Shown here: positions 1 through 46,519 of the stretch, in pieces
How positions within the stretch are numbered: position 1 is the first letter of the stretch
How the letters are laid out: every line of letters begins with the position of its first letter
IMG/VR virus record: IMGVR_UViG_3300032955_000004
Location: 1 to 46,519 of that record
From: a virus
Strand: one strand, 5' to 3'
Length of the DNA stretch: 46,519 nt
Translations under genes and position numbers: made by a program
Notes under the pieces: generated by a model
The model's database searches: none
Told to the model about the DNA's origin: nothing
The model's input: the letters and a program-made list of their open reading frames with translations, nothing else

Positions 1-258
1 TAAACGCTCCGTCCGGGGGTCGTAATCCCGCATGTCGAGCAGCCCGACCTCGCTTGCACGCAGGCCGGCGTGGTAGGCGACGCGAAAGATAGCCTTGTCG
101 CGCGGGCTCGAGATCACGCGGAATAGTGCCGTGATCTCGGCCTCCTGTAGGTACTGGGGAGCCTGTTTCTTGTGGCGGGGTGTAGGGGACGAAATACGTC
201 TTTCGACTACTCCAGTGCTGGATTCGGACTGTAAAGTATTGATTCTAGGTTTGGGCAT
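1..258 (-). CDS. Tyrosine recombinase/integrase, N-terminal part (truncated by window edge)
   Basis: The reading frame from the ATG at 258 to base 1 gives 86 residues. After a short basic N-terminus, the segment AEITALFRVISSPRDKAIFR followed by VAYHAGLRASEVGLLDMRDY is the start of the tyrosine-recombinase catalytic domain; the Arg of GLRASE is the first catalytic arginine. Only about 36 residues precede it, so the usual N-terminal core-binding domain is missing, as in compact integrases of about 200 residues. The frame runs off the window. The matching C-terminal part lies at 46266-46519 on the same strand, so I read both as one gene interrupted by the window ends. Its role would be site-specific integration and excision of the phage. 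Confidence 0.9.
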   Translation of the reverse strand, partial: MPKPRINTLQSESSTGVVERRISSPTPRHKKQAPQYLQEAEITALFRVISSPRDKAIFRVAYHAGLRASEVGLLDMRDYDPRTERL

Positions 259-261
259 GAT

Positions 262-321
262 CTAAGGTTTGGGTGTGTACTGTCCACTTCGCGGGCTCGA
301 ATGGCCGGCGGGCATGGTCAC
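262..321 (-). CDS. Possible 19-residue leader peptide before the integrase
   Basis: A GTG at 321 opens a short frame (VTMPAGHSSPRSGQYTPKP) that ends with TAG three bases before the integrase ATG. The GTG lies five bases after a GGCGATA heptamer (327-333), the same arrangement as the late-module starts elsewhere in the window. No Shine-Dalgarno sequence precedes it. It may be a leader peptide coupling translation into the integrase, or just the transcribed leader. There is no homology evidence, so this is a weak call. Confidence 0.25.
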   Translation of the reverse strand: MTMPAGHSSPRSGQYTPKP

Positions 322-326
322 CAGCT

Positions 327-333
327 TATCGCC
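327..333 (-). promoter_or_regulatory. GGCGATA motif upstream of integrase (leftward copy)
   Basis: On the minus strand the sequence reads GGCGATAAGCTGGTG, close to the GGCGATAAGCGGGTGTG at 22376. It lies about 70 bases before the integrase ATG. By analogy with the other copies it may be a -10 element for a phage-encoded sigma factor. Confidence 0.35.
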
Positions 334-390
334 CGCAGGTGACTGATCGTTACAGTTTGCGCGCGGCGATCAAACCCAGGGGGGCTTTCG

Positions 391-555
391 ATGGTGCCAC
401 TGAAGAATTTTCTGGAGGAGGAGCCGGACCTATACGAACTGGTGAGCTGGGATCTGCCGGGATTCAGGCCAGGCCGCGGCGCCGGGCCTCAGCGGCCGAG
501 ATCGGCCGGCCGGCGTCGACTTCCCGGTATCCCATTTCGCGCAGCTCGTCCTTGA
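391..555 (+). CDS. Possible small rightward ORF (54 aa)
   Basis: An ATG at 391 is preceded by AGGGGGG, a good Shine-Dalgarno match seven bases upstream. The first 26 residues (beginning MVPLKNFLEEEPDLYELVSW) look like an ordinary acidic protein start. The rest is Gly/Arg/Pro-rich and overlaps antisense to the leftward gene at 464-748, so either the C-terminal half is spurious or the ORF is not real. It lies between the integrase promoter region and the leftward operon, where divergent control genes (for example an excisionase) are often found, but no excisionase motif is visible. Confidence 0.2.
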   Translation: MVPLKNFLEEEPDLYELVSWDLPGFRPGRGAGPQRPRSAGRRRLPGIPFRAARP

Positions 556-748
556 GCATTTCGAGATTGGCGTGAAACGCATGGCCGCACTCGAAGCCCA
601 ATACCCAGGCCATAGCATCGTGGACGGCCGAGGCGGCGATCGAGGCATCACGGTTCAGGAAGGGCTTGCACTCCGGGCTGGTGACAAAGTGCAGGATATC
701 GTGGGCGCGCTGGATGGCGGTGCGGTCTCTCATTGGCGGGAGGTTCAT
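464..748 (-). CDS. Hypothetical protein, 94 aa
   Basis: I do not recognise this protein. The frame is open further upstream, but the ATG at 748 is preferred because it overlaps the stop of a 28-residue ORF in an ATGA arrangement, the coupling style used throughout this operon. It is mostly helical, with one Cys near the N-terminus (SPECKPF) and a Cys-His cluster in FECGHAFHAN. It is the last gene of the leftward operon that begins near 4903. No signal peptide or membrane segment is visible. Confidence 0.6.
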   Translation of the reverse strand: MNLPPMRDRTAIQRAHDILHFVTSPECKPFLNRDASIAASAVHDAMAWVLGFECGHAFHANLEMLKDELREMGYREVDAGRPISAAEARRRGLA

Positions 749-831
749 TTGGATCTCTTCTTGCCCGGTTTGGGTGCTTCGGCCGAGGCCAATTGTACAG
801 CCACCTGGATGCAGAAGGCGGCCGACTTCAT
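745..831 (-). CDS. Possible very small protein, 28 aa
   Basis: A short frame starting at ATG 831 (MKSAAFCIQVAVQLASAEAP then KPGKKRSK) ends in TGA overlapping the ATG of the next gene. It has a hydrophobic stretch followed by a basic tail. The tidy ATGA junction supports translation, but the upstream Shine-Dalgarno match (AGGA) is poorly spaced. The frame also stays open further upstream without a standard start. Confidence 0.35.
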   Translation of the reverse strand: MKSAAFCIQVAVQLASAEAPKPGKKRSK

Positions 832-902
832 GTGGAGTTTCGCAATCCTGAGGAATGTGTGAGGGGTAGGTTTTTGAGGTCTCTGAGTGCCCATTGTCCG
901 AT

Positions 903-1148
903 TTAATCGCGATAAATGCCCAGGATGGCTCCCATGGCAACTCCGCTGAGGAAGGCGACTACCGGGGGGAAAGCTTCAACGGGCAGATGTCGGGCGGCCA
1001 TGCTTGCCGCGGTGGCCACAGCGAAGCAGATGTTGAGCCGGACCCAGCTGATTCGGCGGCGTGGCTGAGGGTTAGGTTGCTCCTGTTCGAGCATACGGCG
1101 CAGGGCATCGTTGATTTCCTGGCGGGATGGTTGGGGAGGGGGCTTCAT
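903..1148 (-). CDS. Small membrane protein, 81 aa
   Basis: The N-terminal 38 residues are polar and basic with a helical segment (QEINDALRRMLEQEQ). The C-terminal half holds two likely membrane-spanning stretches, roughly residues 38-54 (ICFAVATAASMAA) and 60-78 (PPVVAFLSGVAMGAILGIY). The ATG at 1148 overlaps the stop of the upstream gene, so it is translated as part of the operon. Small phage membrane proteins of this shape can be superinfection-exclusion or holin-like proteins, but its place among early genes argues against lysis. Function unknown. Confidence 0.7.
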   Translation of the reverse strand: MKPPPQPSRQEINDALRRMLEQEQPNPQPRRRISWVRLNICFAVATAASMAARHLPVEAFPPVVAFLSGVAMGAILGIYRD

Positions 1149-1402
1149 TGCGGCTTCTGCCTTAGCTCCCTGACCTTGTCCAGAATCAGGGCTGCGAATC
1201 GCTCGGCATCATCGGCGGGTAGACCGAACCATGCGATCGGTTCCCCGAACTCAATCCGGACGACCCCGTGCGCACAATCCGCGGCTACGCCGAGATTCAG
1301 GGCGCCTTCGTCATCCGGGCAGATCTTGCCCTCGGGATAGTCGCCGGTGGCACCTAGTCCAGGCACGCGGCCGCGTGGCGCTTTGATTCGCTTGTGGCTC
1401 AT
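1145..1402 (-). CDS. Hypothetical protein, 85 aa
   Basis: The ATG at 1402 (MSHKRIKAPRGRVPG) overlaps the stop codon of the preceding gene, which fixes the start; a longer frame begins at 1438 but would overlap more. The product has an N-terminal basic region, then a compact segment containing GVVRIEFGEPIAWFGLPADD and a helical end (AERFAALILDKVRELR). I do not recognise a family. It is part of the chain of small overlapping leftward genes that follow the replication genes. Confidence 0.65.
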   Translation of the reverse strand: MSHKRIKAPRGRVPGLGATGDYPEGKICPDDEGALNLGVAADCAHGVVRIEFGEPIAWFGLPADDAERFAALILDKVRELRQKPQ

Positions 1403-1635
1403 AAACGCTTGGTCTCCCGCGCCCAGGCGTCGCGCCAAGTTTTGACGGTGCAGGGAGCAGACTTCTGAAGCCAGGTAAAGAAATCGGCATCGTCGCCGGC
1501 GGTTCGGATCCCCGCTTCGAGCGCCTGGATCACTTCGATGATCAGTTCATCGCTTGCGCCATTTCTCACTGCCAGGATTGATCGCAGCACATGGATAGCT
1601 GCGCCGGCGGCGGTGACCAGGTCAGGTTCACTCAT
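1399..1635 (-). CDS. Hypothetical helical protein, 78 aa
   Basis: The start ATG at 1635 (MSEPDLVTAAGAAIHVLRSI) overlaps the stop of the MerR-like gene upstream. The protein is predicted helical throughout, acidic in the middle, with a basic C-terminus (TVKTWRDAWARETKRL). No known domain is recognised. It is translated with its neighbours through ATGA overlaps at both ends. Confidence 0.65.
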   Translation of the reverse strand: MSEPDLVTAAGAAIHVLRSILAVRNGASDELIIEVIQALEAGIRTAGDDADFFTWLQKSAPCTVKTWRDAWARETKRL

Positions 1636-2042
1636 GAACCGCTCCGCGGGGCATACTGTTCCACCTCGATCAGCAGCACGGCGTAGCGGCTTTTGCGCGC
1701 CAGCCGCACAAGCTCGGTTTCGTCGGTACCCGGGAAGTGGCGTATCGCCGCGATCCGGTAGCCGTTCTTGCCCGTCCGCCATAGCACCACCAGATAACCG
1801 CTCTCGGCGCGACGCAGCACCGCCAGGTGCCGCGCGATGGACTGGATGCCCGCGCCGCGCCTCCGCAGCTCGCTAATCACCCCTGCCACACGCACCTCAT
1901 CCGCCGGGAACTCGCGCCGGCCGCCCGGTAGCGACGGACGCAGCAGCCCGCACTCGCACCACCATTGGAGCTGACGCGGCGAGATGGTGGGTTTCACCGT
2001 GCGCAGCAGGTCGGCGCTCGTGTAGTGGCAGAGCTCGCTCAT
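1632..2042 (-). CDS. MerR-like helix-turn-helix DNA-binding protein, 136 aa
   Basis: Residues 6-70 form a MerR-type winged HTH: YTSADLLRTVKPTISPRQLQ, then WWCECGLLRPSLPGGRREF, then a helix ending in RRGAGIQSIARHLAVL. The C-terminal half (SGYLVVLWRTGKNGYRIAAI) is a small domain that I do not recognise and that might sense a ligand or make protein contacts. It could regulate the leftward early operon or the lysis/lysogeny choice. The start at ATG 2042 overlaps the upstream gene's stop. Family assignment is by pattern, not search. Confidence 0.75.
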   Translation of the reverse strand: MSELCHYTSADLLRTVKPTISPRQLQWWCECGLLRPSLPGGRREFPADEVRVAGVISELRRRGAGIQSIARHLAVLRRAESGYLVVLWRTGKNGYRIAAIRHFPGTDETELVRLARKSRYAVLLIEVEQYAPRSGS

Positions 2043-2263
2043 CCTCTGCCTCCATGCGGCTGGGTGAACCTCAAATACTCCTCAGAGCGCAGGTATTCGT
2101 CCCTGGCGTCGAGCCATCCGGCCAACAGGTTCTGCGGAAGCTCGTCGCGGCGATACGCCCGGGCCCACTTCTTGCATCGAGCGATGTACAGATTGTAGAG
2201 ATGCAGTCGCCAGGGCGCGGCTGGGCGAATGGGGATGACACGGGATTTGGCAGCCGCCGGCAT
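2039..2263 (-). CDS. Hypothetical protein, 74 aa
   Basis: The ATG at 2263 (MPAAAKSRVIPIRPAAPWRL) is preceded by AGAGGTGATC, a good ribosome-binding match, and lies just after the stop of the previous gene at 2268. The product is basic and aromatic (LYNLYIARCKKWARAYRR) with a helical C-terminal part. No family is recognised. It is followed by the MerR-like gene through a four-base overlap. Confidence 0.6.
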   Translation of the reverse strand: MPAAAKSRVIPIRPAAPWRLHLYNLYIARCKKWARAYRRDELPQNLLAGWLDARDEYLRSEEYLRFTQPHGGRG

Positions 2264-2267
2264 ACGA

Positions 2268-2573
2268 TCACCTCTGGCTCGCCCCGCGAGCCTCCTGGCC
2301 GAAATACCGTTTCTGAGCCTTCTCCCGTTTCTGCTGCCGATCCGCCTGGCGCTCAGCAAACCCCTCGAGCCGTTCCCTGACAATTTCCCGCCAGTCTCGT
2401 CCCTGGGCCCACCGCACCAGAGCTCGAGCCTCTTCGCCCCGGGCGACCATCGCCACTGCGACTACCGCCCCATGTTCGTTTTTGGCCGCGTGCATCAATG
2501 CGGACGATTCAGTTGTCTCCGCTAAATAAATCAGGGTCCGCAGTTTTTCCCACTGCGTTAGTTCGCTCTTCAT
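2268..2573 (-). CDS. Hypothetical protein, 101 aa
   Basis: The ATG at 2573 has a strong Shine-Dalgarno sequence (AAAGGAGG, seven bases upstream), although it lies inside the end of the preceding small ORF. The protein (MKSELTQWEKLRTLIYLAET) is helical, with a conserved-looking centre HGAVVAVAMVARGEEARALV and a charged C-terminal coiled-coil-like segment (FAERQADRQQKREKAQKRYF). Function unknown. Confidence 0.65.
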   Translation of the reverse strand: MKSELTQWEKLRTLIYLAETTESSALMHAAKNEHGAVVAVAMVARGEEARALVRWAQGRDWREIVRERLEGFAERQADRQQKREKAQKRYFGQEARGASQR

Positions 2574-2694
2574 AAACGGCCTCCTTTGCCGGAAAGATTT
2601 TGGATTCTGGTTTCAACGCCCATAACTCCTCCATGCGGAGCTGATCTCGTCTGGACTCCTGGGGGGGCTTGCGCCAGCGCTTGTTACGTTTCAC
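2509..2694 (-). CDS. Small basic hypothetical protein, 61 aa
   Basis: The ATG at 2694 overlaps the stop of the 250-residue gene upstream in an ATGA junction. The product is basic at the N-terminus (MKRNKRWRKPPQESRRDQLR) and acidic at the C-terminus. It overlaps the next gene by 65 bases; that gene has its own strong ribosome site, so both may be translated. Unknown function and moderate doubt. Confidence 0.45.
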   Translation of the reverse strand: MKRNKRWRKPPQESRRDQLRMEELWALKPESKIFPAKEAVYEERTNAVGKTADPDLFSGDN

Positions 2695-3443
2695 GAGTCT
2701 CCTCCGTTCTCCTCAGGATCGTGGTAATTGGGATCGTCGCGATCGCGGCCGGTGTCGACGCCTTCATCGATGTAGCGCAAGGTCTCCTCGAACGGTTTGG
2801 CCGGTGTCATACGATCGCCCTCGAACGCTTCGGGCAAGATTAGCGGCGCCGGGGTCTCTCCCGCCGCGCGGCGTTGCCTGACTGCCTGCTCGATATCGGC
2901 CGGCGTAATCATGGCCCCGTTGGTTTCCGGTTTCGGCGGAAGTTTATAGGTCGAGGGAATCAGGTTCCGCTGCGCTCCATTCAACCGGACGCCCCATTCC
3001 TCCGCGGCGAGATAGTATTCACCCCAGCTGATCGCAGCCAGTTTCTTGCCTACGCGCTCGCGGATGTACTTGTTCATCTGGCGCTCTTCGGCCGAACCGG
3101 CCGCCGGCCATTCTCCTCGCCGGTAGGGACGCAGGGGAGCAAGCAAAGGCACCGGTTGCGGAGAGCCGTACTTCCGTTCCCACTCGATCCGCGGATCGGG
3201 TGGGGGTGCGACGAACTGCGGTTTCAAGTTATAGGCGACTTCTCGAAGTTGGCCGAAGGTAGGCGAGCGGTCCTGGAAGGTGGCGAGGATGGCGTCGGCG
3301 TGCTCCAGGCTTACCGCGACCTCCTGAAGCACCTGGGCGAGCCGGTCGATTCCTTCCTCGAGGTGCGGAAAGCCGGGGAGGGCAGATAGCCCCTTTATCT
3401 TGGATCTGGCGATTGGAAAGACGACGGCCGGGGGCGGTCTCAT
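2691..3443 (-). CDS. Hypothetical protein next to replication initiator, 250 aa (possible helicase loader)
   Basis: The start at ATG 3443 (MRPPPAVVFPIARSKIKGLS) overlaps the stop of the initiator-like gene by four bases and is preferred over the longer frame from 3554. Residues about 30-75 (EEGIDRLAQVLQEVAVSLEH and PTFGQLREVAYNLK) resemble the N-terminal helical part of phage replication accessory proteins. The middle has a segment ending WGEYYLAAEEWGVRLNGAQR, and the C-terminus is very acidic. Position directly after a replication initiator suggests a helicase-loader role, but no Walker motif is visible, so this is context inference only. Confidence 0.6.
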   Translation of the reverse strand: MRPPPAVVFPIARSKIKGLSALPGFPHLEEGIDRLAQVLQEVAVSLEHADAILATFQDRSPTFGQLREVAYNLKPQFVAPPPDPRIEWERKYGSPQPVPLLAPLRPYRRGEWPAAGSAEERQMNKYIRERVGKKLAAISWGEYYLAAEEWGVRLNGAQRNLIPSTYKLPPKPETNGAMITPADIEQAVRQRRAAGETPAPLILPEAFEGDRMTPAKPFEETLRYIDEGVDTGRDRDDPNYHDPEENGGDS

Positions 3444-4903
3444 GCGGAGCCTTCTTTCGTGCGCCTCGCTTTCTCCAGGTTTCGAAGCCTCCACTCGGCT
3501 TCCGACTTGTCTTTGTCGCTGACACCGGGGTCGGCGAGGGTCTCGACGCACCACAGGCGGACTTGCTCGTCATGTTCTTCCTGGATGCGCCTGAGCTTCT
3601 GCTTTTCGGCTTCGGCATCCTCCGGCGAGGCGCGGCCGCTGCTCGGCTGGACGTAGGGAGGCGGGGGCATTTCGAAGTCGCACTTAATGGCATCCTCCAA
3701 GAAGTTCGAGGACAGCGGGATGTACTTCGGCGTGCGCGTCCAGAGTTCGCACTTTAGGTGCTCCCGGAGCAGCCGAATTACGGCTTCCTGCTGGTGATGG
3801 GACAGCCCAACGAACGCCGGCTTGGTCTTGGCGCCGTGCCACCGTTCCCGGGGATAGAGTTCGTGAAAAATCGAGTAGCAGGATCGCTCCGGGGCCGGGG
3901 AGCTTTTGGAAAGTATGGGAGAGGACTCGTCATCGTCCTCCCTTGGTTCGGCGCTGCTCGGGACTTGCGGGGGAGGAGGGGTAAGGGGAGGAGGAGGAAG
4001 AGGGTTCTCTTCTACATAGAAACTGCTCGAACCGGATCCCGCCACGCCTGTAACTCCTGTAACTCTGAGTCTCCCCGCTGGTAAGTCACTCATATGAAAA
4101 GGGCAATTGAGGCCAAGGGGGCATTCCACCGGAGAATCAGCTCCGGCTGGCCGGATAATATTCTCCGGCGCGCCGTGCACGGGCAATGCTCCGGCCGGCA
4201 GGATTGGAAGAGTCTCTCCGGGAGCCAGGATGGTCAGTGATTCTCCGGTGGGCCGGATAATCGGCTGGTGCAGGGCGGCTGCCTGGACATGGAAGTCGCG
4301 GGCGAGCGCGGACGCGGATCCGGCCTGGATTTCGGGTGGTTCTGGGGTAGCTTGAGAAGGGGTCGATTCTCCAGTCTCCCGGAGAATCCGCTTGTAATCG
4401 CTAGATTCTACAGGGCCGGTTTCGCGGTATTTACCCGATTCGGCTTTTTTCAGGCGCTTTTCGCAGCGTCTGACTTGGGGGGCCGGTAGGCTCTCGACCT
4501 TCTCGAAGTTTACCCTAATCCCGCCGCGACGGGTAGCTTTATTAGAGCCGTCGCGGCGCTCGAGCACTCCCTGCCGCTCCAACTGGGATCGAACCGCGAG
4601 CACAGTGCTGTCGCTATGTCCCACGGCTTGGCGAAGCCGCTTGACTGACGGATCCGCATACTCGTGACCCTTGCCCGGCGGCCACCCGATCGGTTCATGC
4701 TGGGCGATGTAGTAGAGCAGGATGAGAGCTGCCAGGGGATTGCTCTCGTAAAACCGGAATATCCGCCAGACCAGGGCCTTTGGCAGCTTGTCGAAGTATC
4801 CTCCCTCTTCGAGCAGCGGGTACGAAGCATACCGGGTGCGAGACTCGGCAGCCGGCATCTTGAAGCCAGGGAAAAGCCCTTCCTGTCCTTGTGGTGAACT
4901 CAT
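3440..4903 (-). CDS. Winged-helix replication initiator-like protein, 487 aa
   Basis: Residues about 50-130 read as a winged helix-turn-helix of phage replisome-organiser type (ALILLYYIAQHEPIGWPPGK, VKRLRQAVGHSDSTVLAVRS, QLERQGVLERR). A long Pro-rich low-complexity linker (about 185-340) contains imperfect repeats such as IIRPTGESLTILAPGE and ENIIRPAGADSP and a polyproline tract. The C-terminal part (CELWTRTPKYIPLSSNFLED) matches the shape of phage replication-protein ends that have an aromatic IP-x-x-x-FL motif. A charged helix closes the protein. The gene is the first of the leftward operon and lies beside a repeat-rich non-coding region that could be the origin. No DNA polymerase or replicative helicase is encoded in the window. 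Confidence 0.7.
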   Translation of the reverse strand: MSSPQGQEGLFPGFKMPAAESRTRYASYPLLEEGGYFDKLPKALVWRIFRFYESNPLAALILLYYIAQHEPIGWPPGKGHEYADPSVKRLRQAVGHSDSTVLAVRSQLERQGVLERRDGSNKATRRGGIRVNFEKVESLPAPQVRRCEKRLKKAESGKYRETGPVESSDYKRILRETGESTPSQATPEPPEIQAGSASALARDFHVQAAALHQPIIRPTGESLTILAPGETLPILPAGALPVHGAPENIIRPAGADSPVECPLGLNCPFHMSDLPAGRLRVTGVTGVAGSGSSSFYVEENPLPPPPLTPPPPQVPSSAEPREDDDESSPILSKSSPAPERSCYSIFHELYPRERWHGAKTKPAFVGLSHHQQEAVIRLLREHLKCELWTRTPKYIPLSSNFLEDAIKCDFEMPPPPYVQPSSGRASPEDAEAEKQKLRRIQEEHDEQVRLWCVETLADPGVSDKDKSEAEWRLRNLEKARRTKEGSA

Positions 4904-4954
4904 AGTTCTCCTCCCCCAAAAAATTTCAAGTGGTGATGGGAAAACAGGCGGGGT

Positions 4955-5485
4955 CTACGGCACCATGGGGCTGGAGCCGACCCTCCGGTTTTTCAACTCC
5001 AACCTCTGCGGCGTTAGGTTTTCCAGGCGAAGCGCTGCAGGGGTTTTCAGAAACGGAGGAGACCTTCCTCGGCAACGGCCGGAGGCATTCGCTCGGTTGT
5101 AACCGTTGAGAGCGGCACAATCCGAGTTACTCCGTGGCGTGCCCGTGCGGTGCGGCCCTGCGCGGCTTTTATGAGGTAACAATCGCCTCGACTCAAAAAG
5201 AGTGGAATTCCGGCCGCGCTTGAGTCGGAGCGTTGGAGACGCACCCGCGGCCGGATTCCAAACTTGTGCTACGTCCGGATAGCTGGTCCGAACACTCAGA
5301 GTGTCACACAAAACGCGGCGGTCTAGAAGGTTCAATTTGCGAACAGTGCGAAAACGTAGCCGTACGGTGAGTTCCAGACGTACCGCCGTCCCTAGGGCGT
5401 GACGGTCTATTTTCAAGCCTGGGGGTGTGATGGTATGCTGATTCGCGGCCATCGATTGGTTCCTTTCTCTTGGCGTCGCGGCCAT
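4955..5485 (-). CDS. Doubtful basic ORF, up to 176 aa, upstream of initiator gene
   Basis: Two in-frame ATGs at 5485 and 5452 each have GAAAGGAAC upstream, so ribosome entry is plausible. The 165-176-residue product is strongly basic and low in recognisable structure, and contains the long inverted repeat at 5204-5259 within its frame. Its last residues (NRRVGSSPMVP) resemble translations of tRNA T-arm DNA, but I could not fold a tRNA there. It may be a real small gene, a leader peptide or an artefact. Apart from this the interval 4904-5708 shows no gene. Confidence 0.25.
   Translation of the reverse strand: MAATPRERNQSMAANQHTITPPGLKIDRHALGTAVRLELTVRLRFRTVRKLNLLDRRVLCDTLSVRTSYPDVAQVWNPAAGASPTLRLKRGRNSTLFESRRLLPHKSRAGPHRTGTPRSNSDCAALNGYNRANASGRCRGRSPPFLKTPAALRLENLTPQRLELKNRRVGSSPMVP
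5204..5259. repeat. Long inverted repeat with nested hairpin
   Basis: GGAATTCCGGCCGCG (5204-5218) and CGCGGCCGGATTCC (5246-5259) are complementary over 14 pairs with a single T bulge. The 27-base loop itself contains a GCGT/ACGC mini-stem. No T-run follows, so it is not an ordinary terminator. Its position between the initiator gene and the HTH gene would suit a replication-origin or regulator-binding element. Confidence 0.6.
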
Positions 5486-5499
5486 TGATTGTTCCTTTC
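5444..5499. repeat. Tandem direct repeat of a ribosome-binding leader
   Basis: CGCGGCCATCGATTGGTTCC (5444-5463, continuing TTTC) recurs as CGCGGCCATTGATTGTTCCT (5477-5496, continuing TTC), spaced 33 bases apart. On the minus strand each copy reads GAAAGGAAC, a short A/T-rich spacer, ATG, GCCGCG. The duplication therefore copies a Shine-Dalgarno sequence plus start codon, giving two alternative starts for the doubtful ORF. Confidence 0.65.
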
Positions 5500-5598
5500 C
5501 TGGCTAACCCAATGACAGCGCGTCGCAACCTTGGTAGGGGCACGGCGGGCTGTTTTGATGTATCGTAGAAAAGGCGAAAACAACAAAGTAACCTTTCT

Positions 5599-5634
5599 GG
5601 GGGGCCGGCGCTCACGGGTGTGATGCGGCCCCCC
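5599..5634. repeat. GC-rich hairpin downstream of the leftward HTH gene
   Basis: GGGGGGCCG (5599-5607) pairs perfectly with CGGCCCCCC (5626-5634) around an 18-base loop. It lies about 75 bases past the stop codon of the leftward HTH gene at 5709. No U-run follows on either strand, so it could be a factor-dependent terminator, a processing site or a DNA-binding element. Confidence 0.5.
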
Positions 5635-5670
5635 TTTGATTTCCAAACAACAGTTGCCGATTTTATTCGG

Positions 5671-5704
5671 ATTTCAGGCCGATTTCTAAAACGTGACCTG
5701 AAAT
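5671..5704. repeat. Inverted repeat just after the HTH gene stop
   Basis: ATTTCAGG (5671-5678) and CCTGAAAT (5697-5704) are perfect inverted repeats with 18 bases between. Reading leftward, the hairpin begins five bases after the HTH gene's stop and is followed by a weak A/T-rich stretch, so it could be a weak terminator or an operator site for the HTH protein. Confidence 0.45.
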
Positions 5705-5708
5705 TTCT

Positions 5709-6314
5709 TTAGCCGGCAGTCGGCACGGTGCGGTAGACGAGGTGGAGATTCTCGCCGCGGATGGCCTCGAGGTCCTGCGGCCGCACGCGGAACGAGCCGC
5801 CTTTACGGCGTCCGCAATCGAGCGCCAGCAGCTTTCCCGCGAGAATCATCTCCCGCAGCTCGCTCCTGGGCAGGCCGATATATTCCTCGGCCTCTTCGAG
5901 CGTCAGCCATTTCTTAGGCTGCGGTAGCATGGGTGGCGGTGTAACGGTCATCAGGCTGCGCAGGAGAGCCAGGGCATCGACTGTGTTCTCCTGCCGCCTC
6001 GTGGCTGGAGCTTGCGCCTGGGGGGGCTTCTCTGGCGGTGCCGGCTTCTCGGGCGGGTTGGTGCGCTCGTAGGCGACACGCTCGACGTCTCCGGCGCTGA
6101 ACCAGGCAATCGTCTGGTGGCTGACGGGGTCCCGCTTCGAGACCTTTTTGATTTTCCCCGAGTTGACCATGTCGAGAACCGCGCGCGGGGTCACATTCAG
6201 CCGCGCGGCCGCTTCCTTCTTACGAATCCATTCGGGCGAAGGCGTAAGCGGAGGCGTGGTGGAGGTGGATGAAGTAGCAGTGGAAGCTTCCATACGCGCA
6301 TAAACTACCATCAC
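5709..6314 (-). CDS. Protein with two excisionase/MerR-type HTH domains, 201 aa
   Basis: Two winged-HTH units of the excisionase/MerR type are joined by a Pro/Ala-rich linker. The first covers about residues 28-85 (IRKKEAAARLNVTPRAVLDM then VNSGKIKKVSKRD), the second about 133-190 (WLTLEEAEEYIGLPRSELRE then MILAGKLLALDCGRRKGGSF). A Ser/Thr-rich N-terminus precedes them. Starts are possible at GTG 6314, ATG 6311 or ATG 6293; GGGAAG lies just upstream of the first two. A tandem HTH could bridge two DNA sites, for example around the repeats at 5204-5704. The LuxR-type gene upstream is separated by a terminator, so this gene needs its own promoter in 6315-6383. Confidence 0.7.
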   Translation of the reverse strand: MMVVYARMEASTATSSTSTTPPLTPSPEWIRKKEAAARLNVTPRAVLDMVNSGKIKKVSKRDPVSHQTIAWFSAGDVERVAYERTNPPEKPAPPEKPPQAQAPATRRQENTVDALALLRSLMTVTPPPMLPQPKKWLTLEEAEEYIGLPRSELREMILAGKLLALDCGRRKGGSFRVRPQDLEAIRGENLHLVYRTVPTAG

Positions 6315-6383
6315 TTCCCGGGCGAATGGAATTTAAATCGGTTTGCCGTCAGAAAGACGACAGACTGTAGCGTGTGAGCCACA

Positions 6384-6436
6384 CAAAAAAAGCCCGGCGG
6401 CACGGGGCGTTGCACCCGCTGCTTTGTCCCGCCGGG
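6384..6436 (-). terminator. Intrinsic terminator for the leftward LuxR-type gene
   Basis: On the minus strand CCCGGCGG and CCGCCGGG form an eight-pair stem with a long loop, followed by C and TTTTTTT (complement of 6385-6391). A GTGTG-AGC-CACAC inverted repeat (6372-6384) abuts it. It lies 40 bases after the stop at 6476 and separates this gene from the HTH gene at 5709-6314. The long loop makes it less than ideal. Confidence 0.6.
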
Positions 6437-6475
6437 GCAAAGGGGTCGTCGTTAGCTATTACCACACGCATGGTA

Positions 6476-6796
6476 TCAGGCAGCCTGGTCACAGTTCCGG
6501 ATTGCGGAGCAATACGGTGATCCGCACTGGCAGCCGATCGGATGCAAACCCCGGGGGGCAGCGGCGCCGGCGAGAGCCCGCGGGTGAGTGACTGCCCACA
6601 TGCAGAGCTCAACGCGGTTATGCACGCCGATGGCATGACGCAGCTGATGGAGGTAGGTTTTGGCGGTGGACTGGGAAACGTTCATCGCGGCCGCGATCTC
6701 CTTGGTCTCCAGGCCGCGCGCCACCAGGCAGAGCGTTCTCCGCTCGCGAGGTGAAAGCTGAACTGATTCCCCATCCTCAGTGAGGATTAGGCGCAG
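6476..6796 (-). CDS. LuxR/GerE-type helix-turn-helix protein, about 82-106 aa
   Basis: The frame contains a full LuxR-type HTH: LSPRERRTLCLVARGLETKE, then IAAAMNVSQSTAKTYLHQLR, then HAIGVHNRVELCMWAV. A GTG at 6724 would start in the middle of the first helix. To include the whole domain translation must start upstream, where the only candidate after the stop codon is a CTG at 6796; I give that as the outer limit. There is no receiver or ligand domain, so it is a stand-alone DNA-binding protein. It is divergent from the Gam operon, with an imperfect palindrome between them, and may control both. Confidence 0.6.
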   Translation of the reverse strand: MRLILTEDGESVQLSPRERRTLCLVARGLETKEIAAAMNVSQSTAKTYLHQLRHAIGVHNRVELCMWAVTHPRALAGAAAPRGLHPIGCQCGSPYCSAIRNCDQAA

Positions 6797-6841
6797 GGGT
6801 CACCAAAGGTTGAGCTATTACCATCGTACGAAATCAGGATG

Positions 6842-6858
6842 TTCTTCTCCGAAAAGAA
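6842..6858. promoter_or_regulatory. Palindromic operator candidate in divergent intergenic region
   Basis: TTCTTCTCCGAAAAGAA is an imperfect 17-base palindrome (TTCTTnTC-n-GAnAAGAA). It sits in the gap between the leftward LuxR-type gene and the rightward Gam operon, 25 bases before the Gam ATG. No T-run follows, so an operator is more likely than a terminator. I see no convincing -35/-10 pair for either direction. Confidence 0.4.
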
Positions 6859-6882
6859 GTTCCAGAATGAGTACAGCACCCG

Positions 6883-7380
6883 ATGAGCGTACCGGAGGGA
6901 TCTGTAGCGGACTGGACGACAGGGGACGCCGGCACGGCACTCGGCCGGCTCCTGGACGCGACCTTGGATCGCGAGCGGGCGATTGCGGAGCGTGATTCGG
7001 AGGTGGCGGCGATCGAGCGGCAGTACGCCGGCAGAATCGCCGCCACCGCCGAGGAGATTCTGGCGCTCGAGCAGCAGCTGGAGGGCTGGTATCGCCTCCA
7101 GAACAAGCGCATCATCCACCTCCCGTACGGCGAGATCGGCGTGCGCACGGTGGGCTCGCCGGCTCTCGAGCTCCTCGAAGGGTTCACCTGGAAAAAAGTC
7201 GAAGCGAAGCTCAAACGCGCGTTCCAGGCGAAGTTCTTCCACAAGCCCAAGCCACCGGCGATCGACAAAAACAAAATCAAAAAGCTGATGACGGAAGAGC
7301 AGCTCGCCAGGTTCGGGATGCAGCTCGCTTCGGCCGAATCGTTTTACATCGATCTGGCCAGACTGGACGAGGCGGCATGA
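6883..7380 (+). CDS. gam: Host-nuclease inhibitor Gam family protein, 165 aa
   Basis: The protein matches the Mu Gam family in order and length: a long N-terminal coiled coil (LDATLDRERAIAERDSEVAA then IERQYAGRIAATAEEI), the motif IIHLPYGEIGVRTVGSPALE, and WKKVEAKLKRAF. Mu Gam is a Ku-like protein that binds ends of double-stranded DNA and blocks host exonucleases; the same role here would protect linear phage DNA. It is the first gene of the rightward operon. The ATG at 6883 has no clear Shine-Dalgarno sequence. A second ATG in another frame lies just upstream at 6867. The ERF annealing protein, a natural partner, is encoded far away at 44267. Confidence 0.85.
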   Translation: MSVPEGSVADWTTGDAGTALGRLLDATLDRERAIAERDSEVAAIERQYAGRIAATAEEILALEQQLEGWYRLQNKRIIHLPYGEIGVRTVGSPALELLEGFTWKKVEAKLKRAFQAKFFHKPKPPAIDKNKIKKLMTEEQLARFGMQLASAESFYIDLARLDEAA

Positions 7381-7604
7381 ACGATATCGAAATGAAACCG
7401 GTGGAGAGCTCCAACATTGCGGCGGTGGGCCACGATGCGGCGCGCAAGGTGATGCGGATCCAGTTCTCCAACGGCGGCCTCTACGACTATCACAACGTCT
7501 CGGCCGAACAGCACCAGGCGTTGCTGAAAGCGAAGTCGGTGGGAGGGCACTTTCACAAGCACTTCCGCGGGAACAAGCAGCACGCATTCACCCGCATCGC
7601 GTAA
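7377..7604 (+). CDS. KTSC domain protein, 75 aa
   Basis: The whole protein is a KTSC domain, recognisable from VESSNIAAVGHDAARKVMRI, FSNGGLYDYHNVSAEQHQAL and the end GGHFHKHFRGNKQHAFTRIA. The domain is named after lysyl-tRNA-synthetase-associated sequences and is common in phages as a stand-alone protein; its biochemical role is not established. The ATG at 7377 overlaps the Gam stop by four bases, so it is translationally coupled. Confidence 0.85.
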   Translation: MNDIEMKPVESSNIAAVGHDAARKVMRIQFSNGGLYDYHNVSAEQHQALLKAKSVGGHFHKHFRGNKQHAFTRIA

Positions 7605-7616
7605 AGGGAATCTTCC

Positions 7617-7844
7617 ATGCCAGACGAACAGCAGGACCGAATATCGCTTCCTCTCACGGCGCCGAAGTGCCCGCATTGCGGAGAGGAGCTGAAGAACGTG
7701 GGCTGGCTGACGCACGAAACCGGCCTGGTGACGTTTTTCCACCAGGATCAGGGGTGCCATGTGGCGCTGGGGTTCCAGCTGATTCCGATGGAGCGGCGGC
7801 GGATTGCGCTACCGGAGGATTTGAGGCCGCGGGGACTCGGCTAG
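7617..7844 (+). CDS. Small zinc-ribbon-like protein, 75 aa
   Basis: A CPHCGEEL knuckle near residue 18 with a later Cys-His pair (FHQDQGCHVAL) suggests a single zinc-binding site. The rest is short beta-like sequence. The start ATG at 7617 follows AAAGGGAATCTTCC. No specific family is recognised; it could be a DNA- or protein-binding adaptor of the early operon. Confidence 0.65.
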   Translation: MPDEQQDRISLPLTAPKCPHCGEELKNVGWLTHETGLVTFFHQDQGCHVALGFQLIPMERRRIALPEDLRPRGLG

Positions 7845-7870
7845 AAAGAGCCTTGTGAGCGGGGGGAAGG

Positions 7871-8077
7871 GTGGCGGAGTTTCTGGGAGGGGCCGATCCG
7901 CTGGACGTTCTGGTGGAGCAGTTCGCGTATCTGGTGGCAGCGCTTCGAAACCAGCAGGCGACCGACGCGGAAATCGCAAGGTTGTGGCGGGTGCGGCAGA
8001 TTCTGCTCGATCCGTTCGTCAGCGACCCGTACCACCCGCCAAGGACGCTTCACCCAAAGTTGAAGCGCGTGGCGTAA
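7871..8077 (+). CDS. Hypothetical protein, 68 aa
   Basis: A GTG at 7871, directly after GGGGGGAAGG, opens a frame with normal helical composition (EFLGGADPLDVLVEQFAYLV then AALRNQQATDAEIARLWRVR). The alternative frame over the same DNA, an upstream extension of the small-terminase frame to 7855, encodes a Gly/Ser/Arg-rich product typical of an out-of-frame reading. I therefore prefer this 68-residue protein and a later start for the terminase gene. Function unknown. Confidence 0.6.
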   Translation: MAEFLGGADPLDVLVEQFAYLVAALRNQQATDAEIARLWRVRQILLDPFVSDPYHPPRTLHPKLKRVA

Positions 8078-8115
8078 CCCCGAAAAACAAGGTTTCGAAA
8101 TCGGCTCGCCGGGCG

Positions 8116-8538
8116 GTGATCGTAGAAGGGCTGGTCACGCAGCATACGCCGCGGGAGATCGCGCAAGCCATCGGGGTGTCGCGCAAGACGGTTTACGAGG
8201 AAATCGCTCAGCCGGAGACGCAGGCGCTCATTCGGGAGTGGCTGCGGCCGCACCATGCCGAGATCCGCGGACTTATTCCGAAAGCGATCAAAGCGGTGGA
8301 TGCCGGCCTCAAAACCTTCTACATGGCCGACCGGCTGCGTGCGGTGAAGGTGTTGGGCACGGTGATGAGCTGGGCTCAGGGGAAAGCAGATGCAGAGGGG
8401 CAAGGTAACTTCAATCGGAAATTCCGCGGAACGATGGAAGAGCTGCTCATCGTCTACCGCGATCTCACGCACGGTGAGCGTGAGCCTCCAGCCGCGCCGG
8501 CTCTCGAGGGCGGAACAACGACAGTTGGCGGCGCGTGA
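8116..8538 (+). CDS. terS: Probable terminase small subunit, about 140 aa
   Basis: An N-terminal homeodomain-like HTH (TPREIAQAIGVSRKTVYEEI) is followed by a helical region with the dimerisation-type pattern HHAEIRGLIPKAIKAVDAGL and ADRLRAVKVLGTVMSWAQG, as in many HTH-type small terminases that bind pac/cos DNA. The position two genes before the large subunit supports this. The start is uncertain: GTG 8116 avoids the overlapping 68-residue gene, but the frame is open back to GTG 7855. The end overlaps the first sigma-factor gene. Confidence 0.65.
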   Translation: MIVEGLVTQHTPREIAQAIGVSRKTVYEEIAQPETQALIREWLRPHHAEIRGLIPKAIKAVDAGLKTFYMADRLRAVKVLGTVMSWAQGKADAEGQGNFNRKFRGTMEELLIVYRDLTHGEREPPAAPALEGGTTTVGGA

Positions 8539-9046
8539 TGCGCTGGTGATCGAGCACGCGGAGTGGGCGCGAGGGATTGCGGCCGCGGTGGCGCGCCGGC
8601 TGCCGACCTGGTTTCGGGCCGAAGACCTGGTGGGTCCGGCGGAGATCGGGCTGATCCAGGCGGCCGAGCGGTACGACCCCGCGAAGAACGATAATTTCCG
8701 GGCATACGCGCGCCGGCGGGTTTTCGGCGAATGCATCGCGTCCATTCGCCGCAGAGAATACCGCCAGCGCGCGTATCTCGAGCTGAAAGACACGCATGCC
8801 GACCCGCGTCCCGGTCCCGATGCGGTGGCCCAGGTGGCGATCGGCGGAAGCAGGGTAAGCGAGCGGATCGCGGAGCTGCCGGCGGCGCACGCCCACGTGC
8901 TGAGAAAGCACTACTGGGACGGGCTGACACTCGCGGCGATCGCGGAGCGCATGAAGGTGAGCCAGGCGCAGGCCTGCCGATTGCATCGCGAGGGGCTCGA
9001 GATGTTGCGGAGCCGGTGCAGGGATCTGGCGGGGCTCGCCGCATGA
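8474..9046 (+). CDS. Sigma-70 family RNA polymerase sigma factor (FliA/WhiG-like), about 190 aa
   Basis: Region 2 is clear: RAEDLVGPAEIGLIQAAERY, then FRAYARRRVFGECIASIRRR, the -10 recognition helix. Region 4 follows after a short linker (AELPAAHAHVLRKHYWDGLT then LAAIAERMKVSQAQACRLHR), with an HTH for -35 or activator contact. The layout without regions 1.1 and 1.2 resembles FliA/WhiG/SigF-type factors. The frame is open upstream; GTG 8474 is my choice because it starts just before the domain and inside the end of terS. It ends in an ATGA overlap with a second sigma-like gene. I infer that it directs late phage transcription, possibly at the GGCGATA sites. Confidence 0.8.
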   Translation: MSVSLQPRRLSRAEQRQLAARDALVIEHAEWARGIAAAVARRLPTWFRAEDLVGPAEIGLIQAAERYDPAKNDNFRAYARRRVFGECIASIRRREYRQRAYLELKDTHADPRPGPDAVAQVAIGGSRVSERIAELPAAHAHVLRKHYWDGLTLAAIAERMKVSQAQACRLHREGLEMLRSRCRDLAGLAA

Positions 9047-9573
9047 AGCTGCTGCCGGTACCGATAGACGCACTGAAGAAACGGGCGCGGTGGGCCTCTC
9101 TTGGCGCGCCGCGGTATTTGATGCGGGACGCGGAACAGGAAGCCTGGATCGGGATCATGCAGGCGCTCGAGCGTTATGACGGGCGGATCCGGTTCGATAG
9201 CTGGGCTGCCCGGCGGGCGAATGGGGCGGTGATCGACTTTTTGCGGCGCGAGGATATTCTCTCGCGGAATGACCGGAAGCGTGTTCAGCGGGGCGAAGCA
9301 GATGCGCCGGCGCGGGTCACGATCGACGAATGCTGGATGCGGCCCACGCCGGCCGACCAGGAGGAGAAAACGTTGTGTGCCGAGCTGTGGCGCGCGGTGG
9401 ATACGCTGCCGCCGGCTCAGCGCCTGCTGATCGAGATCATGCTTACGCGCGGGCTATCGGCGCCGGCGGCCGGCAAGCTGCTCAAAATCGGCCACCAGGC
9501 GGCGTGGCGCCGCTATTATCATGCGCTGCACACCCTCCAGGAACGGTTTGTGCCCGAAAAGAAAGCGGCATAA
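9043..9573 (+). CDS. Second sigma-70-like factor, 176 aa
   Basis: The start ATG 9043 overlaps the previous stop. Region 2-like sequence is present (RDAEQEAWIGIMQALERYDG, then IRFDSWAARRANGAVIDFLR, RREDILSR), and region 4-like sequence at the C-terminus (AVDTLPPAQRLLIEIMLTRG then LSAPAAGKLLKIGHQAAWRR). It looks like a diverged paralogue of the first factor; region 4 keeps the HTH outline with altered turn residues. Two adjacent sigma-like genes between the terminase subunits are unusual. One may be the active factor and the other a partner, or both may recognise different promoter classes. Confidence 0.75.
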   Translation: MKLLPVPIDALKKRARWASLGAPRYLMRDAEQEAWIGIMQALERYDGRIRFDSWAARRANGAVIDFLRREDILSRNDRKRVQRGEADAPARVTIDECWMRPTPADQEEKTLCAELWRAVDTLPPAQRLLIEIMLTRGLSAPAAGKLLKIGHQAAWRRYYHALHTLQERFVPEKKAA

Positions 9574-11310
9574 ATGGCGGAGCTGACCGCGCGCGAGACC
9601 GAACGGCTGATCCGCAGTTTCGCGGACCATGAAAAATTCTGCTCGCACCTCAAGATCCGCAACAAAGAGGGCATCCCGGTGCCCTACAAGAACTCGTATG
9701 CCGGCCGCAAGCTGAATCGGTCGATCCGCAAACAGGAGTCCGCCGGGCAGCCGATCCGGCAAGTGTGCTTGAAAGCCTCCCAGGTGTGGATGTCGAGCTC
9801 CACGGCGACGGAGATCTTCCACCGGGTGCCGTTTTTCCCGGGCCGCCGCGCGCTGGTGATCGCGGACGTGCAGGTGCACTCGGACCTGGTGTTCGAATAT
9901 TACACGCAGTACATCAAAAGCTACCAGGACAATCCGTTCGGCGCCGATGTGGATGCCGAAATCCTGCTGCCCAAACTGATCAAAGACACCGACCACTGGC
10001 TGCGCTGGGCGAACGACTCGAGCATATTGGTCGGGACCGCGAAGAACGTGGATATCGCGCGCAGCGCCCCGTTCAACTGGATCCAGTTCAGCGAGGCGGC
10101 ATTCTACGATCACTTCGGCGCATTGATGACGGGCGCAATGCAGCGCGTTCCCTCGAGTCCGGATTCCGGCGTGATTGTCGAGTCGACGGCGAACGGCCAG
10201 GGCGGCGATTTCTACGACCTTTGCCAATTGGCGATGAGCGGCCGCAGTGGCTGGGCCTTCGTGTTCTTCGGGTATTGGGAGCACCCGGAAAACCGGATGC
10301 CTCCGACGCAACTGGGGTACAAGGATTACGCCGCATTCCAACGGACCCTGACCAAAACGGAATGGGACGAACAGACCCGCTACAATTTGACGCTCGAGCA
10401 GCTGGCCTGGCGCCGGTGGTGCATCGAAACTTCCTGTGAAGGCAAGCTGGATCGTTTCAGGCAAGAACAGCCCGGCAATGCGCAGGAGGCATTCCTCGCT
10501 TCGGGGCGCACCATCTTCGACATGGCGGCGGTGGGCCGGTTGCGCTCGATCGGCGATGCCCCAAAAGGCAAGATCGAGGTGATCGACGCCGGTGTCGAGA
10601 AGCGGCCGCAGTTTGTCCAGCGGGAGGACGGCCGCGGCGAGCTGACGGTGTTTAAACAGCCCCGGCCAGGCGGCCACTACATCATCGGCATCGATCATGC
10701 GGAGGGAATAGACCCGACAGCCAAGCAAGGCAAGTCGGATCCGGACTGGTGTTCGGCAAGCGTGGGGGATGCAGATACGGGAGAGCAGGTCGCCAAGCTG
10801 AAAGAACGTTACGAGCCGGGACCATGGGCGGAGCGAATTTACTGGCTGGGCAAGTTCTACGAGTGGGCGTACCTGGTTCCGGAGCAAAAAGCGGTTGGCA
10901 AAGCAGTGATCGGGGAGCTGCTGAAATTGAACTATCCGCTCGAGCTGATCTATTCCAAGCAGCGCGACCCCTCCGACCGCAAATTGCCGCAGCTCCAGGA
11001 GCTCGGGTACGAGACAAACCAGATCAACCGGCCGGTGCTGATATCGGGACTCGAGACGGCTCTCAGGCAGGGAGCGATCCAGATCCACGATCCGGAGACG
11101 ATCCAGCAGCTGCGGGAATTCGTGCGAAAGCCGAACGGCCGGGAAGAGGGCATCGGGCACGATGACGATGTACTGGCCGAAGCGCTGCGCGTCGAGGGGC
11201 ACAAATACGCACATCGAGCGTTCGAGTTCAGAGACAGCGTTCTCCAGCAGGGGAAAGAGACATGGAAAGCAGGCTCATACAAGCACAAGAAGGCCGACGA
11301 TGACGATTAA
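9574..11310 (+). CDS. terL: Terminase large subunit, 578 aa
   Basis: This is the ATPase-nuclease that packages DNA into the prohead. The Walker A region at about 64-78 reads CLKASQVWMSSSTATE, a degenerate form of the common KxRQxGxST. The Walker B-like strand is NWIQFSEAAFYD (168-179), with Ser-Glu in place of Asp-Glu, and the coupling motif is VIVESTANGQG (200-210). The nuclease domain shows the first acid in YIIGIDHAEGID (369-380), a second acid in VPEQKAVGKAVIGEL, and the terminal acids in HDDDVLAEA (528-536). The ATG immediately follows the previous stop. Length is normal for the family. Confidence 0.92.
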   Translation: MAELTARETERLIRSFADHEKFCSHLKIRNKEGIPVPYKNSYAGRKLNRSIRKQESAGQPIRQVCLKASQVWMSSSTATEIFHRVPFFPGRRALVIADVQVHSDLVFEYYTQYIKSYQDNPFGADVDAEILLPKLIKDTDHWLRWANDSSILVGTAKNVDIARSAPFNWIQFSEAAFYDHFGALMTGAMQRVPSSPDSGVIVESTANGQGGDFYDLCQLAMSGRSGWAFVFFGYWEHPENRMPPTQLGYKDYAAFQRTLTKTEWDEQTRYNLTLEQLAWRRWCIETSCEGKLDRFRQEQPGNAQEAFLASGRTIFDMAAVGRLRSIGDAPKGKIEVIDAGVEKRPQFVQREDGRGELTVFKQPRPGGHYIIGIDHAEGIDPTAKQGKSDPDWCSASVGDADTGEQVAKLKERYEPGPWAERIYWLGKFYEWAYLVPEQKAVGKAVIGELLKLNYPLELIYSKQRDPSDRKLPQLQELGYETNQINRPVLISGLETALRQGAIQIHDPETIQQLREFVRKPNGREEGIGHDDDVLAEALRVEGHKYAHRAFEFRDSVLQQGKETWKAGSYKHKKADDDD

Positions 11311-11578
11311 GCAGTACGCGACCATCACCGCGCGCGGCGATACGGAACTCGTAGATGCGGTGAACAGGTATATCCGCGAAGGCTGGCAACCGCTGGGAGG
11401 TCCGGCATTCGCCGCGGCGAAAGACCAAACCGGAGCGGAATACGGAACACTGATCCAGGCCATGGTGAGGCACGCCAAAACCTTGATTGATGGCTTGGGG
11501 CCCGGTAAAGCGGGCGAAATCGGATTAGGCGGCGGCCCATATGCCGATGTGGGTTCGATGGGAGATGCTAAAGAATGA
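11300..11578 (+). CDS. DUF1737-type protein, 92 aa
   Basis: The ATG at 11300 overlaps the end of terL by 11 bases. Residues 1-58 (IKQYATITARGDTELVDAVN, RYIREGWQPLGGPAF, GTLIQAMVRH) match the small DUF1737 fold, recognisable by the EGWQPLGG and QAMVR elements. The C-terminal third is Gly-rich. The role is unknown; such proteins are scattered in phages and bacteria. Confidence 0.75.
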   Translation: MTIKQYATITARGDTELVDAVNRYIREGWQPLGGPAFAAAKDQTGAEYGTLIQAMVRHAKTLIDGLGPGKAGEIGLGGGPYADVGSMGDAKE

Positions 11579-11811
11579 CGATTGACGTACCCCGGGTGCA
11601 GGCGTATTCAGGGGCCACCGCGACGGTCATATACGAGTGGCGTTGTGCAGGATGCGGCCTACGGGCAGAGCGAACGTTTCGCGTGGGACCAGGCGACCAT
11701 CTCCCGGTGGCCACCATGCCAGATGCGTGGCAGTTCATGGCCGGACGCTATTACTGCCCCAGCCACCAGGTGGTGACCCTGGTAGACGGGAAGGTGATCG
11801 ATGCCGGATAA
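11575..11811 (+). CDS. Small zinc-binding protein, 78 aa
   Basis: An ATGA overlap with the previous gene sets the start at 11575. CAGCGLRAERTF forms one Cys pair and RYYCPSHQ contributes a Cys and a His, so a single zinc site is likely. The rest is beta-rich. Unknown role between the terminase and portal genes. Confidence 0.65.
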   Translation: MTIDVPRVQAYSGATATVIYEWRCAGCGLRAERTFRVGPGDHLPVATMPDAWQFMAGRYYCPSHQVVTLVDGKVIDAG

Positions 11812-11962
11812 AGACGGCAACCGCAGCAACCCGTATCATCCCGATCCCGATCAGTGCTGCGAGGCCTGCGTATTCGGCCGCGGCGAGCATGCCGCCTGGT
11901 GCCTCTATCGTTTCACGGCCGCCGACCTCGCGAAGGCGCGATGGTATGGCGGGCTGGACTAA
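11801..11962 (+). CDS. Cysteine-rich small protein, 53 aa
   Basis: An ATG at 11801, overlapping the previous gene by 11 bases, opens a 53-residue frame (MPDKDGNRSNPYHPDPDQCC then EACVFGRGEHAAWCLYRF). The spacing CC-x2-C and a later Cys with an intervening His suggest metal binding. The stop TAA overlaps, by two bases, the stop codon of a gene on the opposite strand. No family recognised. Confidence 0.6.
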   Translation: MPDKDGNRSNPYHPDPDQCCEACVFGRGEHAAWCLYRFTAADLAKARWYGGLD

Positions 11963-12339
11963 GCTGCCGTAGCCTGGCTGGTCTTGGCGGATCTGGCTCC
12001 CTTGCGCCTGCCGGGGGTCTTCGACGTGGTAGTGGACCCGGTGGACCCGGCAGCGGCTGTTTGGGTTTGCTGCCGGGCATCGCGAGTCTCGAGCAGCACC
12101 ATCAAACCGTTGGTCCCGATGCTGCCCAGGTTGGCCACATTCCGCCGAATGGACTGCGCCTGCTGCCCTCGAAAGTCGCGGTACGGCGCCATCTGCGAGC
12201 CGCCGTAACCGTTTGTGCCGAGATTGTGCCACACTCTCACGCTCGTTCCACCGCCCTCCGATTGGCTCAACTGGTAGTCGAGGTCGATGTGGTTGATCGG
12301 CCCGCTTTCGAAATACAGGTACTGCCCGATTTGGACCAT
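11959..12339 (-). CDS. Leftward hypothetical protein inside the rightward operon, 126 aa
   Basis: The ATG at 12339 (MVQIGQYLYFESGPINHIDL) has an excellent Shine-Dalgarno sequence, AAAGGAGA, nine bases upstream, so it is a real gene despite opposing all its neighbours. The first 85 residues are beta-rich and Gly-rich (GGGTSVRVWHNLGTNGYGGS); the C-terminal 30 residues are a Thr/Ser/Lys/Ala tail. The gene is convergent with 11801-11962 (overlapping stops) and divergent from portal. It may be an accessory gene expressed in the lysogen. Function unknown. Confidence 0.7.
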   Translation of the reverse strand: MVQIGQYLYFESGPINHIDLDYQLSQSEGGGTSVRVWHNLGTNGYGGSQMAPYRDFRGQQAQSIRRNVANLGSIGTNGLMVLLETRDARQQTQTAAAGSTGSTTTSKTPGRRKGARSAKTSQATAA

Positions 12340-12372
12340 GGCTGATTCTCCTTTGCTGACCAGCCTATCAGA

Positions 12373-12379
12373 GGCGATA
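12373..12379 (+). promoter_or_regulatory. GGCGATA late-promoter candidate before portal
   Basis: GGCGATA, seven bases (TCCAAGT), then the GTG start of the portal gene. No Shine-Dalgarno sequence is present. If the heptamer is a -10 element, transcription would begin at the G of GTG, giving a leaderless mRNA for the portal to capsid operon. Confidence 0.55.
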
Positions 12380-12386
12380 TCCAAGT

Positions 12387-14642
12387 GTGCCGAAAAGCTT
12401 CCAGATCAGGCTTCCGGAATCGGAACAAGCCAAGCTGTGCGATCGCATCGAGCAGGACTTTCTCACCGACAAGGCGACCCACCAGAGATGGGCCGAGCGG
12501 TGCCGTTCCTGGATGCAGCGCTGGGAAGCCAGGGTCAATCCGCCGGCGGCCGGCGACGAAGGCAAACCGAATCACACGGTGCCGCTGGTTCAGTGGCAGA
12601 CGATCAACAAAATCGCGCGGGATATGCAAGCCCTGCTGGGAGATGAAGCTGCGATAACTGCACGGGCCACAGGCCCTTCCGACGCGCGCAAGGTTCACAA
12701 GATCGGCTGCTACATGACCTCGCGGGTATTCGACCAGATGGAGATCGTCAACCCGCTGAGCATTTTCGAATTCCGGCGTGTTTTGAACGGTCACTCGGTG
12801 GCATACAGGCCCTGGTATCGGCGGGAATACGACACGCTGCAGCAGGGACGCATCAAGCGGGTGTGCGATTACGAAGGGCCGGGCTTCTTTCCGGAAGAGC
12901 CGGACAACATCATGGTGCCCCCGGAGCGGGGCGTCACCTCGATTCAGGAATTCAGCCATGTGATCCGGCGGGTGCGCTACACGGTGGACGATCTGCAGCG
13001 CGGCGACGGGACGTTGTTTCAGGGAACCAGCGACCCGGAGTTCGTAAGGCAATTGATCGCCTGGGCGAAAACAGGAGACATTGCCAACGACTACACGCTG
13101 GTCGGCATGGATCCGGTCAGAACCGAACGGGAGCGCAGCGAGGGAGTCGACTACGACTACTACGTGCTGGGGCGGCGTGGGATCTGGGTGTGGGAGTGGT
13201 ATGGCGCCTGGCGGCCGTTGAAGAAAAACAAACGCGACGCCGAAATAGACGACCTCGAAAGACGCCTGCCCTACGAGGCCGACTGGGTGATTCGCTATAT
13301 CCCGGGCATGCGGCGAGTGATTGGCTGCCAGGATCTGCTCGAGCTCTACCCCAAAATGCGGAAGAGGCGGCCGTTCGTGGAATCGACGCTGCTGAAGGAT
13401 GGCACCTACAGACCCAAAGGCTTCGGCGCGCTGCTCGAGGACCTCGAGGACGACACCACCAACAACTCGCGCCTGTTCACCGCGGCGGGCGAGTTGTCGG
13501 TATGGCCGGTGATTTTTTTCAAGCCCGGCGGCGGCTTCAACCAGAAAACCATCAAGCTCGAGCCGGGCACCGCGATCCCGACCGAAGATCCGACTTCGGT
13601 GAACGTGGTCAAGATCACTCCGAACCTGGAGTATTCCACGGTGCGCCAGCAGGACCTGCTGGCCATTGCGGAGAGAGTTACCGGGATCACCGATCAATCC
13701 ATGGGGCGGTCGATCGAGAGGCCCAATGCGCCCCGAACCGCGACAGGGCAATTAGCCCTCATCGAGGAGGGGAACATCCGCGCGTACCTCGACAGCACGA
13801 TTCTGCGCGAGGACATGGAGCAGATCATCACCGATATCTGGGAGCTCGACTGCGACCTGGCGCCGCGCACCGAGCCGGGGATCTTCTTCAGGACAACCGA
13901 ACAGCAGGCTAACGGCCTGTTCGACGTGAAGGGCGGCGGTGCCTACATGACCCCGAAGGAATTCGGCGGCAAATACGATTTCCGCCTGAAATTCGCGACG
14001 TCGGTCTACGCCAGGCAAGCCAAGAAACAAGAGCTGCTGGCGTTCTACCAGATCGCCATGCAGAACCCCATGGTGGCCACCAACCCGAAGGCCGCCTGGA
14101 CCTTGCTGAACCGGGTGGCGATCGAATTCGGCATCAACGATTTCGAAACCATCGTGCCCGCCCCGCCGGATCTGGATTCGCCGAAGACGCCCGACCAGGA
14201 ATGGAACGACATGCTGGAGGGCGAGCCCGACGTCCAGGTGAATCCGCAGGACAACGACGACCTGCACATCGTCAAGCACAACGGCCAGATCAACGACGCG
14301 GTGAGTGATCCAGACCGGGACAGCCACGATTCGAAGGCAATCACGCAGATGCAGCAGCACATCCTGAATCACGAGCAGCAGAAGCGCACCAAGGCCTATA
14401 TGCAGGCCCTGACGCAGATGCTGGTCGAACGGATGCAGGCCCAGCAGGGAGGACAACCCGCGCTGCCTCCAGGCCAGCCAGGCCTGCAACCGGGTATGCC
14501 GCCCGGGATGCCGATGGGACAGCCTGGCGCGATGCCCCCGATGGGGCCCGGGATGAATCCCCTGCAGGCAGCAGGCGATATACCGCCGGGACCGCAGCAT
14601 GTGGGAGCTCTCGGCCCGCAAGCGCATGACGGCATGATGTGA
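12387..14642 (+). CDS. Portal protein, 751 aa
   Basis: Size, position after terL and internal sequence fit a large podovirus-type portal, the dodecameric ring through which DNA enters and leaves the head. Characteristic stretches are the N-terminal helical region, the centre LVGMDPVRTERERSEGVDYD, the long-helix and tunnel region around residues 425-500 (QDLLAIAERVTGITDQSMGR, RTATGQLALIEEGNIRAYLD), and a Gln/Pro/Met/Gly-rich C-terminal tail (from about 690) with repeats like PGMPPGMPMGQPG. The GTG at 12387 is the only sensible start and directly follows the GGCGATA motif. It heads the structural operon that ends with the major capsid protein. Confidence 0.85.
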   Translation: MPKSFQIRLPESEQAKLCDRIEQDFLTDKATHQRWAERCRSWMQRWEARVNPPAAGDEGKPNHTVPLVQWQTINKIARDMQALLGDEAAITARATGPSDARKVHKIGCYMTSRVFDQMEIVNPLSIFEFRRVLNGHSVAYRPWYRREYDTLQQGRIKRVCDYEGPGFFPEEPDNIMVPPERGVTSIQEFSHVIRRVRYTVDDLQRGDGTLFQGTSDPEFVRQLIAWAKTGDIANDYTLVGMDPVRTERERSEGVDYDYYVLGRRGIWVWEWYGAWRPLKKNKRDAEIDDLERRLPYEADWVIRYIPGMRRVIGCQDLLELYPKMRKRRPFVESTLLKDGTYRPKGFGALLEDLEDDTTNNSRLFTAAGELSVWPVIFFKPGGGFNQKTIKLEPGTAIPTEDPTSVNVVKITPNLEYSTVRQQDLLAIAERVTGITDQSMGRSIERPNAPRTATGQLALIEEGNIRAYLDSTILREDMEQIITDIWELDCDLAPRTEPGIFFRTTEQQANGLFDVKGGGAYMTPKEFGGKYDFRLKFATSVYARQAKKQELLAFYQIAMQNPMVATNPKAAWTLLNRVAIEFGINDFETIVPAPPDLDSPKTPDQEWNDMLEGEPDVQVNPQDNDDLHIVKHNGQINDAVSDPDRDSHDSKAITQMQQHILNHEQQKRTKAYMQALTQMLVERMQAQQGGQPALPPGQPGLQPGMPPGMPMGQPGAMPPMGPGMNPLQAAGDIPPGPQHVGALGPQAHDGMM

Positions 14643-14878
14643 GCGCAGACCAGACACACATAGCGATCGAGCAACTGCTCGTGAGCGACGGCTACCAGAT
14701 CGTGATGGCGCGCGTCGAAGGCGAGCTCGAGCGCCGGCGAAACGAGCTGGAATCGCCGAAAGGGCCGGAGCAGACCGCCTTCATCCGCGGCCAGATCGCA
14801 TCCCTGCGCACGGTATTGGGTCTCGCAACCATCATGCGCGAGGAAGCCAAGGCCGCCCTGAAAGAGGAAGACGAATGA
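14639..14878 (+). CDS. Small helical protein, 79 aa
   Basis: GTG 14639 overlaps the portal stop by four bases. The product is a predicted long helix or coiled coil (IVMARVEGELERRRNELESP then FIRGQIASLRTVLGL) with an acidic end. Such small proteins between portal and scaffold are common in phages of this kind; function unknown. Confidence 0.65.
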   Translation: MSADQTHIAIEQLLVSDGYQIVMARVEGELERRRNELESPKGPEQTAFIRGQIASLRTVLGLATIMREEAKAALKEEDE

Positions 14879-15018
14879 ACCGCGACCAGAAGAAACAGGC
14901 CGCCGCGCCGCCGGCGAAAGATCCCAAGGTCAAGCTGAAGCTCAAGCTGAAGGGCTCCAAAACGCAGGTGGGCAGCATCATGAGCAAGATGCTCGACCGC
15001 GACCAGGACGGCATGTAA
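14875..15018 (+). CDS. Small lysine-rich protein, 47 aa
   Basis: ATG 14875 overlaps the upstream stop (ATGA). The protein begins MNRDQKKQAAAPPAKDPKVK and continues with alternating Lys-Leu (LKLKLKGSK), then a helix with Met and Asp. It is directly followed by the next ATG. The tight packing and normal codon pattern support a real gene; role unknown. Confidence 0.6.
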   Translation: MNRDQKKQAAAPPAKDPKVKLKLKLKGSKTQVGSIMSKMLDRDQDGM

Positions 15019-15186
15019 ATGCCCTGGCAGTCCCAGGACGTCACCGGCAAAACCAAAAAGGCCAAGTCGCCGAAAGCCAAACGCCAGTGGGTTCACATCG
15101 CGAACCGGCTGCTCGCATCGGGTGAGAGCGAAGCTTCGGCGATAAAGCAAGCGAACGGCGTGATCAAACGCCAGTCGAAATCATGA
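15019..15186 (+). CDS. Small basic helical protein, 55 aa
   Basis: The ATG at 15019 abuts the previous stop. The C-terminal part (RQWVHIANRLLASGESEASA then IKQANGVIKRQ) matches a short helical pattern (W..VAN..L..G.SE..AI..AN) often seen in small phage head-region proteins. The N-terminus is Lys-rich. It overlaps the next gene's ATG by four bases. Confidence 0.6.
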   Translation: MPWQSQDVTGKTKKAKSPKAKRQWVHIANRLLASGESEASAIKQANGVIKRQSKS

Positions 15187-15842
15187 CCGCAATCAAAACC
15201 GTATGTTTCGCGCTGCTCGCGTTGTTCCTCGCGGGAGCGATTCTGCTGGCCCTCACGGTGGCAGCTGCGCACGCAGAGACAGTCCCTTCCTACGCTGTAC
15301 CGGTAGCCAGTTCCGCGGGCAACCCGCTTGCCCCGGGACTACAGGCCAGCATCATCGCCAACACCCAGGCTCAGATTGTGAAGATCAATCAATTCCAGAC
15401 CCAGGTGCTGGCCGGCGCCTGCCTGAATTGGACGGCAACGGCCACCAACGCGCGCAACGCGGGGCAGCCCATCCCGGCCCCACCCTCCCAGCCCGCGCAG
15501 CAGGTACTCAACGTCTCTTCGCCCGATAGCGACGGGACGATCTGGATGTGGGTCTCGAGCGACGGGGTGGTGGGCGCGCCGTGTCCTCCGCTGCCGCCGG
15601 TGGCTCCGCCCGCGGCGCCCAACACTCCGGATATCGGGCAGGTGCTGGTGAGCCCCTGGTATCAATGCCTGGCCGACGACACGATGGCGAATAACGCGGT
15701 GGTGAACATCAGCCCCGCGGGCACCTGGTCTACCGCGGCCGGCACGCAGGGCATCAGCTTCGTGTCCGGAACCAAGCCGCCGGCGGGGCAGTACGCCAAG
15801 ACGCCCGGCGTGATCGGGTGCTGGTACCTGAAGATCCAATGA
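15183..15842 (+). CDS. Exported or membrane-anchored protein, 219 aa
   Basis: A hydrophobic N-terminal segment (TVCFALLALFLAGAILLALT then VAAAHAE) reads as a signal peptide with an A-H-A type cleavage site, or as an anchor. The remainder is Pro/Ala-rich with four cysteines (ACLNW, APCPPL, YQCLAD, IGCWYL), which could form disulfides outside the cytoplasm. No family is recognised. A Sec-type N-terminus in the middle of a phage head operon is unexpected and recurs in four genes further right. It is coupled to its neighbours by four-base overlaps. Confidence 0.7.
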   Translation: MTAIKTVCFALLALFLAGAILLALTVAAAHAETVPSYAVPVASSAGNPLAPGLQASIIANTQAQIVKINQFQTQVLAGACLNWTATATNARNAGQPIPAPPSQPAQQVLNVSSPDSDGTIWMWVSSDGVVGAPCPPLPPVAPPAAPNTPDIGQVLVSPWYQCLADDTMANNAVVNISPAGTWSTAAGTQGISFVSGTKPPAGQYAKTPGVIGCWYLKIQ

Positions 15843-16120
15843 TTCACCGCTGCGGCGCCTGCGGGCTGGAAGCCGCGATCGGCAATCGAAGCCTCTGTGC
15901 CGACTGCCGGGCATTGCTCCAGCGCGTTGTCAACCGCTTGGCATACCGCCGGCGCAAAGGCGAACCGGTAAAGCCGGGCCAGGCCCACCGCGAATTCTGG
16001 AAGTTGTTTCCCCGAACCAAAAACCATGTTGAACAACGATGCCAAGACCACGTTACTCGGTGCGGCCGCCGCTGCCACGCTAGTAGCGAATCTCGATTGG
16101 ACGAAGCTCTTCGCCCATGA
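15839..16120 (+). CDS. Zinc-ribbon protein, 93 aa
   Basis: ATG 15839 overlaps the previous stop. The start MIHRCGACGLEAAIGNRSLC then ADCRALL carries two Cys pairs (CGAC and CADC) of a zinc ribbon, followed by a basic helical segment (NRLAYRRRKGEPVKPGQAHR). The last 32 residues overlap the holin-like gene in another frame and look less constrained; translation there may be real or the gene may have drifted. Confidence 0.55.
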   Translation: MIHRCGACGLEAAIGNRSLCADCRALLQRVVNRLAYRRRKGEPVKPGQAHREFWKLFPRTKNHVEQRCQDHVTRCGRRCHASSESRLDEALRP

Positions 16121-16205
16121 CCCGGGTGAGATCAGCAAAGCCGCCGGCGCCGTAATTGTGACGCTGTTCGGCCTCTTCACCAACAAGCCCGACCCGAAGA
16201 AGTGA
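16026..16205 (+). CDS. Small membrane protein, possible holin, 59 aa
   Basis: The frame from ATG 16026 encodes two short hydrophobic segments, TLLGAAAAATLVANL and AAGAVIVTLFGLF, with a small charged loop (DWTKLFAHDPGE) and a polar Lys-containing end. This size and topology fit a small holin or other phage membrane protein. It overlaps the 3' end of the zinc-ribbon gene and ends in a four-base overlap with the next gene. No lysozyme lies next to it, so holin is only a suggestion. Confidence 0.55.
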   Translation: MLNNDAKTTLLGAAAAATLVANLDWTKLFAHDPGEISKAAGAVIVTLFGLFTNKPDPKK

Positions 16206-16552
16206 CCGCTCCGATCATCGTCGCGGAGCGCTGCCCCTATTGCTCGAAGCCGCGCAGCCCGCGCGATCTGCTCAAGCTCACGGCGTTCACCATCTGCCAC
16301 GACTGCTACCAGCGTCACCTGTTGGCGCTCGACGGGCTCTCCACCGGACGCTACACCGGCAGCTGTTCAGAGTGCGGCCGTTCGGTCGCAGAAATCACCG
16401 CCAGGCAGCGAGACGGCGATAGAGGGGTGCGGATGCATGTCCATTTCGAGAACGGCATTTACCGGCCTATGTGCCTGGAGTGCTCGCGCGCGTACGTGCC
16501 GAAACGGGCCGATCTCTACGGGGACACCGCGTACTGGAGACAGAAAAACTGA
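16202..16552 (+). CDS. Multi-cysteine zinc protein, 116 aa
   Basis: GTG 16202 overlaps the previous stop. Cys pairs occur as CPYCSKP, ICHDCYQ, CSECGRS and a final MCLECSRAY, giving two treble-clef or ribbon-like zinc sites. It may bind nucleic acid, perhaps as an HNH-like relic, but the catalytic His pattern is not evident. It ends next to the ATG of the scaffold-like gene. Confidence 0.65.
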   Translation: MTAPIIVAERCPYCSKPRSPRDLLKLTAFTICHDCYQRHLLALDGLSTGRYTGSCSECGRSVAEITARQRDGDRGVRMHVHFENGIYRPMCLECSRAYVPKRADLYGDTAYWRQKN

Positions 16553-17427
16553 TGGACGAAGTCGAAGTCACCCCTGCGGGTGCACAACCGTCCGACGCGG
16601 GCGCCAAGCCCCAGGGCGGGAAGAACGACGAAAAAGTCCAGCTGACTCGAGCCGAATTCGAGGCGCTGCGACGGGAGAGGGACGAAGCCCGGCAATCGGA
16701 GCGTTACTGGGCGGGAGTGGCGCGGGGACGCCAGGGAGAGCCCGACAACCAGGTCGAAGAGCAGGAAGAGCAGATCGAGACCGCTGATCTGATTCCGGAA
16801 GTCACCGGCGACAGCACGGTGGACGAAGCCATTTTCTCCGACCCTGACAAGTGGACCGACGCGATCGCGCGCGGCCCGCAGGCCATCCAGGCATTCATTC
16901 GCAAGGCCGGCTATGTGACCGCGAAAGAAGCGGCCGACATCGCGGCGAAGGTCGCGCAGCGCACGGTGCAGGTAGAGCGCCAGAAGCTCGGATCGGACGC
17001 CGCCATCGTGGGCGAGTTTCCGGACTTGCGGAACAACGAGTCACCCCTGTTCAAAGCCACCGCGGCGGAACTCAAAAAACTGGTGGCGCTCGACCCCAGC
17101 GCGCGGAATCGTCCGGCGACATTGTATGCGGCCGCCACGGCTGCCAAGGCCAAGCTGGACGCCGCCGAGAAGCGCCAGGAGCGGAACCGCGAGAACCGCG
17201 ACGAGGACGATTTCTACGAGCGCTTCGAGCGCGAGGACGAAACCGAACGGCGCCAGAGGGCCGCGGCCCAGGACGGCTCCCGTACGCGCACCCGGGAAAG
17301 CGCCGACGACGACACCTACCTCGGACCCGAAGCCCGGGCCGTAATCGCCGGCATGGGCATCACGGACGCGGAATTCCAGGCCTCGGCCAGAGAGATCCGC
17401 GGCGCACGTCCCCGGGGGAGGCGCTAA
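16552..17427 (+). CDS. Scaffold-like head-assembly protein, 291 aa
   Basis: The protein is acidic, charged and almost entirely predicted helix, with coiled-coil sections (LTRAEFEALRRERDEARQSE and AKLDAAEKRQERNRENRDED) and a basic end (SAREIRGARPRGRR). It sits between portal and capsid genes, where podoviruses and siphoviruses encode the internal scaffold. There is no protease-like motif. The ATG at 16552 shares its A with the upstream TGA region. Assigned from composition and position only. Confidence 0.6.
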   Translation: MDEVEVTPAGAQPSDAGAKPQGGKNDEKVQLTRAEFEALRRERDEARQSERYWAGVARGRQGEPDNQVEEQEEQIETADLIPEVTGDSTVDEAIFSDPDKWTDAIARGPQAIQAFIRKAGYVTAKEAADIAAKVAQRTVQVERQKLGSDAAIVGEFPDLRNNESPLFKATAAELKKLVALDPSARNRPATLYAAATAAKAKLDAAEKRQERNRENRDEDDFYERFEREDETERRQRAAAQDGSRTRTRESADDDTYLGPEARAVIAGMGITDAEFQASAREIRGARPRGRR

Positions 17428-17697
17428 ATGGCGAAGAAAAAGATTTCCCCTGCTATACCCACAGAGCCCGCGATCGCGGAGAGCGAGCCCAAAGCGGAAG
17501 ACATCGGCCCTCCGGGTAAGTCCGATGACGCGGGCATTCCCAAAGCCGGCATGAGCCCGGTCCCGTTCAAGGTCTGGACGATGGACGAGCTGGTGGCGGA
17601 ATACTTCCCGAACGCCAAGCGCCTGAGCGGTGGCGTGGTGGCGGGACTCCAGCGCGAACTGCGCAGGCGCAACCGGAAAGCGGAGAAGGGGTACTGA
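17428..17697 (+). CDS. Hypothetical protein, 89 aa
   Basis: The ATG follows the scaffold-like gene's stop directly. The N-terminal half is a Pro/Lys/Glu low-complexity tail; the C-terminal half (FKVWTMDELVAEYFPNAKRL then SGGVVAGLQRELRRRNR) is a short helical, possibly nucleic-acid-binding unit. Not recognised. Confidence 0.6.
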   Translation: MAKKKISPAIPTEPAIAESEPKAEDIGPPGKSDDAGIPKAGMSPVPFKVWTMDELVAEYFPNAKRLSGGVVAGLQRELRRRNRKAEKGY

Positions 17698-17699
17698 CC

Positions 17700-18284
17700 A
17701 TGGCGAAAAAAATCATGAGCGCCGGAGGTGTCGGCGAATCGAAACGCTTCGGCGGAGCGTCGCCCGATGCCGACCGCAATCCCGTGCTCGACCTGCATGT
17801 GGGCGGAATGCTGGTGCGCGACATGCCCCTCGAATCGCAGGCGCGGATTCTCTATCAGCAGACCGACGAAGGCATCGCCGCCAATAACGCGGGCAAGAGC
17901 GAGAACCGCGTTGCGGTCATCGCCGAAGGATTCGATAAAGCCCTCCACCAACGCCGCGACGATCTGAAAGACCGCGGCATGGAGCCCTACGAGGCGCGCG
18001 ATCCGTTGAAGGAAGTCGCCGATGCGCATGCCGTTCCCGGAATGCGCCCGAAGTTCTTGTCGCCGCGGCGCGTGAAGGAAAACGGCGGCACTGGCGATTA
18101 TGTGGTTGTGAAGGAAGCGAACGGAGATCCGGTGCGGGTCAAGGGAATGATCCTGGGCCACATGCCGGAGGAACGGGCGCGAGCAAGGAACCGGCATTAC
18201 CAGGCGAAGTCCAACGCCCTGCTGCAACAGATCACCGAAAGGTATAAGCAGGAAGGCGGGCCCACCGCGGTAGTGGACCAGTAA
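17700..18284 (+). CDS. Hypothetical head-region protein, 194 aa
   Basis: The ATG at 17700 follows GGAGAAGGGG. The sequence has a beta-like centre (LDLHVGGMLVRDMPLESQAR) and a helical, charged second half (AGKSENRVAVIAEGFDKALH). The location before the capsid genes and the adaptor-like composition suggest a head-completion or minor capsid role, but nothing specific is recognisable. It is the last gene before a 122-base structured gap. Confidence 0.55.
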   Translation: MAKKIMSAGGVGESKRFGGASPDADRNPVLDLHVGGMLVRDMPLESQARILYQQTDEGIAANNAGKSENRVAVIAEGFDKALHQRRDDLKDRGMEPYEARDPLKEVADAHAVPGMRPKFLSPRRVKENGGTGDYVVVKEANGDPVRVKGMILGHMPEERARARNRHYQAKSNALLQQITERYKQEGGPTAVVDQ

Positions 18285-18302
18285 AGAGAAACGCGAAGCA
18301 GG

Positions 18303-18341
18303 CGCGTGCACCTTGTCCGGACCTTTCCGGCACCGCACGCG
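18303..18341 (+). promoter_or_regulatory. Structured leader before the capsid genes
   Basis: The 122-base gap 18285-18406 contains CGCGTGC (18303-18309) pairing with GCACGCG (18335-18341) around an inner GTCCGGAC palindrome. A second weak hairpin (about 18374-18398, GAGTTGAG/CTCAATT) stands just before the Shine-Dalgarno sequence GGGAG. This may be an RNA processing or stability element for the highly expressed capsid mRNA. No promoter motif is clear. Confidence 0.4.
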
Positions 18342-18406
18342 GCTTACCTCAGGCCACCAGGTCTTCGCTCTCGAGTTGAGGCGCGACATCTCAATTGGGA
18401 GTGAAC

Positions 18407-18922
18407 ATGGCAAACGTCAATAACGCGCACGGGCTGCGGCCGCTGATGCGCTCGATCGCCGGCGGCCCCGCCGCGGTCCTGCCGGCCCACAAGCTGGTGG
18501 GCGACGGCACGGCGCTCTTTATTTACGACGCCGTCGCCAAAGCGGCTTCGGGCACCAAGACCACCCAGTGCATCACCGCCGGTACCGCCGGCGCGGCACT
18601 GGAAGGCGTCAACCTCATCTACGGCAAGGCAGCGACCGCCACCGACCACCTCATCATCCCGGGCACCACCCAGGTGTTTGAGGCGCAGATCGACACGATC
18701 GCGGCCGCCAACATGGGACAGAACTGCGCCCTGGTAGCGGGCGCGGGCAGCACCGTCACGTACATGTCGGGCCATAGCTTGAACGGCGTTGCCGCCACCA
18801 ATACGCTCGCGTTCCACGTGGTGGGACTGTGGGCCTCTTCGGACAACGCGCTGGGCGCCTATGCGCGCATCGAAGTGATCTTCAACAAGGGTCAACTGGT
18901 TGACCAGGCGCTGGGGGTGTAA
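18407..18922 (+). CDS. Probable capsid decoration/stabilisation protein, 171 aa
   Basis: The start ATG 18407 has GGGAG eight bases upstream. The N-terminus MANVNNAHGLRPLMRSIAGG is typical of small beta-rich proteins encoded directly before major capsid genes. The rest is Gly/Ala/Thr-rich beta sequence (GAALEGVNLIYGKAATATDH) without membrane segments. It probably binds the capsid surface. Homology was not tested. Confidence 0.6.
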   Translation: MANVNNAHGLRPLMRSIAGGPAAVLPAHKLVGDGTALFIYDAVAKAASGTKTTQCITAGTAGAALEGVNLIYGKAATATDHLIIPGTTQVFEAQIDTIAAANMGQNCALVAGAGSTVTYMSGHSLNGVAATNTLAFHVVGLWASSDNALGAYARIEVIFNKGQLVDQALGV

Positions 18923-18924
18923 TC

Positions 18925-19854
18925 GTGCAAATCAGAGGACAATTTTCAGACTTCTTTTTCGAGACGATGCTCCCGGCCCTGAACGCCAAGATCTGGCAGA
19001 ACTTCAAGGCCAAGCCGCATCAGTATCAGAAACTGATGCGCGTCGAGACCACCAACCGCTCGATCGAGCAGTACGTGGTGATGGCGGGAGTGGGACTCCC
19101 GACCCTGGTGCAGGAAGGCGCGGACACGCCCACCGACAACTTCGTGCAGGGACCGTATCAAAATTTCAAGCCCGCCAAATACGGGCTCGGAATCGCGGCC
19201 TCGCAGGAGTTGATCGAAGACGACAAGTTCGGCGTGATCTCGCGCCGTTCGGTCGCGCTTTCGAACTCGATTCAACAGTCGCGCGAAATCCAGGCAGCGA
19301 GCATCTATAACAACGCTTTTGACGCGACGGGCTCCTACTACGGGCCCGACGGCGTGGCGCTCTGCTCCTCGTCTCACCCGCTGATCAAGGCCGGCGGCAC
19401 GCAGAACAACCTTCTCAGCGTGCCGGCGGACCTCGATGTGGCATCGCTGGAGCTAGCGCTAACGGATTGGGAAAGCACCAAGACCCACGAAGGGTTCCTG
19501 CAGATGCTTCCTACCCCGCGCCTGCTGGTCGCCAGTGCGAACCGCTGGAACGCTGCGGAAATCCTGAAGAGCCAAATGCGCTCCGATACCGCTAACAACA
19601 CCACCAACGCTTTCAAGTACACCGAGACCGGCGGCGTGATCGAGCCGATCGTCTGGCCGTACCTGACCGACATCGACTGCTGGTTCCTGGTGGCTCCTCC
19701 CGAAGAAACCGAAATGATCTGGCTCGACCGGAAGGCGCCCTACACCAAAAGCGACTACACCGAGAAGACCGAGACCGGCTACGTGTACATGCGGTACCGA
19801 GCCACCTACGGTTTTTATGGGTGGCGCGGTTTGTACGGCACCCCGGGGGCGTGA
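18925..19854 (+). CDS. Major capsid protein, 309 aa
   Basis: The sequence fits the HK97-fold capsid proteins of the Mu gpT-like or related class: an N-terminal region with FFETMLPALNAKIWQ, an early IEQYVVMAGVGLPTLVQEGA, a spine-helix region (GIAASQELIEDDKFGVISRR then SVALSNSIQQSREIQAASIY), the loop with SSSHPLIKAGGTQNN, and a C-terminal domain with the Asn-rich AATM-like stretch and WLDRKAPYTKSDYTEKTETG. Start is GTG 18925, two bases after the previous stop. An intrinsic terminator follows 31 bases after the stop, matching the pattern of strong capsid expression. Confidence 0.85.
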   Translation: MQIRGQFSDFFFETMLPALNAKIWQNFKAKPHQYQKLMRVETTNRSIEQYVVMAGVGLPTLVQEGADTPTDNFVQGPYQNFKPAKYGLGIAASQELIEDDKFGVISRRSVALSNSIQQSREIQAASIYNNAFDATGSYYGPDGVALCSSSHPLIKAGGTQNNLLSVPADLDVASLELALTDWESTKTHEGFLQMLPTPRLLVASANRWNAAEILKSQMRSDTANNTTNAFKYTETGGVIEPIVWPYLTDIDCWFLVAPPEETEMIWLDRKAPYTKSDYTEKTETGYVYMRYRATYGFYGWRGLYGTPGA

Positions 19855-19885
19855 GCCCGAACAGTTTCCTTGTCCTTGAGCGAAT

Positions 19886-19918
19886 GGGGCCGGCTTTAAC
19901 CGGCCGGCCCCGATTTTT
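19886..19918 (+). terminator. Intrinsic terminator after the major capsid gene
   Basis: GGGGCCGGC (19886-19894) pairs perfectly with GCCGGCCCC (19903-19911) around an eight-base loop, followed by GATTTTT. This would end or attenuate the portal to capsid transcript. No GGCGATA copy lies between it and the next gene, so the following genes probably depend on read-through. Confidence 0.85.
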
Positions 19919-19936
19919 CACGGGAGAAAAAAGAGA

Positions 19937-20602
19937 ATGCCTTCCACTTCAATGGCGACCTTCGGGACGCGGCTCTACACGCGCCTCAGCTCGGTCTGGA
20001 TCAAGCCCACGCTGCACAAGGGCGACGCCAGCGGCAACTACGGCGTGCGCGACATGACGCGGATCGTTATCCAGCGCAACCTCAGCCAAACCACCGACCT
20101 GCTGCAATTCCTGGACGAGAACGGCAACGTTCTTTCGGGAGTGGACAACGCGGGCAACAAGTACATCTCGGGCGTCCCCACTTTGAAAGAGTGCGCCACG
20201 CTCGTCACCATTTCGGCAGCCAACATCACCGACACCGGAGCGGGCCACCTGGGCAACGCCACGGGCGTGGTGTTGGTTCCCGATCCGGCGGCCGGTTCGC
20301 TGGTCGAACTGATCAGCTGCGTGATGAGCTATACCTACGCGACCGCGGCCTATACCGGCGGCGGCAACATCACGGTGAACAGCGACGGCGGATCGGCCCT
20401 GACCGGCCTGATTAGTTACGCAAGCTCGATCGGTGCCGGCGCGTCGAACATCACCCAGTTCGTGCCGCTCTCGACGGCCGGCAACACGCTGATTTCGGCC
20501 AAGGGCTTCAACCTGGTCGCGGCGGCCGCGCCGACTCAGCCGGGCACCGCGGCTGGCACGGTGAAGGTCTACACCCGTTACCGGTTGTACACCTCGCTCT
20601 AG
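19937..20602 (+). CDS. Virion-region beta-rich protein, 221 aa
   Basis: The start is supported by GGGAGAAAAAAGAG before ATG 19937. The N-terminal 50 residues contain a basic segment (TRIVIQRNLSQTTDLLQFLD) and a fibre-like ENGNVLSGVDNAGNKYISGV element, which is common in phage tail or head fibres. The rest is Ala/Gly/Thr-rich beta structure ending KVYTRYRLYTSL. A head-fibre or minor structural role is likely. Confidence 0.55.
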   Translation: MPSTSMATFGTRLYTRLSSVWIKPTLHKGDASGNYGVRDMTRIVIQRNLSQTTDLLQFLDENGNVLSGVDNAGNKYISGVPTLKECATLVTISAANITDTGAGHLGNATGVVLVPDPAAGSLVELISCVMSYTYATAAYTGGGNITVNSDGGSALTGLISYASSIGAGASNITQFVPLSTAGNTLISAKGFNLVAAAAPTQPGTAAGTVKVYTRYRLYTSL

Positions 20603-20611
20603 GAAGCTGCG

Positions 20612-20998
20612 ATGTACAAGAATCGCATCGATGTCTTACCGGTGGCGGCGAGGACCGCCAACACCGCCATCAGGCCGATCGTGGCGCGCTATACAGCGTC
20701 GCTGAGGCTTTATCTGAACGTGTCGGCAGTGTCGGGGACCGGCGGGATCTATCCGGTGGTGCGGGGATACGACCCGTACGGCGGCGTGGTGGAGCTGACC
20801 AACGGCGGAGACGCCATCACCCAGACCGGCGTGTATGCGTACGAGATGAACTCTCTCAATACGCCTTCCGACGCGGTGGGCTCGATCCGCGAGGTGACGG
20901 GACGGAGCGTGCCGTATCAATTCGACGTCCTGGTCAAGCACCTGGATGCCTCGAGCTACACCTATGCGCTCACCGTCGAGATGGTGGACGACGACTAG
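20612..20998 (+). CDS. Hypothetical virion-region protein, 128 aa
   Basis: The start ATG at 20612 follows TAGGAAGC. The product is entirely beta-like (ARYTASLRLYLNVSAVSGTG, YPVVRGYDPYGGVVELTNGG) with no membrane segment and no cysteines. Small beta-sandwich proteins of this kind are usual for minor capsid or tail components. Not recognised. Confidence 0.6.
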   Translation: MYKNRIDVLPVAARTANTAIRPIVARYTASLRLYLNVSAVSGTGGIYPVVRGYDPYGGVVELTNGGDAITQTGVYAYEMNSLNTPSDAVGSIREVTGRSVPYQFDVLVKHLDASSYTYALTVEMVDDD

Positions 20999-21007
20999 GA
21001 GAAGATC

Positions 21008-21679
21008 ATGGATTTTTCAGGACTCAGAATCGGACCTCAGACCCTCGCTGACGGCGTGCCGCAGACGTGGGCGCGGGGCAACAAGGAAGCCGCCGCGGTG
21101 GGCGCCAACCTCGGCGGGATCTACGAGGAGGCCTCCATCCGGGGGCAGATCTTCTCGCTCACGCTCGCTCTGAGCACGGGCAACGCGGTGGCGGCGGGAA
21201 ACATCGTAGGGGCGGCGGCTGCCGCATCCACGCAGTTCGCACTGGGCAATCCGGCCAACAGCGGCAAGAACCTGGTGCTGCTCGAATTCGGATTGGCTTT
21301 CGACGTGGCGACGACGGCCCAGATGCCGTATGGACCCGTGTTCCACGGCTATATACCGGCTCCGTTGTGGACGGCGGCCGCCGCGGGAACCATCCTGAGC
21401 TCGGTATTCGGCTCCAACATGGCATCGGTGGCGAAACCATTCGTCTCGGCCGGCGGCGCCACGCTCACCGGCGGATCGGCCCCGGTGACCCACAAGCTCA
21501 CCAATTTCGCGACGACCAATACCACGCAGGCCTCGCCGTATCTGATCAACACGATCGAGTACCTGGACGGCAAACTGATCGTGCCCCCGGGCGCGACCTG
21601 GCTGCCGCTGTTCCAGGCGGCGGGTTCGACCAATTTCGCTTACGGCGTTTCGATCACCTGGCGGGAAGTGCCAGTTTAA
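21008..21679 (+). CDS. Structural protein paralogue A, 223 aa
   Basis: TAGGAGAAGATC precedes ATG 21008. The protein begins MDFSGLRIGPQTLADGVPQT and continues GANLGGIYEEASIRGQIFSL; this start is shared almost exactly with the next gene. The remainder is a beta-rich, Gly/Ala-rich domain with a C-terminal EYLDGKLIVPPGATWLPLFQ and TWREVPV. It is likely a virion surface protein present in two tandem copies. Confidence 0.7.
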   Translation: MDFSGLRIGPQTLADGVPQTWARGNKEAAAVGANLGGIYEEASIRGQIFSLTLALSTGNAVAAGNIVGAAAAASTQFALGNPANSGKNLVLLEFGLAFDVATTAQMPYGPVFHGYIPAPLWTAAAAGTILSSVFGSNMASVAKPFVSAGGATLTGGSAPVTHKLTNFATTNTTQASPYLINTIEYLDGKLIVPPGATWLPLFQAAGSTNFAYGVSITWREVPV

Positions 21680-21689
21680 GGAGCAAATC

Positions 21690-22343
21690 ATGGATTATTC
21701 AGGATTGAGAGTAGGCCCGCAGCAGCTGGCCGACGGCACCCCGCAGGCCAATGCGCGAGCGACCAAAGAGGGCGCCGCGGTAGGCGCGAACCTCGGGGGC
21801 ATTTACGAAGAGGCCAATATCCGCGGGCAGGTCTTCAGCCTCGTCTTGGCGGCGACCACCACGGGGATCGCGGCGGGCCATCAGAGCGGGGCGGGAGCCG
21901 CGGCGTCCACCCAGTTCGCCGTATTCAATCCGGCGGCCAGCGGCAAATACATCGTGCTGCTCGAATTCGCCCTCGGAGTGATCAGCGGCACCATGCCGGC
22001 CGGGCCGGTGCTGCACGCGTACATCCCGAACGTGCCGACGCTGGCGGCCAGCGGAACCGTATTGTCGAACGTGCTGGGCAGCACGCCTTCCTCGATCGCG
22101 CGCTGCTACACCAGCGCCGGCGGAGCGGCCCTGACCGGTGGACAGGCGCCGGTGAATCACAAAATCGCGAATTTCGCTTCGACCGCCACGCCACAAGCTT
22201 CGCCGTATTTGGTGAACACGATGGAATACATCGACGGCAAGCTGGTGATCCCGCCAGGAGCCGGCTGGCTGCCGATGTTCTCGGGCGCGGGGACCTCGCT
22301 GCTTTGCGGCCTATCGGTAACCTGGCGCGAAGTCGCGCTCTGA
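21690..22343 (+). CDS. Structural protein paralogue B, 217 aa
   Basis: AAGGAGCAAATC precedes ATG 21690. The protein starts MDYSGLRVGPQQLADGTPQA and matches its upstream neighbour along its whole length (GANLGGIYEEANIRGQVFSL; EYIDGKLVIPPGAGWLPMFS; TWREVAL). The two genes are a tandem duplication that has diverged mainly in the centre. It is the last gene before a GGCGATA start. Confidence 0.7.
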   Translation: MDYSGLRVGPQQLADGTPQANARATKEGAAVGANLGGIYEEANIRGQVFSLVLAATTTGIAAGHQSGAGAAASTQFAVFNPAASGKYIVLLEFALGVISGTMPAGPVLHAYIPNVPTLAASGTVLSNVLGSTPSSIARCYTSAGGAALTGGQAPVNHKIANFASTATPQASPYLVNTMEYIDGKLVIPPGAGWLPMFSGAGTSLLCGLSVTWREVAL

Positions 22344-22375
22344 TATCCCAGCGGGGTCTGGTAAAAGGCTCTCCA

Positions 22376-22382
22376 GGCGATA
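22376..22382 (+). promoter_or_regulatory. GGCGATA late-promoter candidate before fibre operon
   Basis: GGCGATA, AGCGGGT, GTG. The GTG begins a 57-residue ORF in a 46-base gap with no Shine-Dalgarno sequence. A TAAA occurs ten bases upstream of the heptamer, closer than the roughly 15 bases typical of FliA-class -35 elements. Confidence 0.55.
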
Positions 22383-22389
22383 AGCGGGT

Positions 22390-22563
22390 GTGAAAGGCAC
22401 ACCGCAGCTGTTCAGCGGATCCGCCGCCGGCAAACCGCAGTTGCTCTCGGGTTCGCCGGCGCCGGGCACTCCGCAACTGCTTTACAGCGGCCCGCTGTTC
22501 GACCAGATGCCGGGGAATTTCGACGAGACCCCGGGCACGTTTGACGAGGCGGAGCTCCCATGA
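22390..22563 (+). CDS. Short repeat protein, 57 aa
   Basis: GTG 22390 follows the GGCGATA motif by seven bases. The sequence has three imperfect units of about 12 residues (GTPQLFSGSAA, GKPQLLSGSPAP, GTPQLLYSGP), then an acidic end with NFDETPGTFDEAELP. The stop overlaps the ATG of the fibre gene. It is the first gene of the fibre module; it may cap or assist the fibre, but no homologue is known to me. Confidence 0.55.
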   Translation: MKGTPQLFSGSAAGKPQLLSGSPAPGTPQLLYSGPLFDQMPGNFDETPGTFDEAELP

Positions 22564-24230
22564 AAAAACTCTTCGTGTTCCTGCTCGCCGCGGCGGCCGG
22601 CCTGGCGCAGGTCCAGACCGTCCCCGACACCACGTTTCCCAACGTGCGCTCGATCCTGAACTCGAACTTCAACTACCTCAATACCCAGCTTTTGAACCGC
22701 GAATATCCGCTGACCTTCAGCAGCCCGCTTTCGCGCAGTGGAAACACGATTTCGTGTCCCACCTGCGGAACGGGGGGCGGCGGAGGAGCCGTATCGAGCG
22801 TGTTCGGGCGGATCGGCGCGGTGGTCGGGGCCAACGGAGATTACAACACGTCCATGGTGACCGAGAATCCCAGCTATCTGTACTTCACCAACGCGCGGGC
22901 CCAGGCAGCGCTCGTCGGCCTGTATCAAACGCCGATCACCACCGGCACCACCAGCCAGTATTTTCGCGGGGATCTTACCCTGGCCCCGTTCCCCACTTCC
23001 ATGACTCCCTTGGCCCACGCGACTACCCATGCGAGCAACGGCACCGACCCGATCAGCCTGGCGTCGATCGGCGCCGCGGCGGATCAGACCAGCAAGCCTT
23101 TCGGCGGGGGCGGGGCATGCCAGACGGCGGCGAGCTTCCTGAGCAATACAGGCATCAGCGCCGGGCAATACGGGGTGTTCTTCGATTCGAATAACAGCTG
23201 CCACCCGACTGTCTCCGATTCGATCGGCACCACCACCGATTTATTTGGATGGAATCTCCCGGGCTTCACGGCGCCGAAGGCGACTGCCCTGGCCAACACT
23301 CCGAGCCAATGCAGCGCGGGAAATTACCCGTTGGGGGTGGACGCTTCGGGCAACGCGCAGAACTGCACTGCGGCGGGCAACAACCTCGCGCCCAACTACG
23401 AGCTGGTATTCGACGGCTCAACTACCACACTGTCTAATGGTCAGACTCTCAGCGGTGGATGGACCTGCGGCAGTGGATCGGGTGCCCAGTGTACGGCATC
23501 ATGGACACCTCCATCGAATGTCAATTGGGTGCGCGTACAAGCGTGGAGCGGCGGCGCGGGCGGTTCGCATTCCGTGGCTGGCACCCAGGGTGGTGCGGGT
23601 GGGGGCGGCGGTGCCTACGTCGATGTAATGTGCCCGACCACTCCTGGGACTCCCCTCACTGTCGCTGTGGGGCTCGGGGGTGCGACGGATGAGAATGGAG
23701 GTTACACCGCTCTTGGCACCTGTTTCGCTATTTTGGGGGCCACGACGAATTCAGGAGTAGCACCGCAAAGCAGCGGCGTGCCGGGGTATGTATCTGGTTC
23801 CATGCCGGGGGTATTTGTCACCAGTGGGGGCGCTCCGGCCGGTATGTTTGCGGCGGCTACCTGCACCACACACGCTGCATCTGGGACTATCGGCTACAGC
23901 GCATCCAATGCCAATCAAGGCGGATGCGGAGCGGGTGCAGCAGATACGTCCGGCAACAGCGGAGCGGCGGGCGGCAAAAGCATCATGGGCGGGGGGGGCG
24001 GCGGATCGGGAGCCTACAACGCCAATACCGCCGCAGCGGGCGGTACTTCCGGGCTCGGAGGGGCGGGAGGCAACGGCGCGGGCTGGACTGCGGGAGCGCA
24101 GACCGCCTGCACCAATGGCTCGATACCGGGAGGCGGAGGCGGGGGCGCGGCCGCGCAAACGGGCGGGGGCAGCAACATGTCTGGCTGTTCCGGAGCCCGC
24201 GGCGAGGTGCGAGTCTACTATGTGCAGTAA
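22560..24230 (+). CDS. Glycine-rich tail fibre with signal sequence, 556 aa
   Basis: The protein starts MKKLFVFLLAAAAGLAQ, a textbook signal peptide with a probable A-Q cleavage region near residue 17. It continues with a fibre-type segment (SSVFGRIGAVVGANGDYNTS, YLYFTNARAQAALVGLYQTP). The C-terminal 240 residues are extremely Gly-rich (GGAGGGGGAYVDVMC, GGGGGGSGAYN, PGGGGGGAAAQTGGG), resembling Gly-rich adhesin tips of phage fibres. Many cysteines occur in pairs (CPTCG). A receptor-binding role is likely. The ATG overlaps the preceding stop by four bases. Confidence 0.7.
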   Translation: MKKLFVFLLAAAAGLAQVQTVPDTTFPNVRSILNSNFNYLNTQLLNREYPLTFSSPLSRSGNTISCPTCGTGGGGGAVSSVFGRIGAVVGANGDYNTSMVTENPSYLYFTNARAQAALVGLYQTPITTGTTSQYFRGDLTLAPFPTSMTPLAHATTHASNGTDPISLASIGAAADQTSKPFGGGGACQTAASFLSNTGISAGQYGVFFDSNNSCHPTVSDSIGTTTDLFGWNLPGFTAPKATALANTPSQCSAGNYPLGVDASGNAQNCTAAGNNLAPNYELVFDGSTTTLSNGQTLSGGWTCGSGSGAQCTASWTPPSNVNWVRVQAWSGGAGGSHSVAGTQGGAGGGGGAYVDVMCPTTPGTPLTVAVGLGGATDENGGYTALGTCFAILGATTNSGVAPQSSGVPGYVSGSMPGVFVTSGGAPAGMFAAATCTTHAASGTIGYSASNANQGGCGAGAADTSGNSGAAGGKSIMGGGGGGSGAYNANTAAAGGTSGLGGAGGNGAGWTAGAQTACTNGSIPGGGGGGAAAQTGGGSNMSGCSGARGEVRVYYVQ

Positions 24231-26622
24231 GCTCGCTGTGGTTCTGTTGTGCGCCACGAGCCTCTTCGGCCAGTGGCCGCAATCGATCCAGAACTTCGCC
24301 ACCTTCTATACCGGCTCTCTCGATCCGGTTGGCCAGCAGCCGGCCATCGAGCAGTTCCTTGCGCGGCGTTTCAATGTGGCCATCCTGCCCTATGTCACCC
24401 AGCAGGACAACAATCGCTGGCTCGCTTATTTGGAGCTGGCTGATTCGATGGCCGCCAGCAACGAGCAGTACGACATGCGCGATTCGTTCGCGGCACCGGC
24501 CGGCTACTGTTTCGAGTGCCTCTTCCAGCACCACAGCGTCGATTTCAAATTTTCATCCGATTTCTGGAACGGTTATGACCGCTTCGATTTTTTCGAGCGC
24601 AACACCAGCGGCAATTACGTGAACGGAGTGCTGGCGTACAACGGAGCGACCTTCAGCAGCGACAACTCGACCTCCAGTTACACCGGCGGGACACTCAGCA
24701 TTCACGACACGCTCTACGTCGGCTACATGCTTCCGTTCGATCAGATGAACTTCGTGATCTCGGTCGCCACCAACGGGACGGTCGCGTATCAGTATTGGAA
24801 CGGCTCGACATGGGCAACCCTCACGCCGCAGAGCGACGGCACCTCGGGCCTGCGGGCGACCGGCAAGGTCTACTGGTATCCGCCGGCCGATTGGGTGGTC
24901 ACCAGCGTGAACAGCTCGCGGAACAAATACTGGGTTCGCATCGTGGTTTCGGGGGCGAGCACGTGGCCGGTCTATTCCACCGTGAAAGGCGATGCCCTGA
25001 ACGTGGCGTCTCCGAATTTATGCAACGGGGCGGCCTGCAACCAGCGTGGCTGGGATTCGACCAATGCGGACGGGCATCACCAGAACGTCGGCAGCATTCT
25101 CGAATATGATCCCAACCCGCCGGCGAACGCGACGGCCAGGTTTCAATATCAGTCGCGACTGGTGAATTACAGCGTGGGGTATGCCTACCACAACGATTCT
25201 TACGTCTCCGGATCCGACCGGGTTTGGGCGAAATGGATGGAGTGGAAATTGGCGAGTTCCACTTACGAGCCCTGCCTCGCCGGAGGATCCAGCAGCCCCT
25301 GCACGGGCATCATGTTCGATGATCTGGCCAACCTTCCCCCATCGAATTCGTTTCAGTATTGCGCGGCCCCCTGCACTACGGGAGCCGTGAGTTCCTATCT
25401 GGATTTCAACCAGGGCAGCACCCTGCAGGCGGAACGCCAGGCCACCTACAGCCAGCTCGTTTCCGACCTCCACTCGACCTATGGCGGGTCCTTCCTCGTC
25501 ACTGGCAACAATCCGAACAATTTCGCTATCGCGGAACTCGGGAATCAGACCTACGCGGAATTCAACTTTTACAAAAACAACAACACACCAGGGGGCAACG
25601 CGAACGCCTGGAGCTATCCGAACCCGGCGGGGTCGAACTACATCACTTACGACGCCCTGCTCCCGGTGAACAACACTGCGGGAATCATCGGCCAGATGTT
25701 GTGGTGTGAGTACCCGACTTCGACCATCACACCGGGAAATTTCGGGAGCACCATCATGCGCGCCTGGGATCGAGGGAACCGCGGGCCCATGGCGGCACTC
25801 GCCGGGCACTATATCGGGAATGCATTTTCTGGCTCGACTAACTACACCGGCTTTTCCTACCTCTCGACGGGCTGCACCAGCAGCACGATGTCGTACCCGG
25901 AATCCGACCAGGTCTACACTTACGTTGCTCCGACCACTCTGACCGCCCAGGTGAACCCGGGAACCGGAGCCACTTTCACGGTGGCTTCCGCGGCCGGATG
26001 CAGCAGCGGAAACACCAATGCGGTGATCGTGCTGGGTGCGACCACGCAGGCAGGCGGCGAAACGGTTCAACTGACGTCGATCAACGGCAATCAGCTCACG
26101 GCGACTCAGACGATCTATTACACGCACAACGTGGGCGACCCGGCATATTGCGTCCAGATGCAGCGGCAGTCGCAATTAAGCAAGCCTCCCCCGGTGTCGA
26201 CTGTATGGCGGTGGGCGGTGTGGTTTCCCGCGCGCGGAGTGGATATCGGGCTGCCCGACGCAGCCGGGCTGAACGGAGGCGCGCGGATCGTGCCCTGGAA
26301 GAAGGGGGGCTCGCCGGATTACATCAGCGGCCAGTCTCACGCGACCTGCGACGCCAGCGGCAAATGCCCCTCAATTTACCGGCGGGACTATACCCGCGCC
26401 ATCGTGCTTTACCGGGAGGAGCTGTATCAGGAGCCGGAATCGGAACTCGATACACCCTCGCAGCCCATCGTTTTGGGCGCCACCTACTACCCACTGCTGG
26501 CGGATGGAACGACCGGCGCGGGCATTACTGCCATCACTTTGCGCGCGGCGGAAGGCGCCGTCCTGATGAAAGCGCCGTTCCAGGGGACCAACATTCGCCA
26601 GGGCACCTGGCAGGGGAAATAG
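24220..26622 (+). CDS. Large secreted-type tail protein, possible glycoside-hydrolase-like spike, 800 aa
   Basis: ATG 24220 overlaps the previous stop; the start MCSKLAVVLLCATSLFGQ is a signal sequence, possibly lipoprotein-like but without a proper lipobox. The middle has a beta-sandwich region (YQYWNGSTWATLTPQSDGTS, TGKVYWYPPADWVVTSVNSS). Around residues 360-470 acidic and aromatic motifs such as GIMFDDLANLPPSNSF and AELGNQTYAEFNFYKN recall TIM-barrel glycoside hydrolases. Paired cysteines are frequent (CFECLF, CNGAACN, CAAPC). It is a candidate for a receptor-degrading tailspike. The enzyme assignment is tentative. Confidence 0.5.
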   Translation: MCSKLAVVLLCATSLFGQWPQSIQNFATFYTGSLDPVGQQPAIEQFLARRFNVAILPYVTQQDNNRWLAYLELADSMAASNEQYDMRDSFAAPAGYCFECLFQHHSVDFKFSSDFWNGYDRFDFFERNTSGNYVNGVLAYNGATFSSDNSTSSYTGGTLSIHDTLYVGYMLPFDQMNFVISVATNGTVAYQYWNGSTWATLTPQSDGTSGLRATGKVYWYPPADWVVTSVNSSRNKYWVRIVVSGASTWPVYSTVKGDALNVASPNLCNGAACNQRGWDSTNADGHHQNVGSILEYDPNPPANATARFQYQSRLVNYSVGYAYHNDSYVSGSDRVWAKWMEWKLASSTYEPCLAGGSSSPCTGIMFDDLANLPPSNSFQYCAAPCTTGAVSSYLDFNQGSTLQAERQATYSQLVSDLHSTYGGSFLVTGNNPNNFAIAELGNQTYAEFNFYKNNNTPGGNANAWSYPNPAGSNYITYDALLPVNNTAGIIGQMLWCEYPTSTITPGNFGSTIMRAWDRGNRGPMAALAGHYIGNAFSGSTNYTGFSYLSTGCTSSTMSYPESDQVYTYVAPTTLTAQVNPGTGATFTVASAAGCSSGNTNAVIVLGATTQAGGETVQLTSINGNQLTATQTIYYTHNVGDPAYCVQMQRQSQLSKPPPVSTVWRWAVWFPARGVDIGLPDAAGLNGGARIVPWKKGGSPDYISGQSHATCDASGKCPSIYRRDYTRAIVLYREELYQEPESELDTPSQPIVLGATYYPLLADGTTGAGITAITLRAAEGAVLMKAPFQGTNIRQGTWQGK

Positions 26623-26623
26623 C

Positions 26624-27481
26624 ATGACTTACGGACAAATCAAATTCCGCCTGACGAAGGCATTTCCGGGTGTGGACGCGGACTTAATCGAAGGCTGGAT
26701 CCTCGACACCCACGCTGAAATCCTGGGAATGCTGCCCTGGACCCGGCTGTACGTGCAGTCGGTGCTCACCACCACCGCGCCCTATTCGACAGGCACGGTA
26801 AGCGTGCAGAACGGCTCGAGCGCCATCACGCTGACCGGGGGAGCCTGGACCGGCTCGATGAACGGTCTCGAATTCCGCGTCACGGGAGACAGCGACGTCT
26901 ACCAGTTCACTCAGACGGGCGACTCCACCGGGGTGCTCGACCGCCCCTATGCGGGCACCACCAATGCCTCCGCCGGATACGCCATTTACCAGTCGGTCTA
27001 CCCGATGCCGGCCAACTGCCGGCACCTGGACGACGATTCCTTCGCCGGCATGAGCAGGCTGGCAACCCAGGAAGGACAGAACGCGCTCGCCGCGGGAATG
27101 GCGCCGGACGTAGCGGCCGATTCGCCGCAGACCGGCCGGCCGGTCGCCTGGTGGCCCTACATGGACGACGCGAGCATCCCGCCGCAGCTCCAGGTGAGAG
27201 TGTTCCCGGTCCCCGACAAGGTCTATGCGATCCCGTGCAGCTACATCGCAGAGGCAGCCGCCCCGGGCGCCACCAGCTTTACCTTGCTCCCCTGGTTACA
27301 GCCGGCGGCCCTGATCGAAGGGGCCACCGCGAAAATCTCGAAGCACCTGAAAGACACGGGGGGCTATCAGGCCGCCAAAGCGGAATTCAAAGACGCCATG
27401 CGCGTGATGATCACCCAGGAAGCCAACCGGGTGGGATCGATTCAACTCCGCCTGGGCGGCCACTATACGCGGGGGCGCTAA
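26624..27481 (+). CDS. Head-tail adaptor/tail tubular-like protein, 285 aa
   Basis: The start MTYGQIKFRLTKAFPGVDAD then LIEGWILDTHAEILGMLPWT is the pattern of podovirus connector proteins, which begin with a helical bundle. A beta insertion follows (GTVSVQNGSSAITLTGGAWT), then a C-terminal helical region that packs on the portal (AALIEGATAKISKHLKDTGG). It has no signal peptide. The gene follows the spike gene within two bases. Assignment by pattern and context. Confidence 0.6.
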   Translation: MTYGQIKFRLTKAFPGVDADLIEGWILDTHAEILGMLPWTRLYVQSVLTTTAPYSTGTVSVQNGSSAITLTGGAWTGSMNGLEFRVTGDSDVYQFTQTGDSTGVLDRPYAGTTNASAGYAIYQSVYPMPANCRHLDDDSFAGMSRLATQEGQNALAAGMAPDVAADSPQTGRPVAWWPYMDDASIPPQLQVRVFPVPDKVYAIPCSYIAEAAAPGATSFTLLPWLQPAALIEGATAKISKHLKDTGGYQAAKAEFKDAMRVMITQEANRVGSIQLRLGGHYTRGR

Positions 27482-28255
27482 GTGAACGTCAGCCAGATTG
27501 CCACCCTGGTCATGCGCCAATCGGACGATTCGAGCGGAGCTTCCTTCGCCCCGGCAAGTCCTCCCAACGACGCGCCTCCGGAGCTGGTCCGATACATGAA
27601 CGAGGCTCAGCAATTGGCCTGCCTGCTGACTCTGTGCCTCGAAAAGACAGCTTCCTTCCCCATCGGCCCGAATCTCTCGATCGACGGACTGGGGTGCTTC
27701 TACTGGCCGCGGCCGGTGTTGACCGACTGGCTGGTTCCCCTCAAAATCACATGCAATGGCAACCGGGTAAGGCCGGCTACGCTGTACGACATGCAGGCAG
27801 AGAACGAATCCTGGCAGAACGCCGCGGGAGATCCCGCGCGCTATGCGGCACTCGGATTCAACTTGCTGGCCATAACCCCGCAGAGTTCCGGAACCCTGGT
27901 GACGACCTATGCGCGCACCGCGGACTTACTGATCAACGATCAAGACGTGCCCGAACTGTTCGAACAATATCATCACAGCATCGTGGATTATTGCGTGTAC
28001 CGGGTGCGCTTGAAGGAAGGCGCGCAAGGTTTGGCAAGAGGTTTGGAACGGTTCAATCTGTTTCTGGACGACATGACCAAGCTCGCCGATTACATCCGCG
28101 CGCGCACGGCGGCGGCCCGCTACGACGTGACCCCGTTCGAGCTGGCGTTGATGGACCGTTCGCGTCTGATCGGCCAGTTACTGGGAAATCAGCTCAAAGG
28201 AATTACCAGCCAGGCGGCCATGTGGAAGCGCCGATTGAGCACCGAGCGCTATTGA
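27482..28255 (+). CDS. Connector-like protein, 257 aa
   Basis: GTG 27482 follows the previous stop at once. The N-terminal part (VRYMNEAQQLACLLTLCLEK) and the middle (DLLINDQDVPELFEQYHHSI, VDYCVYRVRLKEGAQGLARG) fit the family of phage adaptor proteins that look like DUF6682-type connectors: a beta domain followed by a helical C-terminus. It is paired with the previous gene, as is usual for tail connectors. Confidence 0.55.
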   Translation: MNVSQIATLVMRQSDDSSGASFAPASPPNDAPPELVRYMNEAQQLACLLTLCLEKTASFPIGPNLSIDGLGCFYWPRPVLTDWLVPLKITCNGNRVRPATLYDMQAENESWQNAAGDPARYAALGFNLLAITPQSSGTLVTTYARTADLLINDQDVPELFEQYHHSIVDYCVYRVRLKEGAQGLARGLERFNLFLDDMTKLADYIRARTAAARYDVTPFELALMDRSRLIGQLLGNQLKGITSQAAMWKRRLSTERY

Positions 28256-28259
28256 GCGG

Positions 28260-28266
28260 GGCGATA
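28260..28266 (+). promoter_or_regulatory. GGCGATA late-promoter candidate before large fibre
   Basis: GGCGATA, eight bases (TACCGCGC), GTG. It begins five bases after the stop at 28255. There is no Shine-Dalgarno match before the GTG. Confidence 0.55.
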
Positions 28267-28274
28267 TACCGCGC

Positions 28275-30953
28275 GTGAAGACACTTCGGATTTTCGGCAC
28301 GGGACTGCTGCTGGCGTTTGCTCTGGGAGCCCAGACCGCGCAGTTCCCGGGGGCCCTGGCCACCGACAGCCAATTTCAGGTAGCCGTGAATAACTGCGCC
28401 ACCACCCTGACCGCTTTCGTAAACGCGAGCAACACTTCGTTCAGCGTGGCGAGCGCCGCCTGTTTCGAGCCGAACATGCTCTTGACCCTGGATGGGGGAG
28501 AAATCGTGCGGGTATGCGGCGTGAACGTTCCGGCCAATACCTTCCAGGTAGGATACGCAAGCTGCCCGAACACAGATGGCAGGGGGTTCGACGGCACCAT
28601 AGCGGCGACCCACAATGCGGGAGCCATCATCCAGGCCAATATCGATGCCTGGCACCACAACAGTGTCAAGGCCGAAATCGAAGCCATCGAAAGCGCTCTC
28701 GGGGTGAACATGTCGAAGGCCTCGCCTTTGACCACCAAGGGGGACCTCTACGGTTATTCGACAGTCCCGGCGCGTTTACCCGCGGGCACCGACGGGTATG
28801 TGCTGACGGCGGATTCGACGCAACCACTGGGCATCCGCTGGGGAGCCGCGGCATCGACCGGGGCCAACAGCACGCTCTCGAATTTGACGAGCCCGACCGC
28901 AATCAATCAAAGCTTATTGCCTTCGGGCTTACAGAACCTGGGCAGCTCCAGCGCACCCTGGAACCAGGTTTTCGCGGGACTACTCACCCTGGTCAGCCCG
29001 GGAACCAGCGGGAGCATCACGCTCGATCCGGCCGGCGACATCGCGATGAATGCCGCTGCCGGCGCGAATATCTATCTGGCGGATCCCAACGGGGCTGCGT
29101 TCGTCGCCAACCGGTTGAGCGGGGTGGCCTCGACCCTGAACCCGTCCTTGGGCTCGTTCTCCGACAAAGGCCTGCACAATTCCGCTGTTTTCACGACCAA
29201 TAACGCGCCCCTGGTGGACGCCACGGGAGACGGGTACGTGAGTGCGCTTACCGGAGCGATGGAAGGACGGGTGCCGTTTGCGACAACCGGAACGTGGGCG
29301 TTGTCCTCGACGGCTCTGACCGTATCCTCGCACGCCGGAATCTTCGTGAACGACTCGGTGAGTGGCGCCAATATCGGGCCGGGGGGCTACAACACGGTGG
29401 CCAGCTGCGGAACCAGCACGCCGGGCGCGGCCTGCACCTCGAATTCGATCGTGCTGGCGAGCAATACACCCGGCACGGGCAGCGGGACCGCCTTGTCATT
29501 CGGAGCCAGCGACACGGGCAACGCGGCCATCAGTGCCATGTGCGAAGGCGGAGGCGGAGGCGAGGGATGTATCGGTTTAAACCTGCAAGTCCGCGCGAAT
29601 ACCATCGGGAATCTCGAAATCTTTGAGGGCACGGTGCAGAACTGGCAGAGCTGGCCGGTGGTCACCGCGGCGGCAACCTGGAGCGGCAGCACCGCGGCGA
29701 TCAACGTGCCGGCGTATAACAACCTGATCGTCGGCGAGCCGGTCGCGGGAACCGGGATCCCTTCGAACACCACGGTTTCCTCTTGCGGGGCAACCGCCAC
29801 GGGTGCGTCTTGCACCTCGGCCGCGGTAGTGCTCTCCGCACCGACCACCGGCGGAACGGGCGCCACCCTGACCTTCGGGGCGGTCTATGGACCGACCTAC
29901 AACGCCAATTTGTTTGTCGGCCAATTCGCCATCAACTCGCTGGGACCAAATGCGCCGGACCAGGCGTATGGCTTCCTGATGCTAGATAGCCTCTGGGCCG
30001 CGCCGCTGACGGCAAACTCGGTGATGTTCCACTCGGTCAAAGCGGATCCGCGCATGTGGTCGATGACATACAACGTTCAGTCGGAAGACGGCGCGGCGAC
30101 CATCGGAGAATGGATGGGCGCGGTGAGCGGGCCGATCGGGGCAGCGCTGGGGAATTACACTTTCGCCGGCTTGCCCAGTGCCGCGACCAACAATGGCTTG
30201 GCGGTGTGGTGCGAGAACTGCAGCGTGGGGAACCCGGTGGCGGCCGGGGGCTCGGGAACAATCGCGATCTCGAATGGCAGCCAATGGAATGGGGTAGCCC
30301 CGACTGGCCTGAGTTCGGCATATTGGTGTACCAGATGCACCAACAACAGCCCGGTAACGGACGGTGGTAGCGGTGCGATTGTGGTGAACGACGGCGCCGG
30401 ACGCTGGAGCGGGAACGCCGGTAACCAATACTCGCAAGCGTTTCAGCAGCGGGGATTCGACCCGACCAGCGCAAATGGACATGATTTCTTCAGCGAGTTT
30501 CAAAATGGCGCGGGCGGCCACGTATTCCAGACGCAAACCAGCGCTGCCGGTGCCGGAAGCTTCGTATTCGAAACTCCCTTCACCTCGGCCGGGGCCACCA
30601 ACGTCTTGACTATCGGCCAGGGCACCACTCCTGGATCCACCCAGATCACCGGGGGAAGTAACTGCGCCGCCCACAACTGCGGAATGATTTTGTATTCGAA
30701 CGATGGGGGACTGGTATTGGAATCGGTAAACGGCGGTGGTGGCACGAACCAGTCCATCTACTTCAACGTCGGCGGTGGCGCCGCCGCGAACGTCGCCATG
30801 CTCATCAACTCCAGCTCGATTCTGTTCAACCCGTTCGGAGCGACGTTTACGTTGATTTGGGATAGCCCGTTATCTACCAGCGGGGTGGGACACCCGGTCT
30901 GCCGCAGGGACACAGACGGAGCATTGTACGAATCTACGGGAGGGACTTGCTAA
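28275..30953 (+). CDS. Large tail fibre with signal sequence and cysteine-paired repeats, 892 aa
   Basis: GTG 28275 gives the N-terminus MKTLRIFGTGLLLAFALGAQ, a signal peptide. A fibre region follows (SPLTTKGDLYGYSTVPARLP, AGTDGYVLTADSTQPLGIRW). Two modules of about 65 residues each contain SCG-x8-AC (near 377 and 503), and two 33-residue repeats contain WCENC and WCTRC (near 649 and 683). The C-terminus ends with VCRRDTDGALYESTGGTC. The many spaced cysteines suggest disulfides. Likely a receptor-binding fibre that passes through the Sec pathway; this is inference. Confidence 0.7.
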   Translation: MKTLRIFGTGLLLAFALGAQTAQFPGALATDSQFQVAVNNCATTLTAFVNASNTSFSVASAACFEPNMLLTLDGGEIVRVCGVNVPANTFQVGYASCPNTDGRGFDGTIAATHNAGAIIQANIDAWHHNSVKAEIEAIESALGVNMSKASPLTTKGDLYGYSTVPARLPAGTDGYVLTADSTQPLGIRWGAAASTGANSTLSNLTSPTAINQSLLPSGLQNLGSSSAPWNQVFAGLLTLVSPGTSGSITLDPAGDIAMNAAAGANIYLADPNGAAFVANRLSGVASTLNPSLGSFSDKGLHNSAVFTTNNAPLVDATGDGYVSALTGAMEGRVPFATTGTWALSSTALTVSSHAGIFVNDSVSGANIGPGGYNTVASCGTSTPGAACTSNSIVLASNTPGTGSGTALSFGASDTGNAAISAMCEGGGGGEGCIGLNLQVRANTIGNLEIFEGTVQNWQSWPVVTAAATWSGSTAAINVPAYNNLIVGEPVAGTGIPSNTTVSSCGATATGASCTSAAVVLSAPTTGGTGATLTFGAVYGPTYNANLFVGQFAINSLGPNAPDQAYGFLMLDSLWAAPLTANSVMFHSVKADPRMWSMTYNVQSEDGAATIGEWMGAVSGPIGAALGNYTFAGLPSAATNNGLAVWCENCSVGNPVAAGGSGTIAISNGSQWNGVAPTGLSSAYWCTRCTNNSPVTDGGSGAIVVNDGAGRWSGNAGNQYSQAFQQRGFDPTSANGHDFFSEFQNGAGGHVFQTQTSAAGAGSFVFETPFTSAGATNVLTIGQGTTPGSTQITGGSNCAAHNCGMILYSNDGGLVLESVNGGGGTNQSIYFNVGGGAAANVAMLINSSSILFNPFGATFTLIWDSPLSTSGVGHPVCRRDTDGALYESTGGTC

Positions 30954-31241
30954 ATGCGGAAATACATTTTGATTCTGGCTTTATCGGTGCCGGGAATAGC
31001 GCAGGAAAAGGCGCCGGCTGCGCAGCCGAAGCCGATCACGCTCTCCGCGGCCGAGCAGAGCCAGCATGCCCTGCTCGTTTCGCAGACACAGACTCTCCAG
31101 GCTCAGCTCCAGGCCTTGCAGTTGGCACTCGAATTACTGCGTGTGCAGGCTTGCGGCAACGCCGGCGTGCCACCCGCGGAGTGCGGGCCTTTCGACGCGA
31201 AGGGCCAGGCGATTCAACGGCTACCTCCAGAGAAGAAATAA
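30954..31241 (+). CDS. Small exported coiled-coil protein, 95 aa
   Basis: The start MRKYILILALSVPGIAQE is a clear signal peptide, cleaved after about residue 16. The mature part is a coiled coil (QHALLVSQTQTLQAQLQALQ then LALELLRVQAC) followed by a Cys-containing region (CGNAGVPPAECG). It directly follows the fibre gene and may be its periplasmic chaperone or a fibre-tip subunit. Start ATG at 30954 immediately after TAA. Confidence 0.65.
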   Translation: MRKYILILALSVPGIAQEKAPAAQPKPITLSAAEQSQHALLVSQTQTLQAQLQALQLALELLRVQACGNAGVPPAECGPFDAKGQAIQRLPPEKK

Positions 31242-31242
31242 C

Positions 31243-31920
31243 GTGCCTTTCGAGTGGAACACAACCGAGTGGAACTCCCCGGGAGGGCCGCCCTCCGCCA
31301 ATACCGGAGCGCTCGACACCACCACGGTGATCGACGGGATTCTTCCCACCCTGCACGCCGATTCGCGGGCGGACCTGGTGTATTGGACTGAAGGCGATCT
31401 GATCACCTGGATGGACGAAGGCTTGAAGCGATTAGCGCGTACCTGCGGCGTGTTTATCGAACGCGACACCTCGATCACCACTTCGAACGGAACAGCCCTC
31501 TATCCATTACCGGAGAGACAGGACGCGACCTTACACGTTTCCTTCGGAACCGCGGGACTGAAGCCGGCGTCGATGCTCGAGCTCGAAATGCGCTCCGCCT
31601 CATTCCAGACCGACGCGGGAACGCCGGACCACTGGTATGAAGACGGCCAGGGATGGAACGTGGGAGTGAGCCCCGTGCCCACTATTGCGACCCAATTGCC
31701 GTTGATCATGACCTGCTGGCCTCCGGAGCTGGACGCCGCCAAGCGCAACACATTCGTCCAAGGGCCGGCACCTTTGGCCGGCTACCTGGCGATGTACGCC
31801 ATAGGCAAAGCGCTGGGTGAGGAGGGCGAAGCTGAGATGCCGGACGTCGCCCAACATTGCATGGCCCGATGTGAGATGTACGAGCAGATCTTCCAGCGCT
31901 ATTACGGCAACGCGATCTAG
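31243..31920 (+). CDS. Third connector/adaptor-like protein, 225 aa
   Basis: GTG 31243 follows GAGAAG. The sequence (DLVYWTEGDLITWMDEGLKR, LARTCGVFIERDTSITTSNG, ALYPLPERQDATLHVSFGTA, LKPASMLELEMRSASF) follows the outline of phage adaptor proteins that bind the portal. The C-terminal region is helical (GEEGEAEMPDVAQHCMARCE). Its stop TAG overlaps the stop of the leftward HTH gene (CTAG). Pattern-based assignment. Confidence 0.6.
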   Translation: MPFEWNTTEWNSPGGPPSANTGALDTTTVIDGILPTLHADSRADLVYWTEGDLITWMDEGLKRLARTCGVFIERDTSITTSNGTALYPLPERQDATLHVSFGTAGLKPASMLELEMRSASFQTDAGTPDHWYEDGQGWNVGVSPVPTIATQLPLIMTCWPPELDAAKRNTFVQGPAPLAGYLAMYAIGKALGEEGEAEMPDVAQHCMARCEMYEQIFQRYYGNAI

Positions 31921-32111
31921 CGCCGGCTGTTTTTCGCTTTCATCGGCTTCGGCATACCCAAGAACCGCAGCAGCTCGCCTTCGGTGATGCGCCAGCCGTC
32001 GCCGGCCTTCAACCCCGACAACTTCCCCTTGAGCAGCCACTGGTAGACCTGCCTGCGGGTGACCTTGCAGTATTCGGCCACTTCCTCGGGGGTATAGAGC
32101 TTGGGAAGCAA
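31917..32111 (-). CDS. Excisionase/MerR-type HTH protein, about 64 aa
   Basis: The protein is a single compact winged HTH of the excisionase family: LPKLYTPEEVAEYCKVTRRQ, VYQWLLKGKLSGLKAGDGWR, ITEGELLRFLGM and a basic tail. No ATG is available in frame; a TTG at 32111 lies six bases after TATAAT (minus strand), giving a possible leaderless start. It opposes the surrounding genes, is convergent with the 31243-31920 gene and divergent from the tail gene. It could be the phage excisionase or a late-gene regulator active in lysogeny. Confidence 0.7.
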   Translation of the reverse strand: MLPKLYTPEEVAEYCKVTRRQVYQWLLKGKLSGLKAGDGWRITEGELLRFLGMPKPMKAKNSRR

Positions 32112-32117
32112 GCAGGC

Positions 32118-32123
32118 ATTATA
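32118..32123 (-). promoter_or_regulatory. Leftward -10 box TATAAT for the HTH gene
   Basis: On the minus strand TATAAT is followed by GCCTGC and then the TTG start. The hexamer equals the sigma-70 consensus, but I see no good -35 at 16-18 bases. It lies in the same 36-base gap as a rightward GGCGATA, so the two promoters would interfere. Confidence 0.4.
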
Positions 32124-32133
32124 AGCCGCGCAG

Positions 32134-32140
32134 GGCGATA
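32134..32140 (+). promoter_or_regulatory. GGCGATA late-promoter candidate before tail protein
   Basis: GGCGATA, seven bases (GACGGTT), GTG. It lies in a 36-base divergent gap with the leftward HTH gene. No Shine-Dalgarno sequence. Confidence 0.55.
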
Positions 32141-32147
32141 GACGGTT

Positions 32148-34748
32148 GTGGCGTTCGATCCGATCGAAATCAAAATTGTTCCCAAGGGCCTGAACCTGGT
32201 CGCGCCCGGGGACCAGGTGGCGGAGGGGGACTGCCTCGACCTGACCGGGTGGTGGCCGGGATCGGCGGGGAGGCTGCAGCAGCAGAGAGGGGATCTGCTG
32301 AAGAACCAGGGCGGATCGGGCAACCTCAACTCGATCGAAGAGAGCGACGGCCTGATCTTCTTCGGAGACGTGACCGGCAATCTTTACTGGGGGGCGCAGG
32401 ATGGATCCGCGGGCACCCTGATCGGCACCGGTTACGATGGCAATCCGCTGGGCATGTGCGCCTATCAGCACATCCTCTGGGTGATGAACCGCAACAATCG
32501 GATGCGGTACGCGACCGGTCCCTATCTGAGCGGCGGAGCACCGGTAGCGAGTAATTGGGGAGTCGCCTCCGCCTGGCCGGCCAGCGGATCGCCACCGGTT
32601 CCAACTCCCCTCACCGGGCAGCTCTCCGGGGGTGGAGGGCTGGCCGACGGGGACCATTCCTGGTGGGTCACCTTCGTTGACCAGTACGGATACGAATCGG
32701 ACCCCAGCCCGGCATTGATCCTGGCATCCAGTAGTGGCCCTGCCACGCGTTCGGTGAACCTGGCGGGAGGTGGGACTACAGTCAGCCTGAACGCCGGACA
32801 GGGCGCTCTGTCGATGAATTTCGGCGCCTGGGCCAACGGCTGCCAACTCCTGGTGACCGGTGAAGGTTACCCCGACTGGCCCGCTTTACAGCCCTATACG
32901 TTGACCTATGTCAACACCAGTACGTTGACCATGAGCCCGGCCTGGGCGGGAGCCACCGGGACATTCACCGTCGAGATTTATTACCCGCCGAACAACGGGA
33001 AATGCACTATTCAACGGCCCGGGGTGGTGCCGGCGCCGGCAGGCTGGAATATTTACCATCAGAGCCCCGGGACAGACGGACCCTATCAGGTCAACCTGAA
33101 CGGACCACTGGTCTACACGGGAACCCCCACCGACCCGAATCAGCTGGCGCCGAATCTCTACATCGATTACGGAGACGCGGGCCACGGGCAGGACGATCAG
33201 ACGATCATGTCGGCGGATCTGCTGCTCGAGATGGATCACGATCCGCCGCCGGCCGCGATGGTGCTGGCGAACAAGACCTACAACGGCCGGCTGGTGGCGG
33301 CCAACACCGCGGATCATCCCAACCGGCTCTATTACACCAACCCGAATCAACCGAGTTATTTCCCGGGCTCCAACAATTCGCAGGTGGGCAACTGGGTGGA
33401 TATCGGCGATGACACCTCAGACGAAATTTTGCATGTGTCGGTGAAAGTGGGATACCTGCTGATCTACCGGCAGCGCTCGATCTGGCGGTGCATGGGGGAT
33501 CTGGGAGATGCCTCCAGCGTGATCGGGCCCCTGATTCCGAACATGGGCATAGCCGGCCCGAACTGCGTGGTCGGGACCAGCAACGGAGACATTGCGGTAG
33601 TGAGGCAGGGAATCCAGCTGGGGATCTATCGGGTGACCGACTGGGAGCAACGCATCTCGGGAAAAGTGGAAACGATTTTCAACGGGATGGGGTCGGAATG
33701 CTTCCTGCCGATCTCGGTCGCGAATAACAACCAGGCGGTATATAGCTGCGCCTTGGGATATGCGCTGGGGCGGCTCTGGTTCAGCTACCCGGAGGGGACG
33801 CCGGTCAACGCCACTTATCCGACCAGGACTTTGATCTGCGACGTGGAGCAGGATCAGTTTTCGTTCAGCGTGGCGGGACGCTGGTTCGCCACGAAAGACC
33901 AGGTGTTCGGGGCTTACCTGCACGGGACTCTGTTTTTTTTGGGGGCGGGACCGGACGGGTCGGTGGTGTCGATCGAGGACGGCCCGGGGCCGGTTGTGGC
34001 CCTGCCCGGATTCGTGGCGGCGGCGCCGAACCTCGCCTATCAATCGGGATACGTGGATGGGGGCAAGCCCGACCACGAGAAGACCTGGGGCGACCTGGTG
34101 ATCACCCACCAGACCTGCGGAGCATCGCTCAACGTGGAGGCGTTACTGAACAAAGGAACCCTGGCATTGCCACTGGGGACAATCCAGTCGACGCTGCCGT
34201 TCCCGGGAGCCAACCCGGCCACCAGTACGGTGCGGCAGATCATCCCGCTGGTTCAGGCGGGGAACCTTCCGATCGAAAGCTTCAACCTGGCGGTGCGGAT
34301 TTCGGGGCAGGGGCCCTCGACCTTTCCCGGCGCGATCATCGACAGCCCGATTATTCTGCACGCGATGCTGAAGCCGCGGAGGGCGGCTACCTGGGACTCG
34401 GGGCCCACCGATCATGGGGCGCCGGGAGCCAAGGTGATCGACACCGTGGAAGTGGATATCGACGCGCCGGCAGGGTTCACGTTGACGATTCAGTCCGACA
34501 TACCGGGCGGAATATTGACCCAGCAGACCACCTTGTCGAACGGGCTGACCAATGGGCGCCAGACGATCCGCATGGTGCTGGCCGGAGGTTCGGTATTGGG
34601 GCGCGTGCTGCGCTACCAGATCTACGCGAGCGGATCGCCGCCCTCTCCGTTCCTGTTGTACGGCGTGAGGCTCCGGGTGCTCGCATTGCCTGTATTCGTA
34701 GACGGGAGCATGGGAGATTTGTTCCTGACCGCTCCGATTCTTGCGTGA
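32148..34748 (+). CDS. Large tail protein (tail tubular/needle-type), 866 aa
   Basis: GTG 32148 gives MAFDPIEIKIVPKGLNLVAP. The protein is almost wholly beta-like, with repeated propeller-like elements (DGLIFFGDVTGNLYWGAQDG, GYLLIYRQRSIWRCMGDLGD, GDIAVVRQGIQLGIYRVTDW) as in podovirus tail hub or tubular B proteins. The last 135 residues form a beta-sandwich domain (KVIDTVEVDIDAPAGFTLTI, QTIRMVLAGGSVLGRVLRYQ) that recurs alone in the next two genes. No signal peptide. Confidence 0.55.
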   Translation: MAFDPIEIKIVPKGLNLVAPGDQVAEGDCLDLTGWWPGSAGRLQQQRGDLLKNQGGSGNLNSIEESDGLIFFGDVTGNLYWGAQDGSAGTLIGTGYDGNPLGMCAYQHILWVMNRNNRMRYATGPYLSGGAPVASNWGVASAWPASGSPPVPTPLTGQLSGGGGLADGDHSWWVTFVDQYGYESDPSPALILASSSGPATRSVNLAGGGTTVSLNAGQGALSMNFGAWANGCQLLVTGEGYPDWPALQPYTLTYVNTSTLTMSPAWAGATGTFTVEIYYPPNNGKCTIQRPGVVPAPAGWNIYHQSPGTDGPYQVNLNGPLVYTGTPTDPNQLAPNLYIDYGDAGHGQDDQTIMSADLLLEMDHDPPPAAMVLANKTYNGRLVAANTADHPNRLYYTNPNQPSYFPGSNNSQVGNWVDIGDDTSDEILHVSVKVGYLLIYRQRSIWRCMGDLGDASSVIGPLIPNMGIAGPNCVVGTSNGDIAVVRQGIQLGIYRVTDWEQRISGKVETIFNGMGSECFLPISVANNNQAVYSCALGYALGRLWFSYPEGTPVNATYPTRTLICDVEQDQFSFSVAGRWFATKDQVFGAYLHGTLFFLGAGPDGSVVSIEDGPGPVVALPGFVAAAPNLAYQSGYVDGGKPDHEKTWGDLVITHQTCGASLNVEALLNKGTLALPLGTIQSTLPFPGANPATSTVRQIIPLVQAGNLPIESFNLAVRISGQGPSTFPGAIIDSPIILHAMLKPRRAATWDSGPTDHGAPGAKVIDTVEVDIDAPAGFTLTIQSDIPGGILTQQTTLSNGLTNGRQTIRMVLAGGSVLGRVLRYQIYASGSPPSPFLLYGVRLRVLALPVFVDGSMGDLFLTAPILA

Positions 34749-34757
34749 AGCCATCCT

Positions 34758-34764
34758 GGCGATA
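34758..34764 (+). promoter_or_regulatory. GGCGATA late-promoter candidate before stand-alone domain gene
   Basis: GGCGATA, eight bases (GGCCGGGT), GTG. A second GGCGATA overlaps the first codons of the gene itself (34775-34781). Confidence 0.55.
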
Positions 34765-34772
34765 GGCCGGGT

Positions 34773-35117
34773 GTGGCGATACAAAAAGTCTTCGACTATA
34801 AGGAAGTCACCCTCGAGTACCGTTCGAACGGGCCGGCGACGTTCACTTTGAACACGGACATGCCCGGGGGCTCGATGGCCAGCCGCGTTGTGGCCACCCT
34901 TCCCTCGAGTGGAGGCATCGGCGCCAATCGCACGCAGACCATTGCGCTCGATGGCGTGCAGGGCACCATGTACCAGGTTCTGATCACGCCCGGCGCCGCC
35001 ACCCAATTCATCCCTCTCGCGGGAAAGCTCATGCTGCGGCCGATCGGCGTATACCTCGACGGATCGCTGACGCCGGCCGAACAGTGGATCACCCAGCCCA
35101 TCGCACCGGGGGTCTGA
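34773..35117 (+). CDS. Stand-alone tail beta-sandwich domain, 114 aa
   Basis: The protein (MAIQKVFDYKEVTLEYRSNG, PATFTLNTDMPGGSMASRVV, TQTIALDGVQGTMYQVLITP, LMLRPIGVYLDGS) aligns by eye with the C-terminal domain of the preceding tail gene and with the next gene. It is probably a small tail or fibre-attachment subunit. GTG start after a GGCGATA motif. Confidence 0.6.
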   Translation: MAIQKVFDYKEVTLEYRSNGPATFTLNTDMPGGSMASRVVATLPSSGGIGANRTQTIALDGVQGTMYQVLITPGAATQFIPLAGKLMLRPIGVYLDGSLTPAEQWITQPIAPGV

Positions 35118-35118
35118 C

Positions 35119-35655
35119 GTGGCCTCCGAAAAGTTAAAGCTTTACTCGAAGATCGAACTCGAGCTGATTTCGAACGGCAACGCCACGTTCACCTTGTTGA
35201 CGGATCTGCCTGGCGCGGGCATGGTGCAGCGGGTACAGACGAACGTGGGCCCTTCCCGGTGGACCGGCACCTTCGTCAGGGGCACCTGGACGTCGCGCCT
35301 GCCCTATAACACGCAGGGCCACCTGGTGCAGGCCATCCTGGCGCCCGCGTCGAACGTGCAGATTACGCTCTACCGGGCGCGGATCTGGGCGCGAGAATTA
35401 CCCCGCGGCGACTGGGAGTGGTTTCAGCTGCCGGTGATCGACACCCCGGTGGAGTTCGGTCCAGTGAACCTGCCGATTCCGCCGACCTCGGAAGAGTGGC
35501 GGGCGGCGAACCTCGTGATTCCACCGACGGCGGAAGAATGGCGCCCGGTGAACCTACCGATCCCTCCGACGAATGAGGAATGGAGGGCCGCGGAGCTTCC
35601 GATCAAGCCCACGGCTCCCGTTCCAGATTGGCTGAGTCTCGAGGTGGACAAGTGA
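35119..35655 (+). CDS. Tail beta-sandwich domain with 14-residue repeats, 178 aa
   Basis: Residues 1-100 repeat the domain of the previous gene (LYSKIELELISNGNATFTLL, TDLPGAGMVQRVQTNVG, ILAPASNVQITLYRARIWAR). The C-terminal part has three 14-residue units (NLPIPPTSEEWRAA, NLVIPPTAEEWRPV, NLPIPPTNEEWRAA) plus a degenerate fourth (ELPIKPTAPVPDWL). GTG start one base after the previous stop. The Pro/Trp repeats may act as a stalk or as docking sites. Confidence 0.6.
   Translation: MASEKLKLYSKIELELISNGNATFTLLTDLPGAGMVQRVQTNVGPSRWTGTFVRGTWTSRLPYNTQGHLVQAILAPASNVQITLYRARIWARELPRGDWEWFQLPVIDTPVEFGPVNLPIPPTSEEWRAANLVIPPTAEEWRPVNLPIPPTNEEWRAAELPIKPTAPVPDWLSLEVDK
35467..35592 (+). repeat. Three 42-base in-frame tandem repeats
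   Basis: The DNA encodes the three 14-residue units of the preceding entry; codons have diverged (for example CCGATTCCGCCG against CCGATCCCTCCG), so the repeats are kept for the protein sequence. Confidence 0.75.
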
Positions 35656-35996
35656 TTTCGGACCTTCCGCCGATACAGGGCATTTCACCATTTCTGCTCA
35701 CTGCGCTGAACGAACGGCTGCGCACGCTATCCACCCAGCTGGACGCAGCCCAGCGGGATCTGGCGGCCGCACAATCGCAGATCCAGAAGCTTCAGAACCA
35801 GAACGCGCCGGTGACCAGCGTGAACGGCAAGACGGGAGCGGTAACTCTGAGCGCAACGGACGTGAACGCCGCGCCGGACACGCCTGCAGGGACAAGCCAG
35901 CCCTTCATGAGCGGAGACAAATTGATCTCGGGCAAGCATGTGTCAGAGATCGTGCTCGACGACTATGGCCGGATCGTGAACCTGGGCTGGAGTTAG
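35652..35996 (+). CDS. Short tail fibre protein, 114 aa
   Basis: GTG 35652 overlaps the previous stop. A coiled coil (LNERLRTLSTQLDAAQRDLA, AAQSQIQKLQNQN) is followed by the classical tail-fibre sequence VTSVNGKTGAVTLSATDVNA, and it ends with ISGKHVSEIVLDDYGRIVNL. It is typical of a trimeric fibre segment. No signal sequence. Confidence 0.7.
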   Translation: MISDLPPIQGISPFLLTALNERLRTLSTQLDAAQRDLAAAQSQIQKLQNQNAPVTSVNGKTGAVTLSATDVNAAPDTPAGTSQPFMSGDKLISGKHVSEIVLDDYGRIVNLGWS

Positions 35997-36003
35997 TGCT
36001 CGT

Positions 36004-36010
36004 GGCGATA
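36004..36010 (+). promoter_or_regulatory. GGCGATA late-promoter candidate before acetyltransferase gene
   Basis: GGCGATA, eight bases (GAACAGGC), GTG start of the GNAT gene. No Shine-Dalgarno sequence. Confidence 0.55.
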
Positions 36011-36018
36011 GAACAGGC

Positions 36019-36609
36019 GTGGAAGTGTCTGTCAAATCGCCGTTCCCGTTCGAGGCCTTGCCGCGCGTCTGGGCATGGATTCAGGGATTCAGGCACAAGG
36101 TTGCGGACGATTTTTCGCCGGCCAGCTTGAGTGCCTTTGTGCGCCTCGAGGCGCAGAAATGGCCGCACCAGAAGACCTGGGCGATTTACGGAGACGGCGA
36201 GCTGGGCGGCCTGGTCACCTACGAGAAGGAGAACGAGTGGGTGGGCACCGCACACCTGCTGCTCAAGCCGGATTTCCAGGGGAAAGGTCTGGCGGTGAAA
36301 GCGCTGCGCCGGGCGTTCGCGGAGATGTTCGGTACCGGAATCGGGCGCCTGGTCTTTTACGTTTTAAGCGGCAATCTCGCGGTGGGCAGCCTGGTGGTGA
36401 ACCTGGGCGGCCGGCGCGAGGGATGCTTACGCAACCACACCCTGCAAAACGGAGTGCCGACAGACGTGTGGATCTACGGATTGATGAAGGAAGAATTCCG
36501 CGGAGGAGAAAAACATGAGCTTTCTGTTCGGCTCGACCAAGACGACCAACAGCAGCACGACGCCCACGTTGACGGGGCAGGGGCAGTCGCTCTACAACCA
36601 GCTGAATAA
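36019..36609 (+). CDS. GNAT-family acetyltransferase, about 165-196 aa
   Basis: The core GNAT pattern is visible: TWAIYGDGELGGLVTYEKEN, then GTAHLLLKPDFQGKGLAVKA (the acetyl-CoA-binding loop, here FQGKGLA), then FGTGIGRLVFYVLSGNLAVG (Asn as in the usual N..s...y). An acceptor is unknown; comparable genes occur in phages close to tail genes. The last 30 residues (HELSVRLDQDDQQQHDAHVD) overlap the next gene in another frame and look random, so the functional part probably ends near residue 165. Confidence 0.75.
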   Translation: MEVSVKSPFPFEALPRVWAWIQGFRHKVADDFSPASLSAFVRLEAQKWPHQKTWAIYGDGELGGLVTYEKENEWVGTAHLLLKPDFQGKGLAVKALRRAFAEMFGTGIGRLVFYVLSGNLAVGSLVVNLGGRREGCLRNHTLQNGVPTDVWIYGLMKEEFRGGEKHELSVRLDQDDQQQHDAHVDGAGAVALQPAE

Positions 36610-36985
36610 TTTCGGGACGAGCGTCCTGAACGATCCCATGGCCGGCTTGCAGCCGATCGAGAACGCCGGCATCCAGTCGATCAATTCGAGCTATGGAAAC
36701 ATCCCGCAAGCGATCTCGAAACAGATGGCGAGCCGGGGATACGGATCGAGCGGTGCGATGGGCGATGCGCTGTACAAGACTGAGCTCGGCCGGCTGGGTT
36801 CGATCGGCCAGTTGCAGGGACAGATGGCGCAACTGGCTTCCCAGAGGCAGATGCAGGCCGGCGGATTGATGGGGTCGATGTTAAACACCCAGGTGGGAAG
36901 CAACCAGCACAGCGTACAGACCACCATGGATCCGAGCGGCTTATTTTCGGCCCTGGGGACGATGTTGATGATGGGGGGAATGTAG
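36515..36985 (+). CDS. Internal virion protein, 156 aa (possible frameshift extension)
   Basis: GGAGGAG lies seven bases before ATG 36515. The protein is Ser/Gly/Gln/Met-rich (MSFLFGSTKTTNSSTTPTLT, QAISKQMASRGYGSSGAMGD, MAQLASQRQMQAGGLMGSML), typical of podovirus ejection or injection proteins. Just before the stop the DNA has a G-GGG-GGA heptamer (36973-36979), and the -1 frame continues as ordinary coding sequence for 47 codons. Confidence 0.65.
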   Translation: MSFLFGSTKTTNSSTTPTLTGQGQSLYNQLNNFGTSVLNDPMAGLQPIENAGIQSINSSYGNIPQAISKQMASRGYGSSGAMGDALYKTELGRLGSIGQLQGQMAQLASQRQMQAGGLMGSMLNTQVGSNQHSVQTTMDPSGLFSALGTMLMMGGM

Positions 36986-37122
36986 CCCCGGGCGTTAGCG
37001 GCCTGAGTTCCGGGGCTTTCAATTCCATGGTGGCCGACACGAATCCGATGGGCGCGGTCGACGACTTATACAGCAACATGCTGGCGGACCCGTCCAAGCT
37101 GGATCTGAGCTCGTTCTATTGA
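36973..37122 (+). other. Candidate -1 frameshift site and 47-codon extension
   Basis: At the slippery G-GGG-GGA a -1 slip would replace the stop ATG-TAG by AAT-GTA-GCC and continue to TGA at 37122. The added peptide reads NVAPGVSGLSSGAFNSMVAD and ends with DLYSNMLADPSKLDLSSFY. It has no Shine-Dalgarno start of its own, though an internal ATG exists. A missing G in the assembly (six instead of seven) would give the same fused product. Confidence 0.45.
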
Positions 37123-37132
37123 GGGGGAAAAG

Positions 37133-39007
37133 ATGGGAGCACTTGGCGGTTTAGCACAAGGATTACTCGCGGGGCGCGAACTGCGGATGCGGATGCAGAA
37201 AGCCATGGACGAGCACCAGGCATTGCAGCAGGAGATCGCGCAGAGGCAGCAGGCTATGGCGATGCAGGCTCATGATGCCGCCCTCAAGGTTCAGAACGAC
37301 AACCTGGACATGCTGCTGCGCGGCGGCAAACCTGTGACGAACGGAATGGTAGAGGACATGATGTCCTGGGAGCCCGGCAAAAGCCAGAATAGCCAGGGTC
37401 CGTCTTCCCAATCTCAGTCAGAGAATGCGTCTCAGGAAAGCCGGCTTCCCGTGCAGCAGGCTGGGATCAACGGCTATTCGACTTCTCCGCTCGATCAGTT
37501 GCGAGCGCAGGCCGGCGGTGGCGATCTTCCGCTCGACACGTCGCGTCTCGGGGGGCAGCAGCCTTCCGCGAGTGGAGGGGTGCCTCAGAGTTTTTCCTAC
37601 CTCCGGAAAGCCAAGGATGTGACGACAATCCCGGGACTGAACGGGGAGAAGTGGCAATACGAGATGCCAAGTCCGGAGGAGCAGATCGCGCGCCAGGCGC
37701 AGATGAAGGAAGCGGCGCAACTGCGCGAAAAACTGGGAGCTGCGAAAGCGGAGAGTGCCGCGGAGTTATTCCTGCGTAATCTGAAGGGGCAGAAAGCGCC
37801 CGACGACGTGGCCCAATTTTACGGCCTCGATCCAGCCAATCCGTACAACAAGTTCTATCCCGCCGAGCTCCAAAAGATGCGGAGTGATATGGCTGAAGCT
37901 CGGGCCAAGGGTATGGTGAAACTGGAGCCGGGAACCCTGTTGGACGACATAACCGGAGTGACCGGTGGCGCGCCAGTCAGCGGAGCAGTTCCGGGCGCAC
38001 CAATCGCCACCGGAGCAACCGGCCCATCAACTCCGGGCCAGGCAACGGCAGGAGCCCGCGTGGTGGCCACCGGAGGGCCGCCGCTGCCTACCGACGACTT
38101 CGGGAAATACTTCCTGCCGGCATTTACCGCCAAGACGCTGAACAAGCCTTTGGCCGAGGTAACGGCCCAGGACATGAAATCGCTCGATCCGGACCTGGTG
38201 AAAAAAGCGTTCGGGGAATTCAGCGCCGCCAAGGAATCGCCGGATACGGTGGCCATGCGAAAGCTCGCCATGGCTACCCAGTCGTTGCACGAGACCATGC
38301 TGAAGCTGCAAGCGGGGCAGATGCCCACGAGGGACGACGCCAAAGCAGCGGCGCAGATCGTGATCAACCATCAACTCTCGCCCCAGCAGGCCGCCACCAT
38401 GTACGGTGGATTCGGCACCCAGGGGCAGGCCTTCAAGCGGATGATGATGGGCGAAATCACCAAGATCGATCCGCAGTTCAACTTCGAGGAAGCGGAGTCG
38501 GAATACCAGCTCGCCAAGAGCCCGCAATTCCAGCAGACGGTGCGCTACATGGACTCGGTGCAGGAGTCGATCCCATTGGTGATCCAGAGAGCCCAGCAAC
38601 TGGCTAACGGGAACGTGCGCAGCATCAACTCCCTGCTGAACGCCGGCAAAAACCAGTTCAACAACATCGACCTGAAACGCTTCCAGACGGATCGATTGTT
38701 GGTGGCCGATGAGATAGCCAAGATCCTGCAAGGTGGCGGCACGGGAAGCGCCACCAGCGACGCCAAGCTGAACCAGGCCGGCGAGATCCTGAAGGCTTCC
38801 GACAGTCCGCAAGCAATCGCAGCCGGCCTCGGGGATGTGCAGCAATTGATCGGCTACCGGCGCAAGGCACTGACGCGGGGGACGTATCTGGAGCGCACCC
38901 AACTCCAGGCCGCGGGTGGTTTGACGGTGACCTACCAGGGCCACGATTACACGTTCAAAGATCAGGCCAGCATGGCCCAGTTCAAAAAAGACCAGGGGAT
39001 TCAGTAG
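37133..39007 (+). CDS. Large internal virion (ejection) protein, 624 aa
   Basis: GAGGGGGAAAAG precedes ATG 37133. The protein begins MGALGGLAQGLLAGRELRMR and is helical and Gln/Ala-rich with long coiled-coil sections (QKAMDEHQALQQEIAQRQQA, KLGAAKAESAAELFLRNLKG). Its size, composition and place just before another large protein fit the internal head proteins that podoviruses eject with DNA. No lytic transglycosylase motif is evident. The C-terminus has a compact segment (TRGTYLERTQLQAAGG then VTYQGHDYTFKD). Confidence 0.6.
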   Translation: MGALGGLAQGLLAGRELRMRMQKAMDEHQALQQEIAQRQQAMAMQAHDAALKVQNDNLDMLLRGGKPVTNGMVEDMMSWEPGKSQNSQGPSSQSQSENASQESRLPVQQAGINGYSTSPLDQLRAQAGGGDLPLDTSRLGGQQPSASGGVPQSFSYLRKAKDVTTIPGLNGEKWQYEMPSPEEQIARQAQMKEAAQLREKLGAAKAESAAELFLRNLKGQKAPDDVAQFYGLDPANPYNKFYPAELQKMRSDMAEARAKGMVKLEPGTLLDDITGVTGGAPVSGAVPGAPIATGATGPSTPGQATAGARVVATGGPPLPTDDFGKYFLPAFTAKTLNKPLAEVTAQDMKSLDPDLVKKAFGEFSAAKESPDTVAMRKLAMATQSLHETMLKLQAGQMPTRDDAKAAAQIVINHQLSPQQAATMYGGFGTQGQAFKRMMMGEITKIDPQFNFEEAESEYQLAKSPQFQQTVRYMDSVQESIPLVIQRAQQLANGNVRSINSLLNAGKNQFNNIDLKRFQTDRLLVADEIAKILQGGGTGSATSDAKLNQAGEILKASDSPQAIAAGLGDVQQLIGYRRKALTRGTYLERTQLQAAGGLTVTYQGHDYTFKDQASMAQFKKDQGIQ

Positions 39008-41071
39008 ATGCCCGATCCAGCTCAGGCTGCAGTGGTTCCAATGGCAACTCCGGATGCGCAAGCACTGGCGGCGAAGTATGGGGCGACTGTAGCTCCAGCA
39101 GCCGCAACTCCCGACGCCCAGGCACTCGCCGCAAAGTATGGCGCGACGGTGACGCCCTCGCAGCCCACCGGTCCCAATGTCTCTCCGGACGCTTCCGACG
39201 ACGATGTCATTCGCTCCGCTGGCTTCGATCCGGCGCTGGTGAAGCAGTCCGCGCGTTACCAGGCCATGGTCAAACAGGACGGCTCGATCGGGCAGCACCT
39301 GAAAAACGATCCCTCCGGCGGATTCAAGATCGAGGGCTGGACGAATCGCAACCAGTTTACCGGCGCACTCTCCGATGTGGAGCATGGGCTGGAACTTCCC
39401 CTTGCGGGTCTGGCGCAACTGGCGCGGCATGGCCTCAACAAGCTGGGCCTGGTTTCCGATGCAGACATGGCCTATAGCGACATGATGGCCCGCATACACA
39501 ACCAGGACTACTTACAGAACGTGCGCGAGGGAAAAGCCAGTCCCACGGTGATCCAATTGGGGAGCATGCTTTTCCCGATGCCTGGTGGAAACACGGTGAA
39601 GAGCCTCGGTGGCGGCATCATCGAAGGTGCTCTCCGTGGCACTGTGGCAGGCGTCTCCAATCCGGTTCTGAGCGGGCCGCCCTCGGAGTTCGGAGCGGAA
39701 AAGCTGAAACAGGGCGCAGAGGGCGCCGTGATCGGCGGCCTGTTGGGCACGTTGGGAAAAACCACCCGCGCCGCGAAACAATTCACCGAGACTTCTTTGC
39801 CCGAAACGGCGGTAGCCGAGACCGCCGGCAAGCTGCAATCGACCATGGAGAACACTCCCTGGGGACACCTCATCGACATTCAACAACTGGCGGAAGAAGG
39901 AGGGGAGCGCGCCGGCGCCGCGCGTCAGGTGTTGGAACAGATTCAGCATGCCGACACACCCCTGCGCATCGCCCAGGCGAGCGCAAACGTGCAGCGGGTC
40001 AGGGCGGAGCAGCTCTCCGATCAGCTCTACCATGACGTCGAAGAAACCATCCGCAAGTACAACGTCGGCAATGCGCCCCTGGCAAGCACCGCCACCGCAT
40101 TGCGAACCGCCGAAGCCAACGCGGCCCTGGGCCTGAAAGATCCCGGGCTGAATTCGACGCTCAAGGAAGTACGGCGTATTATCACCCCGGAAAGTCGGCC
40201 GGCCCCGGGGCCGAGCGGCCTGGTGGATGCCGGTGGAAGACCGATTCAAGCGTCGCGGCCGCCAGCCGGCCCTCCCTCCGCGCCGTATGACGAGGCCCGC
40301 AAACTTTCCTCGCAAATCGAGGAAATCATCCGCAATAAGAAAACCGCAGAAAATGCCCTGGTGGGCGATCGGGCTCTGCCGTTATTGCAGCGGCTGAAAA
40401 ATGCCATCGATCAGGATCTCTATGCCTTCACCCAAAAACAGAACATTCCGGAGTTGCGGGCGGCGGCGAAGATGGCGGACGATTTCTACCGCGATGCAGT
40501 AGTTCCGTACAAGGACATCAACATTGCGCGGCAGGTTTCGAACGATGAGACCGACCGGATCTTCCAGACCTTCCTCCAGAAAGGTGGCCGCGATCGCGCG
40601 CAAAAGTTCTACAACGCGCTTGATCCCAAAGGGCGAGCGGCGGTGCAGTACCAACTCGTGGCGGACGCGATGAATAAAGCCACCGATCCGGTGAAGGGTT
40701 TTAACTCGGGTAAATTCGTGCGGGCCATGGATGGACTGGGCGATGCTTACGGCGTATTTTTCGAGGGGAGCGACAAAATGGCCGTGGATGGCATGCGCAA
40801 TTTGGTTTTACATGCGGCGAAAGTAGAGGCGAACCCGGCCGGAGCATTCGGGCCGACAAAAGGCTTGGCGATTACGGCGCTGCCGCGTTCCGACAAAGTT
40901 TTGAGTTACATAATGCAGCAGCCTTTCGGCCGCAGGTTTCTGTATGCAGCCAGCTCGTTGAAACCCGGAACGCCAGCCATGCAAAAGGTGTTGGGACAGG
41001 CGGAGGCGGCGGCAGCCAGGTGGGCGGTCACGTCTACCAGCGGCGAGCAACAACCATCGCCGCGGCCTTGA
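39008..41071 (+). CDS. Large internal virion protein with N-terminal repeat, 687 aa
   Basis: ATG 39008 follows the previous stop. Residues about 13-50 contain a 20-residue repeat (ATPDAQALAAKYGATVAP and ATPDAQALAAKYGATVTP). Then comes a mixed region with Gly-rich membrane-seeking stretches (GGGIIEGALRGTVAGVS, AVIGGLLGTLGKTTRAAK) and long helices (EEGGERAGAARQVLEQIQHA, NAALGLKDPGLNSTLKEVRR). Such amphipathic Gly-rich segments suit an ejection protein that inserts in the host envelope. It is the last gene of the long tail block. Confidence 0.6.
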   Translation: MPDPAQAAVVPMATPDAQALAAKYGATVAPAAATPDAQALAAKYGATVTPSQPTGPNVSPDASDDDVIRSAGFDPALVKQSARYQAMVKQDGSIGQHLKNDPSGGFKIEGWTNRNQFTGALSDVEHGLELPLAGLAQLARHGLNKLGLVSDADMAYSDMMARIHNQDYLQNVREGKASPTVIQLGSMLFPMPGGNTVKSLGGGIIEGALRGTVAGVSNPVLSGPPSEFGAEKLKQGAEGAVIGGLLGTLGKTTRAAKQFTETSLPETAVAETAGKLQSTMENTPWGHLIDIQQLAEEGGERAGAARQVLEQIQHADTPLRIAQASANVQRVRAEQLSDQLYHDVEETIRKYNVGNAPLASTATALRTAEANAALGLKDPGLNSTLKEVRRIITPESRPAPGPSGLVDAGGRPIQASRPPAGPPSAPYDEARKLSSQIEEIIRNKKTAENALVGDRALPLLQRLKNAIDQDLYAFTQKQNIPELRAAAKMADDFYRDAVVPYKDINIARQVSNDETDRIFQTFLQKGGRDRAQKFYNALDPKGRAAVQYQLVADAMNKATDPVKGFNSGKFVRAMDGLGDAYGVFFEGSDKMAVDGMRNLVLHAAKVEANPAGAFGPTKGLAITALPRSDKVLSYIMQQPFGRRFLYAASSLKPGTPAMQKVLGQAEAAAARWAVTSTSGEQQPSPRP

Positions 41072-41228
41072 TCACAAAATTGAGAACATCCTGTTTGGCC
41101 TGAGCCACTTCCTCCTCGGGCGTCAGGACTGGCGGCTGATTTGACAGGCGCAGCCGCGTTCTGACGGCCGAGAACACGCACCGCGCAAAGAGGAGCGGGC
41201 TTCGGAAGATCTCGCGCAGGAGTTCCAC
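41034..41228 (-). CDS. Small leftward hypothetical protein, 64 aa
   Basis: A GTG at 41228 starts a helical protein (MELLREIFRSPLLFARCVFS then AVRTRLRLSNQPPVLTPEEE) with a hydrophobic C-terminal helix (VLNFVIKAAAMVVARRW). It is convergent with, and overlaps by 38 bases, the end of the ejection gene. AGGGG lies 14 bases upstream, too far for a good ribosome site. Possibly real, like the two other reverse-strand genes in the late region. Otherwise 41072-41309 shows no gene. Confidence 0.45.
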   Translation of the reverse strand: MELLREIFRSPLLFARCVFSAVRTRLRLSNQPPVLTPEEEVAQAKQDVLNFVIKAAAMVVARRW

Positions 41229-41309
41229 GCCCCGATACTACCCCTGATCGCCCTCGAAAGAAATCCCCAAAAGGCCCTAAAAGTACCGTGACGGCCATGG
41301 GTATCTGCT

Positions 41310-41316
41310 GGCGATA
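41310..41316 (+). promoter_or_regulatory. GGCGATA promoter candidate before the phosphatase/holin module
   Basis: GGCGATA, then AACCGGGCAGAA, then ATG 41329 (12 bases). With a +1 seven to eight bases downstream the mRNA would have a leader of four to five bases. Confidence 0.5.
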
Positions 41317-41328
41317 AACCGGGCAGAA

Positions 41329-41550
41329 ATGGTCACCGTCGCGATTCACCTCAAACACTGTGTGGAGTGCGGTTCCCCGGGCCTCTACCGGCTCTCGGAA
41401 ATCGAAGCTCTGGTGGGGACGGGAAGGCTGTACCTGAAGGGCACGTCGCAGGAACGATACGTGGATTGCCGCGACCGGGCGGAGGCGGATTTACTGGCGC
41501 TGAACCTGAATCTGATGGACGGAGTGCAGGCGAGAATATGCGGCGGGTAA
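41329..41550 (+). CDS. Small Cys-containing protein, 73 aa
   Basis: MVTVAIHLKHCVECGSPGLY has a CVECG knuckle; DCRDRAEAD and ARICGG give further cysteines, so a small zinc-stabilised beta fold is likely. It is the first gene after the GGCGATA copy and overlaps the phosphatase gene by 13 bases. Function unknown. Confidence 0.6.
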   Translation: MVTVAIHLKHCVECGSPGLYRLSEIEALVGTGRLYLKGTSQERYVDCRDRAEADLLALNLNLMDGVQARICGG

Positions 41551-42167
41551 CCGGTTCTGTAGATCTTCCCCTCACCAGGCGAGGTGAAACACAAGCCCGT
41601 GTCCTCGGACTGCGGAGCCGCGAGCACAAGCTGATGGTATTCGCGGCACCCAATACCCGGTCGATGGAGACAGCCAGGCGGGTCACTTCGAAGCCCCACA
41701 CGGCGCCATGGCTCAAACCTTGGGCCATGGGAGAGCACGAAGGCAAAGACCTCGCGTCGGAGCGGCCGAAGATCAACGAACGGATTGTGAAGCGGCCGGA
41801 CGAATCGCCGGGTGTCTCGCCGCACTCGGGGATCGAGGGCGAGAGCTTCAACCAGGCCCGCAAGCGGATCATCGGCGGAGTCCAGCGGCAGCAATCGGCG
41901 ATTGGCCCGAAAGACAAAATCCTGAACATCAGCTCGGGCCGGGTGCTTCACATCGTACACGCCTGGGCGGCCAATGGCAGGCCGGAAGACGGGTCAATCG
42001 ACAAACACGAGATCACGCAGGAGCGCGGGGAATTTTCAAAGCCTGGTCAGCTTTTCCATCTGGAGCCGGGAGGATTGCGGCCCGTGCGCCAGGTCGAAAA
42101 GCCGGGGCAGTATTTCGCGCAGCATGGCGAGACGGAATGGAACTCGCCGGCGGAGGGTGCCAAATGA
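41538..42167 (+). CDS. Circularly permuted histidine phosphatase superfamily protein, 209 aa
   Basis: The motifs of the histidine (phosphoglycerate-mutase-like) phosphatases are all present but in rotated order. The N-terminus begins with DLPLTRRGETQARVLG, normally the second element, then VFAAPNTRSMETARRV with the catalytic Arg 41, MGEHEG with Glu 66, GESFNQARKR, and VLHIVHAW with the second His near 141. The first element, which carries the phosphorylated His, comes last: YFAQHGETEWN (His 196, Gln replacing the usual Arg). ATG 41538 is inside the previous gene; a start further upstream would not add an RHG motif. Substrate unknown. Confidence 0.8.
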   Translation: MRRVTGSVDLPLTRRGETQARVLGLRSREHKLMVFAAPNTRSMETARRVTSKPHTAPWLKPWAMGEHEGKDLASERPKINERIVKRPDESPGVSPHSGIEGESFNQARKRIIGGVQRQQSAIGPKDKILNISSGRVLHIVHAWAANGRPEDGSIDKHEITQERGEFSKPGQLFHLEPGGLRPVRQVEKPGQYFAQHGETEWNSPAEGAK

Positions 42168-42394
42168 CGGAGGAGATGGCAGCCCTGTCGCGCGAGGTGG
42201 GCGAAACCAAGGTCATGGTGACGCAAATGCACAAGCTGCTGTTCGGGAACGGGCAGCCGGGCCGGTGCGGGGTGCATGCGCAGCGGATCGCGCGATTAGA
42301 AATATGGCGGGCCTGGCTGGCGGGCGCGGTAGCGGTCCTGAGCGTGCTGCTGGCGACCGCCACCACGATTGCTGCGGCTCTGTTGCGGCGCTAG
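42164..42394 (+). CDS. Holin-like membrane protein with coiled coil, 76 aa
   Basis: ATG 42164 overlaps the phosphatase stop. An N-terminal helix (EEMAALSREVGETKVMVTQM) is followed by a linker and one C-terminal membrane segment (LAGAVAVLSVLLATATTIAA) with a basic end (LLRR). This resembles XhlA-like or small holin-associated proteins. It closes the rightward module. No endolysin accompanies it. Confidence 0.6.
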   Translation: MTEEMAALSREVGETKVMVTQMHKLLFGNGQPGRCGVHAQRIARLEIWRAWLAGAVAVLSVLLATATTIAAALLRR

Positions 42395-42415
42395 GTTCGG
42401 GGTTACGATTGGCGC

Positions 42416-42595
42416 ATGGAAGCCCCGCTCATACTCGCTGACCGTTTGATGCAGGTGATTCGCGAATCGGGCCTGAACAAAAGCCAAGTGAGCGCTGCGC
42501 TCGAAATTTCGCGGAGCCTCATCCTCGCCGCGGACGATCTCCCGGCGACGCCTTTTCCCCGCTCGCCGGCGGCAGCCGTGTCGGAAGAGTCATGA
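42416..42595 (+). CDS. Small HTH-like protein, 59 aa
   Basis: The frame from ATG 42416 (MEAPLILADRLMQVIRESGL then NKSQVSAALEISRSLILAAD) has the helix spacing of a short Cro/XRE-type HTH, with a Pro-rich tail. It overlaps the leftward 62-residue gene by 77 bases at the 3' end. No strong Shine-Dalgarno sequence is present. Candidate regulator, weak. Confidence 0.4.
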   Translation: MEAPLILADRLMQVIRESGLNKSQVSAALEISRSLILAADDLPATPFPRSPAAAVSEES

Positions 42596-42707
42596 GGGTT
42601 TGGTTGATCGCACTGGTTTGCTTCACCAGGGTATCGAGCCCGGCAACGATCTGCCCCAAACGTTCCTCGATTTTACTCAGGGCAGCGTAAACCTGCTTGT
42701 CTTCCAT
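42519..42707 (-). CDS. Small coiled-coil protein, 62 aa
   Basis: ATG 42707 has AAAAGGAGAA upstream. The sequence (MEDKQVYAALSKIEERLGQI then VAGLDTLVKQTSAINQTLMT) is a heptad-like helix, with a Pro/Arg-rich tail. It is the last gene of the leftward operon 43828-42519. Function unknown. Confidence 0.6.
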   Translation of the reverse strand: MEDKQVYAALSKIEERLGQIVAGLDTLVKQTSAINQTLMTLPTRLPPASGEKASPGDRPRRG

Positions 42708-42867
42708 TTGGAAATTCTCCTTTTTCAGGCAGCCGGGCATCGATGTTCGTGGCGACACTGGATAGGAAGCCGAGCCGCTGGTCGATCAGATCCAGGCGGC
42801 GGATCACTTCCGAACGGAAGTCCAGCAGATAGTTGTCAATGTTGTCGAAACGCTGGTCGATGGTCAT
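42673..42867 (-). CDS. Small helical protein, 64 aa
   Basis: ATG 42867 overlaps the preceding stop. MTIDQRFDNIDNYLLDFRSE then VIRRLDLIDQRLGFLSSVAT is an amphipathic coiled coil similar in style to the neighbouring 62-residue protein; the last 15 residues overlap that gene in another frame. Unknown function. Confidence 0.55.
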   Translation of the reverse strand: MTIDQRFDNIDNYLLDFRSEVIRRLDLIDQRLGFLSSVATNIDARLPEKGEFPNGRQAGLRCPE

Positions 42868-42995
42868 TCGTGATGCTCCAGTTCATGTTCGGCTTGCATG
42901 TCCCGCATGCGTTCGGTCAGGCGCTCTTCGGCTGCCTGGACCGCGGTTTGGACCGTCGCCGCGATCCACTGCTTGTCTTCGTCTGTGAGACTCAC
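42864..42995 (-). CDS. Small helical protein, 43 aa
   Basis: GTG 42995 overlaps the previous stop in a GTGA junction, and its own TGA overlaps the next ATG. The product (MSLTDEDKQWIAATVQTAVQ then AAEERLTERMRDMQAEHELE) is one charged helix ending in HH. Overlaps at both ends support translation. Not recognised. Confidence 0.6.
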   Translation of the reverse strand: MSLTDEDKQWIAATVQTAVQAAEERLTERMRDMQAEHELEHHE

Positions 42996-43498
42996 GGCTT
43001 CCGTGCCCCCATCTCGAAGAGAATTTGCTGCCCGTGCTTTTCGACCAGTTCCGCGAGGGTAACTTTGCGCGAATGGGGAGCGTACTTGCGCATGAACCTG
43101 ATGGCCTTGTCGAGTTCCTTAATGCGCCGGGTTTTTCGCTCCACGAGAATTTTTCGGTAGGCCACAAGCTGAGGCAGTGTGGCGTTCCGGAGAACGATTC
43201 TTTCAGGCTGATGGGTTTTGGGGTGCGGCACGCCGATCACCCGAGGCAGCTTGATGCCGGGAATGGGTAATTGGTTTTCAACCAGCGGACCGGTGCGCGC
43301 TTTTTGAACCTTCCAGAAGATGTGCTGGACCATGATGTGTCGCGTTAGGGGGCGTAGGGTGCGGCCTTCGGCATCGAAGATTCGATTCGCTATGCTGAGG
43401 TCGGATTCCTCGGGGCGGGCGATGGTGAGCGCATGCCTGACGATCAGCCCCAGTTGCGCTTCCATCTCGCGCAGTGAACGGCGTGGAGCATGTTCCAT
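42992..43498 (-). CDS. Basic hypothetical protein, 168 aa
   Basis: ATG 43498 begins MEHAPRRSLREMEAQLGLIV. The protein is basic (pattern RPLTRHIMVQHIFWKVQKAR, RKTRRIKELDKAIRFMRKYA) and mostly helical, which suggests nucleic-acid binding. No recognised motif. A 150-base gap with a hairpin (43536-43558, CCCC and TGAAA paired with TTTCA and GGGG) separates it from the zinc-ribbon gene upstream. Confidence 0.6.
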   Translation of the reverse strand: MEHAPRRSLREMEAQLGLIVRHALTIARPEESDLSIANRIFDAEGRTLRPLTRHIMVQHIFWKVQKARTGPLVENQLPIPGIKLPRVIGVPHPKTHQPERIVLRNATLPQLVAYRKILVERKTRRIKELDKAIRFMRKYAPHSRKVTLAELVEKHGQQILFEMGARKP

Positions 43499-43535
43499 TT
43501 CAAAACTCTCTGCTGCTTTCCTTCGCCTTCCGAAT

Positions 43536-43558
43536 CCCCGTGAAATATTTTTCAGGGG
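43536..43558. repeat. Intercistronic hairpin
   Basis: CCCC-G-TGAAA-TATT-TTTCA-GGGG forms a nine-pair stem with one bulged G. It lies in the 150-base gap 43499-43648 between the zinc-ribbon gene and the 168-residue gene. No T-run follows in the leftward direction, so partial termination or mRNA processing is possible. I see no other feature in this gap. Confidence 0.5.
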
Positions 43559-43648
43559 AACTACCTAAACGCCTCTATCTCCAACGCGCCCTGAAAGCGG
43601 TTCGCTAAAATTTCGCCTTCGCGAAGTGTGACCGCTGAGCCGCACTTT

Positions 43649-43828
43649 TTACTTCTTCTTCGCCTTCGCGGGCCGTCCCCGGATTAACCTGCCCGCTGGA
43701 ATGTCCCAGTTCGTCTCGTGACAATTGGCGCACGCTTTTGGTCGACCTGGAATCCGCTTTATCCATTCGTGCCCGCAGCGGAGGCAGCGGCAAATCATGC
43801 TCTGCGGAATAGCCATAATTACTGCCAT
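43649..43828 (-). CDS. Zinc-ribbon DNA-binding-type protein, 59 aa
   Basis: The frame from ATG 43828 reads MAVIMAIPQSMICRCLRCGH, then EWIKRIPGRPKACANCHETN, then WDIPAGR. The CRC-x2-C...C-x2-C pattern with CGHEW and a Pro-Lys linker is a familiar zinc ribbon of phages and plasmids. It is the first gene of the leftward operon, divergent from the 43881 gene with only 52 bases between. It may autoregulate that gap. Confidence 0.7.
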   Translation of the reverse strand: MAVIMAIPQSMICRCLRCGHEWIKRIPGRPKACANCHETNWDIPAGRLIRGRPAKAKKK

Positions 43829-43829
43829 A

Positions 43830-43878
43830 ATACACCATTTTTCTATTGACTGTATCGGTCACACATCATACACTATTT
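43830..43878. promoter_or_regulatory. Sigma-70-type promoter with direct repeats in an AT-rich gap
   Basis: TTGACT (43846-43851), 17 bases, TACACT (43869-43874), then six bases to the ATG at 43881. Transcription would start at or next to the A of ATG, giving a leaderless mRNA for the rightward operon. ATACACCATTT (43830) and ATACACTATTT (43868) are direct repeats 38 bases apart, the second overlapping the -10 box, so they could be operator half-sites. This gap is markedly richer in A/T than its surroundings. Confidence 0.7.
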
Positions 43879-43880
43879 AC

Positions 43881-44264
43881 ATGGATCGCTACTACTCACC
43901 AGTCACCGACCGGAACGAAGACGGCTCCTACTCGGTGGCTGTCCAATACTGCGAAAACTGCGGCACCACAGGTTCTTTCGATTCGATCTTGACGGATGAC
44001 GGGGAACAGTTGCTGCTCTGCGACGACTGCATAGACGAGCAGCGGAGGCTGGAAGCCCAGGCCTGCGAGCTGGCAGCCAAGCCAGGCTGCGAACTGCGCG
44101 GGCGGATTGTGCAGCATGCCGCCTCGGTAGGCCAGCTGGTCAATGGGCTGCGAGCTCACGACATGCAGTGCGCGGCGTGCGGCTGCCCGAAGCGCACGGT
44201 CGAGAACGACCGGCTCTGGCTGAACGCACCGGATGCCGTGTGCTGCGAAGGGAAGGTGGCATAA
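43881..44264 (+). CDS. Multi-cysteine zinc protein, 127 aa
   Basis: MDRYYSPVTDRNEDGSYSVA is followed by CENCGTTG and LLLCDDCIDE (first zinc site), a helical middle, and CAACGCPKR with a last Cys pair in AVCCEGK (second site). It heads the ERF operon. It has no Shine-Dalgarno sequence, as expected for the leaderless start. Role unknown; the partner genes suggest DNA metabolism. Confidence 0.7.
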   Translation: MDRYYSPVTDRNEDGSYSVAVQYCENCGTTGSFDSILTDDGEQLLLCDDCIDEQRRLEAQACELAAKPGCELRGRIVQHAASVGQLVNGLRAHDMQCAACGCPKRTVENDRLWLNAPDAVCCEGKVA

Positions 44265-44266
44265 CC

Positions 44267-45205
44267 ATGGCGACCGCATTAGCTCCCTCTCCCTACGAGC
44301 AACCGGCGGTGCCGGATGTCTACCGGTGCATCTGCCAGGTGGCCAAAGCACTCAGCCGGGATGGAATCTCCAAAGGCTCGCGCAACCAGCAGCAAGGCTA
44401 TTCCTTCCGGGGCATCGACGATATCTACAACGCCCTGTCGGCCCAGCTTGCCGTGGCGGATCTGTGCATCCTGCCGCGCATGGTCTCGCGGACCCAGGAA
44501 GAACGGACCACGGCCAAAGGCGGGGTGTTGTTTTACGTCACCGTGCAGGCGGAGTTCGATTTCGTGAGCGCCAAAGACGGCTCGCATCACACCGTGACGA
44601 TGTTCGGCGAAGCGATGGATACGGCCGACAAGGCGACCAACAAGGCCATGAGCGCAGCCTACAAGTACGCCTGTCTCCAGGTGTTCTGCATCCCGACCGA
44701 AGGCATGGCCAACGATGCGGACGCCACCACCCACGAGCCGGCGCCGAAACAGACGCCGGCGCAGAAGAAAGTGCTCGAGTCGAAGCTGGCCGCAATCCGC
44801 CAGCCCCAGCCGGTAGCGGCGATCGCCGAGCAGATCCCCGAACCGGAAAACGAAGACCGGGACTACACCTACGAGCCGATCGAGGACCAGGCGCCGGCGG
44901 AAGAGCCGGCCTCCGAACTCGAACAGGAATTGCACGACTCGATCGTGGCGGTGGAAGTGGCGAAACTCCAGGCCGGGACGAAGCGCCGCACTCCCGACAA
45001 ATTCAGCATGCTGAAAGCCTTCGGGGAGCTGAAAGCCCGCTACAAGGCGATCGACTACCTCAAGACCTATTACGCCTTTCTGGGGCTGTACGGTGTGCAG
45101 CACGCCAACGAATTCGAGGACACCGAGGAAGGGCGGGCGCAAGCCAGGTGCTGTTTCAAGGAAATGTCGATCGACGTGGCCAACCGGGAAGTGAAGGCCC
45201 GGTGA
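44267..45205 (+). CDS. erf: ERF-family single-strand annealing recombinase, 312 aa
   Basis: The N-terminal ERF domain (about residues 15-150) is clear: VYRCICQVAKALSRDGISKG, GYSFRGIDDIYNALSAQLAV, GGVLFYVTVQAEFDFVSAKD, FGEAMDTADKATNKAMSAAY and KYACLQVFCIPTEG. ERF anneals complementary single strands during phage recombination and genome circularisation. A Glu/Pro-rich acidic linker follows, then a C-terminal helical domain of unknown role. ATG 44267 comes two bases after the previous stop. Gam, encoded at 6883, could protect its substrate ends. Confidence 0.9.
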   Translation: MATALAPSPYEQPAVPDVYRCICQVAKALSRDGISKGSRNQQQGYSFRGIDDIYNALSAQLAVADLCILPRMVSRTQEERTTAKGGVLFYVTVQAEFDFVSAKDGSHHTVTMFGEAMDTADKATNKAMSAAYKYACLQVFCIPTEGMANDADATTHEPAPKQTPAQKKVLESKLAAIRQPQPVAAIAEQIPEPENEDRDYTYEPIEDQAPAEEPASELEQELHDSIVAVEVAKLQAGTKRRTPDKFSMLKAFGELKARYKAIDYLKTYYAFLGLYGVQHANEFEDTEEGRAQARCCFKEMSIDVANREVKAR

Positions 45206-45300
45206 TGTTCTACCGCGAGCTTACCTGGGGCGATCGTGTGGCCTATGCGATCGCCTTTGTCTTGCTGCTGGCCTGGATGTTCCTGGGAGATGCGAGATGA
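45205..45300 (+). CDS. Very small membrane protein, 31 aa
   Basis: A TGATG overlap with the ERF stop sets the start. The whole product is MFYRELTWGDRVAYAI then AFVLLLAWMFLGDAR, a single membrane-spanning helix. Its stop overlaps the next ATG (ATGA), so it is translated between two well-supported genes. Function unknown. Confidence 0.6.
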   Translation: MFYRELTWGDRVAYAIAFVLLLAWMFLGDAR

Positions 45301-45677
45301 GCCGCAGAGCCTGGGCAGAGATGCGCTGGCTGGTCAGAGCGGTTCACGGCAGAGACATCGGCCGGAAGCCTCCGGAGCGGGCGGCAATCGGTTATCGTGG
45401 GCCGGCGCGCAACGCCCGGTATCTCGCCTGGGTCCGCACGCTGCCATCGGCCGTAAGCGGCCTCGAGGGAAATTGCGAAGCGGCCCATACCGGTTCCGAC
45501 GGCGGCTGGGGACAGAAGGCCTCGGACTACACTGCGATTCCCTTAACCCCGGAGGAGCACCTGGAATATCACCGGCTCGGGAGAGAGCAGTTCGAATCGA
45601 AGTACGGCATCGATTGCGCGAAGGTGGTGAGATCTCTCAATCACTGCTGGTTCGCCTATTCGAAGCTGGTCAAGTAG
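45297..45677 (+). CDS. HNH-type nuclease (Ref/DUF968-like), 126 aa
   Basis: After a basic N-terminus the motif CEAAHTGSDGGWGQKASDYT then AIPLTPEEHLEYHRLGREQF shows the Cys-x2-AH-T-G...G-K-x-SD...PL...H...H-x-x-G arrangement of the Ref/DUF968 HNH nucleases, usually found beside recombination genes. It probably cuts DNA in the ERF pathway. It ends near a GGCGATA copy and a terminator. Confidence 0.75.
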   Translation: MSRRAWAEMRWLVRAVHGRDIGRKPPERAAIGYRGPARNARYLAWVRTLPSAVSGLEGNCEAAHTGSDGGWGQKASDYTAIPLTPEEHLEYHRLGREQFESKYGIDCAKVVRSLNHCWFAYSKLVK

Positions 45678-45694
45678 TCCCTCCTCGCGCGCGG

Positions 45695-45701
45695 GGCGAT
45701 A
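45695..45701 (+). promoter_or_regulatory. GGCGATA copy with no ORF behind it
   Basis: This copy lies 18 bases after the nuclease stop. A start point eight bases downstream would be G 45709, 54 bases before the end of the terminator T-run. Confidence 0.4.
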
Positions 45702-45708
45702 AGAGGTA

Positions 45709-45762
45709 GATCATAGTCGCTCTCCAGGAAAAGGGCCGGCCAGAGATGGTCGGCCCTTTTTT
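45709..45762 (+). ncRNA. Candidate 54-base small RNA
   Basis: If the GGCGATA copy acts as a -10 element, a transcript would run from 45709 to the T-run of the terminator: about 20 unpaired bases (beginning GATCATAGTCGCTCTCC) and a terminal stem-loop. No ORF lies in it. The decamer GCTCTCCAGG in its 5' part also occurs immediately before and into the GGCGATA at 22376. Purely a prediction. Confidence 0.3.
45729..45762. terminator. Bidirectional intrinsic terminator
   Basis: AAAAGGGCCGGCC (45729-45741), loop AGAGAT, GGTCGGCCC then TTTTTT (to 45762). The stem has nine pairs including one G-T. Flanking A and T runs allow termination from both sides. It separates the rightward ERF operon from leftward genes that end at 45763. 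Confidence 0.88.
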
Positions 45763-45954
45763 CTATTGGGGGTAAAACGAGCAGGAGGGTTGATGCTCCC
45801 AGGTACGCCCGCGGGCTTGGGCACGTTTGAGAGTCATCACGCCGCAGGGGCAGCGGGGCGAATCGGATAAAGGGCGGCCGCCGGCATGCGTCTTGCGCAT
45901 GGCACTCAGCAGGCGCCCGGCCTGGCTGGCGAGTGTGGTCTTTTGTCGCGCCAT
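45763..45954 (-). CDS. Small Cys-containing protein, 63 aa
   Basis: ATG 45954 follows the stop of the previous gene by two bases. MARQKTTLASQAGRLLSAMR is basic; CPCGVMTLKRAQARG and SCSFYPQ give three cysteines and one His for a possible metal site. It ends exactly at the terminator T-run. Unknown function. Confidence 0.55.
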   Translation of the reverse strand: MARQKTTLASQAGRLLSAMRKTHAGGRPLSDSPRCPCGVMTLKRAQARGRTWEHQPSCSFYPQ

Positions 45955-45956
45955 GG

Positions 45957-46178
45957 CTATTTGGCGTGGTGCTCGCGCATATGAGCGGACAGCATTTCTC
46001 TCAGGCTGGCCACTTCACCGGCGAGGTGGTCCACTTTGTTGACGACCCGTTCGAAGCCCAGGGCAATCTCGGCTCGCAAGGTTTCTTTGGCATCGCTAAC
46101 CCGCGAGTTGGAATAGATCAGCATCGACACCGGAAACACGATGGCGATGGCGAGCGTAACGATCTGCTGGTCTGTCAT
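45957..46178 (-). CDS. Membrane protein with coiled coil, 73 aa
   Basis: ATG 46178 has AGGAG 12 bases and TTGAGG six bases upstream. The protein starts MTDQQIVTLAIAIVFPVSML, one N-terminal membrane segment, followed by a coiled coil (DAKETLRAEIALGFERVVNK then VDHLAGEVASLREML) and a His-rich end. A sigma-70-like promoter lies directly upstream. It may be a lysogeny-expressed membrane protein (for example superinfection exclusion) or a lysis accessory. Confidence 0.6.
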   Translation of the reverse strand: MTDQQIVTLAIAIVFPVSMLIYSNSRVSDAKETLRAEIALGFERVVNKVDHLAGEVASLREMLSAHMREHHAK

Positions 46179-46199
46179 GACCTCAAATCTCCTAAACTT

Positions 46200-46228
46200 A
46201 TTCTGCCTCAATACCGCTGTTTTGTCAA
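46200..46228 (-). promoter_or_regulatory. Sigma-70-like promoter, leftward
   Basis: On the minus strand TTGACA (46228-46223), 17 bases, CAGAAT (46205-46200). The -35 hexamer is perfect, the -10 matches four of six positions. It would drive the membrane protein and the 63-residue gene, and lies just beyond the integrase stop. Confidence 0.6.
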
Positions 46229-46265
46229 TCCTTTTGCGGGCCGGATCCAAAATAATCGAGGAAGG

Positions 46266-46519
46266 TTAGCGCCAGTCCTGGAGCTGCCGCGCCATCTCGT
46301 CCCGCCGGCGGTTCACCACTTTCGCGTACCGCATCGTATTGCGAATGTCCGCGTGGCCCACCCAGTCCTGCACCATCTCCACGTTCTGCCCTTTCGCGAG
46401 CAGGTGAGTACAGCAAGAGTGCTTCAGGACATGGAAGTGGCGGAGCTTGGGTGGGATCCCCGCGGCGGCGCCGTACCCGCGGATGAGCTTGTGGAGCATC
46501 TTGCGCCCGATCGGCCGAT
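46266..46519 (-). CDS. Tyrosine recombinase/integrase, C-terminal part (truncated by window edge)
   Basis: The frame covers 84 residues to the stop at 46266. It begins RPIGRKMLHKLIRGYGAAAG and carries the catalytic block FHVLKHSCCTHLLAKGQNVE (His-x-x-Lys, with Lys in place of the usual Arg), VQDWVGHADIRNTMRYAK with the second His and the nucleophilic Tyr, then a basic tail ending QLQDWR. With 1-258 it makes one integrase of about 210 residues, of which a piece of about 40 residues is outside the window. Joining the ends directly would put the two parts out of frame. Confidence 0.92.
   Translation of the reverse strand, partial: RPIGRKMLHKLIRGYGAAAGIPPKLRHFHVLKHSCCTHLLAKGQNVEMVQDWVGHADIRNTMRYAKVVNRRRDEMARQLQDWR

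Follow-up and report, generated by a model that had tools for sequence, protein, structure and literature searches.

Sigma genes and GGCGATA sites in the window

The window, meaning the whole stretch of DNA analyzed, is a 46,519-nt soil phage contig (IMGVR_UViG_3300032955_000004) from a phage group that appears to infect Acidobacteriota. It encodes two tandem sigma-70 proteins and carries copies of GGCGATA close to the starts of several genes. The relevant features, all on the + strand, are:

8480..9046, +, sig1, a two-domain sigma-70 protein with a putative GTG start (Pfam Sigma70_r2 and r4)
9043..9573, +, sig2, the second tandem sigma-70 protein (FliA-like region 2, weak region 4)
9574..11310, +, large terminase, the next gene after the sigmas, with no GGCGATA before it (PHROG terminase match; orthologues)
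12373..12379, +, GGCGATA, N7, GTG 12387; predicted promoter of the portal-like gene (also at this junction in G010, G017, G018, G032, L001, L002 and G009)
12387..14642, +, portal-like gene, 751 aa, proposed leaderless GTG start (orthologues align from residue 1)
14574..14580, +, GGCGATA in the 3' end of the portal-like gene, ahead of the gene at 14639; probable internal promoter
16415..16421, +, GGCGATA within gene 16202-16552, with an in-frame ATG (16433) 11 nt on; probable internal promoter
18093..18099, +, GGCGATT, N8, GTG within gene 17700-18284, ahead of the capsid gene; candidate variant site
18925..19854, +, major capsid protein (PHROG major head), the marker used for finding relatives
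22376..22382, +, GGCGATA, N7, GTG 22390; predicted promoter of a 57-aa gene (end 22563) and the following genes
28260..28266, +, GGCGATA, N8, GTG 28275; predicted promoter of an 892-aa gene
32134..32140, +, GGCGATA, N7, GTG 32148; predicted promoter of an 866-aa virion-protein-like gene (G010 orthologue aligns 1-866)
34758..34764, +, GGCGATA, N8, GTG 34773; predicted promoter of a 114-aa gene
36004..36010, +, GGCGATA, N8, GTG 36019; predicted promoter of a GNAT-like gene
41310..41316, +, GGCGATA, N12, ATG 41329; same predicted promoter, with a probable leader of ~4 nt
45695..45701, +, GGCGATA, then a strong hairpin and T run ~30-70 nt on; candidate short terminated RNA

The product of 12387..14642 is probably a portal protein, judging from its size and its position after the terminase. 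Orthologues aligning from residue 1 back the starts at 12387, 32148, 34773 (four phages) and 36019, and partial orthologues back 22390, whose 57-aa gene is related to genes in G009 and G010. The hairpin after the 45695 copy has a fold z-score of -4.55.

A first-pass annotation of this DNA had reported six GGCGATA copies 7 or 8 bases before GTG starts and a seventh before an ATG. All seven are present as described, the six with gaps of 7, 7, 8, 7, 8 and 8 bases. Further + strand copies, which it had not mentioned, lie at 2149, 11336, 14574, 15138, 16415, 34775 and 45695. Those at 11336 and 34775 are plainly coding, the latter falling within the coding sequence that starts at 34773 (GTGGCGATA). 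Two copies (14574 and 16415) lie within genes and are conserved. The GGCGATATACC sequence at 14574 is kept in L001, G009 and G038, with TAAG at -20 added in L001 and G038, and the 16415 copy is found at the same place in L001, G009, G010, G032 (with a TTAAGCCT -35) and G038. The GGCGATT site at 18093 is conserved at the nucleotide level in six sig1 phages.

The over-representation before starts that the annotation had proposed as a check was found in the window and in sigma-encoding relatives. The window holds 17 copies, against a mean of 5.7 and a maximum of 14 in shuffles of both strands; 14 are on the + strand, where none of 400 dinucleotide shuffles exceeded 9. The arrangement GGCGATA-N7/8-GTG occurs six times, and the 400 shuffles contained it not at all (372 shuffles) or once (28 shuffles). 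When the 1361 heptamers with at least 8 + strand copies were ranked by the fraction standing before N7/8-GTG, GGCGATA (6/14) came top, tied with GCGGCAA. It also had the highest count when the sigma-encoding relatives were pooled, and shared the top rank once the window was left out. The GTG association was nearly gone in single-base variants, whichever base was changed. GGCGATC and GGCGATG are common.

The sigma factors, the relatives and the -35 element

Likening the phage sigmas to FliA/WhiG, as the annotation had done, proved apt, since these are the closest relatives of both sig1 and sig2. Both pass the sigma-70 superfamily model TIGR02937 (cut-off 42.9) with 69.8 and 55.9 bits, respectively, and both fall below the curated cut-off of the FliA/WhiG family TIGR02479 (189.6) with 67.3 and 45.1 bits. 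The architecture of sig1 also differs from the regions 2, 3 and 4 of that family: it consists of region 2 and region 4, and region 3 is absent in the sequence alignment and in the model. The AlphaFold2 model (pLDDT 79) has helices at 10-101 and 113-179 with a short linker between them, and its Foldseek matches are WhiG, FliA and ECF sigma. A search of named phage collections gave no near DNA match to the window and only two weak partial matches for sig1.

Orthologues of sig1 are present in the motif-bearing relatives. Nine sig1 phages together have 21 copies of GGCGATA-N7/8-GTG on the coding strand and four phages with a distant sigma have one, compared with none in the 395 kb of 20 relatives lacking a sigma hit. 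At individual gene junctions, GGCGATA was found in 6/6 sig1 phages versus 0/5 relatives without a sig1 hit for the GNAT gene (p = 0.002), 8/9 versus 0/10 for the portal (p = 0.0001), and 5/7 versus 0/13 for the MTYG gene (p = 0.001); the phages compared are related, so that these tests of co-occurrence fall short of full independence. The window itself lacks GGCGATA at its MTYG junction, and at the 34773-gene junction GGCGATA at the window spacing is absent from G007, G009, G010 and G032, all sig1 phages. The distant-sigma phages (G024, G034-G036) showed no promoter motif at the compared junctions. One relative, a prophage in a Terriglobia contig, is without sig1, keeps the genes and lacks the motif. 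The predicted promoter is retained in relatives that have the factor and missing from those that do not. The annotation had regarded relatives with the genes but no GGCGATA at the same junctions as evidence against its proposal. Such relatives do exist, but they are mostly those without sig1 or with a very distant sigma.

The annotation had also suggested using both phage sigma proteins for in vitro transcription. Here the two part ways: sig1 tracks the motif, whereas sig2 is specific to the window and does not. Since no homologue of sig2 was found among the relatives, motif-bearing ones included, and the second sigma of G017 looks unrelated to it, sig2 as the cognate factor is not supported.

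We found no recognizable -35 element in the window promoters when a generic one was sought. The earlier failure to find a conserved -35 therefore stands for the window, but not for several relatives, which carry TTAAG-N16-GGCGATA. TTAAG lies exactly at -21 in 8/87 sites (0.02 expected), and TAAG lies at -20 in 12 of 87 (0.08 expected). The region-4 recognition helix is FliA-like (S/A-R-x-S-Q-x-H) in the TTAAG phages and reads QAQACRLH in the window. When gene-proximal sites were split by recognition-helix type, a -35 was present in 11/19 versus 1/18 (p = 0.001), an imperfect link given that L001 and L002 have a W-type helix yet carry TAA(G/T) at -20 in three sites. A pattern scan of IMG/VR with TTAAGCCT-N13-GGCGATA returned 37 stretches, four in G032 and at most one in every other record, and no further regulon surfaced.

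Predicted late promoters and the start of their messages

We propose, with a probability of roughly 0.78, that GGCGATA serves as the -10 of late promoters recognized by the host core RNA polymerase with sig1, and that transcription would start 7-8 bases on and yield leaderless or short-leadered mRNAs. The phage-specified polymerase form put forward earlier gains weight because the motif goes together with sig1, relatives have a -35 at a fixed spacing, and the sigmas are FliA/WhiG-like. Sig1 (8480-9046) and the host core enzyme would recognize GGCGATA, the full promoter in several relatives would be TTAAG-N16-GGCGATA, and in the window the -10 would stand alone. Because sig1 lies just upstream of the terminase, in a unit without a GGCGATA promoter, it could be made first and would then switch on the late modules.

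The +1 would be a purine after a pyrimidine, 7-8 bases past GGCGATA, and in the window usually the G of the GTG start codon, so that late mRNAs would begin with the start codon or with leaders of a few nucleotides. A -1 pyrimidine and a +1 purine form the usual initiator. A pyrimidine directly precedes GTG in 20/22 N7/N8 sites (46% expected, p = 1.4e-5). As in leaderless genes, the -10 element is 7-8 bases before the start codon and the Shine-Dalgarno (SD) sequence is weak. The claim that these genes have no SD holds only as a tendency: the median anti-SD duplex is -2.8 kcal/mol in 21 motif genes versus -6.9 in 60 other genes (p = 7e-5), but pairing of -4 kcal/mol or better is still reached by 38% of the motif genes. 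A leaderless start on the G of GTG is suggested by the preceding pyrimidine, by the spacing and by the weakness of the SD pairing, and the first base of a late gene is probably also that of its message. The GTG is in part a predicted initiator sequence, because at the portal junctions of L001, G017 and G032 Y-GTG is kept at the expected +1 despite a real start at an ATG 7-10 nt further on. A bolder version, in which the placement is leaderless by design, with one -10 both timing transcription and selecting SD-independent late translation and with intragenic copies giving nested in-frame products, is possible but doubtful.

A promoter of this kind might instead start a few bases elsewhere and give ordinary short leaders rather than leaderless mRNAs. 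Start selection can drift by 1-3 bases, and several sites have, by their position, probable leaders of 2-10 nt; those at 41310, L001 3297 and G010 35760 clearly leave short leaders. The C or T before GTG speaks against this as the general case, and even a 3-base shift leaves no room for an SD, which makes this reading unlikely.

The reader of the motif could also be a FliA/WhiG-type sigma of the host, with the phage sigma doing something else. GGCGATA does resemble the sigma-28 -10, and two Acidobacteriota MAGs that we searched hold many sigma-70 genes, some of them FliA-sized. The relatives of the same group without sig1, including the Terriglobia-contig prophage, keep the genes without the motif and disfavor a host reader, as do a spacing one base longer than that of sigma-28 and the different second base of the -10. 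We consider a host reader quite improbable. The FliA residue D81, which presumably has a role at the -10, was rejected as the cause of this C-to-G change: GGCGATA occurs whether or not D is there, with G007, G009 and sig2 retaining the D and the window clade having another residue.

Alternatively, GGCGATA could act in translation or at the RNA level, as an unusual ribosome-binding or regulator site. Its position 7-12 nt upstream of most starts is near SD distance, and it occurs where a good SD is absent. Such a role is nonetheless very hard to sustain: it leaves the fixed-distance -35-like element unexplained, the anti-SD core has no complementarity to GGCGATA, the motif goes with the sigma gene, and some copies are 17-65 nt ahead of a start or ahead of a hairpin without a gene. 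Chance use of the common Gly-Asp codon pair GGCGAT in GC-rich phage DNA, to which the coding copies and the frequent GGCGATC and GGCGATG might point, has a negligible probability, as none of the 400 shuffles reached even two of the six sites, which refutes it for these six as a set, base changes nearly abolish the GTG association, and the motif is conserved at orthologous junctions.

Comparison with known promoters

The proposed sig1-GGCGATA system is a new form of known phage-sigma late promoters. We found no work in the literature on phage gene control in Acidobacteriota, and the system offers a testable sigma-promoter pair for an uncultured phage group whose hosts appear to be Acidobacteriota. 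In it, where a promoter is placed would be linked to leaderless translation throughout a late regulon. Relatives that differ in the presence of the sigma and of the -35 form a natural series in which sigma-promoter co-evolution is directly testable.

The sigma-28 (FliA/WhiG) consensus is TAAAGTTT-n11-GCCGATAA (PMC2859248). GGCGATA is one base from GCCGATA, the TAAG of the relatives resembles TAAA (PMC2859248), and sig1 has FliA/WhiG as its nearest relatives. The sigma-28 -10 itself (GCCGATAA) does not occur on the + strand of the window, so that GGCGATA, one base off, falls outside the class. The same applies to the -35: relatives have TAAG-N16 instead of TAAA-N15, one base longer, and the window has none. 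Unlike sigma-28, sig1 is without region 3, and the genes under its predicted control are phage late genes rather than those for flagella or sporulation.

The phage sigmas gp36 of phiEco32 and gp47 of 7-11 redirect the host RNA polymerase to late promoters (PMC8948821, PMC4331800). In this clade, some promoters consist of a single element (tAATGTAtA, with the start 6-8 bp downstream) and others are bipartite (GTAAtg-(16)-aCTA), and the absence of a -35 has been tied to region 4 (PMC8948821, PMC4331800). Shared with our phages are a phage-encoded sigma-70 and a common element upstream of structural genes, here predicted from sequence, and the coexistence of single-element and 16-base-spaced bipartite forms in one clade. 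The phages and hosts are unrelated, however, the sequences differ, and our sigma is of the FliA/WhiG kind. Moreover, the window promoter lies so near the start codon that little or no leader is expected on the mRNA.

In leaderless genes, a -10 box precedes the start by about 10-12 bp (Zheng et al. 2011, PMC3160421), and such genes were found in 3/3 Acidobacteria genomes surveyed, with a mean of 13.3% (PMC3160421). The window sites resemble them in a -10 at the distance for a +1 on the start codon and in a weak SD (PMC3160421), but they differ in their proposed reader, a phage sigma in place of sigma-70, and in the predominance of GTG starts. Finally, sig1 shares with the two-domain ECF sigma factors regions 2 and 4 joined by a short linker and the lack of region 3, whereas its region 2 is nearest FliA/WhiG and its predicted promoter is sigma-28-like.

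The GGCGATA element and the sigma gene sig1

The first-pass annotation had placed copies of the heptamer GGCGATA ahead of late-gene GTG starts, and all of its positions were confirmed in the window, which stems from a virus record in IMG/VR. At the six GTG sites, the spacers measure 7, 7, 8, 7, 8 and 8 bases; the spacer to the ATG at 41329 is 12 bases. The arrangement GGCGATA-N7/8-GTG occurs six times, versus at most once in any of 400 dinucleotide shuffles of the window. When single bases of the heptamer were changed, the association with GTG was lost for nearly all variants. GGCGATT was the chief variant keeping it, mostly through one repeated intragenic site.

Along the coding strand, two tandem sigma-70 genes are followed by the large terminase gene, a portal-like gene, and the genes of the major capsid protein and structural proteins:

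8480-9046, coding strand: first sigma-70 gene (sig1)
9043-9573, coding strand: second sigma-70 gene (sig2)

Related phages (G- and L-numbers) were gathered via terminase, portal-like, capsid, sigma and GNAT proteins. The nine phages or fragments encoding a sig1 homologue have 21 copies of coding-strand GGCGATA-N7/8-GTG; the twenty relatives that gave no sigma hit (395 kb) have none. Their no-sigma status is firm for the near-full-length G002, G006, G020, G022 and G030 and weaker for short contigs, because some records are fragments. GGCGATA was present at the GNAT gene junction in 6/6 sig1 phages versus 0/5 relatives without sig1, at the portal-like gene junction in 8/9 versus 0/10, and at the MTYG gene junction in 5/7 versus 0/13. 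It was absent from the compared orthologous junctions in G024, G034, G035 and G036, phages whose sigmas are very distant. Motif-bearing phages have sig1 orthologues in common, but not sig2. On these sequence comparisons, the presence of GGCGATA follows sig1.

A second sigma-like gene lies directly 3' of sig1 in both the window (9043-9573) and G017 (oriented contig 29685-30215). The two look unrelated, one having a FliA-like region 2 and the other an ECF-like one.

The sigma protein and a -35 element in relatives

The best curated matches of sig1 are FliA and WhiG, with scores far below their cut-offs; the sigma-70 superfamily cut-off is passed. Region 2 aligns with FliA, and region 3 is missing. 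In an AlphaFold2 model (pLDDT 79; pTM 0.45, relative domain placement uncertain), a short linker joins regions 2 and 4, and Foldseek matched the model to WhiG, FliA and ECF sigmas. Late promoters specific to phage sigmas are already known; in phiEco32-like phages they come as both a single-element form and a bipartite form whose spacing is 16 bases (PMC8948821). In contrast, the sigma of the window group is FliA/WhiG-like and two-domain, and appears to use a GGCGATA element placed on the start codon.

A -35 element was counted at all 87 coding-strand GGCGATA sites in 13 sigma-encoding records, with no site selection. TTAAG started at exactly -21 at 8/87 sites (0.02 expected) and TAAG at -20 at 12/87 (0.08 expected), giving a fixed spacing of 16 to GGCGATA. 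These sites come from G007, G017, G032 and G038. G018, whose sig1 is a 100% match to that of G007, also has one -35 site, and L001 and L002 have GTAAG or GTAAT as -35. No such element was found at GGCGATA sites of the window, G009 or G010. The first-pass annotation had found no conserved -35, which holds for the window; the element is present in several relatives.

In alignment, the region 4 recognition helix is FliA-like (S/A-R-x-S-Q-x-H) in G007, G017, G032 and G038, and elsewhere reads QAQACRLH, SWVCRLH, AWVCRLH or SWVSQIH. A mechanical count of the -35 at gene-proximal sites gave 11/19 versus 1/18 (p = 0.001). A link between -35 presence and helix type is suggestive but not clean, because L001 and L002 have a W-type helix yet keep a -35.

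Start points and proposed leaderless mRNAs

A pyrimidine (T or C) directly precedes GTG at 20 of the 22 N7/N8-GTG sites. G precedes 38% of all GTGs, versus 0/22 motif sites. Reckoned from the published consensus, and if the -10 is placed as in sigma-28, the G of GTG would lie at +1 for N7 and at +2 for N8. At the portal-like promoter of L001, G017 and G032, the pyrimidine-GTG is kept despite an ATG start 7-10 nt later in another frame, which suggests that GTG doubles as an initiator sequence and that short leaders occur. Shine-Dalgarno pairing of motif genes is weaker. In Acidobacteria, 9.7-19.4% of genes are reportedly leaderless (PMC3160421).

Other copies and phage relatives

Two arrangements lie inside genes of the window:

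16415, inside gene 16202-16552: GGCGATA, with an in-frame ATG 11 nt downstream (16433)
18093-18110, inside gene 17700-18284, upstream of the capsid gene: GGCGATTA, then N7-8 and GTGAAG

The arrangement at 16415 is likewise found in L001, G009, G010, G038 and G032 (six phages including the window), the G032 counterpart being a perfect TTAAGCCT within coding sequence. This promoter-like element may yield a separate C-terminal protein from gene 16202-16552. The GGCGATTA-GTG block is conserved at the nucleotide level in six sig1 phages (G007, G009, G010, G017, G038 and the window), versus other synonymous codons in most relatives without sig1; TTAAG stands 15 bases before it in G007, G010, G017 and G038. 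Within the portal-like gene, a further copy at 14574 is conserved in three relatives: L001, G009 and G038.

GGCGATA with a -35-like GTAGT or GTAAT also has a strong GC hairpin within ~70 nt downstream in the window (45695-45770, with a T run at the hairpin) and in L001 (3213-3280), and could drive a short terminated RNA. In G009, a GAAGGCAGGCCAGGAGGCCCGCCCCA-like element is repeated before several genes (upstream regions near 6190, 10784, 19687 and 21191).

Two relatives lie within Acidobacteriota MAGs. The contig of one, L080 (G039:C86), also holds nirB, glmM and other chromosomal genes, which marks L080 as a prophage of a Terriglobia genome and means that at least part of the viral group is temperate. 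The window's host is assigned by kinship only, because this prophage is without sig1. Repeated 'IPPTxEEW'-like peptide units occur at 35500-35655 of the window, in frames 35119-35655 and the overlapping 35580-35996.
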